Assembly (NCBI GenBank): GCA_017983615.1
Contig: JAGOBB010000004.1
Location: 62,001-126,000 of the forward strand
Direction of reading: 5' to 3'
Length of the DNA: 64,000 nucleotides
From: Azonexus sp.
GTDB taxonomy: Bacteria; Pseudomonadota; Gammaproteobacteria; Burkholderiales; Rhodocyclaceae
Position 1 is the stretch's first letter; every line of letters starts with the position of its first letter. Made by a program: the position numbers and the translations under genes. Under the pieces are notes generated by a model, which ran no database searches, was not told the DNA's origin, and saw nothing but the letters and a program-made list of their open reading frames with translations. Shown here in pieces: positions 1-64,000 of this stretch.

Positions 1-201
1 CTGGCCGGGGAGGCGCACATCGCTGACCACAACCCGAGGCGGGTCAACAGCGATCTGGGCCAGCGCCTGCTCCGCCGAGCCCACGGCGGTTACCCGGAAG
101 CCCCTCGCCCGCAGGCGCATGGTCAGCAGGCGCAGGATATCCTCGTCGTCATCGACGACCAGCACATGAGCGCCGGCAGAACGTGATGCCGGCACCGTCA
201 T
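1..201 (-). CDS. Response regulator, receiver domain (N-terminal part, QseF/GlrR-like)
   Basis: Only the first 67 codons are inside the window; the gene runs off the left edge. The translation shows a CheY-type receiver start: the acidic pocket VVDDDED near residues 14-20 and the phospho-acceptor Asp in VVVSDVRLPG near residue 61. The ATG overlaps the stop of the upstream lipoprotein gene (ATGA), and a histidine kinase lies just before that. The order kinase-lipoprotein-regulator matches the QseE-QseG-QseF (GlrK-GlrR) arrangement, which predicts a sigma-54 activator with AAA+ and HTH domains beyond the edge. That family assignment is inferred from context, since the output domains are not visible. 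Confidence 0.8.
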   Translation of the reverse strand, partial: MTVPASRSAGAHVLVVDDDEDILRLLTMRLRARGFRVTAVGSAEQALAQIAVDPPRVVVSDVRLPGQ

Positions 202-749
202 CGCTTGATGCCTCCAGGCCTGAGGGCTGGTGGCCGAGGCGTCAGGGTGCGCTCGATATCGGCAAGGCTGTCGAGCTTTTCCTGCAGTTCGGTCGCCTTG
301 CGCTGGCTGTCCTTCAACTGCAGCCCCTGTTTTTCCAGTTGGGCTTCGAGTTTGGTCCGCTCCAGGTAGTTGTCGGCAATCTCCCGGGCCAGCGGGTGAA
401 AGGCAATTGCCGCCGGTTCGGTCGATTTCAGGACGCTGTCGAGGAGCGACAATGCCTTGCCCAGATCCTGCTGAACTCGCGGATGCCCGAGCAGCATCGC
501 CATTCTGACCTGGGTATAGGGTGTCTGCGGAACGGCGACGAGCACCATGCGCTCCCGTCCGAGTTCGGCCGGCGTCATTCGCGACAAGCCCTGGTAATAG
601 ACCAGCGCCGCTTCCGGCGATGGATCGTCCTGACGCGCCGCAGGCTTCTTGGCCGGCGGCGTCGTGCAACCGCTCACCACCAACATGAATGCGGTCACCC
701 AGGCCAACCTTGCCAGTCGGCCGCACAAAGAATGTTTGTTACTGCTCAT
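198..749 (-). CDS. QseG-like outer-membrane lipoprotein
   Basis: A 183-residue protein with a lipoprotein signal: basic N-terminus, hydrophobic stretch near residues 13-27 and a lipobox ending VSGC with Cys28 as the lipidation site. The C-terminal third (TKLEAQLEKQGLQLKD and onward) is a predicted coiled coil. In enterobacteria QseG is an outer-membrane lipoprotein that feeds signals to the kinase QseE; here it likewise lies between a kinase and a response regulator. The start was placed at the Met before the signal peptide. An upstream in-frame extension would overlap the kinase gene much further and lacks signal-peptide character. Its start overlaps the kinase stop by about 11 nt, so translation is probably coupled. 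Confidence 0.75.
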   Translation of the reverse strand: MSSNKHSLCGRLARLAWVTAFMLVVSGCTTPPAKKPAARQDDPSPEAALVYYQGLSRMTPAELGRERMVLVAVPQTPYTQVRMAMLLGHPRVQQDLGKALSLLDSVLKSTEPAAIAFHPLAREIADNYLERTKLEAQLEKQGLQLKDSQRKATELQEKLDSLADIERTLTPRPPALRPGGIKR

Positions 750-2142
750 CAGGTATTTCCACACAAAAATGGGCGCCCGCAGCCTGCGGGAGAAGATAGA
801 CCGCGCCACCCATGGCACGAACCAGTTCGCGAACAATGGACAAACCGACACCGCTCCCCTGCCGCGGCGCCGGTGCCATACGCTGCCCCTGGACGAAGGG
901 GTCGAAAATACGCTGGCGATCCTCCTCGGCAACACCCGGTCCCTGATCGATGCATTCGAAGCGCCAGAGTCCATCGACATGCGTGGCGTTCAGGCGGATT
1001 TCCCCGCCCTCAGGACTGAAGTCGATCGCGTTCGACAAGAGATTGTCCAGAACCACTGTCATTTTTTCAGCGTCGAGCATGGCCACCTCATCGGCAGCCT
1101 CGACAACGACCTTGAGTTGTCGGGACTGGCTATGCAGTTCGCGGCGCTGGGCCACCGAGGCCAGCAGCTTGCGCGGCTTGACCGGCGCGATCTGTAGCCG
1201 GCGTGCCTCAAACGCGGCGGCGTTGAGCGTCAGCAGGCTTTCGATTTGCTCCTGCAAGCCACGGACATTGTGCTGCAGGATATCGACCACCTCACGCTGG
1301 CCCGATGCGAGCGGCCCCGGCACCTCTTCCCGCAGCAGGGAAATCCCCTCCTTCAATGCGGTCAGCGGCGTTTTCAGTTCATGCGACACGTGCCGGAGCG
1401 CCCGCTCACGATCGGACTCAAGTTCTGCCAGCCGCTGGCGGAGCCAGTCGAGACGCTTGCCCAACTGGCGCAAGTCGGCTGGCCCACCCACCTTGACCGC
1501 TTCGTCAAAGCGACTGGCGCCGAGGCGGATGATCGCCTGCTCCAGATGGCGTACCGGCCGGACCAGCCACCACCCCATGGCCAGCGCAACCAGCAGGGCG
1601 CCGAGCAGCGCCAGGCCAATTCTGGCACCCAGTTTCAGACGATTGGCTTCCAGCAGCTCCAGGGATTTGCGATTCTGCGCTTCTATCCAGCGTTGCCCGC
1701 CCTGCTTTAGAAGGCCGTTCAATTCGGCCATGCGCCCGAGCAGCGGGATGATTTCAGCCTGGGGAATATTCTGTTCGAGGCCGCTACGCAGGGCTTCGGC
1801 GACCATCCGCCAACCGCCCAGCAAAGGAATCAACGGCTCGGCGGAGATCGCATCAAGACGGTCTACAACGACCAGGGATTGCGCCAGATGCTCGTCGAAG
1901 CGCTGGCGAAATACCGGGTTGTCGAGCACCAGATATTGGCGGGCACTCCGCTCGATATCGACCGTACGCTCACCCAGTTCCTGGATCGCAGCCGTCAACT
2001 GGATGGCCTGCTCGCTGTTGCGGCGACTTTGTTCAACGAGTCGCTCGACGACCAGCCAGCTTTGCACAGCAACACCGCCAAGCAACAGGACGATCAGCAT
2101 GAAGCCGAGCAGCATGCCCTGGCGAAAGGAAATCCGGTTCAT
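739..2142 (-). CDS. Sensor histidine kinase, QseE/GlrK-like
   Basis: A 467-residue inner-membrane kinase. A transmembrane helix at about 9-31 is followed by a periplasmic helical sensor region to about 170, a second helix at about 174-193 (LGLALLGALLVALAMG-like) and a HAMP linker. The HisKA motif HVSHELKTPL has phospho-acceptor His254. The HATPase domain shows an N box (DNLLSNAIDFSPEGG), a G1 box (DQGPGVAEEDR) and a G2 segment (GSGVGLSIV). It is the first gene of a three-gene minus-strand operon with the lipoprotein and response regulator. The order matches qseEGF; the ligand cannot be read from sequence. Confidence 0.87.
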   Translation of the reverse strand: MNRISFRQGMLLGFMLIVLLLGGVAVQSWLVVERLVEQSRRNSEQAIQLTAAIQELGERTVDIERSARQYLVLDNPVFRQRFDEHLAQSLVVVDRLDAISAEPLIPLLGGWRMVAEALRSGLEQNIPQAEIIPLLGRMAELNGLLKQGGQRWIEAQNRKSLELLEANRLKLGARIGLALLGALLVALAMGWWLVRPVRHLEQAIIRLGASRFDEAVKVGGPADLRQLGKRLDWLRQRLAELESDRERALRHVSHELKTPLTALKEGISLLREEVPGPLASGQREVVDILQHNVRGLQEQIESLLTLNAAAFEARRLQIAPVKPRKLLASVAQRRELHSQSRQLKVVVEAADEVAMLDAEKMTVVLDNLLSNAIDFSPEGGEIRLNATHVDGLWRFECIDQGPGVAEEDRQRIFDPFVQGQRMAPAPRQGSGVGLSIVRELVRAMGGAVYLLPQAAGAHFCVEIPDEQ

Positions 2143-2498
2143 CCGTGTGGTGATTGTAAAAGCCCCAGTTTAAACCCCAACGAATATTGGCCAAGCGTTG
2201 GCACACGCGCCGGCGGTAGCGAAACCGCACACAAAGTCTGAAATATTTGTATTAAAAATCAATCACCTAAATTCTCGTCGCCATTTCACGACATGCCTTA
2301 CTCCCAGATTAGCCGGGTTTCGGTGAAATGCCAAAAAAGAATGTCGCCATATGGCGACAGATACGCTGCGGCAGCTTATAACAAAAGTTAATACATTTCC
2401 ATAAAACATTGTTTTTATTGTACTTATTTATCGTGGCATGGTTATCGCAATAGGACTCCGGACAGCCAATTGTCGAAAACCTCAATACGGGAGTCACC
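2143..2498. other. Divergent intergenic region between kinase and bactofilin genes
   Basis: A 356-bp stretch without a convincing gene. It is clearly AT-richer than its surroundings at about 2240-2280 and 2380-2440, as expected for promoters facing both ways. It holds an 18-bp perfect palindrome (2342-2359), listed separately. No tRNA, riboswitch fold or copy of the dispersed GACCGTAGCATT element was seen here. Confidence 0.6.
2342..2359. promoter_or_regulatory. 18-bp perfect palindrome, candidate operator
   Basis: TGTCGCCATATGGCGACA is identical to its own reverse complement over all 18 bases, in the divergent region upstream of the bactofilin gene and the qseE-like kinase. A gapless dyad of this length suits a homodimeric helix-turn-helix regulator. 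No T-tract follows, so a terminator is unlikely. The bound protein is unknown. Confidence 0.45.
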
Positions 2499-3062
2499 AT
2501 GTTCAGCAAACCCATCATCCCCAACCGAAATGACAGCATTGTCCGCAAGGACGTAAAGAGCGTTCTCGGCTCAGGAAACCTGGCCGGCGCGGTTCCCGAA
2601 CCCAAGGTGGTTACCGAGGAAGCCCCCGCTATTCAAAATGAAAAGCAGGCACCGGTCAGCGATACCGAGAACATCATGGGTGCCCGCCTGATCGTCGGGC
2701 CGGACGTCAAACTCAAAGGCGCCGAGATTCTTGATTGCGACACGCTGGTTGTCGAAGGCAGGGTCGAGGCCACGATGGACAGCCGTGTAATCCGCATTGC
2801 CGAGAATGGCTCCTTCGCCGGCAAGGTCAGTATCGACATCGCCGAAATCCACGGCTGCTTCGAAGGTGAACTCACCGCCCGCTCGCAACTGATCATCCAT
2901 GCCACCGGCCGCGTCCAAGGCAAGATTCGCTATGGCAAGCTGGTCATCGACGAAGGTGGCGAACTATGCGGCGACATCAATGCGCTTTCCGCAGAAAAAT
3001 CACCCCGCTTTCATCCTCGGGAAGAAATCCCTACGCTGGCTCTCAGCGCCGTGGCCGGTTGA
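2499..3062 (+). CDS. Bactofilin (polymer-forming cytoskeletal protein)
   Basis: A 187-residue protein with a disordered N-terminal tail (about 1-60) and a central bactofilin domain (about 62-165). The domain shows regularly spaced hydrophobic/glycine repeats typical of the right-handed beta-helix (LIVGPDVKLKGAEI, LVVEGRVEATMDSR, IRIAENGSFAGKV, IHGCFEGELTA). Bactofilins assemble nucleotide-free filaments that scaffold cell-wall or polar functions. A good ribosome site (GGGAG) precedes the ATG. The next gene starts 23 bp downstream on the same strand and encodes an acyltransferase-fold protein, so the two may be co-transcribed. Confidence 0.9.
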   Translation: MFSKPIIPNRNDSIVRKDVKSVLGSGNLAGAVPEPKVVTEEAPAIQNEKQAPVSDTENIMGARLIVGPDVKLKGAEILDCDTLVVEGRVEATMDSRVIRIAENGSFAGKVSIDIAEIHGCFEGELTARSQLIIHATGRVQGKIRYGKLVIDEGGELCGDINALSAEKSPRFHPREEIPTLALSAVAG

Positions 3063-3085
3063 TTAACTTTTGGGCAGACCATAGA

Positions 3086-3724
3086 ATGCAACCCATGCAG
3101 CATATAGCATCGAAATTCACGACCATTCCGGGCCTGATGTCGGCCCCCGATCCATCCGGGGAGCTTGGCTTTCCGGCCGATACCGGCGCTTCCGTCGACA
3201 CGGCTGACCTGGTCATCGTACCGGCGGTCACCTATCATCAGCACCGCGCCTGTAACGCACTGGTGCGCCGCATGTACCTGTCGCGTGGCTACCGGGTCCT
3301 GCCATCGCGCCAGAGCCTCGACGATCCGAATCATTTCACGCTGGGTGCCTGGCTGGATGGCGAACTGGTGGCGACCTTGACAGGCTCCCGGGATTCGCGC
3401 GGCGGGCTGCTGGCCGACAAGTTGTATAGCCACGAAATCTCGGCACTGCGCAAACCGACTCGGGTCATCGGCGAGGTCACCCGACTGGCTGTGGATTCCG
3501 AATTTGGTAATCCGGAATTGCTGAAATCGCTTTTCCGGGCCACCTACCAGTATGCCCGGGCAATTTTTGGCGTGACCGACGTGGTCGTCGAAGTCAATCC
3601 TCGCCATGCGAGTTACTACCGCCGCGAACTGGGCTTTTCCCAAGTTGGCGACTTGCGTACCTGCCCGCGAGTCGAAGCGCCTGCCGTGCTATTGCACCGG
3701 ACAATGGGGAGCCTCCGCTTCTAG
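3086..3724 (+). CDS. FeeM-like N-acyltransferase (GNAT fold)
   Basis: About 212 residues resembling the N-acyl amino acid synthase FeeM catalytic domain, a GNAT-fold relative of autoinducer synthases. Visible features are the substrate-loop start (HRACNALVRRMYLSRGYRVLP), a core strand LGAWLDGELVATLTGS, the GEVTRLAVDSEF segment and the C-terminal VVEVNPRHASYYRRELGF motif. FeeM enzymes transfer acyl groups from acyl-ACP to amino acids; substrates here are unknown. The start was set at the ATG after the bactofilin stop because an upstream extension would overlap bactofilin. A Met three codons further in, or one at about 3137, is also possible. Confidence 0.72.
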   Translation: MQPMQHIASKFTTIPGLMSAPDPSGELGFPADTGASVDTADLVIVPAVTYHQHRACNALVRRMYLSRGYRVLPSRQSLDDPNHFTLGAWLDGELVATLTGSRDSRGGLLADKLYSHEISALRKPTRVIGEVTRLAVDSEFGNPELLKSLFRATYQYARAIFGVTDVVVEVNPRHASYYRRELGFSQVGDLRTCPRVEAPAVLLHRTMGSLRF

Positions 3725-3743
3725 ACTCCCTTTCCAACCCGAC

Positions 3744-3780
3744 AATGACCAGCCTCCCGGCCACCGGGACGCTGGTCATT
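3744..3780. terminator. Hairpin downstream of the FeeM-like gene
   Basis: A 10-bp perfect stem (AATGACCAGC / GCTGGTCATT) with an inner CCCGG/CCGGG pairing lies between the acyltransferase stop and ettA. There is no strong T-run, so it could be a weak terminator or an mRNA 3' protective hairpin. Confidence 0.45.
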
Positions 3781-3840
3781 TGCATTGAAGCCCCGTAGAC
3801 TTCGCGCTTCGACAACATTTCCTTTCGACAGGCAAGCTCA

Positions 3841-5505
<1,665 letters not shown>

Positions 5506-5565
5506 TTCCGAGCATTTCCCATGCCCTTGCTTACAGAGCTTGCCGGTCTCGCCGAATTGGAGACC

Positions 5566-5829
5566 ATGAGCGATTACAAGGTCAAGGACCCTCACCGGGG
5601 CTGGGCCGTACTGAGCATGTTCGGCCCAACCTCCGAGACCGACGCCAAAGGATTCTGGCGGTTTCAGAGAGGATGCGAGGAAGGCGAAACTATTGAGCGC
5701 TTCTTGAACCGGTATCAAGGACGCGTGGAACTGGCACTGGTCGCTGCCGAAGAAGTTGGCCTGGAATACATGGGGACCGCCGTTCAAGGAAAAAACGTCC
5801 TGGTGGTGCGCCCCGTTCCTCGCGTTTGA
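5566..5829 (+). CDS. Hypothetical protein
   Basis: An 87-residue soluble protein from the chosen start (MSDYKVKDPHRGWAVL) that I do not recognise. It is mostly polar with an aromatic GFWRFQRGC segment and ends in a hydrophobic strand (KNVLVVRPVPRV). The ATG at 5566 is preceded by TTGGAG; an in-frame ATG at 5521 would add 15 residues but has no clear ribosome site. It lies 60 bp after ettA on the same strand and could be read from the same transcript. Reality as a gene is supported by frame-consistent codon use only. Confidence 0.5.
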   Translation: MSDYKVKDPHRGWAVLSMFGPTSETDAKGFWRFQRGCEEGETIERFLNRYQGRVELALVAAEEVGLEYMGTAVQGKNVLVVRPVPRV

Positions 5830-5896
5830 TGCCATATTCGAGATTGAGCATTCGGCTTCCGATTCGCTCCCGGCCGTGCTGCAAATCGTATTTTTT

Positions 5897-5935
5897 GATT
5901 TTGGCCGTTTTTTTGGCCTTACCGTAGCATTCATG
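5897..5935 (+). repeat. Dispersed GACCGTAGCATT element, copy 1
   Basis: An intergenic copy between converging genes. The TTTTGGCC half is followed by a T-tract and ACCGTAGCATT (11 of 12 core bases; the leading G is T). Confidence 0.8.
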
Positions 5936-5937
5936 CA

Positions 5938-5970
5938 AAACGGGCGCCGTTGCGGCGCCCGTTCTTCTTT
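5938..5970. terminator. Bidirectional rho-independent terminator
   Basis: A GC-rich perfect stem (ACGGGCGCC / GGCGCCCGT, loop GTTGC-like) has TTCTTCTTT on the plus side and TTTTGC on the minus side. It lies between the converging gene ending at 5829 and the minus gene ending at 6014, so it can serve both. Confidence 0.8.
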
Positions 5971-6013
5971 CGTGCCCCGCCGAAGCGAGGCTCAAAACTG
6001 GTATGTGCGGATA

Positions 6014-6292
6014 TTAGTGCTTCAGGCTGGCCGAGAAAACCGCCTTGCTCTTTTCGGAAAACTGGAATTCGTTGAATGCGCGGTCGATTTCGGCTTCGTT
6101 ACGGCCTTCGGAATGATCTTCGAAACAGATTCCGATGGTCTTGCCGTTGGCGGCCAGTGTCTGGAAGGCGAAACGCCACCGTTGTGCTTCTGCCAGACGC
6201 TCGCGCAGTTCTGCTTCGTTGGAAATCGTGATGCCAGCCTTTTTCAGGGAATCCAGAAACTGCTCGAAGGATTCATTGCTCAGACTACCCAT
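6014..6292 (-). CDS. Conserved hypothetical protein
   Basis: A 92-residue soluble protein, mostly helical by composition, beginning MGSLSNESFEQFLDSLKKAGI. The N-terminal 30 residues (FEQFLDSLKKAGITISNEAEL) have a Nif11-like rhythm, but the rest (FQTLAANGKTIGICFEDHSEG) does not resemble a leader peptide, and I assign no family. A strong ribosome site (GAGAGAGA) precedes the ATG. It is monocistronic, converges on the preceding gene and is closed by the terminator at 5938-5970. Confidence 0.65.
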   Translation of the reverse strand: MGSLSNESFEQFLDSLKKAGITISNEAELRERLAEAQRWRFAFQTLAANGKTIGICFEDHSEGRNEAEIDRAFNEFQFSEKSKAVFSASLKH

Positions 6293-6404
6293 TTCTCTCT
6301 CTCCGTATGTATGCGGTGTTTGATCACCATGAGCCTAATAACGACACGACTTTGATTCGGTTGACACAAAATCGACAGAAGTTTGAATGCGATAATGGCG
6401 CCCC

Positions 6405-7226
6405 ATGAAGAAGCCCAATTCCCCCGCCGAAATTCCTGAAATTCGCCCTGGGCAGTCGATCGAACTGCTCAAGGAACTGCACATCCTGACCCGCGATGGA
6501 AAGCTGAATCAGGACACCCGGCGCAAGCTCAAGCAGGTCTACCACCTCTTTCAATTCATCGAACCGCTGCTTAAAGGGGCCGAGACGCTGGTCGACCATG
6601 GGGCCGGCAAGTCCTATCTCGGTTTCATCCTCTACGATCTCTGTATCAAGGAACGTGCCACCGGGGAGATTATCGGCATAGAAACGCGCCCGGAACTCGT
6701 CGAAAAATCCCGCGAACTGGCCGCCCGGCTTGGCTTTGAGCGCATGCGTTTCCTCGCCTGCACGGTCGAGGATTCGCTGACAGCTACAGAGCTGCCGGCC
6801 TGCGTCGATGTCGTGACAGCGCTACACGCCTGCAACACAGCAACCGACGACGCCATTCGTTTCGCGCTGACCAAGAACGCCCGCCATATCGTCCTTGTCC
6901 CTTGCTGTCAGGCCGAAGTCGCCGCCACGATGCGGGCCAGAAAGAACGAATCGTTGGGCAAAACGGCGCTCTCCGAACTTTGGCGACACCCGATCCACAC
7001 CCGCGAGCTCGGCAGCCACCTCACCAACGTGCTGCGCTGCCTGCTGCTCGAGTCGTACGGTTACGACGTCACCGTCACCGAACTGGTTGGCTGGGAACAC
7101 TCGATGAAGAACGAGCTGATCATCGCCAGCAAGCGCGGCAATCCCCGCAAGAACGCCCGCGAACGCGCCGAGGCCATCCTGCGCGAGTTCAATATCGAAG
7201 AACTTGCCCCGCGTTTCACGTACTAA
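6405..7226 (+). CDS. Class I SAM-dependent methyltransferase (Methyltransf_32-like)
   Basis: A 273-residue enzyme. Motif I is VDHGAGKSYLGFILYDL (about 63-80), an acidic motif II GIETRPELVEKSREL binds the SAM ribose, and a distinctive LHACNTATDDAI ... IVLVPCCQ block follows. The last is typical of the family that includes eukaryotic METTL25/RRNAD1-like and TRMT13-like proteins. An N-terminal helical region (about 1-60) precedes the Rossmann fold. The acceptor substrate is unknown; an RNA target is plausible because the next gene, 6 bp downstream, is the 23S rRNA hydroxylase rlhA. Confidence 0.75.
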   Translation: MKKPNSPAEIPEIRPGQSIELLKELHILTRDGKLNQDTRRKLKQVYHLFQFIEPLLKGAETLVDHGAGKSYLGFILYDLCIKERATGEIIGIETRPELVEKSRELAARLGFERMRFLACTVEDSLTATELPACVDVVTALHACNTATDDAIRFALTKNARHIVLVPCCQAEVAATMRARKNESLGKTALSELWRHPIHTRELGSHLTNVLRCLLLESYGYDVTVTELVGWEHSMKNELIIASKRGNPRKNARERAEAILREFNIEELAPRFTY

Positions 7227-7232
7227 GGCGCC

Positions 7233-9122
7233 ATGACCCGCATTCAACACCCGCTCGAACTCCTCGCCCCGGCCAAGAACGCCGATTTTGGCATCGAAGC
7301 CATCAAGCATGGCGCCGACGCCGTCTATATTGGTGGCCCGGCTTTTGGCGCCCGCTACGGTGCCGGCAACGACGTCGCGGAAATACGACGCCTCTGTGAT
7401 TTCGCCCACCGCTACCGGGCCAAGGTCTTCGTCGCGCTGAATACCATCCTGCGCGACGACGAACTTGAAGAAAGCCGGCAACTGGCCTGGCAGCTTTACG
7501 AAGCTGGAGCCGATGCGCTGATCATCCAGGACATGGGCCTGCTGGAAATGGACCTGCCGCCGATCCAGCTGCATGCCAGCACGCAGACCGACAACCGCAA
7601 CCCGGAAAAAGTGAAATTCCTGGAAGATGTCGGCTTCTCTCAGGTCGTTCTGGCGCGCGAATGCAGTTTAAACGAAATTATTAAGATTGCATCGCAATCA
7701 ACTGTTTCATTGGAATATTTTGTTCACGGCGCCCTCTGTGTCGCTTACTCGGGACAGTGCTATATCAGCCACGCCCACACCGGGCGCAGCGCCAACCGCG
7801 GCGAGTGTTCTCAGGCTTGCCGACTGCCCTACACGCTGGTCGACGACAAAGGCAAGACAATCACCGAGAACCAGCATCTGCTGTCGATGAAGGACAACAA
7901 CCAGACCGAGAACCTGCTGGCGCTGGCCCAGGCAGGCGTCTGTTCGTTCAAGATCGAAGGCCGGTTGAAGGACCTGTCCTACGTCAAGAACATCACCGCC
8001 CACTACCGCAAACTGCTCGATGAACTGATCGCCGAGCACCCGGAGTTCACCCGCGCCTCCAGCGGCCGCAGCACCTGGACCTTCACGCCGCAGCCGGACA
8101 AGACCTTCAACCGCGGCTACACCGACTATTTCGCCGGCGGCCGTCAGGACGACATCGGTGCCTTCGACTCGCCGGCCTTCGTCGGCGAACTGATCGGCGA
8201 GGTGGCCGAGATCGGTGACGGATGGCTCGTCGTCAACACCGACCAGACCTTCCACAACGGCGACGGCGTCTGCTTCTACGACGGCCATGGCGAAGTGGCC
8301 GGGATGCGGATAAACCGGGCCGAAGGCAACAAGCTGTTCCCGGCCGAGATGCCAGAAGACCTGACCGAGGGCGCCACGTTGTTCCGCAACCGCGACCAGG
8401 AATTCGAACGCGCGCTGGAGAAGGAGTCGGCCGAGAGGCGGATTGCGGTCAAACCCGTTCTGGTCGAAACCGAAGACGGCCTGGAATTGACGCTGAGCGA
8501 CGGAGACGGTGTCAATGCTACGGTCAGCCGGAAATTTGGGCCAAAATCGGAATGGCAGTTGGCCCAGAATCCCGAGCCGGCAATGGCCAAGCTCAAGGAA
8601 AACCTGGGCAAGTTCGGCAACACGATGTTCGTCGCCGAGCCGGTTGAATTGAAACTGTCGCAGCCCTGGTTCCTGCCGGTCAGCGCCATCAACGCCCTGC
8701 GCCGCGAAGCCACAGAAAAGCTCGAAGCTGCCCGCATCGCCAGCCATCCGCGCCCGCCACGCGCCACACCGGCCGCTAACCCGGTGCCCTACCCGCAGGA
8801 TGAACTGACCTACCTCGGTAACGTCTTCAACGCCAAGGCCCGCGCTTTCTACGAAAAGCACGGCGTCAGGCTGATCGAGGAAGCCTACGAAGCCGGCAAC
8901 GAAAAGGGCATGGTCTCGCTGATGATCACCCGCCACTGCCTGCGCTACAGCTTCAACCTCTGCCCCAAGGAAGTGAAGCACCTGAAGCCGGATCCGATGA
9001 CGTTGATCAACGGCAACGAGAAGCTGATCCTCAAGTTCGACTGCAAGGCCTGCGAAATGCACGTCGTCGGCAAGATGAAGAAGGGCGTCAAGCTCAACCT
9101 CGGCACCATCCGCCCTGCTTAA
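7233..9122 (+). CDS. rlhA: 23S rRNA C2501 hydroxylation protein RlhA (U32 family)
   Basis: A 629-residue peptidase-U32-family protein. It has the N-terminal barrel start LELLAPAKNADFGIEAIKHGADAVYIGG, the family signature EYFVHGALCVAYSGQCYISH with a Cys cluster through GECSQACR (about 160-196), and a long C-terminal extension ending in conserved cysteines (HCLRYSFNLCPKEVK, FDCKACEMHVVGKMK). From memory of E. coli RlhA/YdcP the match runs full length, separating it from the shorter TrhP (YegQ). RlhA with prephenate makes 5-hydroxycytidine at 23S position 2501. An in-frame copy of the dispersed element (NATV) lies in a variable region near residue 430. Confidence 0.88.
   Translation: MTRIQHPLELLAPAKNADFGIEAIKHGADAVYIGGPAFGARYGAGNDVAEIRRLCDFAHRYRAKVFVALNTILRDDELEESRQLAWQLYEAGADALIIQDMGLLEMDLPPIQLHASTQTDNRNPEKVKFLEDVGFSQVVLARECSLNEIIKIASQSTVSLEYFVHGALCVAYSGQCYISHAHTGRSANRGECSQACRLPYTLVDDKGKTITENQHLLSMKDNNQTENLLALAQAGVCSFKIEGRLKDLSYVKNITAHYRKLLDELIAEHPEFTRASSGRSTWTFTPQPDKTFNRGYTDYFAGGRQDDIGAFDSPAFVGELIGEVAEIGDGWLVVNTDQTFHNGDGVCFYDGHGEVAGMRINRAEGNKLFPAEMPEDLTEGATLFRNRDQEFERALEKESAERRIAVKPVLVETEDGLELTLSDGDGVNATVSRKFGPKSEWQLAQNPEPAMAKLKENLGKFGNTMFVAEPVELKLSQPWFLPVSAINALRREATEKLEAARIASHPRPPRATPAANPVPYPQDELTYLGNVFNAKARAFYEKHGVRLIEEAYEAGNEKGMVSLMITRHCLRYSFNLCPKEVKHLKPDPMTLINGNEKLILKFDCKACEMHVVGKMKKGVKLNLGTIRPA
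8513..8548 (-). repeat. Dispersed element, copy 14 (inside rlhA)
   Basis: A perfect AATGCTACGGTC (reverse orientation), followed 13 nt later by GGCCAAAAT, so both halves are kept within the coding sequence. It encodes VNATVS. Confidence 0.85.
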
Positions 9123-9282
9123 GAGCCTGTGAAATTTTCGTTCACACCCGCTCCCCGCGCCCAAGCCAGCCCGCTCGGCGTTGCAAATGCTCGCCATAGC
9201 CCAAGCTATGGCTGTGCTTTGCGCCTTGATCGTGCACGCTTGGACACGTTGCTCGGGCGCACCCAAAAAATTCACAGGCTCT
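9122..9282. mobile_element. MITE-like palindromic element with terminal inverted repeats
   Basis: A 161-bp element bounded by AGAGCCTGTGAAATTTT (9122-9138) and its inverted partner AAAAAATTCACAGGCTCT (9265-9282). Twelve outer bases are identical and an A/T run sits inside. A central dyad CCATAGC-ccaa-GCTATGG lies at 9194-9211, and the intervening arms pair loosely. It has no coding capacity. It exactly fills the gap between rlhA, whose stop codon it touches, and the next gene. The structure is that of a non-autonomous mini-transposon or large REP-type element; the mobilising enzyme is not in the window. Confidence 0.7.
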
Positions 9283-9290
9283 GACCGCCG

Positions 9291-10010
9291 ATGAAGCCGA
9301 CGCCCTGCCCCTCCTGCCGGCAAGTGATGACCAAACAGCGCTTCGAGCGCCTGCATCATGGCGAGGTCGTTCTCGACCTGTGCTTTACCTGCCAGGGTAT
9401 CTGGTTCGACGAATTCGAAAGCGTGCAGATCACGCCGGGCGGCGTTCTCCAGCTATTCGAACTGCTCCACCAGCACCACGACGACCAGCGCCAGCCCCTG
9501 CGCGACCCGCTGCACTGCCCGCGCTGCAACGAGCGGCTATTGCACGGCCTGGACGTCGCAAAGCATGGCGGGCGCTTCAATTACCACCGCTGCCTGCAGA
9601 AACACGGCCGCTTCACGACCTTCGCCCAGTTCATGATCGAAAAGGGCTTCGTCCGCCAGCTCAACCCGGCTGAAATCGACGAACTGTCGGCCAAGGTCGG
9701 CATCATCCGCTGTATGGGCTGCGGCGCGCCGGTCGATATCCGCAAGGACCACGCCTGCGGCCACTGCCGGGCGCCGATCACCATCCTCGACCCGTCCGCC
9801 GTCGAACAGGCGCTCAGCCGCTTCCAGCACGCCGAAGTCCGACGCACGACGCGCGACGTCGAATTGCTTGGCGACGCCATCGTGATGCGCGAACGCGAGA
9901 AGTCACGCCTCAAGCGGGCCAGGCAGGAACCGGAGAACGCCGGCATCATCGACGCCATCGACCTGATCTCGGCCGGCGCCGAATTCGTCTGGAACCTGAT
10001 CAAGCGGTAA
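9291..10010 (+). CDS. Zinc-ribbon protein (zf-TFIIB-like)
   Basis: A 239-residue cytoplasmic protein with three CxxC pairs: CPSCRQVM (about 5-8) with LCFTCQGIWFD (about 31-40), CPRCNERL (about 72), and IRCMGCGAPV with HACGHCRAPI (about 140-165). The first module, CPxC...CxxCxGxWFD, is the TFIIB-type zinc-ribbon signature (PF13453-like). The C-terminus is a charged helix ending in AEFVWNLIKR. It probably binds zinc and may act as a protein-interaction or regulatory module; no catalytic motif is visible. Its ATG lies 8 bp after the MITE-like element, so its expression may depend on that insertion. Confidence 0.7.
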   Translation: MKPTPCPSCRQVMTKQRFERLHHGEVVLDLCFTCQGIWFDEFESVQITPGGVLQLFELLHQHHDDQRQPLRDPLHCPRCNERLLHGLDVAKHGGRFNYHRCLQKHGRFTTFAQFMIEKGFVRQLNPAEIDELSAKVGIIRCMGCGAPVDIRKDHACGHCRAPITILDPSAVEQALSRFQHAEVRRTTRDVELLGDAIVMREREKSRLKRARQEPENAGIIDAIDLISAGAEFVWNLIKR

Positions 10011-10013
10011 ACG

Positions 10014-10038
10014 AAAAAACGGGCCGCAGCCCGTTTTT
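10014..10038. terminator. Bidirectional rho-independent terminator
   Basis: AAAAAACGGGC-cgca-GCCCGTTTTT: a 6-bp GC stem flanked by A and T runs, lying between the converging zinc-ribbon and OmpA-like genes. Confidence 0.85.
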
Positions 10039-10056
10039 GTCGAAGTCAGCAACAAC

Positions 10057-10527
10057 CTACTGGACGCGAATCTCGACGCGGCGCCCCTCTTCCGGGCTAC
10101 CGGTGCCAACCGTCGATTCCGGCTTGCGGAACTTGATGCGATCGGCGGCAACACCACCAGCGACCAGCGCATCGCGCACGGCCTTGGCGCGCTGCTTGGC
10201 CAGCTCGGCATTCTTGGCCGGATCGCCCGAAGGATCGTGGAAACCGGAAAGCAGCACGATGGCCTTCGGATTGGCGCCCAGTGCTTCCAGCGTCTTGCCG
10301 ACGACGCCCTTGTCGGCCTCGTCCAGTTCCGCCTTGCCAATGGCGAAATAGACCTTGGCCAGCGCCTCGCCGACCGGCGCGATTTCCGCCTGTTCGGCCG
10401 CCGGAGAAGCTGGCTTGTAGCCCTTGCCGGCGCTGGCACCGTAGACCACGGCAACAACCGCCAACACAATCCCTGCCAATACCCCGACGATTACCGCCGT
10501 GGATTCGTCATCATCATTTGCCGCCAT
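10057..10527 (-). CDS. Inner-membrane-anchored OmpA-family protein
   Basis: A 156-residue protein with a single N-terminal transmembrane helix (about 11-30, VIVGVLAGIVLAVVAVVYGA), a short linker and a C-terminal OmpA/MotB-like domain (about 55-155). Recognisable segments are VYFAIGKAELDE, IVLLSGFHDPSGDPAKNAELAKQRAKAVRDAL and the closing GRRVEIRV strand. Such domains bind peptidoglycan; the usual Asp/Arg contact positions are partly recognisable. A ribosome site (GAGGTG) supports the ATG. It is monocistronic. Confidence 0.8.
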   Translation of the reverse strand: MAANDDDESTAVIVGVLAGIVLAVVAVVYGASAGKGYKPASPAAEQAEIAPVGEALAKVYFAIGKAELDEADKGVVGKTLEALGANPKAIVLLSGFHDPSGDPAKNAELAKQRAKAVRDALVAGGVAADRIKFRKPESTVGTGSPEEGRRVEIRVQ

Positions 10528-10573
10528 GGATCACCTCGCAAGTCAGTCGGAACCGGAAAAATATTCCAGCATT

Positions 10574-11131
10574 CTATGCCGAATCACTGCCAAACAAAAC
10601 CTTGGGTGCCAGCTCGACATGGCCGCCCTCGCCGCCCAGCCAGACCACGCCATCCTGGATCGTGCATTGAAGGCGCATGCTGCGTTCAGCCAAGCCGGCC
10701 AACGCCTTGCCCTCCTCGGCGCTCAGCGACAGGACCCGCAGGTTCTTCTGCCCGGCAACCTTGCCAGAGGTCTGTTGCCACCATAGTTCGGCCGACCGCC
10801 CGCCGCCGTAGCTGAGCACCATGACGTGGCGCGCTCGGTTGCAGGCGCGGCGAATCAATTTTTCGTCGGGCAGGCCGACGTCGATCCAGCGCTCGATGCT
10901 GCCCGTGGCATCCAGCTCCTGCAAATCCCCTTCATCGTCAGTCGCCGACAGGCCGCGTCCGAAGGTCAGCGTCTCCGAAGCATTCAGCGCGAAAGCCAGC
11001 AGGCGGACCATCATCCGCTCGTCGGTTTCCGACGGGTGACGGGCAATGGTCAGCGTGTACTCGCCAAAATGCGAGCGGTCGAGGTCGGCGAGCTGCAGTT
11101 CGGCCTTGAAGATGGTGGATTTGAGCGCCAT
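10574..11131 (-). CDS. yaeQ: YaeQ family protein
   Basis: A 185-residue protein matching the YaeQ family over its whole length: MALKSTIFKAELQLADLDR at the start, HPSETDERMMVRLLAFALNA, GLSATDDEGDLQELD and ERWIDVGLPDEKLIRRACNRA. YaeQ has a PD-(D/E)XK nuclease-like fold and, in enterobacteria, suppresses loss of RfaH; its biochemical role is unsettled. The start was placed at the family-typical MALKSTI, not at an in-frame Met 24 codons upstream. Confidence 0.92.
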   Translation of the reverse strand: MALKSTIFKAELQLADLDRSHFGEYTLTIARHPSETDERMMVRLLAFALNASETLTFGRGLSATDDEGDLQELDATGSIERWIDVGLPDEKLIRRACNRARHVMVLSYGGGRSAELWWQQTSGKVAGQKNLRVLSLSAEEGKALAGLAERSMRLQCTIQDGVVWLGGEGGHVELAPKVLFGSDSA

Positions 11132-11221
11132 GGCTGCCCCGGAAAAAGGCTGGATTATCCCATGACGCCTAGCCGAAACCGGACTACGATTAACGATGTC
11201 CAATCTTCAGGAGATTCCATC

Positions 11222-11752
11222 ATGTCCGCCCTGCGCATCGCCTCCCTGCTCTTCGCCACCCTGTTCGCGGCCCAGGCCGATGCCGCCGATGCGCCGCGCC
11301 GGAAATCCGGGCTCTGGGAAATGAAGACGCAAATGGCCGGCATGCCAGGCCAGGGCCCGATGCAGATGTGCGTCGATCAGGCCAGCGACAACGTGATGCA
11401 GGAGCGCGCCAAGGAAAAGGTCAATTGCCCGGTGATGGACGTCAGCCGCAGTGCCGGCAAGGTCACCATCCACGCCGTCTGCAAGCATGAAGGCGTGACC
11501 AGCACCAGCGACTCGGTGATTACCGGCGATTTCGATTCGGCCTACCGCAACGACATGGTCGTCCGCTACGACCCGCCCCAGCACGGCATGAAGGAAATGA
11601 AGATGGTCCAGGAAGCACGCTGGCTGGGCCCCTGCAAGTCCGGACAGAAGCCGGGCGACGTGATCATGCCCGGCTCGCAGAAATTCAACATGCAGGAAAT
11701 AATGAACGACCCACAGATGCGCGAGATGATGAAACGCCAGCAAAAACAGTAA
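11222..11752 (+). CDS. Secreted DUF3617-domain protein
   Basis: A 176-residue protein with a cleavable signal peptide (MSALRIASLLFATLFAAQADA, cleavage near 21-22). The DUF3617 body has the RRKSGLWEMKTQMAGMPG start and paired cysteines (QMCVDQ, VNCPV, AVCKHE, GPCKSG) suggesting periplasmic disulfides. The C-terminus is Met/Gln-rich. Function unknown. It starts with a good ribosome site (CAGGAGA) and lies 44 bp upstream of a periplasmic rhodanese on the same strand, so a shared transcript and compartment are likely. Confidence 0.82.
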   Translation: MSALRIASLLFATLFAAQADAADAPRRKSGLWEMKTQMAGMPGQGPMQMCVDQASDNVMQERAKEKVNCPVMDVSRSAGKVTIHAVCKHEGVTSTSDSVITGDFDSAYRNDMVVRYDPPQHGMKEMKMVQEARWLGPCKSGQKPGDVIMPGSQKFNMQEIMNDPQMREMMKRQQKQ

Positions 11753-11796
11753 TTGCCACCCTTTGTAATCAGCATTTTCTAATAAACGAGATTGCC

Positions 11797-12237
11797 ATGC
11801 GCCGACTATTCCTTGCCTGCCTGCTTGCCGCCGCCGGCGTCGCCCAGGCCGAAATCATCGACATCGACAACGCCCAGCTCGACAAGCTGAGCAAGAGCGG
11901 CGTGCCGGTCATCGACATCCGCCTGCAATCGGAGTGGGAAGAAACCGGCATCGTCTCCGGCAGCAAGCTGCTGACCTTCTTCGACGAGAAGGGCAAGGTC
12001 GACGCGCCTGCCTGGCTGGAGAAAGTCAAACCCATCGCCAAGCCGAACGAACCGGTCATCGTTATCTGCCGCAGTGGCAACCGGACCAAGGCGGTCAGCC
12101 AGTTCCTGTCGCAGCAGGCCGGTTACGCCACGGTCTATAACGTCAGGCAGGGCATCAAGGGCTGGATCGGCGCCGGCGGCCCGGTCGTGCCAGCCAACCA
12201 GACCATCGCTTCGTGCAAGGCCGCGAAGACTTGCTGA
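11797..12237 (+). CDS. Periplasmic rhodanese-like protein
   Basis: A 146-residue protein with a signal peptide (about 1-18, cleaved after VAQA) and one rhodanese domain. VIDIRLQSEWEETGIV is the CH2A-type motif, and the active-site loop CRSGNRTKA carries the catalytic Cys91. Rhodaneses carry persulfide sulfur; export suggests a periplasmic sulfur or redox role, but the donor is unknown. Two further cysteines close to the C-terminus (SCKAAKTC) could form a disulfide. Confidence 0.88.
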   Translation: MRRLFLACLLAAAGVAQAEIIDIDNAQLDKLSKSGVPVIDIRLQSEWEETGIVSGSKLLTFFDEKGKVDAPAWLEKVKPIAKPNEPVIVICRSGNRTKAVSQFLSQQAGYATVYNVRQGIKGWIGAGGPVVPANQTIASCKAAKTC

Positions 12238-12443
12238 TCCAGGCCGTCGACCGCCAGCGCTGCGCCAGTTGCGAACGCTGGTCCGGTCCGCGTCAGTCCG
12301 GCGAGCAGGCGGGAACGGTGCTCATCGAATCGGAAACCGTTGAAGGGCTCTGCCAGGGCGGGCCGTGGGACGGCTCAGAACGGCGTGCCCGCTCGGCCTG
12401 CGGGCACTGGGTGCGGTGGTCGGCCTTGCCAGCGACCGACTAA
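12213..12443 (+). CDS. Small hypothetical protein with a CxxC motif
   Basis: About 76 residues from a GTG inside the rhodanese 3' end, or about 70 if an in-frame TTG (12231) is used. The reading frame holds a cysteine pair (QRCASCERWSG) and two further cysteines (GLCQGG, SACGHWVRW), a spacing that suggests a small metal-binding protein. Composition is Trp- and Gly-rich. No family is recognised and the start is uncertain. Confidence 0.5.
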   Translation: MQGREDLLIQAVDRQRCASCERWSGPRQSGEQAGTVLIESETVEGLCQGGPWDGSERRARSACGHWVRWSALPATD

Positions 12444-12448
12444 TTTTG

Positions 12449-12484
12449 ATTTTTGGCCTTTTTTGGGGCCGACCGTAGCATTCC
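12449..12484 (+). repeat. Dispersed element, copy 2
   Basis: A full intergenic copy between converging genes: TTTTTGGCC, 12 nt including a T-run, then a perfect GACCGTAGCATT. Confidence 0.85.
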
Positions 12485-12499
12485 GGGTTTTTACCCGGA

Positions 12500-13417
12500 T
12501 TACTCGTCGCGTTCACCCTGCGGCAAGGCCCCTTCCGGGAGCGCCGCCGAAACCGGTTCAGCCAGGCGCGCTGCGCGCAGGATCGGCGTTTCCAGGCTGA
12601 TCCGCCCGAGCGCGCCGCTGCGGTAATCGACGAGCAGGATGGCCGAGGCCTTTTCCATATCCAGTTCGCCGCCCCGTCCCTTGATCAGGCAGCCACGCTT
12701 TTTGGCGACGCCCTCGATCACACCGACCGCGTCGAGGCCTTCTGTAGCAAAGCCGTAGCGGGCCTTGAGCATCGCCGGATAGTGTTCGAGCAGGAAACCG
12801 GCCAGCCAGGTGCCGACTTCCTCGTCGATGTAGGCGTTGACACCGACCGCGTGGCTGGCCGCCAGCATCAGGCCGTCGACCGGGTGTGCGATCTTCGGCC
12901 ACAGCATGCCCGGGGTATCGTAGAGGGTCAGCCGGTTGTTGATATCGATGCGCTGCTGGCTCTTGGTCACCGCCGGCTGGTCGCCGACCGCCGCCACCTT
13001 CTTCTTGACCATGGCGTTCATCAGCGTCGATTTGCCGACGTTGGGGATGCCCATGATCATCAGGCGCAGCGGCTTGACGGCATCGTTGCGGTGCGGCGCC
13101 AGCTTCTGGGCCAGACCGGGAATGCGCGCCACGTCGCTGGCCTTCTTGCACGAAATGGCCACCGCCTTGACGCCCGGCTGGGCATCGAAATAGGCCAGCC
13201 AGGCCTTGGTCGCCTCGGGATCGGCGAGGTCGGCCTTGTTGAGCAGCTTGAGGCAGGGGCGCTGACGGAAGACGCGCAGCTCGTGGATCATCGGGTTGCT
13301 GCTCGCCTGCGGCAGGCGGGCGTCGAGCACCTCGACCACGACATCGGCCACGGCCAGCGTTTCGCCGGCCTTCTTGCGGGCCGAGGTCATGTGCCCCGGG
13401 AACCATTGGATGGACAT
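12500..13417 (-). CDS. ylqF: Circularly permuted ribosome-biogenesis GTPase YlqF/RbgA
   Basis: A 305-residue GTPase with the permuted G-motif order that defines the YlqF/RbgA group: G4 NKAD (about 60-63), then G1 GIPNVGKST (about 123-131), then G3 DTPG (about 168-171). The N-terminal signature WFPGHMTSARK is also typical. RbgA promotes late assembly of the 50S subunit in Firmicutes; a parallel ribosome role here is inference. It is the last gene of a minus-strand run that includes moaD-moeA-mobB, with no close functional link visible. Confidence 0.9.
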   Translation of the reverse strand: MSIQWFPGHMTSARKKAGETLAVADVVVEVLDARLPQASSNPMIHELRVFRQRPCLKLLNKADLADPEATKAWLAYFDAQPGVKAVAISCKKASDVARIPGLAQKLAPHRNDAVKPLRLMIMGIPNVGKSTLMNAMVKKKVAAVGDQPAVTKSQQRIDINNRLTLYDTPGMLWPKIAHPVDGLMLAASHAVGVNAYIDEEVGTWLAGFLLEHYPAMLKARYGFATEGLDAVGVIEGVAKKRGCLIKGRGGELDMEKASAILLVDYRSGALGRISLETPILRAARLAEPVSAALPEGALPQGERDE

Positions 13418-13440
13418 CTTTATTCCTTGTTAGCAGCCGT

Positions 13441-13689
13441 TCAACCACCCGTTACCGGGGGGAAGAAGGCAATCTCGTCGCCGTCCTTGATCGCGGCATC
13501 GAGTTTGACCATGTCGTGATTGACGGCGCAGCGCAGGTTTTTGGCCGAGGCCAGCACGGCGCGGCCCTGCCCGGCCAGCCAGTCGCGCAACTGGCCGACC
13601 GTGCTGACGCCACCCGGCAGTTCCAGTTGCTCGGCGCCAGTGCCGATGGCTTCCTTGAGGCTGGCGAAATACAAAACGCGAACGGTCAT
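13441..13689 (-). CDS. moaD: Molybdopterin synthase small subunit MoaD
   Basis: An 82-residue ubiquitin-fold protein ending in the diagnostic PPVTGG; the terminal Gly is thiocarboxylated and donates sulfur to cyclic pyranopterin monophosphate. Also visible is the MoaD start VRVLYFASLKEAIG. It overlaps the moeA stop by 4 nt (ATGA), showing translational coupling in a molybdenum-cofactor operon. The large subunit MoaE is not in the window. Confidence 0.93.
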   Translation of the reverse strand: MTVRVLYFASLKEAIGTGAEQLELPGGVSTVGQLRDWLAGQGRAVLASAKNLRCAVNHDMVKLDAAIKDGDEIAFFPPVTGG

Positions 13690-14894
13690 GACAGCAATTC
13701 CGAGAAGGGGATGAAACGCACCCGGTCGCCGCGGCGGACAGGCTGTTTCGGCGGATTGTCGACCAGGCCGGTGCCCCAGGCCAGGGACGACAACACGCCT
13801 GGCCCCTGATTTGGAAACAGTTCGACGGCGCCCTGCTCATTCAGCCGGGCGCGCAGGAACTCACGGCGGGCATCGGGCTTCGGCCAGTCGTAGTCGGCCG
13901 GCAGGTTCAGGCCGCGCGGCAGCACGTCGGCGATGCCCTGCAGGCGCAGCACGAAGGGGCGGACGAAGATCATGAAGGTGACGATCGACGACACCGGATG
14001 CCCGGGCAGGCCGATGAACCAGCTTTCGCCGCCGGCAGCGCGGCGCACCGTGCCGAAGGCGAGCGGCTTGCCCGGCTTGGCGGCGAGTTTCCACATCTGC
14101 AGCTGGCCCTCGACTTCGACGGCCGGCTTGACGTGGTCTTCCTCGCCGACCGAGACGCCGCCGCTGGTCACCACCAGGTCGTTGTCGGCAGCGGCGCGGC
14201 GCAGCGCGTCGCGGGTCGCTTCAAAATCATCGGGCACGGCGCCGAGGTCGCGCACTTCGCAACCGAGCGATTCGAGCAGCGCGCACAGCGCGTAGCGGTT
14301 GGAATTGTAGATGCCGCCTGGCGGCAGCGGCTCGCCGGGCTGGACCAACTCGTCGCCGGTGAAGAAGACGCCGACGCGCACGCGCCGGAAGACCGGCAGT
14401 TGCGGCAGGCCGGCGGCAGCAGCCAGGGCGACGTCCTGTGGACGCAACCGGATGCCGGCATGCAGCAGGTCGGCGCCGGCCAGGAAATCCTCGCCGGTCG
14501 GGCGGACGAAGGTACCGGCGACCGGCACTTCGTTGAAGACGACGCCGGACTCAGTCGCGGTGGTGACTTCCTGCATGACCACGGTGTCGGCGCCTTCGGG
14601 AATCGGCGCGCCGGTGAAGATACGGGCGGCGGTGCCCGGCTGTAGCGGCGTCGGCGCGGCGCCGGCCGGGATGCGCTGGCTGACCTTGAGTTCGGTGCCG
14701 GCGACCGGAATGTCGGTGGCGCGCACGGCGTAGCCGTCCATCGCCGACATGGCACTCGGCGGCACCGAGATCGTCGATTGCACGGCGGCAGCCAGCACGC
14801 GGCCGGCCGCGGCATTGAGCGGGACGTGGCGGATTTCCTCGACCGGCTTGGCGGCCGAGAGCAGTTTGTCGATGGCTTCTTCGTAACTCAGCAT
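13686..14894 (-). CDS. moeA: Molybdopterin molybdenumtransferase MoeA
   Basis: A 402-residue protein with the family landmarks SAMDGYAVRATD (about 49-60), IFTGAPIPEGADTVVMQE, VGVFFTGDELVQPGE, the nucleotide-site segment VVTSGGVSVGEEDHVK and GLPGHPVSSIVTF. MoeA inserts molybdate into adenylylated molybdopterin in the cytoplasm. It sits between mobB (7-nt overlap) and moaD (4-nt overlap) in one operon. Domain order and length are normal. Confidence 0.95.
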   Translation of the reverse strand: MLSYEEAIDKLLSAAKPVEEIRHVPLNAAAGRVLAAAVQSTISVPPSAMSAMDGYAVRATDIPVAGTELKVSQRIPAGAAPTPLQPGTAARIFTGAPIPEGADTVVMQEVTTATESGVVFNEVPVAGTFVRPTGEDFLAGADLLHAGIRLRPQDVALAAAAGLPQLPVFRRVRVGVFFTGDELVQPGEPLPPGGIYNSNRYALCALLESLGCEVRDLGAVPDDFEATRDALRRAAADNDLVVTSGGVSVGEEDHVKPAVEVEGQLQMWKLAAKPGKPLAFGTVRRAAGGESWFIGLPGHPVSSIVTFMIFVRPFVLRLQGIADVLPRGLNLPADYDWPKPDARREFLRARLNEQGAVELFPNQGPGVLSSLAWGTGLVDNPPKQPVRRGDRVRFIPFSELLS

Positions 14895-15391
14895 CGGGGT
14901 TCCAGGTTCAGGGTCGTGATCAGGAATTGGGCAATGGCCTCGGCGTCGTCGAGCGGCAGGATGGGCAGCGTCGTCACCGGCGCATCGTTGGAGGCAACGG
15001 CGACGATGTCGGCGCGTTCGGGAAAAAGCGGCGGCTTGCCGTGGGCCGCGCGATAGACCTCGATCTTGGGCAGGGGTTCCTGCTTGAAGCCCTCGATCAG
15101 CACCAGGTCGCAGGGCGACAAATGGCCGAGCAACTCCTTCAGGGTCGGCTCACCCTCGTCACGGCGCTCATGCATCAAGGCCCAGCGGTCGCCGCAGGAA
15201 AGCAGCACTTCGGTCGCCCCGGCCTCTCGGTGGCGATAGGAGTCCTTGCCCGGGCGGTCGATGTCGAAACCGTGATGGGCATGCTTGATCACCGAGACCT
15301 TGAGGCCGCGCGCGGTCAGGTGCGGGAGTATTTTCTCCAGCAGCGTCGTCTTGCCGGAACCGGACCAGCCGGCAATGCCAAAAACTTTCAT
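14888..15391 (-). CDS. mobB: Molybdopterin-guanine dinucleotide biosynthesis adaptor MobB
   Basis: A 167-residue P-loop protein: Walker A GWSGSGKTTL (about 8-17), VSVIKHAHHGFDIDRPGKDSYRHREAGA and LVLIEGFKQEPLPKIEV match MobB. It is a GTP-binding adaptor that aids guanylylation of the cofactor together with MobA, which is not in the window. It is first in mobB-moeA-moaD, with 7 nt overlapping moeA. Confidence 0.93.
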   Translation of the reverse strand: MKVFGIAGWSGSGKTTLLEKILPHLTARGLKVSVIKHAHHGFDIDRPGKDSYRHREAGATEVLLSCGDRWALMHERRDEGEPTLKELLGHLSPCDLVLIEGFKQEPLPKIEVYRAAHGKPPLFPERADIVAVASNDAPVTTLPILPLDDAEAIAQFLITTLNLEPRC

Positions 15392-15409
15392 GGGACGAAT
15401 TTTACCTGT

Positions 15410-16543
15410 TCATTCAACGAACACCGGCGCAAAACCGCCGCCCGGTGTCCGGAAATTGGTGGTCTGTCCCTGGTACAAACGGGCGGCGACCAACTGGATG
15501 CGGCCAGCGTAGACGTAGCAGCGAACGTCGGCCTTCATCGTCGCCTCGCCGTCGGGCACCGGCACGACATGCTCGGAGGGCGGCGCGATTTCCTGGGCGA
15601 TGTAGCCGCCGTGCAGGATCTCCTCGAACACCCGCTTGGTCAGCTTGTCGCCACGATAGGCGGCGCGACTGCCGAAGCCGGCCGGCGGCTTGAAGAACCA
15701 GCGTTTGCGCTCGGCCCAGAATTGCTCGCCCAGTTCCGGCGTGACAGCAACGGTTTGCGGGATGCCGGCAAGCAAGGTCTTTCGGGTGGCTTCGGCAACG
15801 CCCAGCGCCTGCAGCGCGCTCTCGTCAGAAAGCTGCATCAGGTTGCGCTTGTCGGCATACAACGCGTGGGCGCGCGGATGCGGCGTCAGCACGACACCGC
15901 CATTTTCGAAAATTGCCCGAATTTTGCCATTGACCGTAGCATCCAGCGAAAAATCGGTCAGCCGGTTGTAGATCAGGTCGACCGGCTGGCCGTCGAGCAT
16001 TAGTTGCTGGCCGTCGCTGGTGAAATCGCCGGGATCGGCGACCACGGCGGCAATGCCGTGCTGCTCGAACATTTCCCGGAAAAGCGCGAACTCGGGGGCA
16101 AGGAACTGCCCGGCCGGGTTTTCGTCAACGATGGCGATACGTCGCAGCGGCACATCGCCGCGCTCCAGGCGCCATTCCTCGCGGAACATGGCGACGTAGG
16201 CGTCGCGCAGCGTAGCACCCTCCTCGGCCCGGCCGCAGGCAGCCAGCAGGTAGGCGTTGAGCAGGCCGCCGCCGGCGTTGGTGTTGATCTCGATCAGCTT
16301 CGGCCCGGCCTCGGTCAGGTGAAAGTCGTAGCCCATAAAGACGCCGCGCGCCTTGCCCGGCAGGCGCGCGATGGCCGGCGCCTGGGCCAGTGCGTGCGCC
16401 TGGTAGGCCGGCAGGGCAATGACCGATTCGATGGCGGCGATGAGATCGGCCATCGCCTGCATCGTTTTGCCATCGATCGTGATCGTGGCCGAGGAAAAGA
16501 ATTGTGGCTGCTGGGCGCGCAGTTGATCGAAGGTGGTTTTCAT
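15410..16543 (-). CDS. ATP-grasp-like protein of unknown function
   Basis: A 377-residue protein with a glutathione-synthetase/ATP-grasp feel: YDFHLTEAGPKLIEINTNAGGGLLNA in the first half, and KRWFFKPPAGFGSRAAYRGDKLT, YIAQEIAPPSEH and TMKADVRCYVYAGRIQLVAARLYQG in the second. These suggest an ATP-binding and carboxylate-amine-ligase core, but the substrate cannot be read. It starts 5 bp after the DinG-like gene and lies 18 bp before mobB, so it is probably in the same transcript; a link to molybdenum cofactor is not established. An in-frame dispersed-element copy encodes DATVN near residue 200. Confidence 0.65.
   Translation of the reverse strand: MKTTFDQLRAQQPQFFSSATITIDGKTMQAMADLIAAIESVIALPAYQAHALAQAPAIARLPGKARGVFMGYDFHLTEAGPKLIEINTNAGGGLLNAYLLAACGRAEEGATLRDAYVAMFREEWRLERGDVPLRRIAIVDENPAGQFLAPEFALFREMFEQHGIAAVVADPGDFTSDGQQLMLDGQPVDLIYNRLTDFSLDATVNGKIRAIFENGGVVLTPHPRAHALYADKRNLMQLSDESALQALGVAEATRKTLLAGIPQTVAVTPELGEQFWAERKRWFFKPPAGFGSRAAYRGDKLTKRVFEEILHGGYIAQEIAPPSEHVVPVPDGEATMKADVRCYVYAGRIQLVAARLYQGQTTNFRTPGGGFAPVFVE
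15909..15945 (+). repeat. Dispersed element, copy 13 (inside the ATP-grasp gene)
   Basis: AATTGCC, 14 nt, then GACCGTAGCATC (11 of 12). On the gene strand it reads DATV. Confidence 0.7.
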
Positions 16544-16548
16544 CCGTT

Positions 16549-18474
16549 TTACCGAGTGGCAAAGAAGTCGAGGACGACTTGCAGTTCGCGAGTTCGTTTC
16601 ATCGGAGGCAAACTTTGCCAGACGCGGCGGCCATACGGCTTTGATATGAGTCGTGGATCGCAGATCATCAACACGCCCTTATCGTTTTCGTCGCGGATAA
16701 GGCGGCCGGCACCCTGCTTGACGTTGATCACGGCGCGCGGCAGCTGGTATTCCATGAAGGCGTTGCGGCCCTCACGCTTCATTTGCTCGATGCGCGCCGA
16801 AAGCACCGGATCGTCGGGCGGCGCGAAGGGAATCTTGTCGATGACGACCAGCGACAGCGCCTCGCCGCGCACATCGACGCCTTCCCAGAAGCTCTGGCTA
16901 CCAACCAGGATCGACGCGCCATGGTGGCGGAAGCGTTGCAGCAGATCGTTCTTGCTACCCTCGCCCTGGACCAGCAGCGGCATGTCGATGCCCTCGTCCT
17001 CCAGCTTGGCCTTGAGCAGTTCGTGCGTGCGGCGCATCGCGCGCAGGCTGGTGCACAGGAAGAAGGCGCCACCGTTGGCCGCCTTGACCGCCGGCCAGGC
17101 AGCCTCGACGACGGCATCGGTGTAGTTCCAGGCGTTCGGGTCGGGCATGCCGAGCGGCGCGTAGAGAATGGCCTGACTGTCGTAGTCGAAGGGGCTGTGC
17201 CAGCAGGCTGAATCCGGCTCGCCGAGGCCGAGTTCGGCGCAGTAATGATGGAATTTTCCCTGCACGGCGAGAGTGGCCGAGGTAAAGATCCAGGCCCGCG
17301 GATGGCCGCCCATCTGCTTGCGGAAGATCTCGGCGACATTGAGCGGTGTCGAGGTCAGCTGCAGCGAATGGGTGAAAGCCTCGGCCCAGCGCACGTAGCT
17401 AAGGTCGGTCAGGTTCTGCCACTGGCCGAGCCGCTGTTCCAGCTCGACCGCCCGCTGCCAGCATTTTTCCAGACCTTCGGCGCGTTCAGCCTGGGTCTGC
17501 AGCAAGGCGGCGAAGGCCGCGACCTCTTCCTCAAGCGCCTGCAGGGCCGGCGCGAAATCGGGCTTTTCCACGAGCTGACCGTAGGAAAAGCGCCCGGCGT
17601 CGATGCCGACCGCCAGCCGCAAGTCCTTGGCCGCCTTTTCGACTTTCTTGCTGGCGTCCGGCAGGGCCAGGAAGTCGCGCGCCGAGGTCAGCGCCTCGGC
17701 CCGGGCGTCGCGGGCCAGGTCGAGCACCTGGGCGGTCGACACCGTGTCGCCGAAGAACAATGTCGCCACTTCCGGCAACTGGTGCGCCTCGTCGAAGATC
17801 ACTGTGTTGCAGGCGGGGAGTAGTTCGGCCATGCCTTCGTCGCGCAACATCACGTCGGCGAAAAACAGATGGTGATTGACGACGACCAGATCGGCCGCCA
17901 TCGCCTCGCGCCGCGCCTGCATGACGAAGCATTCCTTGTAGTCCGGGCATTCCTGGCCGAGGCAGTTGTCGCGCGTCGAGGTGGCGTGGCCCCAGACCGG
18001 CGAATTTTCGGAGACCTCGATGCACTCGGCCTTGTCGCCGCTCTGCGTGGTCTTGGCGAAGACCGAGATGCGGCGGGCGTCGGCTGCATCCTCTCGGGTC
18101 AGGAAACGGCCATCGGCAATGGCGTGCTGCAGGTGATAGGGGCAAACGTAGTTGGCCCGACCCTTCAGCAGCGCGATTTTGACCGGCGCCTTCAGTGCAT
18201 CGCGGACCATCGGCAGGTCCTTGTTAAACAGCTGGTCCTGCAGGGTCTTGGTCCCCGTCGACACGATGACCTTGCCGCCCGACTGCAGCGCCGGCACCAG
18301 GTAGGCGAAAGTCTTGCCCGTGCCGGTGCCGGCCTCGGCAATGAAAACGGCCTGGCTGTTGATGGCGGCGGCGATGCGCTCGGCCATGTCGAGCTGCTGG
18401 TCGCGCACGCGATAGCCGCCGATGGCCTGAGCCAGCGGCCCTTCGGGCGAGAAGATTTCGGGGAGGGAAGACAA
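16549..18474 (-). CDS. ATP-dependent DNA helicase, DinG/YoaA family
   Basis: A 641-residue XPD-like SF2 helicase. Walker A is AEAGTGTGKT (about 46-55). Four cysteines (YVCPY, DNCLGQECPDYKEC) are spaced as in the Fe-S cluster of DinG/YoaA. The DEAH box is VIFDEAHQLPE, and C-terminal motifs include SFWEGVDVRGEALSLVVIDKIPF and GAGRLIRDENDKGVL. Length fits YoaA better than the longer DinG. Such 5'-3' helicases act in replication repair and R-loop removal. The start is a TTG codon; no ATG fits upstream of the conserved N-terminus. Confidence 0.9.
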   Translation of the reverse strand: MSSLPEIFSPEGPLAQAIGGYRVRDQQLDMAERIAAAINSQAVFIAEAGTGTGKTFAYLVPALQSGGKVIVSTGTKTLQDQLFNKDLPMVRDALKAPVKIALLKGRANYVCPYHLQHAIADGRFLTREDAADARRISVFAKTTQSGDKAECIEVSENSPVWGHATSTRDNCLGQECPDYKECFVMQARREAMAADLVVVNHHLFFADVMLRDEGMAELLPACNTVIFDEAHQLPEVATLFFGDTVSTAQVLDLARDARAEALTSARDFLALPDASKKVEKAAKDLRLAVGIDAGRFSYGQLVEKPDFAPALQALEEEVAAFAALLQTQAERAEGLEKCWQRAVELEQRLGQWQNLTDLSYVRWAEAFTHSLQLTSTPLNVAEIFRKQMGGHPRAWIFTSATLAVQGKFHHYCAELGLGEPDSACWHSPFDYDSQAILYAPLGMPDPNAWNYTDAVVEAAWPAVKAANGGAFFLCTSLRAMRRTHELLKAKLEDEGIDMPLLVQGEGSKNDLLQRFRHHGASILVGSQSFWEGVDVRGEALSLVVIDKIPFAPPDDPVLSARIEQMKREGRNAFMEYQLPRAVINVKQGAGRLIRDENDKGVLMICDPRLISKPYGRRVWQSLPPMKRTRELQVVLDFFATR

Positions 18475-18558
18475 GGGGGAATGCCTGAAAAATCAGGGCC
18501 GAATGGTAGCAGATGAGGCCATGCCTGGTTGCCTGTTGCCGCTCGACCGGCGAGTCAA

Positions 18559-18966
18559 TTATTCGGACATCGGCACAAGGAGTTTGAAGCCCTCCGGGAG
18601 CAGGTCGCCCACGGTCCTGGTGACGATCCCCCCATTTTCACCACGCATCAGGACGGGGGTTTGTGGCGGACACAATTCGCTCAAAACCTGTCGGCAGGCG
18701 CCACACGGATAGATCGGTGCAATGCGGTTGGAGACCACGGCAATCGCCTTTATGTCCCGCCGCCCCTGCGTCACCGCGGAAAAAAGCGCAGTCCGCTCGG
18801 CGCAGCAGGTCAGCCCATACGAGGCGTTTTCGACATTTACCCCGGGGACAACAGTACCGTCCGAAAGGAGGAGCGCCGCGGCCACACGAATGTTCGAATA
18901 CGGCGCATAGGCATTGTCGAGCACAGCCTCGGCAGCCCGGAGCAGTGCTTCAGCATCAAATGTCAT
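18559..18966 (-). CDS. cdd: Cytidine deaminase
   Basis: A 135-residue homotetrameric-class cytidine deaminase: APYSNIRVAAALL, the catalytic zinc motif CAERTALF with the proton-shuttle Glu, and the second zinc motif PCGACRQVL. It converts (deoxy)cytidine to (deoxy)uridine for pyrimidine salvage. The start was chosen at MTFDAE, just 2 bp after the upstream membrane-protein gene; a longer in-frame extension would overlap that gene by about 190 nt and lacks family similarity. Confidence 0.93.
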   Translation of the reverse strand: MTFDAEALLRAAEAVLDNAYAPYSNIRVAAALLLSDGTVVPGVNVENASYGLTCCAERTALFSAVTQGRRDIKAIAVVSNRIAPIYPCGACRQVLSELCPPQTPVLMRGENGGIVTRTVGDLLPEGFKLLVPMSE

Positions 18967-18968
18967 TT

Positions 18969-20054
18969 TCACTCCCCCACCTTGGCCGGCGGATTTTCGA
19001 CGAGCCAGCGTTCCATCCGGTTTGCCCAACCCCACATGAAGGTGGCCGGAAGCAACCATAGTGCACAGCCAACCATCACGATCCATGCCCCGGGCTGCAC
19101 CAGCGGATGGCTCCCGGCTGCCGGCTGGATCGTCCACCACGGCTGCTTGCTGCACCACAGGAAAAACGCCAGCAGGCTAAGTTCGGCCAGCACGATAAGC
19201 ACCGCATTCGCATGTTCGCGCAAGTGCGTGTAGGTATCGCGCATATCGCGGGATTCCGCCAGGCGGCGAACCTTCGTCAGCCGCCCGTAAAATACATCAA
19301 CGCGGTAGGACCGACGATGCAGGGCATAGAGCACCGCATACTGGTCGACCCACATCCAGAATGCCGGCAGCGACAGAACGAACAGGAGATTGTCGCGCGT
19401 GCCGAGTTCATTCAATGCGTACATGGCCGAGACCAGCAGGACAAACCAGAGCAGCGCCAGCCCGCTGTATGCCTTCAGGCGCCGCCATGCGTCTGCATCA
19501 GCCTCGTCGGCAGTCTTCTTCAATTCGCCAGCCTCCGGCACAATCGGATCGGTGCCGAAATACTTGCCGCGCCAGCGGCCATGCAGCCAGACAAGCCCGA
19601 GTGCCGCCAGAAACATGACGACGCCGGCAGCCAGCGCATGCCCGTCCTGACTGTGGTGCCACAGCGCTGCCAGCAGTTCGCGGGCTTTGTACATTGCCGT
19701 CGCCACGACCAGCGCGACCCAGGCGATCCAGAAGGGGATCGCATGCTGGTCGGCCCAGCTATCGACCATCCGGCCGGCATGCCAGACCATGATCGGGGCG
19801 CTGACGATGTAGCAGTAGGCGATCCCGGCAAAAATCACGACGTACGAAAAATTGCCGTTGCTCGAATCCTCTGGCGGTGCATTGCCTACCAGGCCAAGAA
19901 ACGCGGCCGAAGGCCCGGAGAGCGCTTTCGGGAAATCCGGGAAAAGCAGTGCGCTGATCTGAAGAACGCAGTAGGTGCCAACAATAAAACCCAGCGCGTA
20001 TCGCACCAGATACGACTCCCACCAACGGACGCCGCCACTTGCCTCTGCGCTCAT
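18969..20054 (-). CDS. Multi-pass membrane protein of unknown function
   Basis: A 361-residue integral membrane protein with about seven to eight hydrophobic segments, e.g. about 18-38, 70-90, 105-122, 140-158, 195-212, 220-240 and 290-345. A charged cytoplasmic-looking loop (about 165-190) and a helix DMRDTYTHLREHAN lie between them. I recognise no family and no transport or catalytic motif. It is 2 bp upstream of cdd and so probably co-transcribed with it, but that adjacency does not assign a role. Confidence 0.7.
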   Translation of the reverse strand: MSAEASGGVRWWESYLVRYALGFIVGTYCVLQISALLFPDFPKALSGPSAAFLGLVGNAPPEDSSNGNFSYVVIFAGIAYCYIVSAPIMVWHAGRMVDSWADQHAIPFWIAWVALVVATAMYKARELLAALWHHSQDGHALAAGVVMFLAALGLVWLHGRWRGKYFGTDPIVPEAGELKKTADEADADAWRRLKAYSGLALLWFVLLVSAMYALNELGTRDNLLFVLSLPAFWMWVDQYAVLYALHRRSYRVDVFYGRLTKVRRLAESRDMRDTYTHLREHANAVLIVLAELSLLAFFLWCSKQPWWTIQPAAGSHPLVQPGAWIVMVGCALWLLPATFMWGWANRMERWLVENPPAKVGE

Positions 20055-20168
20055 TCGAACCTCTCCTTCAGACCAGCCGCAAGGATAGCAGCGAATCTAC
20101 GAGGCCGGCATAGCACCGCCGGCACATTGGCACCGGCAACTATTCGAATCAAATGCCAGACAGCGCGA

Positions 20169-20516
20169 TCAAAGTGCCTTCCCATCAAATGGTTTGACCG
20201 GCAACGTCGCCAGATCGACCCCTTCGAGGCAACGCACATTGATTGCCGCCATCCGGTTGCCGGCCGGATCGCTGCCCTCGCCGAATGGGTGGATGCCGCA
20301 GTGCGAGCAAAAGCGATGGCTGATCCGCTCCTTGCCAAATTTGTAGGTGCTCAGTGCATCTTCCGGTGTCAGCAGGTGCAGCTTGTCGCGCGGAACAAAC
20401 CAGAGCAATGCCCCCTTCCGCGAACAAATTGAACAGTTGCAGTCGATGACCTGACCGATTTCACCTTCGACCTCGAAGGCGACGGCGCCGCAGTGACAAC
20501 TTCCCTTGTAGTTCAT
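20169..20516 (-). CDS. GFA-domain protein (glutathione-dependent formaldehyde-activating-like)
   Basis: A 115-residue protein of the Mss4-like GFA superfamily with its zinc ligands in place: GSCHCGAVAFEV, IDCNCSICSRKG and HRFCSHCGIHPFGE. A few members bind S-hydroxymethylglutathione; most are uncharacterised, so the name describes the fold, not the reaction. Length is typical for single-domain members. Followed 29 bp upstream on the same strand by a VOC-family gene. Confidence 0.85.
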   Translation of the reverse strand: MNYKGSCHCGAVAFEVEGEIGQVIDCNCSICSRKGALLWFVPRDKLHLLTPEDALSTYKFGKERISHRFCSHCGIHPFGEGSDPAGNRMAAINVRCLEGVDLATLPVKPFDGKAL

Positions 20517-20545
20517 GGCTGAGCTCCTGGCTTTTCAAGCGTTGA

Positions 20546-21019
20546 TCATTCGGGGCAATTTTCGCCCATCGCCGCGATGATTTCATCGGGGCTGACGTCG
20601 CGGATGTGGGTCGCTATCGACCACTGGTGGCCGTAGGGATCTTCCAGCCGGCCGTAACGGTCGCCCCAGAACATGTCGGTGGCCGGCATGGTGACTTTGG
20701 CGCCGGCTACCACCGCCTGCGCCATGGTCGCGTCGACGTCTGGCACGTAGAGGTGAATGGTGACCGGGGAGCCTTTCAGCGCCAGCGGGCTCAAGGCGCA
20801 CTGCTCCGGGTACTCGGGATATTCGTCGACCAGCATCACGGCGGCGCCGCCGATGGTGATATGGGCGTGCATCAGCCGACCGTCCGGACCGGGCAGGCGG
20901 GCACATTCGACGGCGCCGAACGCTTTCTTGTAAAACTCGATGGCGTTGGCTGCGCCACGGCAGACCAGATGTGGGGTGATGGCAGTCATGCCCGGCGGAA
21001 TGGGGGAAATCTGGGCCAT
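20546..21019 (-). CDS. VOC-superfamily protein (PhnB/glyoxalase-like)
   Basis: A 157-residue vicinal-oxygen-chelate fold protein: GMTAITPHLVCRGAANAIEFYKKAFGA at the start, then DGRLMHAHITIGGAAVMLVDE, and GDRYGRLEDPYGHQWSIATH near the end, which is the PhnB-type pattern. Substrate unknown. The start is fixed by an AGGAG ribosome site 8 nt before the ATG. Confidence 0.87.
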   Translation of the reverse strand: MAQISPIPPGMTAITPHLVCRGAANAIEFYKKAFGAVECARLPGPDGRLMHAHITIGGAAVMLVDEYPEYPEQCALSPLALKGSPVTIHLYVPDVDATMAQAVVAGAKVTMPATDMFWGDRYGRLEDPYGHQWSIATHIRDVSPDEIIAAMGENCPE

Positions 21020-21220
21020 GTGTGTCTCCTGGTGGCTGTTGTTTGCATGCAATGACATCTGACTGAATCGACAGATAGCCGCCGATTTCGTTCCAAGCAG
21101 GTCCCGTGGCCCTTTTATTGCATACCACCCTCCACACCCGGAAAACGCAGGGGATTTTGTCACGAACCCGACAAGGCCGAACTTCGTTTTTCGCGGAACC
21201 GACCACGCACCGAGGACCTC

Positions 21221-21502
21221 ATGACCGAAACCGCTCAAGCCTGCCGCTATTTCACCAGTTACAGCGGCGTCAAACTGCCCCTGAAACTCGTCGGCGAACT
21301 GGACGACGGCGACATGCGCAACCGCAATACCTATTTCCGCGGCCAGTTCGACTCCAACGAGCAACTGATCATCTGCGAAAAGATCGTTTACGGCGAAACC
21401 GAATTCCGCCACGACTACCGTTACCACCCGGATGGCCGCCTCGCCCACGCCGAAATCGACGACGGCAGCGGCGAGCCATCCGTGCTCGACTTCCCGGCCT
21501 GA
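21221..21502 (+). CDS. Small conserved hypothetical protein (DUF6156-like)
   Basis: A 93-residue soluble protein: CRYFTSYSGVKLPLKLVGEL, RNRNTYFRGQFDSNEQL, EKIVYGETEFRHDYRYHPDG, AEIDDG. The pattern of beta strands with YSG...LPLKL resembles a small family of unknown function (DUF6156, from memory). It is followed 45 bp downstream by a Nif11-like small protein, so a two-gene unit is likely. The ATG is preceded by a GAGGACC site. Confidence 0.65.
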   Translation: MTETAQACRYFTSYSGVKLPLKLVGELDDGDMRNRNTYFRGQFDSNEQLIICEKIVYGETEFRHDYRYHPDGRLAHAEIDDGSGEPSVLDFPA

Positions 21503-21547
21503 TTCCCAGGGCCAACGTTTATTGCCTCAACCCCACAGGAGAAAACC

Positions 21548-21766
21548 ATGTCCGTCGCCCCCATCAAGGCATTTTCCGAAAAAGCCCGGATCGACCCGGC
21601 CCTCAAGGAACAACTGAAGGCCTGCCAGAAGATCAAGGAGCTCCGCGCCCTGTCGCTCGAACACGGCTTCGAGATCGAGGAAAACTCGCTCTACCCGCCG
21701 AACGAGCCGCAATTCACCGAGGAACAGCTGTCGGAACGCCTGGTCAAGGCACTACTGCGGGTTTGA
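21548..21766 (+). CDS. Nif11-like small protein
   Basis: A 72-residue protein whose first 50 residues follow the Nif11 pattern: an amphipathic start (IKAFSEKARIDPALKEQLKACQKIKELRALSLEHGFEIEE split over two helices), with LSLEHGFEIEEN at the usual AxExGF position. Nif11 domains occur in nitrogen-fixation clusters and as RiPP leader peptides; there is no Cys/Ser/Thr-rich core or GG cleavage site here, so a leader role is unlikely. A strong ribosome site (CAGGAG) precedes the ATG, and a terminator follows. Confidence 0.7.
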   Translation: MSVAPIKAFSEKARIDPALKEQLKACQKIKELRALSLEHGFEIEENSLYPPNEPQFTEEQLSERLVKALLRV

Positions 21767-21787
21767 GCCTGTCAGCCAACGGCGATG

Positions 21788-21812
21788 AAAGGCCGGGAAA
21801 CCGGCCTTTTTC
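21788..21812 (+). terminator. Rho-independent terminator after the Nif11-like gene
   Basis: AAAGGCCGG-GAAA-CCGGCCTTTTT: a 9-bp stem closed by a GNRA tetraloop with a T-run. A dispersed-element copy begins immediately after. Confidence 0.9.
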
Positions 21813-21850
21813 GTTTTTGGCCGTTTTTTGGGGCCGACCGTAGCATTTGC
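21813..21850 (+). repeat. Dispersed element, copy 3
   Basis: The full form, directly abutting the terminator: TTTTTGGCC, 13 nt with six T, then a perfect GACCGTAGCATT followed by TGC. Confidence 0.88.
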
Positions 21851-21864
21851 AGGAAAAGGCTTTC

Positions 21865-22791
21865 TCAAGCAGCCGAAATGGCCAATTCATCGGTCACCGG
21901 CGCCCGCGCCGCCATCGCCTCGCCGGTCAGGGCGACGAATCGCCGAGCCGCCGCGCTGACCGCTCCCGGCGCATAGGCTGCCAGCAGGCGGGCCGGCGGC
22001 ATGGCTGGCAGTAGTCGCCCGTCGACCATTGAAACCGCCGCCATGCCCGGCCCCAACAAGCTGCGTGGCAAGGCGGTCAGACCGAGGCCGCAACGCACGG
22101 CGTGGCACAGGCCGGTCGTGCTGCTGCCGGTGTAGTGCAGCGACCACGGCCAGCCGGCGCGGGCCAGCGCCGCCGTCACCGCCAGCCGGAAAACGCAGTT
22201 TTCGCCGAACAGCGCCAGCGGCAAACCGCCATCGCCCGCTTCCGCCGCGCTGTCGCGATAGGCGGCGCCGACCATCCATAGCAGCGGCTCCTGCCACAAC
22301 ACCTCGCCCTCGGCAGGCGCTGTATCACCGCAATGTTTGTACAGCGCCAGATCGAGCGCCCCGCCGGCCAGCGCCTGCTGCAGCGCGGCCGAGGTATCGG
22401 CGTGGATGACCAGCCGCAAACGGGGATAGAGCGCCCGGTATTGCGCCATCACCGCCGGAAAGACGCTTTCCATCAGTTCTTCGGGTAGGCCGACGCGCAA
22501 CGTGCCGGGCGCCGCATCCTGCGCCACCGTGGCATACGCCTCGTCGTTCAGGCGCAGGATCTGCCGGGCGTAGGCGAGCAAGGCAGCGCCTTCCGCCGTC
22601 GTCCCGTCCACCCGCCCCTGCACGCGGCGCAGCAGCGTCTGGCCGAGCATCTGCTCCAGCCGCTTGATCTGCAGGCTGACCGCCGACTGCGTCCGCCCCA
22701 GTTGCTGCGCGGCGGCCGAGAAGCTGGCGGTATCGGCAATGCAGACGAGGGCACGGAGCGCTTCGGGATCGAGGTGGCGACGCGGCATCAT
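21865..22791 (-). CDS. LysR-family transcriptional regulator
   Basis: A 308-residue regulator with an N-terminal winged HTH (LDPEALRALVCIADTASFSAAAQQLGRTQSAVSLQIKRLEQML, residues about 6-50) and a periplasmic-binding-like effector domain (about 95-295). It is divergent from a tautomerase and DMT exporter gene pair, the usual LysR arrangement, and probably controls that pair. The start was set at MMPRRHL; upstream in-frame extension would cover the divergent gene. Confidence 0.9.
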   Translation of the reverse strand: MMPRRHLDPEALRALVCIADTASFSAAAQQLGRTQSAVSLQIKRLEQMLGQTLLRRVQGRVDGTTAEGAALLAYARQILRLNDEAYATVAQDAAPGTLRVGLPEELMESVFPAVMAQYRALYPRLRLVIHADTSAALQQALAGGALDLALYKHCGDTAPAEGEVLWQEPLLWMVGAAYRDSAAEAGDGGLPLALFGENCVFRLAVTAALARAGWPWSLHYTGSSTTGLCHAVRCGLGLTALPRSLLGPGMAAVSMVDGRLLPAMPPARLLAAYAPGAVSAAARRFVALTGEAMAARAPVTDELAISAA

Positions 22792-22805
22792 ATTGAATCC
22801 GTATT

Positions 22806-22824
22806 TTGAATTTGAATTAATCAA
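22806..22824. promoter_or_regulatory. LysR-type box in the divergent promoter
   Basis: TTGA-N11-TCAA, the T-N11-A dyad typical of LysR binding sites, lies in the AT-rich 102-bp gap between the LysR gene and the tautomerase gene. It is the most likely autoregulatory/activation site. Confidence 0.55.
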
Positions 22825-22893
22825 TTTTTTTAATTTAATCCTAGCCCTTAGAGTGTCCTTGAAGCAAGCCCCGCCACCACCAAGGAAACCGCC

Positions 22894-23289
22894 ATGCCCT
22901 TTCTCCACCTCCAGTTCGGCCAGACCATCAGCAGCGCCCAAAAGCGCAGCCTCGCCCGGCGTAGCACCGACCTGATCGCCGCCATCCTGCATAAGCGGGC
23001 CGAAGTCACCGCCGTCCGCATCGACTGCATCGCCGACGATGGCTGGCACCTTGCCGGCGAGCCGGTTGCCGACGGCCTGACCCCGGCCCACAGCACGCTC
23101 TACATCACGGCCGGCACCAACACACCAGCCGAAAAAGCCGAAATCATCGTCGCCCTGCACCGCCTGCTGGCCGACACCTGCGGCCCGCTGCCCGAAGCCA
23201 GCTACCTGGTCATCCATGAAATGCCCGCCGGCAACTGGGGCTATGACGGCCAGACCCAGGCGGCCCGCCAACAGGCCCGCCCAGCGTGA
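22894..23289 (+). CDS. Tautomerase-superfamily protein
   Basis: A 131-residue protein starting MPFLHLQFGQ, with Pro2 becoming the catalytic N-terminal proline after Met removal, as in 4-oxalocrotonate tautomerase-like enzymes. Other cues are the central GTNTPAEKAEIIVALHRLL helix and the C-terminal EMPAGNWGYDGQTQ. Substrate unknown. Its stop overlaps the GTG start of the exporter gene (GTGA), so they are translationally coupled under the divergent LysR regulator. Confidence 0.8.
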   Translation: MPFLHLQFGQTISSAQKRSLARRSTDLIAAILHKRAEVTAVRIDCIADDGWHLAGEPVADGLTPAHSTLYITAGTNTPAEKAEIIVALHRLLADTCGPLPEASYLVIHEMPAGNWGYDGQTQAARQQARPA

Positions 23290-24080
23290 GCAGCCTGGCG
23301 ATGCGGGCTGCCACCCGTGACCGCCTGCTGGCAGTCGGCTTCGTCACGCTCTACGGGGCCGGCTTCGTCGGCGCCCGGCTCGGCCTGCCGCACGCCGAGC
23401 CCTTCGCCTTCCTCGCCCTGCGCTTTGCCCTGGCGGCCGGCCTGCTCGCCGTCATCGCGCTGGCCCTCGGCCAGCCCTGGCCGCAAGGCCCGCGCAGGGC
23501 GCTGCACATCATCGGCGCCGGACTGCTCAGCGTCGGCGTCTTCTCGGCCGGCGTCTTCTACAGCATCGCCGGCGGCCTGCCACCCGCGCTCTCGGCGCTG
23601 ATCATCGCCCTCCACCCCATCCTGGTCGCCGTGCTCGCCCCCGCCCTGCTCGGCGAACGCGTCTCCGGCCGCCAGTGGATCGGCCTGCTGCTTGGCCTGC
23701 TCGGCGTCTTCATCGTGCTGCAACATGGACTGAACGACCAGCCCACGCTCGGCCTGCCGGTGCTCTACTCTTTCATCGGCCTCGTCGGGCTGACCACCGG
23801 CAACCTCTACCAGAAAGCCCGCTGCGCTGACATGCCGCTATTCACCGGCGGCGCCCTCCAGTGCGCCACCTGCGCCACCGCCTGCGCCCTCGGCGCCGTC
23901 GCCTATGAAACCGGCGATGTCCGCTGGACCGGCGAATTCATCGTCGCTCTGGTCTGGATGGCGATACTCGTCTCGGTCGGCGCCGTCAGCCTGCTCTACC
24001 AACTGATCCGGCACGGCGAAGTCAGCCGCATCGCCAGCCTGTTCTACCTGGTTCCGGTCTCCGCCGCCCTCACCGCCTAG
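23286..24080 (+). CDS. DMT/EamA-family transporter, ended by an in-frame TAG
   Basis: 264 residues of a drug/metabolite transporter with nine clear hydrophobic helices. A first EamA repeat ends AALLG-like (LAPALLGERVSGRQWIGLLLGLLGVFIVL) and a second repeat runs to SRIASLFYLVPVSAALTA. At codon 265 (24078-24080) a TAG replaces the Trp expected in the family pattern. The same frame then continues for 30 codons (LLFNQSVATTQWLGIAVAGT and onward) to a TGA at 24171-24173, which would supply the missing tenth helix. It is thus a recent nonsense allele, or a suppressed amber. It starts at a GTG coupled to the tautomerase gene. Confidence 0.82.
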   Translation: MSSLAMRAATRDRLLAVGFVTLYGAGFVGARLGLPHAEPFAFLALRFALAAGLLAVIALALGQPWPQGPRRALHIIGAGLLSVGVFSAGVFYSIAGGLPPALSALIIALHPILVAVLAPALLGERVSGRQWIGLLLGLLGVFIVLQHGLNDQPTLGLPVLYSFIGLVGLTTGNLYQKARCADMPLFTGGALQCATCATACALGAVAYETGDVRWTGEFIVALVWMAILVSVGAVSLLYQLIRHGEVSRIASLFYLVPVSAALTA

Positions 24081-24171
24081 CTGCTGTTCAACCAATCCGT
24101 CGCCACGACGCAATGGCTGGGCATCGCCGTCGCCGGCACGGGGGTAGCGATGGCGACGCGAACAGTACGCT

Positions 24172-24209
24172 GATTTTTGGCCTTTTTTGGGGGCGACCGT
24201 AGCATTTGC
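24172..24209 (+). repeat. Dispersed element, copy 4
   Basis: Begins at the ancestral stop of the DMT gene: TTTTTGGCC, 12 nt, perfect GACCGTAGCATT then TGC. Confidence 0.87.
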
Positions 24210-24482
24210 GAAAAATCGAGCTGGACTCATGTGACACCGCGTTGCCCCCGAGTCAGTGATTGGGATCCTTTTCTCAGCAGGCAGCAATCGGCCATGAGCG
24301 GAAGTTTTAGGCTCTATCCCGATAGCAGCCCTTAAATCCACACATGCTTGTGTGCCAAAGTTGCAATTCAGGCAAGCAATGCGCAGTATTCTTGACGCAT
24401 TAATTATACCCAAGGCATAATTAATGCGTCAATAGCAATACAAATTCGCGCTTGGATTGGCCCGTTTTTTCAAGGAAATCAT
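24210..24482. other. Non-coding stretch before the AT-rich islet
   Basis: No convincing gene. It changes from GC-rich to AT-rich composition near 24370 and carries a long perfect inverted repeat (24392-24432). A segment at 24282-24309 weakly resembles 25181-25210 on the far side of the two small islet genes. No RNA gene was recognised. Confidence 0.5.
24392..24432. repeat. 16-bp perfect inverted repeat with 9-nt loop
   Basis: TTGACGCATTAATTAT and its exact reverse complement ATAATTAATGCGTCAA flank ACCCAAGGC. It lies 50 bp upstream of the small membrane-protein gene and could be an operator, a 5'-UTR hairpin or a small element remnant. No T-run follows, so it is not a normal terminator. Confidence 0.7.
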
Positions 24483-24728
24483 ATGCCCTCTTTTGTTCCC
24501 TATTTGATGGGGCTAATAGCCATTGTGGTTGGATTTAGAACTCTTTTCACCCAAGAGGCAACGATCAGCATCAAATTGTGGGGCTATGGCTCAAACAGTC
24601 CACCGTCTGAAAAGAATGCGGGCTACTCCACCTCTAACCATACCGGTTTTATCGCCGTTCTAATTGGCATTGGAGAAATAGCTATTGGATTCGGGATAAT
24701 CTTTAAGGGCTCCGCTTTTTTTATATAG
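24483..24728 (+). CDS. Small membrane protein, unknown
   Basis: An 81-residue protein with two hydrophobic helices (about 5-21, LMGLIAIVVGFRTLF, and about 55-77, FIAVLIGIGEIAIGFGIIF) separated by a polar loop rich in Ser/Asn. No family is recognised. It has a good ribosome site (AAGGAAATCAT) and markedly lower GC and different codon use from the surroundings, which suggests recent acquisition together with the next gene. Confidence 0.6.
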   Translation: MPSFVPYLMGLIAIVVGFRTLFTQEATISIKLWGYGSNSPPSEKNAGYSTSNHTGFIAVLIGIGEIAIGFGIIFKGSAFFI

Positions 24729-24771
24729 TTATTGTCGTCCACTTCCTTCGCTTGAAATATGGTGCAACACC

Positions 24772-25086
24772 ATGAAAAGAATATTTGTATTTCTCATTGC
24801 GCTATTGATATATGTCACCATGTCGGAACTGTCAGCAAAGCGAAAAGCGGAGTTGTTCTGTGACTCCGTAACCATAGGAAACTCATCAGACAATTTGTTT
24901 GAAAAGGCAATCGAAGCTGGTGCTAGAAAGAACAGCACTTACTGGGAAGATGTGAATTCTTTGAAATACCTCTACGCAACATTCACCGGCTACTATCCTG
25001 GCTCTGATTTCATCTGCAAAATTGATGCGAAAAATGGGATTGTTGTTGCAAAACACCCGAGCCTTATCACTTCATTACTGAATTAG
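24772..25086 (+). CDS. Small secreted or membrane-anchored hypothetical protein
   Basis: A 104-residue protein with an N-terminal signal or anchor (MKRIFVFLIALLIYVTMSEL) and a polar body with two cysteines (FCDSV, FICKID) that could pair in the periplasm; VVAKHPSLITSLLN closes it. AT-rich like its neighbour 43 bp upstream. No family recognised. Confidence 0.6.
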   Translation: MKRIFVFLIALLIYVTMSELSAKRKAELFCDSVTIGNSSDNLFEKAIEAGARKNSTYWEDVNSLKYLYATFTGYYPGSDFICKIDAKNGIVVAKHPSLITSLLN

Positions 25087-25249
25087 AAATTTTCGAAATG
25101 GCTTGCTCATGGATTTGCGGCCAGTCAGCCATTCTCTAGGCCAGTAGCGCATGGAACGACAGCTTTCCGAAAGCCTGTCCGGCAGCAAAGGGCACAAGGC
25201 GGAAGTTAGCCCAGCATAATCGATGAAGATTTGATTGCGATGCACACTG

Positions 25250-25286
25250 CCAGGCTCCGTTTGCCGCCACGGCAAACAGGGCCTGG
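25250..25286 (-). terminator. Hairpin downstream of the FAD oxidase gene
   Basis: A two-part stem CCAGGC/GCCTGG and GTTTGCCG/CGGCAAAC around a 3-nt loop, 15 bp past the oxidase stop. There is no T-run, so it is a weak terminator candidate. Confidence 0.45.
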
Positions 25287-25301
25287 CTTCACCTCTCAGA
25301 A

Positions 25302-26894
25302 CTACGCCACCCCGCCCACGTAGCGCCCCGGCGAGATCACGTTGTTGGGGTCGAGCGCAGTCTTCAGCCGCTGGTGCAGTTCGCCCAGCGCGCTGCCGGC
25401 CTGGGTGCCGATCAGGTCCATGTAGTCGATGCCCAGCCGGTACGGGGGCCAGCCCTGGCGCAGGCCGGATTCGACGAGGTCGCGGTAGCAGCGCTTGGCG
25501 CGGGCCACTTCGCCGGGGTCGGCGGGGTCGAAGAGCAGTGGGATGGTGGCCGAGAGGACGCGCGGCGAGCGCGAGGTGACGGCGAGTAGCGGGTCGAAGC
25601 CGTGGCGGGCGAGCACTTCGCCCATGATTTCTCGGTAGCGGCGCACGCTTTGCGGGGTGAAGGGCAGCAAGGGGGCGTACCACAGGATGCCCTGCCCGTC
25701 CCGCGCCGGATGGGCCGAGACGTCAAGGTTGCGCGGGTTCTTGTCGAGCGCGTAGGCGATCTTCAGGAAGGCGGTGATCGGCACGCCTTCGACGGTGCCC
25801 AGGGCATTGACCAGCGAGCCGAGATGGCGGCGCAGGCTGGGGAACCAGTTCCCCGGCAGCAGCCCGAACAGGCCTTGCAGAAGCCGCACTTCGCTGGTGC
25901 TGAAGCTCCAGATGCGGCAGCCCTTGACCCGTCGGCGGATGTCGCGCACGGCGCCTTTGACCGAATGCCGGGAACCGTACAGGGTACCGAGCGCGGTCCA
26001 CCGCGAGATCTTGCGCCGGCCGGCCTGCTCGGCCAGATAGTCGGCCCGCTCGTCGCCGCGCCGCGAAGTGGCCAGCGGAGCGTCGGATTGCGTGGCCAGG
26101 ATGCGGCAGTCGTTCATCATGATGATGCCGCCGATTCCCGGAATATCCTCGGCGATGCCGGCGAGCGCGCCCTGGCTGGCTTCGAAGCGTTCGTCGGAGG
26201 GCCATTCGAAGATCAGGATGCGGCAATCTTCCGGCACCCGGGCCAGTTGCACCGTGGCCTGCGTGACGATGCCGAAATTGCCCTGGCGCAGCAGGCCGCC
26301 CCAGTACGGCCCGGTGCCGACGCGCCAGCGTTCGGCGAGGTCGCGGCAATGCAGATCCTGGTAGCTGTGATGGAACGGCAGGCCACTGCCCCAGTGGCCG
26401 GAAACGGCCGATACGGCGTCGAAGTGATCGGTGATCGGGGTCAGGCCGTAGCCGCCGTCGAGGGCGTTGCCGAGAATATTCCCGTTGGGACCGACGCCAG
26501 TGGTCGGCACCAGCAGGCGGGCGCCGGCGCGGCGGATGGCGCGCTCCAGATCGTGCTGGGTGACGCCGGGTTCGATGCGCGCCACGGCCGCCTCGGTGTC
26601 GATTTCGATGCGCTTGAGCGGCGACAGGTCGACGAGCACGCTGCCCGCGGCCACCGGCTGCGCGGTGCCGTAGCCGAAATTTCGCCCGCCGCTGATCGGC
26701 CACAAGGGAACGCGATGGGCATTGGCGGCGGCCAGAATGCGCGGGACTGCCGATGCGTCGGTGACCTGCAGCACGCCGGCCGGATAGCGCATCGCCCCGC
26801 CGGTATCGGGGCAGTACGGATCGACATCCTGCGGACGGTTGAGCAGCGTGACGCCGGGAACATTGGACAGTGCATCGTAGAAACTCTGGAACAT
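25302..26894 (-). CDS. FAD-linked oxidase, vanillyl-alcohol oxidase / p-cresol methylhydroxylase type
   Basis: A 530-residue flavoprotein. The PCMH FAD-binding domain shows VPLWPISGGRNFGYG (about 62-76), VDLSPLKRIEID, VEPGVT-like ARIEPGVTQHDLERA and the GGYGLTPITDHFDAVSAV segment. The C-terminal substrate domain ends RLKTALDPNNVISPGRYV. This architecture is shared by 4-cresol dehydrogenase (PchF) and vanillyl-alcohol oxidase, which oxidise para-substituted phenols. No cytochrome subunit gene is adjacent, so an oxidase is more likely than a PchFC-type dehydrogenase. Substrate unproven. Confidence 0.82.
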   Translation of the reverse strand: MFQSFYDALSNVPGVTLLNRPQDVDPYCPDTGGAMRYPAGVLQVTDASAVPRILAAANAHRVPLWPISGGRNFGYGTAQPVAAGSVLVDLSPLKRIEIDTEAAVARIEPGVTQHDLERAIRRAGARLLVPTTGVGPNGNILGNALDGGYGLTPITDHFDAVSAVSGHWGSGLPFHHSYQDLHCRDLAERWRVGTGPYWGGLLRQGNFGIVTQATVQLARVPEDCRILIFEWPSDERFEASQGALAGIAEDIPGIGGIIMMNDCRILATQSDAPLATSRRGDERADYLAEQAGRRKISRWTALGTLYGSRHSVKGAVRDIRRRVKGCRIWSFSTSEVRLLQGLFGLLPGNWFPSLRRHLGSLVNALGTVEGVPITAFLKIAYALDKNPRNLDVSAHPARDGQGILWYAPLLPFTPQSVRRYREIMGEVLARHGFDPLLAVTSRSPRVLSATIPLLFDPADPGEVARAKRCYRDLVESGLRQGWPPYRLGIDYMDLIGTQAGSALGELHQRLKTALDPNNVISPGRYVGGVA

Positions 26895-27055
26895 GGCAGA
26901 CTCCTGTGGTTGAGAAAAGGAGCCGCCATGAAATACGAATATTCCGGATTTGCAAAAGTCATATGAAAATGGGCTTGCCGCTCAGCTTTCTGCGAACCAA
27001 ATCGGGCTGTCGGCAATCCAACCCGGTCAATGGACACTGCAAGCAAGGAACTTCG

Positions 27056-27538
27056 ATGAACCAAAGCCTCTACGACTTCACCGCCGAGCGCCTGAACGGC
27101 GATCAGGACAGCCTCGCCAACTACCGCGGCAAAGTGCTGCTGATCGTCAACACCGCCAGCGAATGTGGCTTCACGCCCCAGTACGCCGGGCTACAGGCGC
27201 TTTACCAGCGCTTCCGGGAGCGGGGTTTCGTTGTTCTCGGCTTCCCCTGCAATCAGTTTGGCGGCCAGGAACCGGGCGATGCGGAAGCCATCGGGCAGTT
27301 CTGCCTCAAGTCTTTTGACGTCAGCTTTCCGCTGTTCGCCAAGGTCGATGTCAATGGTGACGATGCCCATCCGCTCTTCACCTGGCTCAAGCACGAAGCA
27401 GCCGGCGTGCTGGGCACCGAGGCGATCAAATGGAACTTCACCAAGTTCCTGGTCGACCGCGACGGCAAGGTGATCCACCGTTACGCGCCGGCCACCCGGC
27501 CGGAAGAACTGGTCGAGGCGATCGACGCGCTGCTCTAG
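27056..27538 (+). CDS. Glutathione peroxidase
   Basis: A 160-residue thiol peroxidase of the glutathione peroxidase family: VNTASECGFTPQYAGL with peroxidatic Cys37, FPCNQFGGQEPG with the catalytic Gln, and WNFTKFLVDRDG with the conserved Trp and Asn. It is a Cys, not Sec, enzyme and lacks a signal peptide, resembling BtuE-type cytoplasmic peroxidases. The start follows an AAGGAA site. Confidence 0.93.
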   Translation: MNQSLYDFTAERLNGDQDSLANYRGKVLLIVNTASECGFTPQYAGLQALYQRFRERGFVVLGFPCNQFGGQEPGDAEAIGQFCLKSFDVSFPLFAKVDVNGDDAHPLFTWLKHEAAGVLGTEAIKWNFTKFLVDRDGKVIHRYAPATRPEELVEAIDALL

Positions 27539-27545
27539 CACCCGA

Positions 27546-28757
27546 TCACAGGTTTCGCCCGTGCATGACAATGCGGGCGACAAACCAGATGGCGACGAGA
27601 TTGGCCGCCACTGCCACATAGCCAACCAGCGGGTAGCCGACGATCCGGCCGTTGTCGTCGAGCGTGATCAGGAAGCCGGCGAGCGTCGTCGCCAGCCCCA
27701 TGGCCAGCGACTGCACGGTGCCGTTCAGCGACATGAAGGTACCGCGCAGATTCGGTTGCGCCGACGAGGCGATGACAGCCATGGCCGGGATCATCCGGCC
27801 CGAGATCAGCACGAAGAAGCTGGTCGAGCAGATCAGCCAGCCCCACAGCGGCAGCGCCCCGACATGTGTGACGAGCAGCACGGGCAACAGCGCCAGCCAG
27901 GCCACCCGGCGGTACACCTCGACCTTGCCGTACTTGTCGGCCCAATGCCCGATCAGGCGGGCGCTGATGAAGGTCGCCGAACCGCCAACCAGGTAAATGA
28001 TGGGAATCTGCGGCTGCGGAATGCCGACGTTATTGACCGCATACACGGTGATGTACGGAATGACCGTGAAGCCGGAAAAGATGACCAGCGCCGAAAACAG
28101 CAGCGCGCGTCGATGGTTGGCGTCGCCCAGTACGCTGAAGGTCGCCGAGAGCAGATGGGCGCGCTTTTCCGCGCTCAGGTGATGGCGCAATTCGGGCAGG
28201 AAGCGCAGGCCGACGGCGATGAAGACGACACTCAGCGCCGCGATCAGCACGAACGGCGCCCGCCAGCCGAAATGGTTGGCCAGCCACAGGGAAAGCGGCA
28301 CGCCGACAATGGTCGAGATCGAGAAGGCGCTGGAGACGATGCCGCTCGCCCGCGCCCGCCGCGAAAAGGGAATGGCATCGGCAATCATGGTCTGCACCAG
28401 CGCCCCCATGATGCCGCCAAACACGCCGGCCATCCCGCGCGCCACCAGCAGCGTCGAATACCCCGGCGCCAGTCCGCAGGCCAGCGTCGCCAGCGCAAAC
28501 AGGGCAAAGCCGATCAGCAGCAGGCGCTTGCGTTCGAACAGATCGACGAAGGTCGCCGCCAGAATGCCAGAGACGGCCGCGCTGAAACTGTAGGACGCCA
28601 CCAGCAGACCGAATTCGTGCGTGCCGATACCGAAAGCCGCCATCAGGATCGGCCCGAGCGGCATCATGATCATGAAATCCAGCACATGGCTGAACTGGAT
28701 GCCGGCCAGCGTCAGCAGGAAAAAACGTTCGGTCCGGGGAGAAAGCTCGGTGGTCAT
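27546..28757 (-). CDS. Major facilitator superfamily transporter
   Basis: A 403-residue, 12-helix transporter. The first half has FLLTLAGIQFSHVLDFMIMMPLGPIL, the motif A-like loop VDLFERKRLLLIGF and RGMAGVFGGIMGALVQTMIADAIPFSRRARASGIV. The second half has the WADKYGKVEVYRR loop. The family resembles arabinose-efflux-type (AraJ-like) permeases; substrate unknown. The start at MTTELSPRTERFF was chosen because the upstream in-frame extension is translated dispersed-repeat DNA. Confidence 0.88.
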   Translation of the reverse strand: MTTELSPRTERFFLLTLAGIQFSHVLDFMIMMPLGPILMAAFGIGTHEFGLLVASYSFSAAVSGILAATFVDLFERKRLLLIGFALFALATLACGLAPGYSTLLVARGMAGVFGGIMGALVQTMIADAIPFSRRARASGIVSSAFSISTIVGVPLSLWLANHFGWRAPFVLIAALSVVFIAVGLRFLPELRHHLSAEKRAHLLSATFSVLGDANHRRALLFSALVIFSGFTVIPYITVYAVNNVGIPQPQIPIIYLVGGSATFISARLIGHWADKYGKVEVYRRVAWLALLPVLLVTHVGALPLWGWLICSTSFFVLISGRMIPAMAVIASSAQPNLRGTFMSLNGTVQSLAMGLATTLAGFLITLDDNGRIVGYPLVGYVAVAANLVAIWFVARIVMHGRNL

Positions 28758-28785
28758 GGGCGTCAAGGATACGCGCCCGGAACGG

Positions 28786-28830
28786 GATTTTCGCTTTTGC
28801 CCCTTTTTTTGGGCCGACCGTAGCATTTGC
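28786..28830 (+). repeat. Dispersed element, copy 5
   Basis: Lies in the divergent gap between the MFS and DUF2789 genes: TTTTGCCC, seven T, GGGCC, perfect GACCGTAGCATT then TGC. Confidence 0.85.
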
Positions 28831-28898
28831 GGGCCGACTGAACTTGTTTGCCCCAGCGCCCATCGAACCAACAACCCGTCCCAAAAAAGGAGTTCGCC

Positions 28899-29129
28899 AT
28901 GCAAACCCAACTGCACTCAATGAGCAATCTGTTCGCCCAACTCGGCCTGCCCGCCGACGACGCCGCCATCGAAGACTTCATCGCCCGCCACCGCCCGCTG
29001 GACAGCGCTACTGCCCTCTACCGTGCCCCTTTCTGGAGCGACTCGCAACGCACCTTCCTCAAGGAAGAAATCATCGAAGATGCCGACTGGTCGGCGGTGA
29101 TCGACGAGTTGAACGGGCGCCTGAGCTAA
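28899..29129 (+). CDS. DUF2789 family protein
   Basis: A 76-residue soluble protein: MSNLFAQLGLPADDAAIEDFIARH, APFWSDSQRTFLKEEIIEDADWSAVIDELN. This is the full-length pattern of the DUF2789 family of unknown function. The ATG is backed by AAAAAGGAG. Confidence 0.85.
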   Translation: MQTQLHSMSNLFAQLGLPADDAAIEDFIARHRPLDSATALYRAPFWSDSQRTFLKEEIIEDADWSAVIDELNGRLS

Positions 29130-29156
29130 GCGCCGGGAGTCCCCGACAGCCGTCGG

Positions 29157-29537
29157 CTAGCCGCGACGGCTGCCCGCTTGCAGCTTGCCGCCCGAAGCGG
29201 ACACCCGTTCGCTCAGCGCCTGCAGCGTCGCTTGCGCCTCGTCAGCCGCTTCCTGCATCTCTTCGGCACTCAAAGGCCTGAGTAGCGCCTCCAGTTCGAT
29301 GCGCTGGATATTCGGACATTTCCCGACCACGCCCTGCAGGATGCTGTCGACTTTCTTCGGCCCCAGACCGAACAGCACCTTTTCCAGCACGAACACGCGG
29401 ACGATGATGATGTCCTCCTCGCCCTGCGCAGTTGCCTGAACGGCCTCGATTTCCTTGCGCAGATAGCCGCGAAACTTGAGCGGCGTGACGTCGGCAGGCA
29501 CCTGCAGGATGGACGAACGAAATTGACCTTGGATCAT
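29157..29537 (-). CDS. Conserved hypothetical protein
   Basis: A 126-residue soluble protein with a beta/alpha start (FRSSILQVPADVTPLKFRGYLRKEIEAV), a charged hydrophobic strand (EEDIIIVRVFVLEKVLFGLGPKKVDSIL) and a helical, Ala/Glu-rich tail (SAEEMQEAADEAQATLQALSERV). The tail is probably a coiled coil. No family assigned. Confidence 0.6.
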   Translation of the reverse strand: MIQGQFRSSILQVPADVTPLKFRGYLRKEIEAVQATAQGEEDIIIVRVFVLEKVLFGLGPKKVDSILQGVVGKCPNIQRIELEALLRPLSAEEMQEAADEAQATLQALSERVSASGGKLQAGSRRG

Positions 29538-29627
29538 GATGGCGGAGGAAAGGTGACTGTAGCGTGAAGGACCGTATTCTACGACTCCATCGGCGTCCGG
29601 CGGCCGCCCCTGCGACGGTGTATCGTC

Positions 29628-30179
29628 TCAGAACGGCGAGAGCACCGCGATGACCCTGCCCGCCTCGATGCGGATGGAGCGCAGCAGCCAACGCGCTGCC
29701 AGTTCCTGCGAATTGCCATCCTCGCGCAGCACGTAGACCGGCTTGGTGCGGAAATAACCGGCGAGTAACGCCGTCACCGCCCGCCGCGCGTCGGGTTCAG
29801 CCTCCTTGCGCAAGGCCGGTGAGCGGACCGAATCCGCCACCGGCTTTTCGAGAAAGAAAGCCTTGGCATGATCGTCGTAACGAATGCCGGCCGACCCGAC
29901 GACATCAACCTGAATCGGCGGATTGCCGAGCAGCGAGATATCCACCCGGGCCACAATCCCTGCCCGCCCTTCCGGCTCGCCCAAAGTCAGCTTTGGCGGC
30001 GCCATCAACGAAACCGTCAGCAAACCGCCGTAGTTCAGTTGCTGCGGCTTCGATTTGTCGATGGCAGCCTGAATTTCGGCTTCCGAGAACGAGATTTCCT
30101 TGTCAAGGAAGGCGGCATCGCAATGCGTTGAGAAAACCATCGAGGCAGAGACGATAAAGCTGGCAATCCTGAATTTCAT
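29628..30179 (-). CDS. Secreted DUF1439-like protein
   Basis: A 183-residue protein with a signal peptide (MKFRIASFIVSASMVFSTHCDA; Cys20 is not in a good lipobox). The body has ISFSEAEIQAAIDKSKPQQLNYGGLLTVSL, RVDISLLGNPPIQVDVVGSAGIRYD and a C-terminal VYVLREDG...IRIEAGRVIAVL. This suits the DUF1439 group of periplasmic or outer-membrane proteins of unknown function. An upstream in-frame extension is repeat-derived and was rejected. Confidence 0.75.
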   Translation of the reverse strand: MKFRIASFIVSASMVFSTHCDAAFLDKEISFSEAEIQAAIDKSKPQQLNYGGLLTVSLMAPPKLTLGEPEGRAGIVARVDISLLGNPPIQVDVVGSAGIRYDDHAKAFFLEKPVADSVRSPALRKEAEPDARRAVTALLAGYFRTKPVYVLREDGNSQELAARWLLRSIRIEAGRVIAVLSPF

Positions 30180-30272
30180 TTTTTGACCACGAAAAAAACC
30201 TGGCTGATTATGGTCCGATGACTCAAAAACTGCGAATCCATTGCCCCATGCAAGGAGGCCCGGGTTCCCCGG

Positions 30273-30317
30273 ATTTTTCAGTTTTGCCTCATTTTTGGAC
30301 ACGACCGTAGCATTTAC
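30273..30317 (+). repeat. Dispersed element, copy 6
   Basis: In the divergent gap upstream of the MNT gene: TTTTGCC, 14 nt with a T-run, perfect GACCGTAGCATT. Confidence 0.83.
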
Positions 30318-30377
30318 GGCCAGCTTTCGCCTGCCTGAATTGGGGTGAGTGCAAATCAAACGTGCCTTGAACCGCGC

Positions 30378-30420
30378 TTGACAATCCCAAATCGGGAATT
30401 ATCATTCCCAAATATGGAAT
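30378..30420 (+). promoter_or_regulatory. Promoter with two tandem operators for the MNT-HEPN genes
   Basis: A perfect -35 TTGACA (30378-30383), 16 nt, then -10 TATCAT (30400-30405), placing the start site at or within a few bases of the ATG (30414). Two imperfect dyads, AATCCCAAATCGGGAATT (30383-30400) and ATTCCCAAATATGGAAT (30404-30420), sit between the promoter boxes and over the start. Their TCCCAAAT cores are 21 bp apart, two helical turns. This suggests cooperative autorepression by the wHTH protein downstream. Confidence 0.7.
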
Positions 30421-31028
30421 CAAATCACACCAACTTGGCAGACACCCTTTTCACAAAAGGGCAGCAACGCGTTTTGCGCCTGTTGTTCGGCCACCCCGAC
30501 CGCAGCTTTTTTGCCAACGAGATCATTCGTCAGACCGGCGGTGGCGCTGGTGCCATTCACCGGGAACTGAAAACGCTGACCCAGGCCGGCGTCCTGATTG
30601 AAAACAGCATCGGCAACCAGCGCCACTTTCAGGCCAACCCGAAGTGTCCGATATACACAGAATTGCTCGGCATTGTCCGCAAGACTTTCGGCATTTCCGG
30701 CATCCTTCACGAGGCCTTGCACCCGCTCAGCGAGCAGATCGACCTGTGCTTCATTTATGGCTCGGTCGCGCGCGGCGAGGAAAACGCGAGCAGTGACATT
30801 GACTTGCTGGTCGTCAGCGCAACGCTGGCCTACCCGGATATTTTTCCGGCCCTTGCCGAAGCCGAAAAGCAACTGCTGCGAACCATCAACCCCACGCTAT
30901 ACAAGCCAGGCGAACTACAGCGCAAGCAGCAAGAGGGTAACGCCTTCGTCAGCCGCATCCTCGCCCAGCCCAAGATCATCATTCTAGGAAGCGAAAGTGA
31001 CCTACCAGAACCTGCTGAACCTCGTTAA
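30414..31028 (+). CDS. MNT-type nucleotidyltransferase with N-terminal winged helix
   Basis: A 204-residue protein. A winged HTH (about 10-75: QQRVLRLLFGHPDRSFFANEIIRQTGGGAGAIHRELKTL, then GVLIENSIGNQRHF) is fused to a minimal nucleotidyltransferase domain with the signature IYGSVARGEENASSDIDLLVV (GS...D-x-D metal site) at about 118-138. MNT proteins often neutralise HEPN toxins by modifying them. The next gene overlaps by 32 nt and looks HEPN-like. The wHTH and the operators over the start suggest self-regulation; the ATG appears almost leaderless. Confidence 0.83.
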   Translation: MESNHTNLADTLFTKGQQRVLRLLFGHPDRSFFANEIIRQTGGGAGAIHRELKTLTQAGVLIENSIGNQRHFQANPKCPIYTELLGIVRKTFGISGILHEALHPLSEQIDLCFIYGSVARGEENASSDIDLLVVSATLAYPDIFPALAEAEKQLLRTINPTLYKPGELQRKQQEGNAFVSRILAQPKIIILGSESDLPEPAEPR

Positions 31029-31407
31029 GACTGGCAGTCTGAAAGCCGAACCGCCGGATCGTAGGGAATTCGATGGTCTGGTTCGCTCCGGCCTACTCAG
31101 GTTGAACGACGCACAGCACCCGGAGCTATCGCTAGAAAGCCGCTTCGATCTGGCCTACAACGCATCCCATGCCCTGGCGCTGGCCGCATTGCGCCACAAC
31201 GGATTTCGCTCCGACAATCGCTATCTGGTCTTCCAGAGCCTGGCCCATACGCTTGAACTACCTGCCGCCGAATGGCGCGTCCTCGCCCTTTGCCACGATC
31301 GCCGAAACCTGGCCGAATATGAAGGCACGCTTGAAATCGACGAACAACTGCTGACTGACCTACTGCGGATTGCAGGCAGTTTGGCCGAGAAGCTACGGGC
31401 GATGTGA
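30997..31407 (+). CDS. HEPN-like protein (SAV_6107-type), partner of the MNT gene
   Basis: A 136-residue all-helical protein from a GTG start overlapping the MNT gene by 32 nt. Cues for HEPN are the helix LESRFDLAYNASHALALAALRHNGF, the middle RYLVFQSLAHTLEL and the late RRNLAEYEGTL motif (Arg-Asn...Tyr). This last resembles the RN-x2-EY end of the SAV_6107 HEPN group. The canonical R-x4-6-H site of HEPN RNases is not clear, so toxin activity is an inference from pairing and context. Confidence 0.65.
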   Translation: MTYQNLLNLVKTGSLKAEPPDRREFDGLVRSGLLRLNDAQHPELSLESRFDLAYNASHALALAALRHNGFRSDNRYLVFQSLAHTLELPAAEWRVLALCHDRRNLAEYEGTLEIDEQLLTDLLRIAGSLAEKLRAM

Positions 31408-31472
31408 GTCAAGCGGAAACACCGTAAATGCAGCACAGTTGCATAATCCGATTTGCGTTCAAAGCTCAAACC

Positions 31473-33107
31473 ATGACCACCTTGCGTAGCCTCGTAAGCA
31501 CCCTGTCGATAGCAATCTGCCTTGCGGCATCCTGGCCTTGCACCGCCAAAGAATCAGTCTCTCAGGACGACCTTTCCGCACAAAAGGAACTCCTCCAGGC
31601 AAAGCTGGATGCCAACAAGGAGTTGCAGCAAAAAGACCTTGAAGCGATCCACAAGCGGATCGACGCATTGGACAAGCGACTGGATGACCAAGTCAGCCGG
31701 GTCAGCGATATTGGAAGTGCTGTTGACCGATTCGGTATCCTGGTCACCGTACTTCTCGCAGCGGCCGGCCTCGCCGGCTATGTCTCGGTTGTCGCCAAAT
31801 CTCGCCGCGAAGCGAAAGAAACCTCCGAAACCTGGTTTGAGCAAAACTCCGAAAAACTAGGCCTTGAAATCCACAACCTTGCGCAGAAGGCATCACGAGC
31901 CCACGGCGAGATTGACGAATCCGTTAACAACGTAAAAAAACACGAGGATCAGGTAATAGCTCAAGCAAAGGAAACCAGCGAAAGGTTACAGAAAAATTTC
32001 TCTGCTCAAACAGACCAGAGCCCGACGCCGATCAGTCCGGCCGACGCCGAAATTCTCAAACAAGGATCGGATGCGCTGAAAAATCAACCAGAAAGCCACT
32101 ATTCCTACGACGATTGGAATACCCGCGCATTTACGGCCATTTCGGAAAATAAGCTGGACGATGCCGCCTATTATTTTGGCAAAGCCTACGAGGTGAGTAC
32201 TCAAGCACAACAAGTAGCAATTTCCCTGTATAACAAGGGTACGGCGCTTGGCCAACTTGGCCGTAACCAGGAAGCCATCGATACCTACGAGGCGCTTATC
32301 GCCCAGCTTGGCGACGACCCAACCCCGGCCATCCGCAATCAAGTCGCCATGGCCATATTCAATAAGGGCGTCATCCACGGCCAAATGGGCGATAACGAAA
32401 AGGAAATCGCCACCTACGAACAATTGATTGGCACCTACAGCCCCGACCCCTCCCCCGCGCTCCGCGAACAGGTCGCCATGGCCATGGTCAACAAGGGCAT
32501 ATGCCTCGGAGAAATGGGTGACCACGGCAAGGCCATCGTCACCTACGAGCAAGCAATTGACACGTACGGCCGCGACCAGTCCCCCGCGCTCCACGAACAA
32601 GTCGCCAGAGCTATGGTTAGCAAAGGCATCAACCTTGGAAAAATGGGTGACCTCAGTAAGGAAATCGCAGCCTACGAGCGAGCTATTGACACTTATGGCC
32701 CCTCCCCCTCCCTCGCGCTCCGCGAACAAGTCACCAGAGCGATGGTTAGCAAAGGCTTTGCTCTCCTGCTAGCGGCCAAGGCGCTACTTGCGAAAAGCGA
32801 CAATTCGCAAGCCGATAAGCTATTGCTGAAGGGCGAAACGGAATTGCAAGGCGCTCTTGAGAGAAAGCCCCGAGAAGCCATCGCCTTGGGTAATCTGGCT
32901 TACGTACAGTGGCTATTGAAGCGACCAGCAGAATCCGAAGCAACCTTCCGCACTGCACTTACTGAAAAAGACAATGGCGGCGAGCATCTGTATAAGGGAA
33001 CGCTTGACGATATTGCCCAGCATCCCATCCCTGAAGATAGCGACTTCCGAAAAATGGTCGAGAGACTTTGGGTCGAATACCAGAGCAAACAAGCACCAAG
33101 CGTCTAG
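31473..33107 (+). CDS. Membrane-anchored TPR-repeat protein
   Basis: A 544-residue protein. An N-terminal signal or anchor (about 1-25, LVSTLSIAICLAASWPCTA) is followed by a coiled coil (about 30-75), a transmembrane helix (about 86-105, FGILVTVLLAAAGLAGYVSVV), a second coiled coil (about 110-175) and a TPR region (about 210-500). The TPR region has four near-identical 43-residue units. It is probably periplasm/cytoplasm spanning with TPRs for protein contact. It starts 65 bp after the HEPN-like gene; whether it belongs to that system is unknown. The start was set at the Met before the signal. Confidence 0.7.
   Translation: MTTLRSLVSTLSIAICLAASWPCTAKESVSQDDLSAQKELLQAKLDANKELQQKDLEAIHKRIDALDKRLDDQVSRVSDIGSAVDRFGILVTVLLAAAGLAGYVSVVAKSRREAKETSETWFEQNSEKLGLEIHNLAQKASRAHGEIDESVNNVKKHEDQVIAQAKETSERLQKNFSAQTDQSPTPISPADAEILKQGSDALKNQPESHYSYDDWNTRAFTAISENKLDDAAYYFGKAYEVSTQAQQVAISLYNKGTALGQLGRNQEAIDTYEALIAQLGDDPTPAIRNQVAMAIFNKGVIHGQMGDNEKEIATYEQLIGTYSPDPSPALREQVAMAMVNKGICLGEMGDHGKAIVTYEQAIDTYGRDQSPALHEQVARAMVSKGINLGKMGDLSKEIAAYERAIDTYGPSPSLALREQVTRAMVSKGFALLLAAKALLAKSDNSQADKLLLKGETELQGALERKPREAIALGNLAYVQWLLKRPAESEATFRTALTEKDNGGEHLYKGTLDDIAQHPIPEDSDFRKMVERLWVEYQSKQAPSV
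32250..32765 (+). repeat. Four tandem 129-bp TPR-coding units
   Basis: Units begin at 32250, 32379, 32508 and 32637, each 43 codons with no indels. Each opens G-x-M/L-G-D/R and closes with an AMAxxxKG-like helix. The last three are the most alike, indicating recent in-frame duplication. Confidence 0.85.
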
Positions 33108-33123
33108 TTATTTACACGCCAAC

Positions 33124-33154
33124 AAAAAGGCCGGGATCGCTCCCAGCCTTTTTT
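33124..33154. terminator. Bidirectional terminator between the TPR gene and ppsA
   Basis: AAAAAGGC...GCCTTTTTT with an inner GGGA/TCCC pairing: a strong stem with A and T runs on both sides between converging genes. Confidence 0.85.
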
Positions 33155-33189
33155 CATTTTTGGCCGTATTTGACGGCCGACCGTAGCAT

Positions 33190-33195
<6 letters not shown>
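33155..33195 (+). repeat. Dispersed element, copy 7 (touches the ppsA stop codon)
   Basis: TTTTTGGCC, 13 nt, perfect GACCGTAGCATT. The last T of the core is the first base of the minus-strand ppsA stop triplet. Confidence 0.87.
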
Positions 33196-35565
<2,370 letters not shown>

Positions 35566-35599
35566 CAGGAATCCTTTCAGGGGGGTCGAATTTAAAAAA

Positions 35600-36367
35600 T
35601 CAGGAAGTTGAGAAATCGGTATTCAGGCGACGTTCCGCGGTTTCGCGGCGGGCGACGGAACGCAGCGTCTGGGCCAGCGTCTCGCGCACGAAGTCGATGT
35701 GCGTTTCGGCGGCCGAACGCGCCGCCTGCGGCTTGCGCTCGCGGACGGCGGAATGGATGGCGGCGTGCTGGGTCATCAGCAGGCGGCTGGCGGCCGGCAC
35801 CATCTTCAATTCGCCGAGGTTGAGGCGGATATTGTCGTGCATTAAACGCAGCAAGGCGGCCGACAGATGGCCGAGCAGCACGTTGTGCGAGGCATCGCCG
35901 ACGGCCTGGTGAAAGGCGATGTCGGCGTCGGAACGTTTGTCGGTGTTGTCGCTCTCGAAGGCAGCCTGGAGGGCCGAGAAGCTCTGGTCGAGGCGCTGCA
36001 GGTCGGCATCGGTGGCGCGCTCGGCTGCCCACTCGGCGGCCTGACCTTCAAGCATGCGGCGGAATTCCAGCATGTCCTCGCGCAGATTGGGGTAGGAACC
36101 CATCATGTCCTGCCAGGGGTCGAAGAAAGTCGACTCCAGCGCATCGGTCACGTAGGTGCCACCGCCCTGGCGGCTGGTTACCATGCCCTTGGAGGCCAGC
36201 TTCTGGATCGCTTCGCGCAGGCTCGGGCGGGAGACGCCCAGCTCCGCCGCCAGCTCGCGCTCGGGCGGCAGGCGGTCGCCGGACTTCAGCGAGCCTTCGA
36301 GGATACGCCGCTCCAGCGTCGAAGCGACGGCATCCGAAATACGCGGAACCTGCACCTTGTTTGGCAT
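35600..36367 (-). CDS. FadR/GntR-family regulator, LldR-like
   Basis: About 255 residues: an N-terminal winged HTH of the GntR type ([45 protein letters not shown], wing GGGTYVTDA) and an all-helical FCD effector domain with metal-site histidines ([22 protein letters not shown]). Divergence from lutACB and operators of the TGGT-N3-ACCA type argue for a lactate-responsive repressor. The start is uncertain: MPNKVQ at 36367 fits the family, whereas an ATG at 36400 would make the two operator copies coding. Confidence 0.85.
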
Positions 36368-36396
36368 TGGTAAGACCACATGGATTGGTAAGACCA
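36368..36396. promoter_or_regulatory. Two tandem LldR-type operators
   Basis: TGGTAAGACCA occurs at 36368-36378 and again at 36386-36396, 18 bp apart, immediately upstream of the regulator start. TGGT-N3-ACCA is the consensus of the FadR/LldR subfamily. Placement predicts autorepression. Confidence 0.75.
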
Positions 36397-36498
36397 GCAC
36401 ATTCTAGCGAGCGTTTAAGCAAAGCGCAAGCATGGGGATTTCCCTTGGATGATTGACTAAGTACCGGTATTCACGTAAATTTTCATTTCATGAATAAC

Positions 36499-36509
36499 TG
36501 GTCATACCA
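36499..36509. promoter_or_regulatory. LldR-type operator upstream of lutA
   Basis: TGGTCATACCA, a perfect TGGT-N3-ACCA dyad, 34 bp before the lutA ATG, placed to block lutACB transcription. Confidence 0.75.
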
Positions 36510-36542
36510 ATTGACCGTTAAATAATTCACACCGGAGACAAG

Positions 36543-37325
36543 ATGATTCCCGCGCACACCCCGCTACCCCGCCCGAGCGACGTATATTTCTTCGCCACCT
36601 GCGTCGTCGACCAGTTTTTCCCCGGTGCCGGCATGGATGCCATCACCCTGCTCGAACGTCAGGGCATCCGCGTCCATTTCCCCGAGGAGCAGACCTGCTG
36701 CGGCCAGCCGGCCTACACCAGCGGTTTCCCCGACGAAGCGCGCAAGGTTGCGGCGCATCAGCTGACCTTGTTCCCGAACGACTGGCCGGTGGTCGTGCCT
36801 TCCGGTTCCTGCGCCGGCATGATGAAACACCACTATCCGACGCTGTTCGCCAATGATCCGGTGAAAAAGGCCGCCGCCGAAAAGTTGTCGGCACGGGTCT
36901 ATGAACTCACCCAGTTCCTCGTCGACGTGCTGAATTTCAAGCCCGAGGATCTCGGCGGCGACTGTACCGTCGTGCTGCACACCTCCTGTTCGGCACGCCG
37001 CGAAATGGGCGTACATCTGACTGGCCGCAAACTGCTCGACGGCCTCGGCCACGTAACTGTCGCCCAGCAGGATCACGAATCGGAATGCTGCGGCTTCGGC
37101 GGCACCTTCTCGGTCAAGCAGCCGGAAATCTCCGGTGCCATGGTCGAGGACAAGGTCAAGGCGCTCAAGGCGACCGGCGCCGAGCGCGTCGTCAGCGCCG
37201 ACTGCGGCTGCCTGATGAACATCCTCGGCCACGCCGCCTGGAAGGACCAACAAGCCGGCCTCGCGAAACCCACCCTGCCCGGCGAACACATCGCCAGCTT
37301 CCTGCTCCGGAGGACCAGCAAATGA
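36543..37325 (+). CDS. lutA: L-lactate oxidation complex subunit LutA/LldE
   Basis: A 260-residue CCG-domain protein with the paired cysteine motifs TCCGQPAYTSGF (about 52) and ESECCGFGGTFSVKQPE (about 178), plus a late ADCGCLMN. These domains bind iron-sulfur clusters in heterodisulfide-reductase-like subunits. LutA works with LutB and LutC to oxidise L-lactate to pyruvate at the membrane. First gene of the operon; its stop overlaps the lutC start (ATGA). Confidence 0.92.
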   Translation: MIPAHTPLPRPSDVYFFATCVVDQFFPGAGMDAITLLERQGIRVHFPEEQTCCGQPAYTSGFPDEARKVAAHQLTLFPNDWPVVVPSGSCAGMMKHHYPTLFANDPVKKAAAEKLSARVYELTQFLVDVLNFKPEDLGGDCTVVLHTSCSARREMGVHLTGRKLLDGLGHVTVAQQDHESECCGFGGTFSVKQPEISGAMVEDKVKALKATGAERVVSADCGCLMNILGHAAWKDQQAGLAKPTLPGEHIASFLLRRTSK

Positions 37326-37993
37326 GCGCCCGCGACCGCATCCTTGGCAAATTAAGGCAAAAAATGCCATCGACCGTAGCATTGGCACCCGATGTCGCCA
37401 CTTGGTACGCCACGCATCGTCCGGTTGAAGGTGCGACTGACAAGGCCAGGCGCTTTCGGCACTTCATCGAACTGGCTCACGCCGAAGTCCTTCCGGTAAC
37501 ACCGGCAAACTGGCTGAGCACCCTGCGTGAGGTGCTGCGCAGCAAAGGCATCGACAAGATTCTGGTCAGCGAGGAAACAACGCATGGCTGCGCGGTGCTC
37601 GACGAGTTTCCGCGCCAGGGCGTCGATTGCCAGGTCTACGACATGGCCATCGAGGCCTGGAAGACGGAGATGTTCAACGCCACCCCGGCCAGCCTGACCG
37701 CCGCCCGTGGCGCCATTGCCGAGACCGGCACGCTGATCCTGTGGCCGGATCCGGCCGAACCGCGACTGATGTCGCTGGTGCCACCGGTGCATATCGTGCT
37801 GCTCAATGCGGCCAATATCTACAACACCTTCCACGAGGCGATGCTGGCCGAAGGCTGGTCACACGGTCTGCCGACCAATGCCCTGCTCATTTCCGGCCCT
37901 TCGAAGACCGCAGACATTCAGCAAACGCTGGCCTACGGCGCGCATGGTCCGAAGGAACTGGTCGTGCTGATGCTGACGGAGGGCGAGCAATGA
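37322..37993 (+). CDS. lutC: Lactate utilization protein LutC/LldG
   Basis: A 223-residue LUD-domain protein: SARDRILGKLR at the start, ARGAIAETGTLILW (conserved ETGT), LMSLVPPVHIVLL and LISGPSKTADIQQTLAYGAHGPKELVVLML at the end. It overlaps lutA and lutB by 4 nt each. A sense-orientation dispersed-element copy falls near codons 9-22 in the variable region after the first helix and encodes MPSTVALAP. Confidence 0.92.
   Translation: MSARDRILGKLRQKMPSTVALAPDVATWYATHRPVEGATDKARRFRHFIELAHAEVLPVTPANWLSTLREVLRSKGIDKILVSEETTHGCAVLDEFPRQGVDCQVYDMAIEAWKTEMFNATPASLTAARGAIAETGTLILWPDPAEPRLMSLVPPVHIVLLNAANIYNTFHEAMLAEGWSHGLPTNALLISGPSKTADIQQTLAYGAHGPKELVVLMLTEGEQ
37346..37386 (+). repeat. Dispersed element, copy 8 (inside lutC)
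   Basis: AAGGC, 13 nt with an A-run and GCC, then a perfect GACCGTAGCATT. It is the only in-gene copy in sense orientation; it encodes STVAL. Confidence 0.85.
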
Positions 37994-39420
37994 GCGAGCA
38001 CACCCTGCACTTCAACCCGTCGGAGGGCTTCCGCGCCCGCTCCAAAACGGTGGTCGACAATCCCTTCCTGCGCCAGAGCTTCCGCGGCGCGATGGATTTC
38101 CTGATGAGCAAGCGCGCTGCCCAGTTCCCCGACGCCGAGGAACTGGAAAGCCTGCGCACGCTGGGCGAAAGCATCCGCCAGTACAACCTGGCCAAGCTAC
38201 CGACACTGCTCGAACAGCTCGAAGCCAATCTGACCAAGAACGGCATCCAGGTCCATTGGGCTGAGACGCCGGACGAAGCCAATGAAATCATCCTCGGCAT
38301 CTGCAAGAAGCATCAGGCCAGGCTGATGGTCAAGGGCAAGTCGATGGTCAGCGAGGAAATCGAACTGAACCACGCCGCCGAAGCGGCCGGCATCGGCGCA
38401 CTGGAATCCGACATGGGCGAATACATTGTCCAGTTGGCCGGCGAAAAGCCGTCGCACATCATCATGCCGGCCATCCACAAGACCAAGGAGGAAATCGCCC
38501 GCCTGTTCGCCGACAAGGTCGAAGGCGTCGATTACACCGACAACGTCGATGCGCTGATCCAGATCGGTCGCACGGTGCTGCGGCAGAAATTCCTGGAGGC
38601 GGACATCGGCCTGTCCGGGGTCAATTTCGCCGTCGCCGAAACCGGCACGCTGTGCCTGGTCGAGAACGAAGGCAACGGCCGGATGTGCACCACCGCGCCG
38701 CCGGTCCATATCGCCATCACCGGCATCGAGAAGATCGTCGAAAAACTCGAACACGTGCCACCGCTGCTCTCGCTGCTCACCCGCTCTGCCACCGGCCAGA
38801 ACATCTCGACCTACTTCAACATGATCTCTTCGCCGCGCAAACCCGGCGAGAAGGACGGCCCGAGCGAAGTGCATCTGGTGCTTCTGGACAACGGCCGTTC
38901 ACAAGCCTATGCCGACGAGCAGTTGCGCAAGACGCTGCAATGCATTCGTTGCGGGGCGTGCATGAATCATTGCCCGGTCTATACGCGGATCGGTGGTCAC
39001 GCCTACGGCACGACCTATCCCGGCCCGATCGGCAAGATTATCTCGCCGCACATGCTGGGACTGGAGGCTACCAAGGGGCTGGTCACGGCGTCGTCGCTGT
39101 GCGGGGCTTGCGGGGAAGTTTGCCCGGTCAAGATTCCGATTCCGGAATTGCTGATGCGGTTGCGGGAGGAGGCGTTTTCTCCGCCGCATGCCGATCCTTC
39201 CATGGTTGGGCAGGGAGCGGGATATAGCGGGCTGATTTCTGCGGTCTGGCGGGGATGGGCTTTTGTCTATCGGTCGCCGGGGCTTTATCGGCTGACGACC
39301 TGGCTGGGGAGTCGGTTGCGGTGGTTGACGCCGTCGCGGCAAGGGGCGTGGACGTCGGTTCGGGTGCCGTTGAAACCGGCGCCGAAGCGGTTGCGGGATA
39401 TGTTGAAGGAACGCGGCTGA
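37990..39420 (+). CDS. lutB: L-lactate oxidation iron-sulfur subunit LutB/LldF
   Basis: A 476-residue protein with an N-terminal LUD-type region (KGKSMVSEEIELNHAAE, FAVAETGTLCLVENEGNGR, PPVHIAITGIEKIV) and two ferredoxin-like 4Fe-4S motifs (CIRCGACMNHCPVY, CGACGEVCPVKIP). This is the LutB electron-transfer architecture, completing lutA-lutC-lutB. From about 39050 to the stop, codons switch from mostly C-ending to mostly G-ending, right before the large inverted repeat. Confidence 0.94.
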   Translation: MSEHTLHFNPSEGFRARSKTVVDNPFLRQSFRGAMDFLMSKRAAQFPDAEELESLRTLGESIRQYNLAKLPTLLEQLEANLTKNGIQVHWAETPDEANEIILGICKKHQARLMVKGKSMVSEEIELNHAAEAAGIGALESDMGEYIVQLAGEKPSHIIMPAIHKTKEEIARLFADKVEGVDYTDNVDALIQIGRTVLRQKFLEADIGLSGVNFAVAETGTLCLVENEGNGRMCTTAPPVHIAITGIEKIVEKLEHVPPLLSLLTRSATGQNISTYFNMISSPRKPGEKDGPSEVHLVLLDNGRSQAYADEQLRKTLQCIRCGACMNHCPVYTRIGGHAYGTTYPGPIGKIISPHMLGLEATKGLVTASSLCGACGEVCPVKIPIPELLMRLREEAFSPPHADPSMVGQGAGYSGLISAVWRGWAFVYRSPGLYRLTTWLGSRLRWLTPSRQGAWTSVRVPLKPAPKRLRDMLKERG

Positions 39421-39463
39421 ATGACGCTTTCCTTTGTCGGGCATGGGGTTCCGCCTTGCTGGC

Positions 39464-39965
39464 GGGCATACTTTCTTTTGCTTCGCCAAAAGAAAGTAGC
39501 CAAAGAAAAGGCGACCCCAGGTTACGCGGTCGGCTGCGCCGACTCCCCTGCGCTACTCGAAACGCCGGGCGGCTGCGGAACTCGGGGCTGCGCCCCTCAA
39601 ACAGTCCTCGCCGAAGACCCCCGGCGCTTCTGCGTTGCTCGGCGCTCCACATGGGGACCCGAAAGGCGTCCCGGAGCCAAGCACCGTCCGGAAAACAAAA
39701 TGCTACGGTCGGCCCGAAAAAAAGGCCAAAAATGAAAAACCGCTGGTCGGCCACGGATGGTTTTCCGGGCCCCTTGGGAGGCGCCGAGTAACGCAGACGT
39801 TGGCGGAAAAAGGGCGAGGACTGTTTGAGGCCCGCAGGGCCGAGTTCCGCAGCCCCCGCCTACGTCGAGTAACGCAGGGAACCCGCGCAGCGGGCGCCGA
39901 CCCAGGGTCGCCTTTTCTTTGCTTACTTTCTTTTGGCGAAGCAAAAGAAAGTAAGACGCCCCTCA
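39464..39965. repeat. Large imperfect inverted repeat filling the lutB-dld gap
   Basis: The 615-bp gap between lutB and the D-lactate dehydrogenase gene is mostly an inverted repeat with arms of about 225 bp. Exact paired blocks include CTCAAACAGTCCTCGCC (39596-39612) with its reverse complement at 39813-39829. Each arm carries a hairpin (ACTTTCTTTTG / CAAAAGAAAGT at 39470-39497; a 14-bp version at 39922-39955). The dyad centre near 39712 is occupied by dispersed-element copy 9. Nothing else is coding here; long frames through it are artefacts. Confidence 0.82.
39697..39737 (-). repeat. Dispersed element, copy 9 (at the inverted-repeat dyad)
   Basis: AATGCTACGGTC (39699-39710, perfect, reverse orientation), 13 nt, then GGCCAAAAAT. 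It sits at the symmetry centre of the 39464-39965 repeat. Confidence 0.87.
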
Positions 39966-40035
39966 AGGGCGGAAAACAGAAGTTCAGAAAACCGCGCAAT
40001 AACGAGCAGCACGAAAAAGCAAACCGAGACAAACC

Positions 40036-42804
40036 ATGAGCGAACTGATCCACCACCTCAGCCAATACCTCCCGGCCAACCAGATCATCGTCGACGACCT
40101 GCGCCGCCTCGCCTACGGCACCGACGCCAGCTTCTACCGCCTGACGCCGCAGGTCATCGCGGTCGTCGAATCCGAGGCCGACGTCCGTGCCGTGCTGCAA
40201 ACCGCCAGACAGCATGCCACCCCGGTCACATTCCGGGCAGCCGGCACCAGCCTGTCCGGCCAGGCGATCACCAACGGCGTGCTGGCCCTGATCGGGGAAG
40301 GCTTCGCGACCTGCGATCTGAACGCCGATGCCAGCCAGGTCAAGGCCGGCCCAGGTATCGTCGGTGGCGAGGTCAATCGGCGGCTTGCGCCCTTCGGCCG
40401 CAAGATCGGCCCCGATCCGGCCTCGATCAACGCCTGCAAGATCGGTGGCATCGCCGCCAACAACGCTTCCGGCATGTGCTGCGGCACGGCCCAGAACAGC
40501 TACCGGACGCTGGCCGGCCTGCGCGTCATGCTGGCCGATGGCACCGTGCTCGATACGGAAGATGCCCGCAGCCGCGACACCTTTGCCCAATCCCACGCCG
40601 TGCTGCTCGGCGAACTGGAACGCCTGGGCCGCGATACCCGCGCCAACGTTAAGCTGGCCGAGCGCATCCGCCACAAGTTCAAGATCAAGAACACCACCGG
40701 CTACAGCCTCAACGCGCTGGTCGATTACGAAGACCCGATCGACATCCTCAGCCACCTGATGATCGGCTCGGAAGGCACGCTCGGCTTCATCTCGCGGATC
40801 ACCTACAACACTGTCGTCGAAGACCCGTTCAAGGCCAGCGCCCTGGTTTTCTTCCCGGACATCCGCACCGCCTGCGAGGCGGTCATCCGCCTCAAGCCGC
40901 AGCCGGTCTCGGCCGTCGAACTGCTTGACCGCCCGGCGCTGCATTCCGTCGAGAACAAGCCCGGCCTGCCACCGATCATTCGCCAGCTTGGCGAAGAAGC
41001 CGCCGCGCTGCTGATCGAAGTGCGGAATGCTACGGTCGATGGCCTGCAGGAGCGGATTTCCGCGGTCCATGCCGCGATGGACGGCATTACCACGGTGGAG
41101 CCGATGGTTTTCTCGACCGACCCGGCGAGCTGCGAGATGTACTGGAAAGTGCGCAAGGGCACCTTCCCCTCGGTCGGCGCCATGCGCCGTACCGGCACGA
41201 CGGTGATCATCGAGGACGTCGCCTTCCCGATTGCCGCGCTGGCCGACGCCACCCTCGACCTGCAGGCCCTGCTCCGCCATCACGGCTACCACGAGGCGAT
41301 CATTTTCGGCCACGCGCTGGAAGGCAACCTGCACTTCGTGTTCACCCAGGATTTCGGCGATCAAGCCGAGATCGACCGCTACGCCCGCTTCATGGACGAC
41401 GTCAGCCATCTGGTCGTCGACAAATACGACGGCTCGCTGAAGGCCGAGCACGGCACCGGCCGCAACATGGCGCCATTCGTCGAACTCGAATGGGGCAAGG
41501 AAGCGGCCGACCTGATGCGCAGGATCAAGCGCCTGTTCGACCCGGACAACCGCCTCAACCCCGGCGTCATCCTCAACGACAACCCGCACGCCCACCTTGA
41601 GAACCTGAAGCCGATGCCGGCCGCCGAGGACATCGTCGACCGCTGCATCGAATGCGGCTTCTGCGAACCGCTATGCCCCTCGCACCGGCTGACCCTCTCG
41701 CCGCGCCAACGCATCGTCAGCGTCCGCGAACTGGCCCGCCGCGCCGCGGCCGGCGAACCGGCTGGCGCCCTCGGCGAAGACTACCCTTACATGGGCCTCG
41801 ACACCTGCGCCGGCTGCGGCCTGTGTTCGACGGCCTGCCCGGTCGGTATCGACACAGGCGACCTTACCCGGCGCCTGCGCGGCCGCCAGCTTGGCGAAAC
41901 GGCCCGCGCAGTCAACGCCTGGACCGGCAACCATTTCGCCACACTGGCCAACGCCTCGCGCCTCGGCCTCAAAATTGGCCACGCCGTCTCCGGCGTGCTC
42001 GGCGACAACTTCCTCGGCCGCATTTCCGGCGGCGCCTGGAAGAAGAACATGCCGCATGCCGGCAAGGCGCCGGTGGCGCACCGCGGCCAGGGCGATCCGG
42101 TGGTCTATTTCCCGACCTGCGGCGGCCGCATCTTTGGGCCATCGACGGCCGGCGAAGCCCAGCTCGGCGACGTCATCAGCGAACTGCTGGTTCGTGCCGG
42201 TTACGATCCGATCCTGCCCGACGGTTTCGAACAACTGTGCTGCGGCCAGATGCTGGCCAGCAAGGGCATGGAAGAGGAAGCCGGCGCCATGTCCGACGCA
42301 CTCGAAGCGGCGCTGCTCAAAGCGTCGAACAACGGTCAGTACCCGGTGATCATGGACGCCAGCACCTGCACCGCCCGCATGCAGAAGCACCTGGCCGACC
42401 GGCTGAAACTCTACGATTTCCACGAATTCGCCCACGACGCCCTCTTGCCGCGCCTAGTCATCACCAAGCAGCCCGGCCCGGTCGCCCTGCACATCAACTG
42501 CAGCGTGCGCAAGACAGGTTCCGACGCCAAGCTGAAAAAACTGCTCACCGCCTGCACCGAACAGATCGTTGAACCGGCCGGCGTCACCTGTTGCGGCTTC
42601 GCTGGCGACCGTGGCTTCGTCGTCCCGGAACTCAACCAGCACGCCCTGCGCAAGATCCACGACGAGCTGCCGGCCAACTGCACCTGCGGCGTATCGACCA
42701 ACCGCACCTGCGAAATCGGCCTGACCGCCGAGACCGGCATCACCTACCAGTCGATCGCCTATCTGCTCGACCAATGCAGCCGGCCACAGGAAGGCGGGTG
42801 CTGA
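40036..42804 (+). CDS. FAD/Fe-S D-lactate dehydrogenase (GlcD-GlpC fusion type)
   Basis: A 922-residue fusion. The N-terminal FAD-binding oxidase domain has VTFRAAGTSLSGQAI and CKIGGIAANNASGMCCG; the C-terminal FAD-oxidase domain ends KAEHGTGRNMAPFVELEWG. Two 4Fe-4S motifs follow (CIECGFCEPLCPS, CAGCGLCSTACPVGID), then GlpC-like CCG domains (LCCGQML, TCCGFAGDRGF). This layout matches the quinone-linked respiratory D-lactate dehydrogenase Dld-II of Shewanella; placement after lutACB supports D-lactate as substrate. A dispersed-element copy encodes RNATVDG near residue 333. Confidence 0.88.
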   Translation: MSELIHHLSQYLPANQIIVDDLRRLAYGTDASFYRLTPQVIAVVESEADVRAVLQTARQHATPVTFRAAGTSLSGQAITNGVLALIGEGFATCDLNADASQVKAGPGIVGGEVNRRLAPFGRKIGPDPASINACKIGGIAANNASGMCCGTAQNSYRTLAGLRVMLADGTVLDTEDARSRDTFAQSHAVLLGELERLGRDTRANVKLAERIRHKFKIKNTTGYSLNALVDYEDPIDILSHLMIGSEGTLGFISRITYNTVVEDPFKASALVFFPDIRTACEAVIRLKPQPVSAVELLDRPALHSVENKPGLPPIIRQLGEEAAALLIEVRNATVDGLQERISAVHAAMDGITTVEPMVFSTDPASCEMYWKVRKGTFPSVGAMRRTGTTVIIEDVAFPIAALADATLDLQALLRHHGYHEAIIFGHALEGNLHFVFTQDFGDQAEIDRYARFMDDVSHLVVDKYDGSLKAEHGTGRNMAPFVELEWGKEAADLMRRIKRLFDPDNRLNPGVILNDNPHAHLENLKPMPAAEDIVDRCIECGFCEPLCPSHRLTLSPRQRIVSVRELARRAAAGEPAGALGEDYPYMGLDTCAGCGLCSTACPVGIDTGDLTRRLRGRQLGETARAVNAWTGNHFATLANASRLGLKIGHAVSGVLGDNFLGRISGGAWKKNMPHAGKAPVAHRGQGDPVVYFPTCGGRIFGPSTAGEAQLGDVISELLVRAGYDPILPDGFEQLCCGQMLASKGMEEEAGAMSDALEAALLKASNNGQYPVIMDASTCTARMQKHLADRLKLYDFHEFAHDALLPRLVITKQPGPVALHINCSVRKTGSDAKLKKLLTACTEQIVEPAGVTCCGFAGDRGFVVPELNQHALRKIHDELPANCTCGVSTNRTCEIGLTAETGITYQSIAYLLDQCSRPQEGGC
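41024..41045 (-). repeat. Dispersed element, copy 10 (inside the D-lactate dehydrogenase gene)
   Basis: Perfect AATGCTACGGTC followed by GATGGCC; the outer T-rich half is eroded. Encodes NATVDG. Confidence 0.8.
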
Positions 42805-42900
42805 CCCCTTCGAAAATCCTGATCTTTTGATCTGACCTGAAACAAAACGCCAGCTCTCTGGTCATAATCCCGGCTCAACAAAAACAGGTCGGTTCCGCCC

Positions 42901-43380
42901 ATGGACAGTCGCGTCAACTCTTGGTCACCCAGCATCGAATTCGGCATCCCCGAAATCGATGACCAGCATCGTGAACTCTTCGAACTGGCCGCCACATTCC
43001 GCGGCCATGGCGACGAAATCCGGGTCATGAAGGCGCTGGCCATTCTCTGCGATTACGCCAAGGTCCATCTGCAAGACGAAGAAGAACTGCTGGTCCGCAT
43101 CGGCTACCCGGACATCGAGGCCCACCGCCAGGCGCACAGCCAATTCCGGGCAATGCTGCGCCATCTGCTGCAGGACGCGCGCTCGCTAACCCTCGACCAG
43201 GTCGCCGACCGGGTCGAAGCCCTGATCAATGGCTGGTTCTACAACCATATCGTCCGTGTCGACAAGCTCTACATCCCGATGGTGATCGCCTACAAGGCCT
43301 ATCAGGCGAAGCCGCGCGAAATCCGCCCGGCCGGTCGCATCCGGCTCGTTCCACCCGCCGAGGATTCGACACCGGAATAG
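42901..43380 (+). CDS. Bacteriohemerythrin
   Basis: A 159-residue single-domain hemerythrin with the di-iron ligands in order: IPEIDDQHRELFEL (His24), HLQDEEELL (His/Glu), HRQAHSQF (two His) and NHIVRVDKLYI (His, Asp). It reversibly binds O2 and may deliver or sense oxygen in the cytoplasm. The C-terminus extends about 25 polar residues beyond the four-helix bundle. It stands alone between the D-lactate dehydrogenase and usp genes. Confidence 0.93.
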   Translation: MDSRVNSWSPSIEFGIPEIDDQHRELFELAATFRGHGDEIRVMKALAILCDYAKVHLQDEEELLVRIGYPDIEAHRQAHSQFRAMLRHLLQDARSLTLDQVADRVEALINGWFYNHIVRVDKLYIPMVIAYKAYQAKPREIRPAGRIRLVPPAEDSTPE

Positions 43381-43388
43381 GCGCACCC

Positions 43389-43410
43389 ACCCCTCGTTCT
43401 CCGAGGGGGT
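43389..43410 (+). terminator. GC-rich hairpin after the hemerythrin gene
   Basis: ACCCCTCG-ttctc-CGAGGGGGT, 8 bp past the stop codon. There is no clean T-run, so termination strength is uncertain. Confidence 0.5.
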
Positions 43411-43487
43411 GAGGATTTCCCTAACAGCCAGGGCTGCCGCGAGTTGCTAAGGTAGCCCCTATTTCGGAAACCTATCAGGAGAACCCC

Positions 43488-43934
43488 ATGTACAAAAACA
43501 TTCTGGTCGCCATCGACGACAGCGAAACCTCCCGTTGCGCCCTGGCCGAGGCCCTTCACATCGCCCGCACCAGCGACGCCAAGCTGTACATCACCCACGT
43601 CGCCGACGAGACGTTGATGGGCATGAGCGGGCGCACTTTCTCCACCTCGCTGAACCTCGACCACGCCATCGCGGCCATTGCCGAAGCGGGCCGCAAGTTG
43701 CTCGACGAAGCGATGACATCCGCCGACGGCGTCAAGGCCGAAGCCCTGCTGCTCGAAGCCCGCCAGCGCCGCGTTTCCGAGACACTGGCCGACAAGGCCA
43801 AGGAACTCGGCGTCGACCTGATCGTCATCGGCCGCCACGGCCAGCGCGGCCTGGCCACGCTGATTCTCGGCTCGGTCGCCGAACAACTGGCTAAAATTGC
43901 CGACGCCTCCGTACTCCTGGTCAGGAAACACTAA
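43488..43934 (+). CDS. Universal stress protein UspA family
   Basis: A 148-residue single-domain USP: YKNILVAIDDSETSRCALAEAL at the start and the ATP-binding signature GRHGQRGLATLILGSVAEQL near the end (G-x2-G-x9-G-S). ATP-binding members act as stress-linked homodimers. A strong CAGGAGAA site precedes the ATG. The stop codon is immediately followed by the ppc ATG, so the two are likely co-transcribed. Confidence 0.93.
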   Translation: MYKNILVAIDDSETSRCALAEALHIARTSDAKLYITHVADETLMGMSGRTFSTSLNLDHAIAAIAEAGRKLLDEAMTSADGVKAEALLLEARQRRVSETLADKAKELGVDLIVIGRHGQRGLATLILGSVAEQLAKIADASVLLVRKH

Positions 43935-46697
43935 ATGCACCAACACGCGCTCGATACCAGCAAGGAAGAACCGCTCCGCAACGACATCCGCCTGCTCGGC
44001 CGTATCCTTGGCGATACGGTCCGCGAACAGGAAGGCGAGGCGGTCTTCGACATTATCGAGCGCGTCCGGCAAACCGCCGTCCGCTTTGCCCGCGACGGCG
44101 ACCCGGCGGCGCGCGCCGAACTCGCCGGCCTGCTCGACCCACTGCCGCGCGACACGACGCAGGCCGTCGTTCGCGCCTTCAGCTACTTCCTGCAACTGGC
44201 CAACATCGCCGAGGACGAGCACCACATCCGCCGGCGCCGTGCCCACGACCTGGCAGGCTCACCGCCGCGCGAAGGCAGCCTGGTCTTTGCCCTCGACGCC
44301 CTGGCCAGCGCAGCCGTGTCGCCGGAAGCCATCGCCAACTTTTTCGCCCACGCCGTCGTCGCTCCGGTGCTCACCGCCCACCCGACGGAAGTCCAGCGCC
44401 AGAGCCTGATCCGCAATCACCGCGACTTGTCCCGACTGCTCGATCAGCGCGAACGCCTGCAAATGACGCCGGACGAAGAAGCCGACAACGACCTGGCACT
44501 GGCCAACGCCATCCTGACCCTGTGGCAGTCGCGCATGCTGCGCCCGGTACGCCTCAAGGTGCTCGACGAGGTGAAGAACGGCATCACCTATTTCAAGGAA
44601 ACCTTCTTCACCGAACTGCCGCGTCTCTATATCCAGGCCACGCAGCAGTTGCAGAAGCGCTACCCGGAGAAAGTCTGGGCGCTGCCGCCCTTCTTCCGCG
44701 TCGGCAGCTGGATCGGCGGCGACCGCGACGGCAATCCCTTCGTCACCGCGGAGATCCTGCGCGAAGCCCTGCGCCTGCAATCAAGTGCAGCGCTCAACCA
44801 TTACCTCGAAGAAGTCCATGAACTGGGTGGCGAACTGCCGCTCTCCGACTTGCTGGTCAAGGTCACGCCGGAACTGCTGGCGCTGGCCGAACACTCGACC
44901 GACCATTCGCCACAGCGTTCCGACGAGCCCTACCGCCGCGCCCTGTCCGGCATCTACGCCCGGCTCGCCGCCACCGCCCGCGTCCTCGATCACTTCGAGC
45001 CGGTCCGCCACGAAATCGGCAGCGCCGAACCCTATGAAACGCCGGATGCCATGCGCGCCGACCTCAAGGTGCTGAACAATTCGCTGAAGCTGAACGGCAG
45101 CGCCAGCCTGGCCGGCGGCCGCCTGCGTCGCCTGCTGCGCGGCGTGCAGGTCTTCGGCTTCCATCTGGCGCCGATCGACCTGCGCCAGAATTCCGAAATC
45201 CATGCCCGCAGTGTCGCCGAACTGCTCGCTGGCGCCGGCCGTTGCCCTGATTACGAAGGACTGTCCGAAGCCGAGCGCATCAAGCTGCTGGTCGAGGAAA
45301 TCAGCACGCCACGCCCGCTCTACTCGCCGTACCTGAGCTACTCGGAAGAAACCCGGGGCGAACTGGCCATCTTCTTCGCCGCCCGTGAACTGCGCCAGCG
45401 CTACGGCGCCGCCGCCCTGCCCAACTGCATCATCTCGAAGACCGACGGCGTTTCCGACCTCCTTGAACTGGCCCTGCTGTTGAAGGAATCCGGCCTGCTG
45501 CTGCCGGGCGCCACACCCCATCTCGACGTCAATATCATCCCGCTGTTCGAAACCATCGAGGACTTGCAGAAGAGCGCGGCGACGATGGCCGGCATTTTCA
45601 AGCTGCCAGCCTACCGCGAACTGATCGCCGGCCGCGGCAACGAGCACGAAGTCATGCTCGGCTACTCCGACAGCAACAAGGATGGCGGCTTCCTGACCTC
45701 GGGCTGGGAGCTCTACAAGGCCGAGATCGAACTGGCCAGCGTCTTCGCCGAACACGGCGTGCGTCTGCGCCTGTTCCACGGCCGAGGCGGCTCGGTCGGC
45801 CGCGGTGGCGGCCCGACCTACCATGCCATCCTCGCCCAGCCGGTCGGCGCGGTTGCCGGCCAGATCCGCCTGACCGAACAGGGTGAAGTCATTTCGACCA
45901 AGTACGGCAACGCCGACACCGGCCGCCGCAACCTAGAAGTGCTGCTTGCTGCAACCCTCGAAGCCAGCCTGACCGACCACGAGAACAAGGTCGAGCCGGC
46001 CGAGCAGTTCCATGCCGTGATGGACGAACTGTCGCTACGCGCCTTCACTGCCTATCGCGGCCTGGTCTATGAAACGCCGGGCTTCACGACCTATTTCCGC
46101 CAGTCCACGGTGGTTTCAGAAATCGCCTCGCTGAACATCGGCAGCCGCCCGGCCTCGCGCAAAGCCTCCGAGCGCATCGAAGACCTGCGGGCCATTCCCT
46201 GGGTCTTCAGCTGGGCGCAATGCCGGCTGATGCTGCCCGGCTGGTACGGCTTCGGTACGGCCGTGGACGGCTATCTGGCCGGGAATCCCGATGGCCTGGC
46301 CACCCTGCGCCGGATGGTCAAGTCTTGGCCCTTCTTCCAGAGTCTGCTCTCGAACATGGACATGGTGCTGGCCAAGACCGACCTTGCCATCGCTTCGCGC
46401 TACGCTGAACTTGTCGCCGACGCCGAGCTGCGCCAGCGCATTTTCGAGCGGATCAAGGCCGAATGGGCGCTGACCCGCCAGCACCTGCTGGCCATCCTCG
46501 AACAGGAAGATTTTCTGGCCGACAATCCGATGCTCAAGCGTTCGCTGCAACTGCGCTCGCCCTACATGGACCCGCTGAATCACCTGCAGGTTGAGTTGCT
46601 CAAGCGCCACCGTGCCGGCGACACCGACGAGCGCGTCGCCCGCGGCATCCACCTGACAATCAACGGCGTCGCTTCTGGCTTGCGCAACAGCGGGTAA
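43935..46697 (+). CDS. ppc: Phosphoenolpyruvate carboxylase
   Basis: A 920-residue enzyme making oxaloacetate from PEP and bicarbonate. Key segments are VLTAHPTEVQRQS with catalytic His149, SWIGGDRDGNPFV, GYSDSNKDGGFLTSGWELY, LRLFHGRGGSVGRGGGP and the C-terminal GVASGLRNSG. It starts directly after uspA and is followed 9 bp later by ppsR, so anaplerosis and control of PEP synthase are encoded together. Confidence 0.96.
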   Translation: MHQHALDTSKEEPLRNDIRLLGRILGDTVREQEGEAVFDIIERVRQTAVRFARDGDPAARAELAGLLDPLPRDTTQAVVRAFSYFLQLANIAEDEHHIRRRRAHDLAGSPPREGSLVFALDALASAAVSPEAIANFFAHAVVAPVLTAHPTEVQRQSLIRNHRDLSRLLDQRERLQMTPDEEADNDLALANAILTLWQSRMLRPVRLKVLDEVKNGITYFKETFFTELPRLYIQATQQLQKRYPEKVWALPPFFRVGSWIGGDRDGNPFVTAEILREALRLQSSAALNHYLEEVHELGGELPLSDLLVKVTPELLALAEHSTDHSPQRSDEPYRRALSGIYARLAATARVLDHFEPVRHEIGSAEPYETPDAMRADLKVLNNSLKLNGSASLAGGRLRRLLRGVQVFGFHLAPIDLRQNSEIHARSVAELLAGAGRCPDYEGLSEAERIKLLVEEISTPRPLYSPYLSYSEETRGELAIFFAARELRQRYGAAALPNCIISKTDGVSDLLELALLLKESGLLLPGATPHLDVNIIPLFETIEDLQKSAATMAGIFKLPAYRELIAGRGNEHEVMLGYSDSNKDGGFLTSGWELYKAEIELASVFAEHGVRLRLFHGRGGSVGRGGGPTYHAILAQPVGAVAGQIRLTEQGEVISTKYGNADTGRRNLEVLLAATLEASLTDHENKVEPAEQFHAVMDELSLRAFTAYRGLVYETPGFTTYFRQSTVVSEIASLNIGSRPASRKASERIEDLRAIPWVFSWAQCRLMLPGWYGFGTAVDGYLAGNPDGLATLRRMVKSWPFFQSLLSNMDMVLAKTDLAIASRYAELVADAELRQRIFERIKAEWALTRQHLLAILEQEDFLADNPMLKRSLQLRSPYMDPLNHLQVELLKRHRAGDTDERVARGIHLTINGVASGLRNSG

Positions 46698-47525
<828 letters not shown>

Positions 47526-47537
47526 GCGCAGCCGTCG

Positions 47538-48311
47538 TCAGACCGCCAGTTTTCGGCGCAATGCCTCGAACAGGCAAACCGCCGCTGCCGCGCCAACGTT
47601 CAGCGATTCGACGGCACCGGGCATCGGAATTTTGATCCGCAGCCCGGCGGCTTCGATCAACTCGTGCCTGACCCCCAGGCCCTCGGCCCCAAACACCCAG
47701 GCCAGCGGCCCGCTCCATTTAGCCTCGTAAAGCGAGGTAGCGCCGTCGAGGCAGGTGACTGCCGTCGTGCCGCGATAGTCAGCCATGAAGCTGGCCAGAT
47801 CGACGTCTTCATGGATGGTCAGGACAAAGTGGGCGCCCTGCCCGGCGCGCAGCACTTTCGGAGACCACGCCGAGGCGCAGCCCGGAGACAGCAGCGCCTG
47901 GCCGATACCGGCCGCCGCTGCCGTGCGCAGCAGGGTTCCGACGTTGCCGGGGTCCTGCACACCGTCGAGCAAAATTGCCTCTTTTTCGAGGCCGACCGTA
48001 GCATTTGCCTTGGGTATAGCCACCACCGCCAGCAGGCCGCTCGGCGTGTCGACCAGGCCCAGGTCGCGCATCAGCGCATCGGCCAGAACGACGATTTGGC
48101 GCTCTGCAACGTAAGCGGCAATTTCGCCGCCGGCCAGCGCAGACTCAGCGACGACCAGGGTTTCCGGCGATCCGTAAACCTTTTCGTAAGCTTCGACCAG
48201 ATGCACGCCGTCGAGCAGGGTCTGCCCGGTTTTCCGGCGCTCCCGGCCCGATTCGGCCAGCCGCTTGAGGTGCTTGAAGAAAGCGTTGTCGCGCGACTGG
48301 ATCAGTTTCAT
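47538..48311 (-). CDS. TrmH/SpoU-family RNA 2'-O-methyltransferase
   Basis: A 257-residue SPOUT methylase with an N-terminal substrate-binding domain ([20 protein letters not shown]) and the knotted catalytic domain: [37 protein letters not shown] and [25 protein letters not shown]. The target RNA is not evident. It overlaps rnhB by 4 nt at the end of the lpx operon. A near-complete dispersed-element copy encodes the linker [10 protein letters not shown] between the two domains. Confidence 0.88.
47971..48009 (+). repeat. Dispersed element, copy 11 (inside the SpoU methylase gene)
   Basis: AAAATTGCC, 14 nt with five T, GAGGCC, then a perfect GACCGTAGCATT and TGCC. This in-gene copy keeps nearly the whole intergenic form; the gene strand reads NATVGLEK. 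Confidence 0.87.
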
Positions 48312-48898
48312 AGCAGCGAGAGTTGCCGGGCGACCGGCCCGAAACTGCGCCGATGCACCGGCGAGGCACCGTGTTCAACCAGTGCCGCGCAATGCGCTTC
48401 GGTCGGATAACCCATGTGGCGGTCGAAGCCGTAATGCGGGTACTGGGCGTGCAGTTCGAGCATGCCGGCATCGCGCACAGTCTTGGCCAGGATGGAGGCG
48501 GCGGCGATCGAGGCGATCTTGCCGTCGCCCTTGACCACGGCTTCGCAGGGAATATCGAGTTTCGGACAGCGGTTGCCATCCACCATCGCCGCCACCGGCC
48601 GAACCGACAGGCCGGCAACAGCACGCTGCATGGCCAGCATCGTCGCATGCAGGATGTTCAGGCGGTCGATTTCCTCGACTGTCGCCTCTGCGACATACCA
48701 GGCCAGGGCCCGTTCGCGGATCAATTCGGCCAGCGCATCACGCTTCTTTTCGCTGAGTTTCTTGGAATCGTTCAAACCCGGAATCGGCCGCGCTGGATCG
48801 AGGATCACCGCCGCCGCGACCACCGGCCCGGCCAGCGGTCCGCGCCCGGCTTCATCGATGCCGCAGACGAGACCTGGCGGGACGATCAGTTCAGGCAT
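48308..48898 (-). CDS. rnhB: Ribonuclease HII
   Basis: A 196-residue RNase [24 protein letters not shown] (catalytic Asp-Glu), [21 protein letters not shown] (Asp) and [23 protein letters not shown] (Asp). It removes ribonucleotides from DNA and RNA primers. It overlaps lpxB by 13 nt, as often seen in lpxB-rnhB pairs. Confidence 0.95.
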
Positions 48899-50034
48899 TC
48901 GATGACCGCCCGGGCGGCCTTCTCGGCGGTATTCTGGCGAAGCTGAAGGTGGAGGTCGGTGAAGGTCTCCTCGACTGCTGCTGTGTTGTCCTTATCCTCG
49001 TACAGCTTGACCAGCGCCTCGGCCAGATTCTCGGGCGTCGCCTGATCCTGCAGGATTTCCGGCACGACGAAGCGCCCGGCCAGGATGTTGGGCAGGCCGA
49101 CAAAGGGCAGATAGGCCATGCGCTTCATCAGCCAGTAAGAGAACTTGGCGATCTTGTAGGTGATGACCATCGGCCGCTTGAGCAGCGCCGCTTCGAGCGT
49201 CGCCGTGCCGCTCGCCACCAGCGAAACGTCGGCGGCGCCCAGCGCATCCTGGGCGTGACCGAAGAGCAGGCGGAAGGGTACTTCGCCGCCCTGCTTCTGG
49301 TAGATGGCCATTTCGAATTGCAGGCGCGTTTCCCGCGTGGTCAGCGGCACGATAAAAATAGCCGTGGGCAGGAAGCGTTCGCGGATGATCTTGGCTGTCT
49401 CGACGAAGGTCTCCGCCATCATCTCCAGTTCGCCCTTGCGGCTGCCAGGCAGCATGGCAAAAATCGGGAAATCCCTTGGCAGCGAAAGCTTTTCGCGCAC
49501 TGCCTGCTTGCTGGTCTGGAGCGGGATGATGTCGGCCAACGGGTGCCCGACATAGGTCACCGGAATGCGCGCCCTTTCGTAAATCTGAGGCTCCATCGGG
49601 AACAATGCGAGCAGGCGATCGACCGCCCGGCCGATCTTCTTGATCCGGCCACCACGCCAGGCCCAGATCGACGGGCTGACGTAATGAATGGTACGCACGC
49701 CGGCCGACTTGAGATCGGTTTCAAGGCCAAGGTTGAAGTCGGGCGCGTCGATGCCGATGAAGATATCCGGCTGCAGGTCGAGCAGGCGCCGCTTCAACTG
49801 CCGGCGGATGCCGGCGATTTCGCGGTAATGTTTGAGGGCATCCCAGTAGCCCATGACCGACAGCTTTTCCATCGGCCACCAGCTATCGAGCCCCTGCCCC
49901 TGCATCTTCGGCCCGCCGATGCCGTAGAACACGGCATCCGGCAGGTGGGTTTTCAGGGCGGCAATCAGGTGGCTGCCCAGTAGATCCCCGGAGGCCTCCC
50001 CCGCCACCATGGCGATCCGTACGGCGTTCCCCAT
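48886..50034 (-). CDS. lpxB: Lipid-A-disaccharide synthase
   Basis: A 382-residue GT19 glycosyltransferase: [16 protein letters not shown] (about 9-24), [55 protein letters not shown] and [19 protein letters not shown]. It joins UDP-diacylglucosamine and lipid X. The start was set at MGNAVRIAM, just after lpxA, because the longer frame would enter lpxA. Confidence 0.95.
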
Positions 50035-50035
50035 A

Positions 50036-50806
50036 TCAGCGAATGATGCCTCGCTTGGAGACCTCGAGGAAATCGACAAATCGCTGGACGTCCGGCTGGG
50101 TCTTGGCATCCTCGACCAGCTTGGCCTTGGCTTCTTCGAGCAACAGGCCGGACTTGTACAGGGTGCGGTAGGCGCGCTTCAGCGAGGTGATCGAATCGGC
50201 CGTAAAGCCACGGCGCTTCAGTCCTTCGACGTTGATGCCATAGGGCTGCGCGGTGTTGCCGGCAGCCATCAGGTAAGGCGGCACATCCTGCAGGATCACT
50301 GTGCTGACCGCTGTCATCACGTGAGCGCCGATCCGGCAGAACTGGTGCACCCCGGTGAATCCGCCGAGGATGGCCCAGTCATCGACCACCACATGGCCGG
50401 CCAGCGATGCGTTGTTGGCAAATGTCACCTTGTTGCCGACCTGACAGTCGTGCGCGATGTGGACGTAGGCCATGATCCAGTTGTCGTCGCCGAGCCGCGT
50501 CACACCGGCATCCTGGACTGTGCCCAGGTTGAAGGTGCAGAACTCGCGGATGACGTTGCGGTCGCCGATCTCCAGGCGGGTCGGTTCGCCGGCGTATTTC
50601 TTGTCCTGCGGCACTTCGCCGAGGGAACAGAACTGGAAGATGCGGTTGTCGCGACCAATACGTGTGTGACCGTGAATCACGGTATGCGGCCCGATCACGG
50701 TGTTGTCGCCGATCTCGACGTGCGGCCCGATGATGGAATAGGCACCGATCTCGACGTTGGCACCGATCCGGGCGCCCGGATCGACAAGGGCAGTCGGATG
50801 GATCAT
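50036..50806 (-). CDS. lpxA: UDP-N-acetylglucosamine acyltransferase
   Basis: A 256-residue left-handed beta-helix enzyme starting [26 protein letters not shown], with hexapeptide repeats, the catalytic-His region [23 protein letters not shown] and the C-terminal helical part. First acylation step of lipid A synthesis. One base separates it from fabZ and from lpxB, giving a tightly packed operon. Confidence 0.96.
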
Positions 50807-50807
50807 G

Positions 50808-51248
50808 TTAGAGGTCCCGCTTGGCGCACATCAGGCGAGCCTCGGCAGCCAGCTGACCGTCAACCCGGGCCTCGCCCTTGAACTTCCAGACGCCGCGCAT
50901 CTGGCGTTCAATCACGATGTGCAGATGGAGTTGATCACCAGGCAATACCGGCTTCTTGAAACGCGCTTCGTCGATACCAGCAAAGTAGAAGACGGTATCC
51001 GGCGACGGCTTCTCGCCGAGCGACTTGAACGACAGGATGCCTGCAGCCTGAGCCAGGGCTTCCATGATCAGGACGCCGGGCATGACCGGATGATGCGGAA
51101 AGTGACCGACAAAGAACGGTTCGTTGATCGTTACGTTCTTGTAGGCATGGATGGACTTGCCCAACTCCATCTCGACCACGCGGTCGACCAGCAGAAACGG
51201 GTAGCGATGCGGCAGGTGCTCAAGAATCCCGAGAATATCCATTTCCAT
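50808..51248 (-). CDS. fabZ: 3-hydroxyacyl-ACP dehydratase FabZ
   Basis: A 146-residue hot-dog-fold dehydratase: [17 protein letters not shown], then the active-site segment [26 protein letters not shown] with catalytic His and Glu. It sits between lpxD and lpxA, as in most proteobacteria, tying fatty-acid elongation to 3-hydroxyacyl supply for lipid A. Confidence 0.96.
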
Positions 51249-51250
51249 TT

Positions 51251-52294
51251 TTATCCCTCCATCCCTTTTTCTTTAAGTTTTTTCTCAAGCTCGGAAACCC
51301 GCTCGGCAAGTTTCGAGAGGCGACGGATGTGGGCCGCATTGCGCACCCACTCGTCGTGCGTATCCAGCGGAAAAACGCTGGTGTAAACACCGGGCTGATT
51401 AATGGTCTTCATGACCAGCGAACCACCGGAAACCACCGTTCCCGGCGCCAGGGTCACGTGGCCGGAAATCATCCCGGCCCCGCCGACAATGCAGTGCTCC
51501 CCCATCGTCACACTACCGGCAATCCCCGTACATCCAGCCAGCACGGTACGGGGGCCGATGTTGCAGTTGTGAGCCACCTGTACCAGATTGTCGATCTTGC
51601 AGCCATCGCCGATTACCGTATCGTCCAGCGCGCCGCGATCGATGGTCGTGTTTGAACCAATCTCGACGTCGTCGCCGATGGTCACCGCACCGATCTGCGG
51701 AATCTTGATCCAGTTCTTGCCCTCCGGCGCGAAACCGAAGCCATCGGCACCGATAACCGTGCCGGAATGAATAATCACCCGCTGACCGATCTTGCAACCG
51801 TGGTAGATGGTGACATTCGGATACAGGATCCCGCCGTCGCCGATACTGACATCGTCCCCCACCACACAGCCGGCATGGATGACAACGCCTTCGCCGAGGC
51901 GGACATTCTTGCCGAGGACGACATACGGCGCGATCGCCGTGCTGGCTGGAACCGAAGACTCGACGACTGCCGAAGGATGAATACCGCTGAAACCGACCCG
52001 AACCGGATTCAACAAGGAGGCGACACGGGCATAGTAGGCATACGGGTTGGCGGCGACGATACGTGGGCCGGCAAAGCCGTCGGCCGCATCGGGAGCCAGA
52101 ATGACTGCGGCCGCCCGGGTCGATTCAAGTTGCGACCGGTACTTACGATTGGCCAGGAACGCAATGTCACCCTCACCCGCCGAAGCCAGCGTTGCCACGC
52201 GAGCAATACGCGTTTGGCCGTCCCCAAGCACATCGCCGCCCAAGTGGGCGGCGATGTCGGCAAGGGAGAATACAGTCTCGCCCTGTACGGCCAT
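51251..52294 (-). CDS. lpxD: UDP-3-O-acylglucosamine N-acyltransferase
   Basis: A 347-residue enzyme with an N-terminal uridine-binding domain (about 1-100), hexapeptide beta-helix ([27 protein letters not shown] onward), the catalytic-His segment [13 protein letters not shown] and a C-terminal helix ([18 protein letters not shown]). Third step of lipid A synthesis. Its ATG shares one base with the skp stop. Confidence 0.95.
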
Positions 52295-52797
52295 TACTTG
52301 GCTTCCGACAACGCTTTGATCACCCGCTCGGTAATGTCCAGACGCGGACTGACCCAGACCACATCCTGCAGAATCAGATCAAATTTCTCGGCTTCGGCAA
52401 TCTGCTTGATGGCCTTGTTGGCCTTTTCGATCACTGCTGCATTCTCTTCATTCTGACGGAGATTCAGATCCTCACGGAATTCGCGCTGGCGACGCTGAAA
52501 CTCACGGGACAACTCACCGAATTCCTTTTCCTTGGCCCGACGGTCGCTCTCAGCCATCGTCACCGAATTCTTTTCCAGATTTTCCTGCATGCCCTGCAAC
52601 TGCTTGGCCATACGCTGCAGATCCTGATCCCGCTTGGCAAACTCACCTTCCAGCTTCTTGGCGGCCTTCTGAGCAGCCGGCGCATCTCGGAAGATGCGTT
52701 GCGTATTCACATAACCCACCTTCAGCTCGGAAGCGATAGCGCCAGTAACGCAGAGGACAGACATCAACGATGCCAGAACAACGGACTTAATTTTCAA
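52294..52797 (-). CDS. skp: OmpH/Skp-family periplasmic chaperone
   Basis: A 167-residue protein with a signal peptide ([22 protein letters not shown]) and the Skp core: [18 protein letters not shown] at the body domain, long Lys/Glu/Gln-rich coiled-coil tentacles, and a closing [20 protein letters not shown]. It carries unfolded outer-membrane proteins to BamA, whose gene lies just upstream in the same operon. Confidence 0.93.
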
Positions 52798-52812
52798 CTT
52801 GATACTCCTGAA

Positions 52813-55113
52813 TCAAAATGTGCTGCCCAACTGGAACTGGAACAACTCTGGATCATCACCCGCCTGCTTGTTCAGCGGCTTACCCAGACTGAATTTTAAC
52901 GGACCCAATGGGGAAATCCACGCGATGGAGATACCCGTCGAGTAGCGCAGATCGCTAAGTGAAAGTTTATCGCCACTCCCCCACACCTGACCAGCGTCGA
53001 CAAACCAGCCCATGCGGAAGGTTTTTTCCATCCCAGGGATACCCCAAAGCAATTCGGCATTGCCTACAGCACGACGATTACCGCCGATGCGATACGTGGT
53101 AGTGACGTTGTTAACAGTATCCGAAATTGTCGGGCCAAGACTCGATGCCTTGTAGCCTCGAACTGAACTGACACCACCCGCGTAGAAATTCTTGAAGAAC
53201 GGCAATTCCTTACCGCCGTAACCGTTGGCATAGCCAACCTCGCCGTTGAGCATCAACGTAAACTGCTTGCTAACCGGAATATAGTATTGCGCCTGATAAC
53301 TGGCCCGGTAATAGGTCAGATCGCCACCCGGCGTAGCAAGCTCAAGCCCGGCCTTCTGATAGAGACCGCTGGTCGGGAAGAAATAGCTGTCCTTACCATC
53401 GCTGGTCCAGTTGAGTGTTAGCGGGATCGAAAGCTTCGTCACCGAATCATTGTTCGGATAATCAACGTAATTACGGTAGAGAAGTGGACTGGTGCTATAG
53501 GCGGTAATTCTTGTCGAATCAATCCCAAGACCAAAGCCAAGCGACTCTTTCTCGCCAATCGGAAAGCCAAAACGAATGCCACCACCGGTCGATGCCGAAC
53601 TGTAATAGGCAAGCGCCGTATTGCTGGTGTTCGTTGTCCGGTGATAGATATCAAAGCCTTGACTAACCCCATCCGCCGTAAAGTAGGGGTTGGTGTATGA
53701 AAATACGTAGGTTCGATAGGATTTAGCCGAATTAACCTGAATAGCGACGTTATTGCCGCTACCCATGAAATTGTTCTGGGCAATCGAACCGGAGAGGATG
53801 ATCTTGTCGGTACTGGACGTACCGACGCCAAGCATCAAATTGCCGGTAGGCTTCTCGGTTACGTTGACATTGACGTCCAACTGATCCGAAGTGCCTGCCA
53901 CTGCTGGCGTTTCGATGGCAGTCTCGAGAAAGAACCCCAGCTTGTCGATCCGCTGCTTGGAACCGGCCACCTTGTCGCCGTCGTACCAGCCGCCTTCCAT
54001 CTGGCGTATTTCCCGACGGACAACTTCATCGCGGGTCTTGGTGTTGCCGGTGATATTGACACGGCGCACGTAAACGCGCTTGCCCGGATCGACAAAAATC
54101 GTAAAGGCGACTTGGTGCTTTTCCTTGTCGATTTCCGGAGCCGCATTGACGTTGGCGAAGGCGTAGCCCTCCTTGCCCAGACGATCGCTGATCGCCTTGG
54201 TCGACTCGTTCAGTCGATCGCGCGAAAAGACATCGCCCGCCTTGACCGTGACGAGCTTTTTCAATTCGTCCTCGGGAATGGAAAAGTCACCGGCCAGCTT
54301 GACCGAGGAAACCTGATAGCGCTCCCCCTCGATGACGTTGGCCGTGATGTAGACGTCCTGCTTGTCCGGAGAAATGGAAACCTGGGTTGATTCGACGGCA
54401 AATTCCAGATAGCCCTGATTCATGTAGAAGGACTTCACCTTCTCCAGATCGGCTGACAGCTTCTGCCGCGAGTACTGGTCGTTCTTTGTATACCAGCTCA
54501 GCCAAGTTGGCGTTGTCAGCTCGAACAGGCCTCTCAGTTCCTTATCGGAAAAGGCCTTCGCGCCGACGATGTTGATCTGCTTGATCTTGGCAGCAGCGCC
54601 TTCTTCGATATTGAAGTTGATGCCGACTCTGTTGCGTTCGAGCGGTGTCACCGTCGTCGTGATGGCAGCCGCGTACTTGCCACGCGTCAGGTATTGGCGC
54701 TTCAGTTCCTGCTCTGCCTTTTCAAGCAGCGCACGGTCGAAGATGCGCCCTTCGGCGATCCCGGTTTCCTTGAGCGCCTTGACGATGACGTCTTTGTCGA
54801 ACTCCTTGAGCCCGACAAAATTCAGCGTGGCGATCGCCGGCCGTTCCTGAACGACAACGACCATGACATCCTTTTCGATTTCAATCCGGACGTCCTTGAA
54901 AAAACCTGTGGCGAACAAGGCCTTGATCGACTGGGCAGCCTTTTCGTCGTTCAGCGTATCGCCGACCTTGACCGGCAGATAACCGAAAACCGTTCCTGCT
55001 TCCGTGCGCTGAATTCCCTCGACCCGAATATCCTTGACTGCAAAAGGTTCGAATGCCAGCGCGGGGGTGGCAAACATGCCGGCAATCAGGATGGACAGCA
55101 GGGATTTTTTCAT
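52813..55113 (-). CDS. bamA: Outer-membrane protein assembly factor BamA
   Basis: A 766-residue Omp85 protein: signal peptide (about 1-20), five POTRA domains (about 22-420, e.g. FAVKDIRVEGIQRTEAGTVF; VKDIRVEG-type starts recur) and a 16-strand barrel with the conserved SSVRGYKASSLGP region of loop 6 (VRGF/Y motif). It ends QFQLGSTF with the terminal Phe. It inserts beta-barrel proteins into the outer membrane. Four bp downstream of rseP. Confidence 0.96.
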   Translation of the reverse strand: MKKSLLSILIAGMFATPALAFEPFAVKDIRVEGIQRTEAGTVFGYLPVKVGDTLNDEKAAQSIKALFATGFFKDVRIEIEKDVMVVVVQERPAIATLNFVGLKEFDKDVIVKALKETGIAEGRIFDRALLEKAEQELKRQYLTRGKYAAAITTTVTPLERNRVGINFNIEEGAAAKIKQINIVGAKAFSDKELRGLFELTTPTWLSWYTKNDQYSRQKLSADLEKVKSFYMNQGYLEFAVESTQVSISPDKQDVYITANVIEGERYQVSSVKLAGDFSIPEDELKKLVTVKAGDVFSRDRLNESTKAISDRLGKEGYAFANVNAAPEIDKEKHQVAFTIFVDPGKRVYVRRVNITGNTKTRDEVVRREIRQMEGGWYDGDKVAGSKQRIDKLGFFLETAIETPAVAGTSDQLDVNVNVTEKPTGNLMLGVGTSSTDKIILSGSIAQNNFMGSGNNVAIQVNSAKSYRTYVFSYTNPYFTADGVSQGFDIYHRTTNTSNTALAYYSSASTGGGIRFGFPIGEKESLGFGLGIDSTRITAYSTSPLLYRNYVDYPNNDSVTKLSIPLTLNWTSDGKDSYFFPTSGLYQKAGLELATPGGDLTYYRASYQAQYYIPVSKQFTLMLNGEVGYANGYGGKELPFFKNFYAGGVSSVRGYKASSLGPTISDTVNNVTTTYRIGGNRRAVGNAELLWGIPGMEKTFRMGWFVDAGQVWGSGDKLSLSDLRYSTGISIAWISPLGPLKFSLGKPLNKQAGDDPELFQFQLGSTF

Positions 55114-55116
55114 CGT

Positions 55117-56484
55117 TCAGCCGTTAAACAGGCGGGTCAAGTCGTTAAAAAAGGCGAAAGCCATCAAGGCGAAAAGGATGGACATGCCGACTTGCTGTCC
55201 TATCTCCATGGCACGCTCGGAAAGCGGCCTGCGCCTGACGACTTCAATCATATGATACAACAAATGCCCACCATCGAGCACCGGGATGGGCAGCAGATTC
55301 AGGACGCCGAGACTGATGCTGACCAGCGCCATGAACTTGAGGTAATAGTCCAGCCCGAGCCGGGCAGACTGTCCGGCATAATCGGCGATCGTCACCGGTC
55401 CCGAAAGGTTCTTCCACGACACTTCGCCGGTCAGCATCTTGCCCATCATGACCAGACTGAATACCGACTTGTCCCAGGTCTCGACCAGTGCCCGACGCCC
55501 CGCCTCAACGAACCCATAGCGCACAAAGGTTCTGACATCGCGCTTCGACGCTTCGGTTTCCGCAACGGCAACGCCAATTTTTCCTACCTTGCGCCCACTT
55601 TCGGAAATTGCCTCCGAAAACACATCGACCGTAGCATTTACGCCGCCGCGGTCCACTTCGAGCCGCAGCGAGCGTCCGGCAGCTTCGCGTACCTTCGCGA
55701 CAAAGGCCATCCACGTCGCCACCGGCTCCCCATCGACGGCCAACACCAGGTCCCCAACCTGCAAGCCGGCCTTGGCCCCCGGGCCACCAGCCACCAACTT
55801 GCCGATCACCGGCGGCATGTCGGGACGATAAAAACGGACGCCCAGGCGCTCCAGCGCATCGCCCTCCCAGCCCTGTTCGCCGGCAGCGGCGAGATACAGC
55901 CGCCGAATGGAAATTTCACCGCGCGCATCGATCATTTCCAGTTCGACGCTTTCCTGCTCGACAGCCTTCTGCATCAGCACCCAACGAAGCTCATTCCAGG
56001 TAGCGACGGACTGACCGTCCACCCGACGCACCTGCTCGCCATTCTGCACGGCGGCCATGGCAGCCGGAGTACCCTCCGGCGGCGTGCCGAAGATCGGCAG
56101 CAACTCCTGGCTGCCGACCATGAAGACAGCCCAATAAAGTGCGATGGCCAAGGCAAAATTGGCCAGTGGCCCGGCAGCAACGATGATGCTGCGCTTTCCC
56201 ACTCCCTGCCGGTTGAACGCACGGCCAGCCTCGGCGGCCGCCACCTCGCCCTCGCGCTCATCCAGCATCTTGACGTAACCACCGAGCGGAAAGGCGCTCA
56301 ACGCCCATTCCGTACGGTCCTTGCCGAATTCCTTTTTCCACAGGATGCGGCCAAAGCCGACCGAGAAGCGCAGGACCTTGACGCCGCACCAGCGGGCGGC
56401 CAGATAGTGACCCAATTCATGGACAACGATCAGGACACCGAGAACCACCGCAAAGGCGGCGAGATAGAACGGCAGGTCGTTCAC
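55117..56484 (-). CDS. rseP: RIP zinc metalloprotease RseP
   Basis: A 455-residue site-2 protease. [24 protein letters not shown] carries the HExxH zinc site (about 23-27). Two PDZ domains follow (about 115-280), then the third zinc-ligand region [22 protein letters not shown] near the C-terminus. It cleaves the sigma-E anti-sigma factor in the membrane. Overlaps dxr by 4 nt. A dispersed-element copy in PDZ2 encodes [10 protein letters not shown]. Confidence 0.95.
55604..55643 (+). repeat. Dispersed element, copy 12 (inside rseP)
   Basis: AAATTGCC, 14 nt, perfect GACCGTAGCATT then TACGCC. The gene strand reads VNATVDV. Confidence 0.85.
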
Positions 56485-57677
56485 TCGAAACGCCGGTCCC
56501 GAATCAATTGCGAAGCCAGATGGCGCGCCTCGGCATCGGCCGCCAGCACATCGGCCAGACTGCCCTCCGGCCCAGCTGGCAAGGCACGCAACACGGCTTC
56601 GTTGAGCCGGGCGATCCCGAGGAAAGGCAAGGCACCGTCAAGGAAGGCGGCTACCGCGACTTCATTGGCTGCATTGAGAATGGCCGGCGCTGTCCCGCCT
56701 TCGTGCAAGACGTCGTATGCCAGTTGCAGGCAACGGAAACGCTCAAAATCCGGAGCGAAGAACTCCAGCCGGGCAATCTTGAAAAGATCCAGCGCTTCGA
56801 CCCCGGCTGCGATACGCTCCGGCCAGGCCATTGCGTAGGCAATCGGCGTCCGCATGTCGGGATTACCCATCTGTGCGAGAACCGAGCCATCGGCATACTG
56901 GACTGCCGAATGGATCACGCTCTGCGGATGAACAACCACCTGAATCATCTCGGGTGACGCTGCGAAGAGCCAATGCGCCTCAATGACCTCCAGCCCCTTA
57001 TTCATCATGGTTGCCGAATCAACCGAAATCTTGCGCCCCATGACCCAGTTCGGATGAGCGCAAGCCTGCTCCGGCGTCACATTGGCCAGATCAGCCAGCG
57101 GCGAGTTTCGGAACGGACCGCCGGAGGCCGTCAACAGTATTTTCTGGACACCACACTGATCCAGGCCACGGGAAAAATCAGCCGGCAGCGACTGGAAGAT
57201 GGCGTTGTGCTCGCTATCGACCGGCAGCAAGGTCGCGCCATGTTCGCGCACCGCATGCATGAACAATTCGCCGGCCATGACCAGCACTTCCTTGTTGGCC
57301 AGCATGACTTTTTTGCCGGCCCGCGCTGCAGCCAGCGTCGGCTCAAGCCCGGCAGCACCGACGATGGCGGCCATTACCGCATCGACCTCAGGCCGTGACG
57401 AGAATTCAACGAGCGCCTCGATGCCATGGCGGACTTCGGTATCCAGTCCTGCACTACGGCAGCGCTCGGCCAGTTTTTCTGCAAGCAACGCATCGCGCAG
57501 CACCGCGTAGCGCGGCCGGAATTCCAGGCATTGCTCGAACAACTTGTCGCCTTGGGCGTGCGCGCACAGTGCAAAGGCACGATAGCGATCGGGATGACGC
57601 CGGATCACGTCCAGCGTGCTGACGCCAATCGATCCGGTGGAACCCAATACGGTAATGTTCTGCAAGTTGCCGCTCAC
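56481..57677 (-). CDS. dxr: 1-deoxy-D-xylulose 5-phosphate reductoisomerase
   Basis: A 398-residue enzyme: NADPH motif [19 protein letters not shown] (about 11-29), [62 protein letters not shown] and [23 protein letters not shown]. Committed step of the MEP isoprenoid pathway. It overlaps cdsA and rseP by 4 nt each in the usual uppS-cdsA-dxr-rseP order. Confidence 0.96.
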
Positions 57678-58504
57678 CGGTAAGCGAAGATCAGCCAGAC
57701 CAGCGCCACGACCGGCAAGGTCGACGTCAAGCTGTCGATACGGTCAAGCACCCCGCCATGGCCGGGCAGGATATTGCTGCTGTCCTTGATGCCGGCCTTG
57801 CGCTTGAGCAGGGACTCATAAAGATCGCCGACGATACTGACCGCGGTGACGCCGATCAGCGCAAGTATCCATAGCCCCCAGGGCATCAGCTCCAGACCGA
57901 ACATCTGGCGCACGACTGTGCCATAAATCACTACGCCGACGCAGGCGCCAACGGCCCCTTCGCGGGTCTTGCCCGGGCTGATCGACGGTGCCAGCTTGTG
58001 CTTGCCGAAGGCCTTGCCGGAAAAATAGGCGGCAATATCGGCCATCCAGACCACGGCAAAAATGCCGAGCAGCGCACCGGCGCCGAGACCGCGCAACTGC
58101 ACCATGGCCAGCCAGGTTGGCAGCAGCACTACTGCGCCGACGAGAAGGCCGCCAACGCCCTGCAACGACCACTTGTGCTTCAGCCAGAACGGCATCACCA
58201 GGCACCAGAAGACCGCCGAAATTCCGTAGGCGAAGAAGACCCAAGGATTGGCCGGGGCAAAGACATTTCCGGCGCCGATCGCATTGGGGCCAACCAGTGA
58301 AACTCCGGCACAGAGCAGCGCCGTCGCCACGCCGAGAGCAACCCGGCCAGTCGCCTTCCAGCCCAGCAAGGCGCCCCATTCCCAGGCGGCGATGCCGATG
58401 AAACCAGCCACCAGCAGGGCCCAGGCCGCCTGCGACGAATAGAACAGGCTCGGCAACAAGAGGGCCATCAGGACCAGCGCCGTGATGACTCGCGTCTTAA
58501 GCAT
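57674..58504 (-). CDS. cdsA: Phosphatidate cytidylyltransferase
   Basis: A 276-residue, multi-helix membrane enzyme with the C-terminal CDS signature ([37 protein letters not shown]). It makes CDP-diacylglycerol from phosphatidate and CTP. The start was set at [10 protein letters not shown], overlapping uppS by 8 nt; a longer frame would run inside uppS. Confidence 0.95.
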
Positions 58505-59258
58505 CGTTCTTTTCCACCAGCTGTTCGCTGGTTCGACCAAAACGACGCTCACGTTGCTGAAAGGAGGCGATCGCCTTGTCGAACTCGGCCGTATCGAAAT
58601 CAGGCCAAAGCGTCGGTGTGAAATACAGTTCGGTATAGGCCAGCTGCCAGAGCAGGAAATTGCTTATCCGCTCCTCGCCACCGGTGCGGATGAACAGATC
58701 GGGCTCCGGCGCGAAGTTCATGGCCAGATGCGGTTCAAGATCTGCCTCCAGCCAGCCCTCGCGCTTCTCCGGCTGGGCGGCCAGCATGCGATTGGTCGCC
58801 TGCATGATGTCCCAGCGTCCACCGTAGTTGGCGGCGATGGTCAGATCGAGGCGGGTATTTCCCGCGGTTTTTGCCTCCGCCTGCTGGATCAGTTCCTGCA
58901 GACGGGGTTCGAAACGAGAAAGATCGCCGACCACGCGCAGCCGAACGCCATTGCGATCAAGCTTCTCGACTTCCTGTTCGAGTGCCTTGACGAAGAGCTG
59001 CATCAGCAAAGACACCTCTTCCTGCGGCCGGCGCCAGTTTTCGGACGAAAACGCAAACAGGGTCAGGTACTGGATGCCACGCTCCAGACAGGCACGCACC
59101 ATCTCACGGACCAGTTCAACACCTTTGACGTGGCCAGCAACACGGGGAAGGAAACGCTTTTTAGCCCAGCGGCCGTTGCCATCCATGATGACGGCGACGT
59201 GACACGGCACTGCCGCGGTATCGGGTAGTTTCTGGGTCGAACTGGAAAAGAGGGCCAT
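58497..59258 (-). CDS. uppS: Undecaprenyl diphosphate synthase
   Basis: A 253-residue cis-prenyltransferase: [15 protein letters not shown] with catalytic Asp26, [13 protein letters not shown], and the C-terminal [27 protein letters not shown]. It supplies the lipid carrier for peptidoglycan and O-antigen synthesis. Confidence 0.96.
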
Positions 59259-59285
59259 GCCGCCGGTAATCCGGGCCGGGCCTGC

Positions 59286-59843
59286 TTAAACCTGCATCAG
59301 CTCGGCCTCTTTGGCAGCGAGCATCTTGTCGACTTCGACGATGAACTTGTCGGTCAGCTTCTGGATATCGTCCTGCGCCCTGCGCTCGTCGTCTTCCGGG
59401 ATTTCGCCCTTCTTCAGCGCATCTTTCAGATGGGTGTTGGCATCACGACGTAGGTTGCGAATCGCCACCTTGGCGCCCTCGCCTTCGTTCTTGACGATCT
59501 TGATCATTTCCTTGCGGCGCTCTTCCGTCAGGGCCGGCATCGGCACGCGGATCAAATCGCCCTGGGAAGCCGGGTTCAGGCCCATATCGCAATCGCGAAT
59601 CGCCTTTTCGACCTTCTGCAACATATTCTTTTCCCACGGCTGAACGCCAATCGTGCGCGCATCAACCAGGGTGATATTGGCCACCTGATTCACCGGCACC
59701 ATCGAGCCGTAGTAGTCCACCTGGACGTGATCGAGCAGGCCGGTATGGGCACGGCCGGTACGCACCTTCAGGAGGTCGGCCTTGAGCGCCTCCAGCGTCT
59801 TGTTCATCTTGCCTTCGGCGGTTTTCTTGAGTTCGGCAATCAT
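59286..59843 (-). CDS. frr: Ribosome recycling factor
   Basis: A 185-residue protein: [62 protein letters not shown] and [13 protein letters not shown], the two-domain RRF pattern. It releases ribosomes after termination together with EF-G. The start MIAELKK was preferred over an in-frame Met 13 codons upstream that would begin inside the leader right after pyrH. Confidence 0.96.
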
Positions 59844-59856
59844 CTCTCGTTCTCCC

Positions 59857-60573
59857 TCAGCAATAGACCAACGTACCTTCATCCTCGCCGCAGACCACGC
59901 GCTTCAGCGCGCCGGTCTTGAAGATGGAGAAAACGTTGATCGGCAATTTCTGGTCGCGACACAGCGCGAAGGCGGTTGCATCCATGACCGCCAGACTCTT
60001 GGAGATCGCTTCATTGAAGCTGATCTTGTCGTAGCGCGTCGCCGAAGGATCCTTTTTAGGATCGGCCGTGTAGATGCCGTCGACCTTGGTCGCCTTCAGC
60101 ACGATTTCAGCGCCGATTTCCGAGCCGCGCAGAGCTGCAGCGGTATCGGTCGTGAAGAAGGGGTTGCCGGTACCGGCACCGAAGATCACGATCTTGCCTT
60201 CTTCGAGATAGCGGATGGCCTTGCCGCGGATGTAGGGCTCGACCACCTGCTCGATATTCAGGGCCGACTGCACGCGGGCATTCAGACCACATTGACGGAA
60301 GGCATCCGACAAGGCCATGGCGTTCATCACCGTGGCCAGCATGCCCATGTAATCCGCAGTGGCGCGATCCATCCCGGTGGCCGTACCGGCCATGCCACGG
60401 AAGATGTTGCCACCGCCAATCACAACACCGATTTCCACACCCATGTCGGCGACCGCCTTGATCTCTCCGCAAATACCCGCGATGGTCTGCGGATTGATGC
60501 CGTAGGCGTCATTGCCCATCAGGGCCTCGCCGGAGAGTTTCAGGAGGATGCGCTTGTACTTGGGTGCGGTCAT
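59857..60573 (-). CDS. pyrH: Uridylate kinase
   Basis: A 238-residue amino-acid-kinase-fold UMP kinase: [59 protein letters not shown] and [17 protein letters not shown]. Makes UDP for nucleotide synthesis. The start MTAPKYK follows an AAAGGAACG site. Confidence 0.96.
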
Positions 60574-60588
60574 CAGCGTTCCTTTCAA

Positions 60589-61488
60589 TTACTTCTTGGC
60601 AGCAGCGGCAGCAGCCTGGGCAGCCACTTCAGCAGCGAAGTCATCAACCTTCTTCTCGATGCCTTCACCAACCATGTACAGCGTGAAAGCAGCGACAGAA
60701 GCGCCCTTTTCCTTCAGCAGCTGTTCGATGGTCTGCTTGCCGTCGGCAGCCTTGACGAAGACCTGACCGAGCAGCGTGACGTCCTTCAGATACTTCTGGA
60801 CGGTACCTTCGGCGATTTTTTCAAGCATCGCTTCCGGCTTGCCGGCTTCGCGGGCCTTTTCGATGGCAACGCGACGCTCGGTGTCGAGCAGTTCGGAGGA
60901 AACACCAGAAGCATCCAGCGACTTCGGCTTGGAAGCGGCGATGTGCATGGCCAGATCCTTGCCCAGTTGCTCGTCACCACCCAGCACGTCAACCACGACG
61001 CCAACCTTGGCACCACCGTGAATGTAGGAAACCAGCTTGCCCTTGGCTTCGAAACGAACGAAGCGGCGGATGCTCATGTTCTCGCCGATCTTGCCAACCA
61101 GCGCAGCACGGGTCGACTCGACCGTGCCTTCGCCCATCGGCAGCGCCGACAGCGCAGCAACGTCAGCCGGATTCTTTTCAGCGACCAGCTTGGCCGAGCC
61201 ATTGGCCAGCGCGATGAATTCGTCGTTCTTGGCAACGAAGTCGGTTTCGCTATTCACCTCGATGATGGCACCTTGCTTGCCGTCAGCGGAAATGCTGACT
61301 GCAACGATGCCTTCGGCCGCGATACGGGCAGCGGCCTTGGAGGCCTTGTTGCCCAGCTTGACGCGGAGGATTTCTTCAGCCTTGGCCATGTCACCATCGG
61401 CTTCGGTCAGGGCCTTCTTGCATTCCATCATGGGTGCGTCGGTCTTGCCGCGCAGTTCTGCCACCATGCCTGCGGTAATTGCCGCCAT
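60589..61488 (-). CDS. tsf: Elongation factor Ts
   Basis: A 299-residue EF-Tu nucleotide exchange factor: [33 protein letters not shown] (UBA-like start), the TDFVAKN motif in [13 protein letters not shown], and a C-terminal [25 protein letters not shown]. Separated from rpsB by a 57-bp gap containing a terminator-like hairpin. Confidence 0.97.
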
Positions 61489-61515
61489 ATTTTTTTCTCC
61501 TGAGCTTTTAAAACA

Positions 61516-61536
61516 GGCGGAGCTTAGCGCTCCGCC
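61516..61536 (-). terminator. Attenuator-like terminator between rpsB and tsf
   Basis: GGCGGAGC-5 nt-GCTCCGCC, an 8-bp perfect stem, followed on the minus strand by TGTTTTAAAA. Partial termination here would tune tsf and the downstream genes against rpsB, as known for the rpsB-tsf gap in other bacteria. Confidence 0.78.
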
Positions 61537-61545
61537 GTTACAACT

Positions 61546-62292
61546 TTATTCAGCGGCTTCCTGAACTTCGACGAATTCGTCATCGCCACCGGCGGCAACG
61601 ATGTCGGCAACCACCTGGCTACGACCTTCGAGGATGGCATCGGCCACGCCGCGGGCGTAGAGCTGGATGGCACGGGAAGAGTCGTCGTTACCCGGGATCA
61701 CGTAGGCAACGCCTTCCGGAGAGTGGTTGGTATCGACCACGCCGATGACCGGGATGCCAAGCTTTTCGGCTTCGGTGATGGCAATCTTGTGGTAGCCGAC
61801 GTCGATGACGAAGATGGCGTCCGGCAGGCCGGCCATGTCCTTGATGCCGCCGATGGACTTCTGCAGTTTTTCCAGTTCGCGACGGAAGGTCAGCGCTTCC
61901 TTCTTCGGCATCTTTTCCAGTTCGCCGGCTTCAACGGCGATTTCCATGTCCTTCAGACGCTTGATCGAGGTCTTGACCGTCTTGAAGTTGGTCAGCATGC
62001 CGCCCAGCCAACGCTGGTCAACGAACGGGGCGCCGGCGCGCAGCGCTTCTTCACCGATGATTTCGCGGGCCTGACGCTTGGTGCCGACGAACAGGATGTT
62101 GCCGCGGTTGGAAGACAGCTTCTTCACGAACGCCATGGCTTCGTTGTACTTGGCCAGGGTCTTTTCGAGGTTGACGATGTGAATTTTGTTGCGGGCGCCG
62201 AAGATGTACGGGGCCATCTTGGGGGACCAGAAACGGGTTTGGTGACCGAAGTGGACACCGGCTTCCAGCATTTCGCGCATGGTAACGGACAT
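61546..62292 (-). CDS. rpsB: 30S ribosomal protein S2
   Basis: A 248-residue S2: [101 protein letters not shown]. First gene of the rpsB-tsf-pyrH-frr run; the acidic tail ([14 protein letters not shown]) is normal for betaproteobacteria. Confidence 0.97.
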
Positions 62293-62457
62293 GATAAAAC
62301 TCCTTTAAGGGTTGAACCTCCACCCGCCTGAAACGCCCGCCATTGTTGAATTCTGGCGGACACCCTTAATCGGCGGATGTGTGGATTTTGGTTGCACACA
62401 CCGCGTGCACAACCGTTTCTTTCAGCCATGACGGCCGAGAAAAACCGTCGGATTATA
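62293..62457 (-). promoter_or_regulatory. rpsB promoter and leader
   Basis: On the minus strand a perfect -10 TATAAT (62452-62457) is followed by a leader of about 150 nt to the rpsB ATG. No good -35 is visible; the matching region lies inside the 3' end of rmlD. The leader can fold into several hairpins and is where S2 autoregulation acts in other proteobacteria; a specific S2-binding fold was not proven here. Confidence 0.55.
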
Positions 62458-62482
62458 GCAGCAGAACCTGCTCTCCGGAAGA

Positions 62483-63394
62483 TCAATAACCGTTCTGTTT
62501 GAGCGCCAGCAATTGCAGCATCCGCTCCAGATAGGGTTGCCAGTCGGGCATCTGCAGCCCGAAGTCGCTTTCCAGCCGGCTGCAGTCGAGACGGGAATTG
62601 GCAGGGCGCCGGGCCGGCATCGGGTACTCGGCCGAGGCAATGGCCTTGATTGCCTCGGGTTTGAGGCGCAGATCGAAGCCGGGCGAGCGCCCTGCCAGTT
62701 CCACGATGGTCCGCGCAAAATCGCACCAACTGACCGGCCGGGACGCTGCCAGATGGTACAAACGGTTTTCGCCCTTTTTTAACCCCCGACCGTGGCAAAT
62801 CATGGCCAGCACGACCCCGGTCACCGTCGCAATCAAGGCCGCCGGCGTCGGCGAGCCGATCTGGTCGTCGACGACATTCAGGCTTTCCTTTTCGCGGGCC
62901 AGACGCAGGATGGTCTTGACGAAGTTGTTGCCACGCGCGCCGAACACCCAGCTGGTCCGAAAAACCAGCGACTTGCCGCCGACCGCGCGTATCGCCTCCT
63001 CGCCGGCCAGCTTGCTGCGACCATAGGCGCCCAGCGGTGCCGTCGGATCGCTTTCGACATATGGCGCAGCCTTGCTGCCGTCGTAAACGTAGTCAGTCGA
63101 ATAGTGGACCAGCAGGGCGTCCAGCACCGCGGCCTCCGCCGCCAGCACACCTGGCGCCTCGGCGTTGATGCGCCAGGCCAGGTCCGATTCCGCTTCGGCA
63201 CGGTCGACCGCCGTGTAGGCTGCCGCGTTGACGATGATGGACGGACGAATTTCGCGGACGATGGAACGAATCCGGTCGAAATCGGACATATCGCAAACGT
63301 CGCGACTGCAGGCCACAACCTCGCCATGCGGCGCCAGCGACCGCTGCAACTGCCAGCCAACCTGACCATCCTTGCCAAGCAGAAGAATTTTCAT
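62483..63394 (-). CDS. rmlD: dTDP-4-dehydrorhamnose reductase
   Basis: A 303-residue SDR enzyme: MKILLLGKDGQVGWQLQRSL (Rossmann GxxGxxG-like), VNAAAYTAVDRAE, HYSTDYVYDGSK and GAYGRSKLAGEEAI with the catalytic Tyr-x3-Lys, then FRTSWVFGARGNNFVKTIL. Last step of dTDP-L-rhamnose synthesis. The other rml genes are not in the window, and it lies between map and rpsB, which are usually direct neighbours. An ATG two codons upstream (63400) is also possible. Confidence 0.92.
   Translation of the reverse strand: MKILLLGKDGQVGWQLQRSLAPHGEVVACSRDVCDMSDFDRIRSIVREIRPSIIVNAAAYTAVDRAEAESDLAWRINAEAPGVLAAEAAVLDALLVHYSTDYVYDGSKAAPYVESDPTAPLGAYGRSKLAGEEAIRAVGGKSLVFRTSWVFGARGNNFVKTILRLAREKESLNVVDDQIGSPTPAALIATVTGVVLAMICHGRGLKKGENRLYHLAASRPVSWCDFARTIVELAGRSPGFDLRLKPEAIKAIASAEYPMPARRPANSRLDCSRLESDFGLQMPDWQPYLERMLQLLALKQNGY
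62768..62800 (+). repeat. Degenerate dispersed-element copy inside rmlD
   Basis: TTTTCGCCC, 13 nt with six T, then GACCGTGGCAAA (9 of 12 core bases) at the usual spacing. Probably a decayed or variant copy; could be chance. Confidence 0.45.
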
Positions 63395-63508
63395 CGCCAT
63401 GCATGCCTGTTGAAAACCCGCGCAGTATGCCATTTCCGAGGGCATCTGCTTTGCGAAACAGGCCCCTTCATTTATCCTTTCTCTTTACCCATGCTTCAAA
63501 GAACAGCC

Positions 63509-64000
63509 ATGAGCATCACCATCAAGACCCCGGACGAAATCGAAAAAATGCGTGTTGCCGGGCGTCTGGCCGGAGAGGTTCTCGATTACATCGAACCCTT
63601 TGTCAAGGCCGGCATCACCACCGAAGAACTCGACAAGCTCTGTCACGATTACATGGTCGACGTGCAGGGCTGCATCCCCGCCCCGCTCAACTACGCCCCT
63701 TCGGGCTACGACCCCTATCCGAAATCGATCTGCACTTCGGTCAACCAGCAGGTTTGTCACGGCGTGCCGGGCGAACGGATTCTGAAGAACGGTGACATCA
63801 TCAATCTCGACATCACGACGATCAAGGACGGTTACCACGGCGACACCAGCCGGATGTTCATCGTCGGCGAGGGGTCGATCCAGGCCAAACGCCTGTGCGA
63901 AATCACCTTCGAGTGCATGTGGCTGGGTATCTCAGTCGTCAAGCCAGGCGCCTTCCTTGGCGACATCGGTTCCGTCATCCAGAAACATGCCGAAAAGAAC
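63509..64000 (+). CDS. map: Methionine aminopeptidase, type I (5' part)
   Basis: The first 164 codons; the gene runs off the right edge. Visible are KTPDEIEKMRVAGRLAGEVLDYI, the substrate-pocket His region YAPSGYDPYPKSICTSVNQQVCHGVPG, and the metal ligands in NLDITTIKDGYHGDTSRMF (both Asp). It removes the initiator Met from nascent proteins. It is divergent from rmlD. The start is at MSITIKT; an in-frame ATG 6 codons upstream (63491) is possible. Confidence 0.94.
   Translation, partial: MSITIKTPDEIEKMRVAGRLAGEVLDYIEPFVKAGITTEELDKLCHDYMVDVQGCIPAPLNYAPSGYDPYPKSICTSVNQQVCHGVPGERILKNGDIINLDITTIKDGYHGDTSRMFIVGEGSIQAKRLCEITFECMWLGISVVKPGAFLGDIGSVIQKHAEKN

Follow-up and report, generated by a model that had tools for sequence, protein, structure and literature searches.

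Apart from the candidate treated here, literature searches show self-DNA uptake tags in only two bacterial families. One is the Pasteurellaceae, whose USS has the core AAGTGCGGT in Hin and ACAAGCGGT in Apl. The other is the Neisseriaceae, whose DUS has eight dialects and the receptor ComP. Azonexus/Dechloromonas is a mainly environmental genus, and literature searches gave no report of uptake sequences in it. We argue that a 41-bp tag in this genus serves as a DNA uptake sequence, and we put the probability of this reading, which is built from genome sequences, at about 0.85. The genus is thus likely a third lineage with uptake sequences, one that joins a USS-like layout to DUS-like dialects on cores of its own. 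A DNA uptake sequence was the first lead of the initial annotation of the window (the whole 64,000-nt stretch of DNA analysed here). Nearly every genomic signature that could be tested fits it, the exception being close inverted pairs. The annotation also knew of no described element with such a sequence. Our literature searches gave none either, and the sole match for the 12-mer was a breast-cancer paper.

The core of the tag is GACCGTAGCATT. A word search of the window gives 12 exact cores and 2 cores with one mismatch, the same numbers as first claimed. They were also said to be far above chance, and indeed shuffled windows average only 0.17 matches with at most one mismatch and have 2 at the most (100 shuffles). 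The core given as 12472 starts at 12471. The one-mismatch copies are both on the plus strand, at 5892..5932 (core at 5920, TACCGTAGCATT) and at 15904..15944 (core at 15932, GACCGTAGCATC; inside ORF 15410-16543). Exact plus-strand copies are found at 21808..21848, 24167..24207, 28788..28828 and 30275..30315. Others on that strand are at 12443..12483, shortly before the end of the minus-strand ORF 12500-13417; at 33151..33191, between ORF 31428-33107 and the minus-strand phosphoenolpyruvate synthase gene 33190-35565; at 37344..37384; at 47966..48006, inside a minus-strand SpoU-type RNA methylase gene (47538-48311) where the site was compared genus-wide; and at 55599..55639, inside the minus-strand rseP (55117-56484). 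The minus-strand copies are all exact and are found at 8513..8553 (inside ORF 7233-9122), 39698..39738 and 41025..41065. The last is inside the GlcD-like ORF 40036-42804 and has a poor near A/T tract, with A or T in only 2 of 6 positions. Six copies had been placed within genes. This holds for those with cores at 41026, 47994 and 55627, whose ORFs have family matches. The ORF around 8514 has a partial family match only, the one around 15932 has no Pfam match, and copy 37372 falls just past the end of the ORF tested, 36543-37325.

Two A/T tracts lie at -22..-18 and -12..-7 relative to the core, about one helical turn apart. Either A or T is accepted in them (79 copies). Each letter of a GGCC between the tracts is present in 67-73% of the same 79 copies, and T is found at -27..-25 in 59-72%. 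At least 9 of the 11 tract bases are A or T in 82 of 86 perfect copies (498 kb), compared to 0.6% of random positions. The initial annotation had described a second half at fixed spacing. The spacing is real, and in the test of other copies that had been set beforehand the tracts are in place in these 82 of 86. The idea of one fixed sequence is not, and two A/T tracts describe it better. The same tracts are seen in two genus-mates that use the host spelling, G444 (16 copies) and G462 (9 copies, noisier). In the GGTTGACCGTRG dialect they are displaced by about one base at most (10 and 13 sites).

This is the layout that PMC1626085 describes for the Pasteurellaceae USS, a short core then two A/T-rich segments on the same side about one helical turn apart, and here the near segment is weak in the GTCGACCG dialects. 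The same account gives the USS an excess of perfect copies, an origin by substitution, clade-specific types and both orientations, all of which are also seen here. The cores are different. The USS core ANNNGCGGT has a GCGG centre and the host core AATGCTACGGTC has no GCGG; only the GTCGACCGCAR dialect has, on its other strand, GCGGT, which is the USS centre. The present tag is in a betaproteobacterial lineage, has GGCC between its tracts and a third T segment, is 41 bp long where PMC12616744 gives up to 32 for the USS, and has four counted dialects in one genus. Its density is 0.15 per kb, several-fold lower than in USS and DUS, for which about one copy per kb is stated. The Neisseriaceae DUS resembles it in other ways. 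PMC3630211 describes a DUS core of 10-12 bp with multiple dialects that follow phylogeny, PMC12616744 places the DUS in Betaproteobacteria too, and a ComP_DUS-type pilin is encoded here. However, the cores are unrelated, as the inner CTG of the DUS is absent and GACCGTAGCATT has neither CTG nor CAG. According to PMC1626085 the DUS is without flanking A/T segments, whereas the present motif has them.

The host belongs to Azonexus/Dechloromonas, and its 2.92-Mb draft genome has 451 exact copies of GACCGTAGCATT and 0 of the reversed word used as a control. A genome-wide count against chance was a test set beforehand, and the number of copies is far above chance. There is no overall orientation bias (223 forward, 228 reverse), so the 11:3 strand bias noted earlier is local to the window. 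In 498 kb there are 86 perfect cores and 12 with one mismatch. Spacing is more even than random placement would give, with a CV of 0.69 vs 0.95, and only 0.2% of 2000 simulations are as even (79 sites, 458 kb). A crude gene caller marks 86% of the DNA as coding, yet 50 of the 86 copies fall outside the genes that it calls. Perfect-copy excess, even spacing and non-coding preference match the genomic signatures that PMC1626085 lists for USS and DUS. Close inverted pairs are known for both, common but not defining. There are none in 458 kb of G000, where the smallest gap is 700 bp, and G411 has one pair 42 bp apart. Among viral contigs, two stretches carry the strict motif.

Genus-mates share the centre GACCG in other spellings. 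These are GGTTGACCGTRG, with 395-518 copies per genome in eight genomes, GTCGACCGCAR, with up to 1051, and GTCGACCGTG, with up to 943. One of four dialects is found in 41 of 76 genus genomes and none in the other 35, with classes that rest on our own thresholds. The tag core, in the host or another spelling, is abundant in 40 of 75 genus-mates. Unguided k-mer counts gave further spellings on the GACCG centre in 3 of 5 additional genus-mates, and no dialect in G218 (a repeat array only) or G417. Two of the words were searched for outside the genus and are not enriched there. Cultured members carry the tag as well: Dechloromonas hortensis DSM 15637, taken to be G363, has 426 GTCGACCGCAR words, and Azonexus fungiphilus DSM 23841 has 6 GTCGACCGTG words in 21 kb.

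One can imagine a chromosome-organising or nucleoid-protein binding site that is spread evenly between genes, with a protein specificity that differs by clade. The even spacing, the non-coding preference and the A/T tracts about a helical turn apart would all suit it. We consider this unlikely. The draft genome has no overall strand bias, and the ratio of perfect to one-mismatch copies is 7 to 1. PMC1626085 contrasts such an excess strongly with sites of regulatory proteins, whose consensus is relaxed. That hundreds of sites are respelled between clades and that no dialect was found in 35 of 76 genomes would be surprising for a housekeeping site.

Homologous sites bear on whether the motif is inserted as a unit. 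At the SpoU-gene site (47994) YGACCG is present in 28 of 51 relatives, each species having its own spelling at the same gene position. The alignment is gapless in 23 of those 28 and in 31 of the 51 overall. The spelling tracks an RseP tree better than chance, with 19 changes against a mean of 26 and a minimum of 21 in 300 shuffles. At the rseP site (55627) 18 of 25 motif-bearing relatives are gapless, as are 24 of 57 relatives overall. Small gaps are common in motif-free relatives (15 of 23 at 47994, 26 of 32 at 55627), the longest being 9 bases. A spanning homologue exists for only 16 of the 86 sites. These give 88 alignments, 48 of which stem from one site; 56 have no gap (the genome itself is among these), 26 have indels up to 6 and 6 have larger ones. 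A clean motif-sized insertion is seen in no alignment at the two genic sites or among the 88. For the genic sites compared, the motif arises by substitution and not by insertion, and homologous sites differ by substitutions and small indels. In H. influenzae, PMC1626085 gives gaps in 24% of the alignments, most of them beyond the core. At the intergenic site L076:17102 the 41 bases are incomplete in two motif-free relatives, which are without 17 and 27 of them, and an insertion or deletion is possible at that site.

REP/BIME elements are hundreds of short, mostly intergenic repeats, a hairpin element inserted by a Y1 transposase (RAYT). The present motif is also hundreds of short, mostly intergenic repeats with a strong consensus, and a REP-type dyad was the second lead of the initial annotation. 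If a RAYT (TnpREP) transposase spread such a mobile repeat, the 17- and 27-base gaps at the one intergenic site could be explained. Of the 14 window copies, 10 were folded (plus strand, without 5920), and 8 of these form slightly more stable folds than shuffled sequences do, with a z below -2 in one. Y1_Tnp genes do occur, one in G000 and two in G462. We nonetheless reject this scenario as very improbable. No clean insertion is seen in the alignments, the two genic sites compared are mostly gapless in motif-bearing relatives with gaps of at most 9 bases in motif-free ones, and the tract columns take A or T rather than one sequence. No conserved hairpin is seen in the 10 folded copies, whose z-scores spread from -2.66 to +1.03. 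Nor is there a consistent transposase, as the check for RAYT finds Y1_Tnp absent from 8 of 10 motif-rich genomes (G444, which is 74% complete, G409, G443, G442, G445, G408, G404 and G307). A structured RNA is rejected too, with no match in an Rfam search of the window and only one of the folded copies below -2. A regulatory operator or transcription-related element, be it a very large regulon, a terminator accessory or a pause site, has just as little chance: several copies are near ORF ends and a T-rich run adjoins the G/C arm, but the 36 genic copies take either orientation (14 sense, 22 antisense by the crude caller), Rfam has no match in the window, and the 12-bp core is near-perfect at 451 sites.

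Under the uptake-sequence reading, tagged DNA of the cell's own species would be the DNA that its type IV pilus prefers to bind and import. The core would be recognised by a pilin on the cell surface, and the duplex would bend or kink more readily at the A/T tracts as it passes the secretin. Tags would stay near-perfect because imported tagged alleles would recombine. Dialects would change when the reader changes, cutting clades off from one another's DNA. We think it quite probable that Azonexus/Dechloromonas is a third bacterial lineage, and the first from the environment, to use a self-DNA uptake language. The tag would be genus-wide, exist in four or more dialects, have been lost secondarily several times and combine a USS-like bent-DNA architecture with a core of its own, and its reader would be a minor pilin of ComP/FimT type. 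A third lineage in a mainly environmental genus lets one ask why uptake tags evolve; PMC7811141 links the known cases to mucosal habitats. The genus offers natural replicates, as it has clades that switched dialect, clades without the motif and members in culture. If a core and phased A/T tracts arose convergently, this would suggest a physical requirement of duplex uptake and not common descent. The system may also help to find the USS receptor, which a 2025 paper calls unidentified.

The initial annotation asked for comEC, comEA and pilin genes. The host encodes ComEC, ComEA and type IV minor pilins, though motif-free genus-mates do as well. ComEA is above cut-off in 67 of 76 genus genomes, a ComP_DUS-type pilin is in 70 of 76 and a FimT/GspH pilin is in 22 of 23 genomes. 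The ComEC and ComEA models pick up E. coli and other controls too. Since motif-free genomes have the machinery and the models match controls, it does not discriminate motif-bearing from motif-free genomes. Motif-rich G462 (372 copies, 470 contigs) has no ComEA, ComP_DUS or GspH match, and motif-rich G430 has a stop in the FimT frame. The minor-pilin locus has two layouts: a compact one with the ComP_DUS pilin beside FimT and a classical one with fimT well upstream of pilE, judged from pilin genes inspected at 10 loci and from coordinates alone in the other genomes. The GGTTGACCGTRG group, the GTCGACCGCAR group and the motif-free genomes each include both layouts, and for this reason we gave up the idea of layout determining dialect. 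The ComP_DUS-type and FimT/GspH pilins are candidate receptors. Compared to solved structures, two G444 pilins resemble general type IV pilins, mainly through their N-terminal part.

The window holds 12 exact and 2 one-mismatch copies of the host's 12-mer core, GACCGTAGCATT, just as the initial annotation counted, while 100 shuffles of it gave a mean of 0.17 matches allowing up to one mismatch. The word is also far above chance across the host genome (2,921,885 bp in 34 contigs, 85.66% complete), which has 451 exact copies and 0 of the reversed word. These split 223 forward to 228 reverse, so the 11:3 orientation bias first noted is local to the window. We argue it is likely that the 41-bp motif containing this core is an uptake sequence like the USS of Pasteurellaceae and the DUS of Neisseriaceae. 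In 498 kb of the host there are 86 perfect cores versus 12 with one mismatch, and two-mismatch words are at the control level (27 versus 33). The copies are spaced more evenly than random (CV 0.69 versus 0.95; 0.2% of 2000 simulations were as even), and 50 of the 86 lie outside called genes, with 86% of the DNA called coding by a crude gene caller. An excess of perfect copies, even spacing and a preference for non-coding DNA are USS and DUS signatures listed by Redfield and colleagues in the available part of PMC1626085. Close inverted pairs are listed there too, and none occur in 458 kb of the host. Another genome has an opposite-orientation pair of cores 42 bp apart (G411:C48:37155-37208), like the USS and DUS pairs. 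The palindrome CCTGCAGG is enriched as well (214 versus 28 expected in RseP loci L131-L182; 48 versus 16 in the 498-kb sample of the host genome, G000), and TCCTGCAGGA more strongly so (82 versus 1.1 and 7 versus 0.6 in the same two sets).

The motif profile comes from an alignment of 79 exact copies in 458 kb of the host. Counting from the core, there is a T segment at -27 to -25 (T in 59-72% of copies), a far A/T tract at -22 to -18, a GGCC (each letter in 67-73% of copies), a near A/T tract at -12 to -7 and a G/C-rich spacer whose last base is C. The core and then one pyrimidine follow. Tract columns tolerate either A or T, with T the more frequent in most, and the tract centres are about one helical turn apart. 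The USS has a like layout of a core and two A/T-rich segments at helical-turn spacing (PMC1626085, same part). The fixed spacing reported for the window is kept elsewhere: 82 of the 86 perfect copies (498 kb) have at least 9 of 11 A/T across both tracts, versus 0.6% of random positions. The anatomy is similar in two other genomes, G444 (16 copies) and G462 (9 copies, noisier). Tract positions in the GGTTGACCGTRG dialect, a clade-specific core spelling, match the host's to about one base. The GTCGACCG dialects have a strong far tract and a weak near one, which reduces the uniformity of the architecture. By our inference, the core on duplex DNA would be read by a pilin located at the tip of the pilus, and the phased A/T tracts would make the DNA easier to bend or kink as it passes the secretin, a role argued for the USS in the available parts of PMC7811141 and PMC12616744. 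Biased uptake plus recombination would keep the tags near-perfect.

Homologous alignments indicate that the motif arose by substitution, not insertion, at the genic sites compared. Copy 47994 sits in a SpoU-type RNA methylase gene, where relatives spell the site gccatcGACCGTAGCATTT (locus L131), ccggttGACCGTAGCATTC (L150), ccggttGACCGCAGTAACC (L153) and gaggtcGACCGCAGCAAAC (L161), and L132 and L133, near the host, have degraded forms. YGACCG is present there in 28 of 51 relatives (23 gapless), and the other 23 comprise 8 gapless and 15 with small gaps. At the rseP copy (55627), 25 of 57 relatives have YGACCG (18 gapless) and 32 do not (6 gapless). The longest gap at these two sites is 9 bases, well below the motif length, and a copy at the argD end behaves similarly in the four homologues compared. 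A survey of all sites found a spanning homologue for 16 of 86, with 48 of the 88 alignments coming from one site. It gave 56 gapless alignments (one is the host itself), 26 with indels of up to 6 bases and 6 with larger ones, and no clean motif-sized insertion among the 88. An indel origin is possible at L076:17102, an intergenic site where 17 and 27 of the 41 bases are missing from two motif-free relatives. The gaps seen in motif-free alleles lower our odds for the uptake-sequence reading slightly, by one or two points.

The motif was rejected as either the Pasteurellaceae USS or the Neisseriaceae DUS itself, since the core test specific to each failed. The available part of a 2025 paper (PMC12616744) gives these as the only families with known uptake sequences. 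We found no published uptake sequences for Azonexus, Dechloromonas, Rhodocyclaceae or Rhodocyclales in the open-licence literature, so prior print is possible. Read on the opposite strand, the commonest dialect, GTCGACCGCAR, also includes the USS centre GCGGT, and its side relative to the A/T tracts is the same. This likeness is kept as a lead only, because the other dialects lack GCGGT.

By RseP the host groups with Azonexus/Dechloromonas, a mainly environmental genus; the nearest RseP records (82-84% identical) are from unclassified proteobacterial MAGs. GACCGTAGCATT is abundant in 3 of 76 genus genomes (451, 372 and 310 copies), has 12-53 copies in 7 others and at most 6 in the remainder. 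Among 399 sampled genomes of the order, those outside the genus hold at most one copy each. K-mer counting in five more genus-mates revealed alternative spellings with an unchanged centre in three of them: G409 has overlapping words of CCGGTTGACCGTAGC, G307 of CGGTCGACCGTG and G404 of GTCGACCGCAGC. It found no dialect spelling in G218 or G417. Genome-wide, GGTTGACCGTRG has 395-518 copies in each of eight genomes and 214 in one more, GTCGACCGCAR has 1051 in G445 and more than 400 in twelve others, and GTCGACCGTG has 943 in G448 and 886 in G307. By thresholds of our own choice, 41 of the 76 genomes were assigned a dialect (3 the host spelling; 10, 24 and 4 GGTTGACCGTRG, GTCGACCGCAR and GTCGACCGTG) and 35 none. 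G452, G465 and G432 have mixed dialect words, GTCGACCGTG is elevated in two genomes classed as none (G401, 129; G402, 94), and L153 has an additional spelling, GTTGACCGCAG. GTCGACCGCAR, the other word checked outside the genus, has a maximum of 43 copies (G528; its control has 9) among 241 family genomes.

A few host-spelling copies occur in G218 (L117, L046), G440 (L059) and G417 (L127, L051), which have no abundant dialect, within stretches that share 79-88% identity with the host. These stretches look as if they were tagged DNA that was transferred in. The strict motif is also present in two viral contigs, L261 and L262; these could represent phages of the genus, or the edges of prophages.

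On the RseP tree, where 19 of 53 inner branches are without support, the spelling at 47994 takes 19 changes (mean 26, minimum 21 in 300 shuffles) and motif versus none takes 10 (mean 17, minimum 12 in 300 shuffles). Several motif-free groups are nested among motif-bearing ones, which we read as repeated motif loss.

The host encodes ComEC and ComEA, and ComEA is above the cut-off in 67 of the 76 genus genomes. Since the ComEC and ComEA models hit controls such as E. coli too, they indicate uptake capacity at most. A pilin of the ComP_DUS type (ComP is the DUS receptor) is found in 70 of the 76; of the 23 genomes searched for a FimT/GspH pilin, 22 have one. Judged by coordinates, the two genes mostly lie close together. 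The minor-pilin locus has two layouts, neither tracking dialect, and pilin genes are also found in motif-free genomes. The motif-rich G462 has no match to the ComEA, ComP_DUS-type or FimT/GspH models. The host FimT gene is truncated by the contig end. FimT/GspH frames with an in-frame stop occur in G449, which has no dialect (G449:C1:4106297-4106500), and in G430, which has 601 GTCGACCGCAR words (G430:C1:1802232-1802387).
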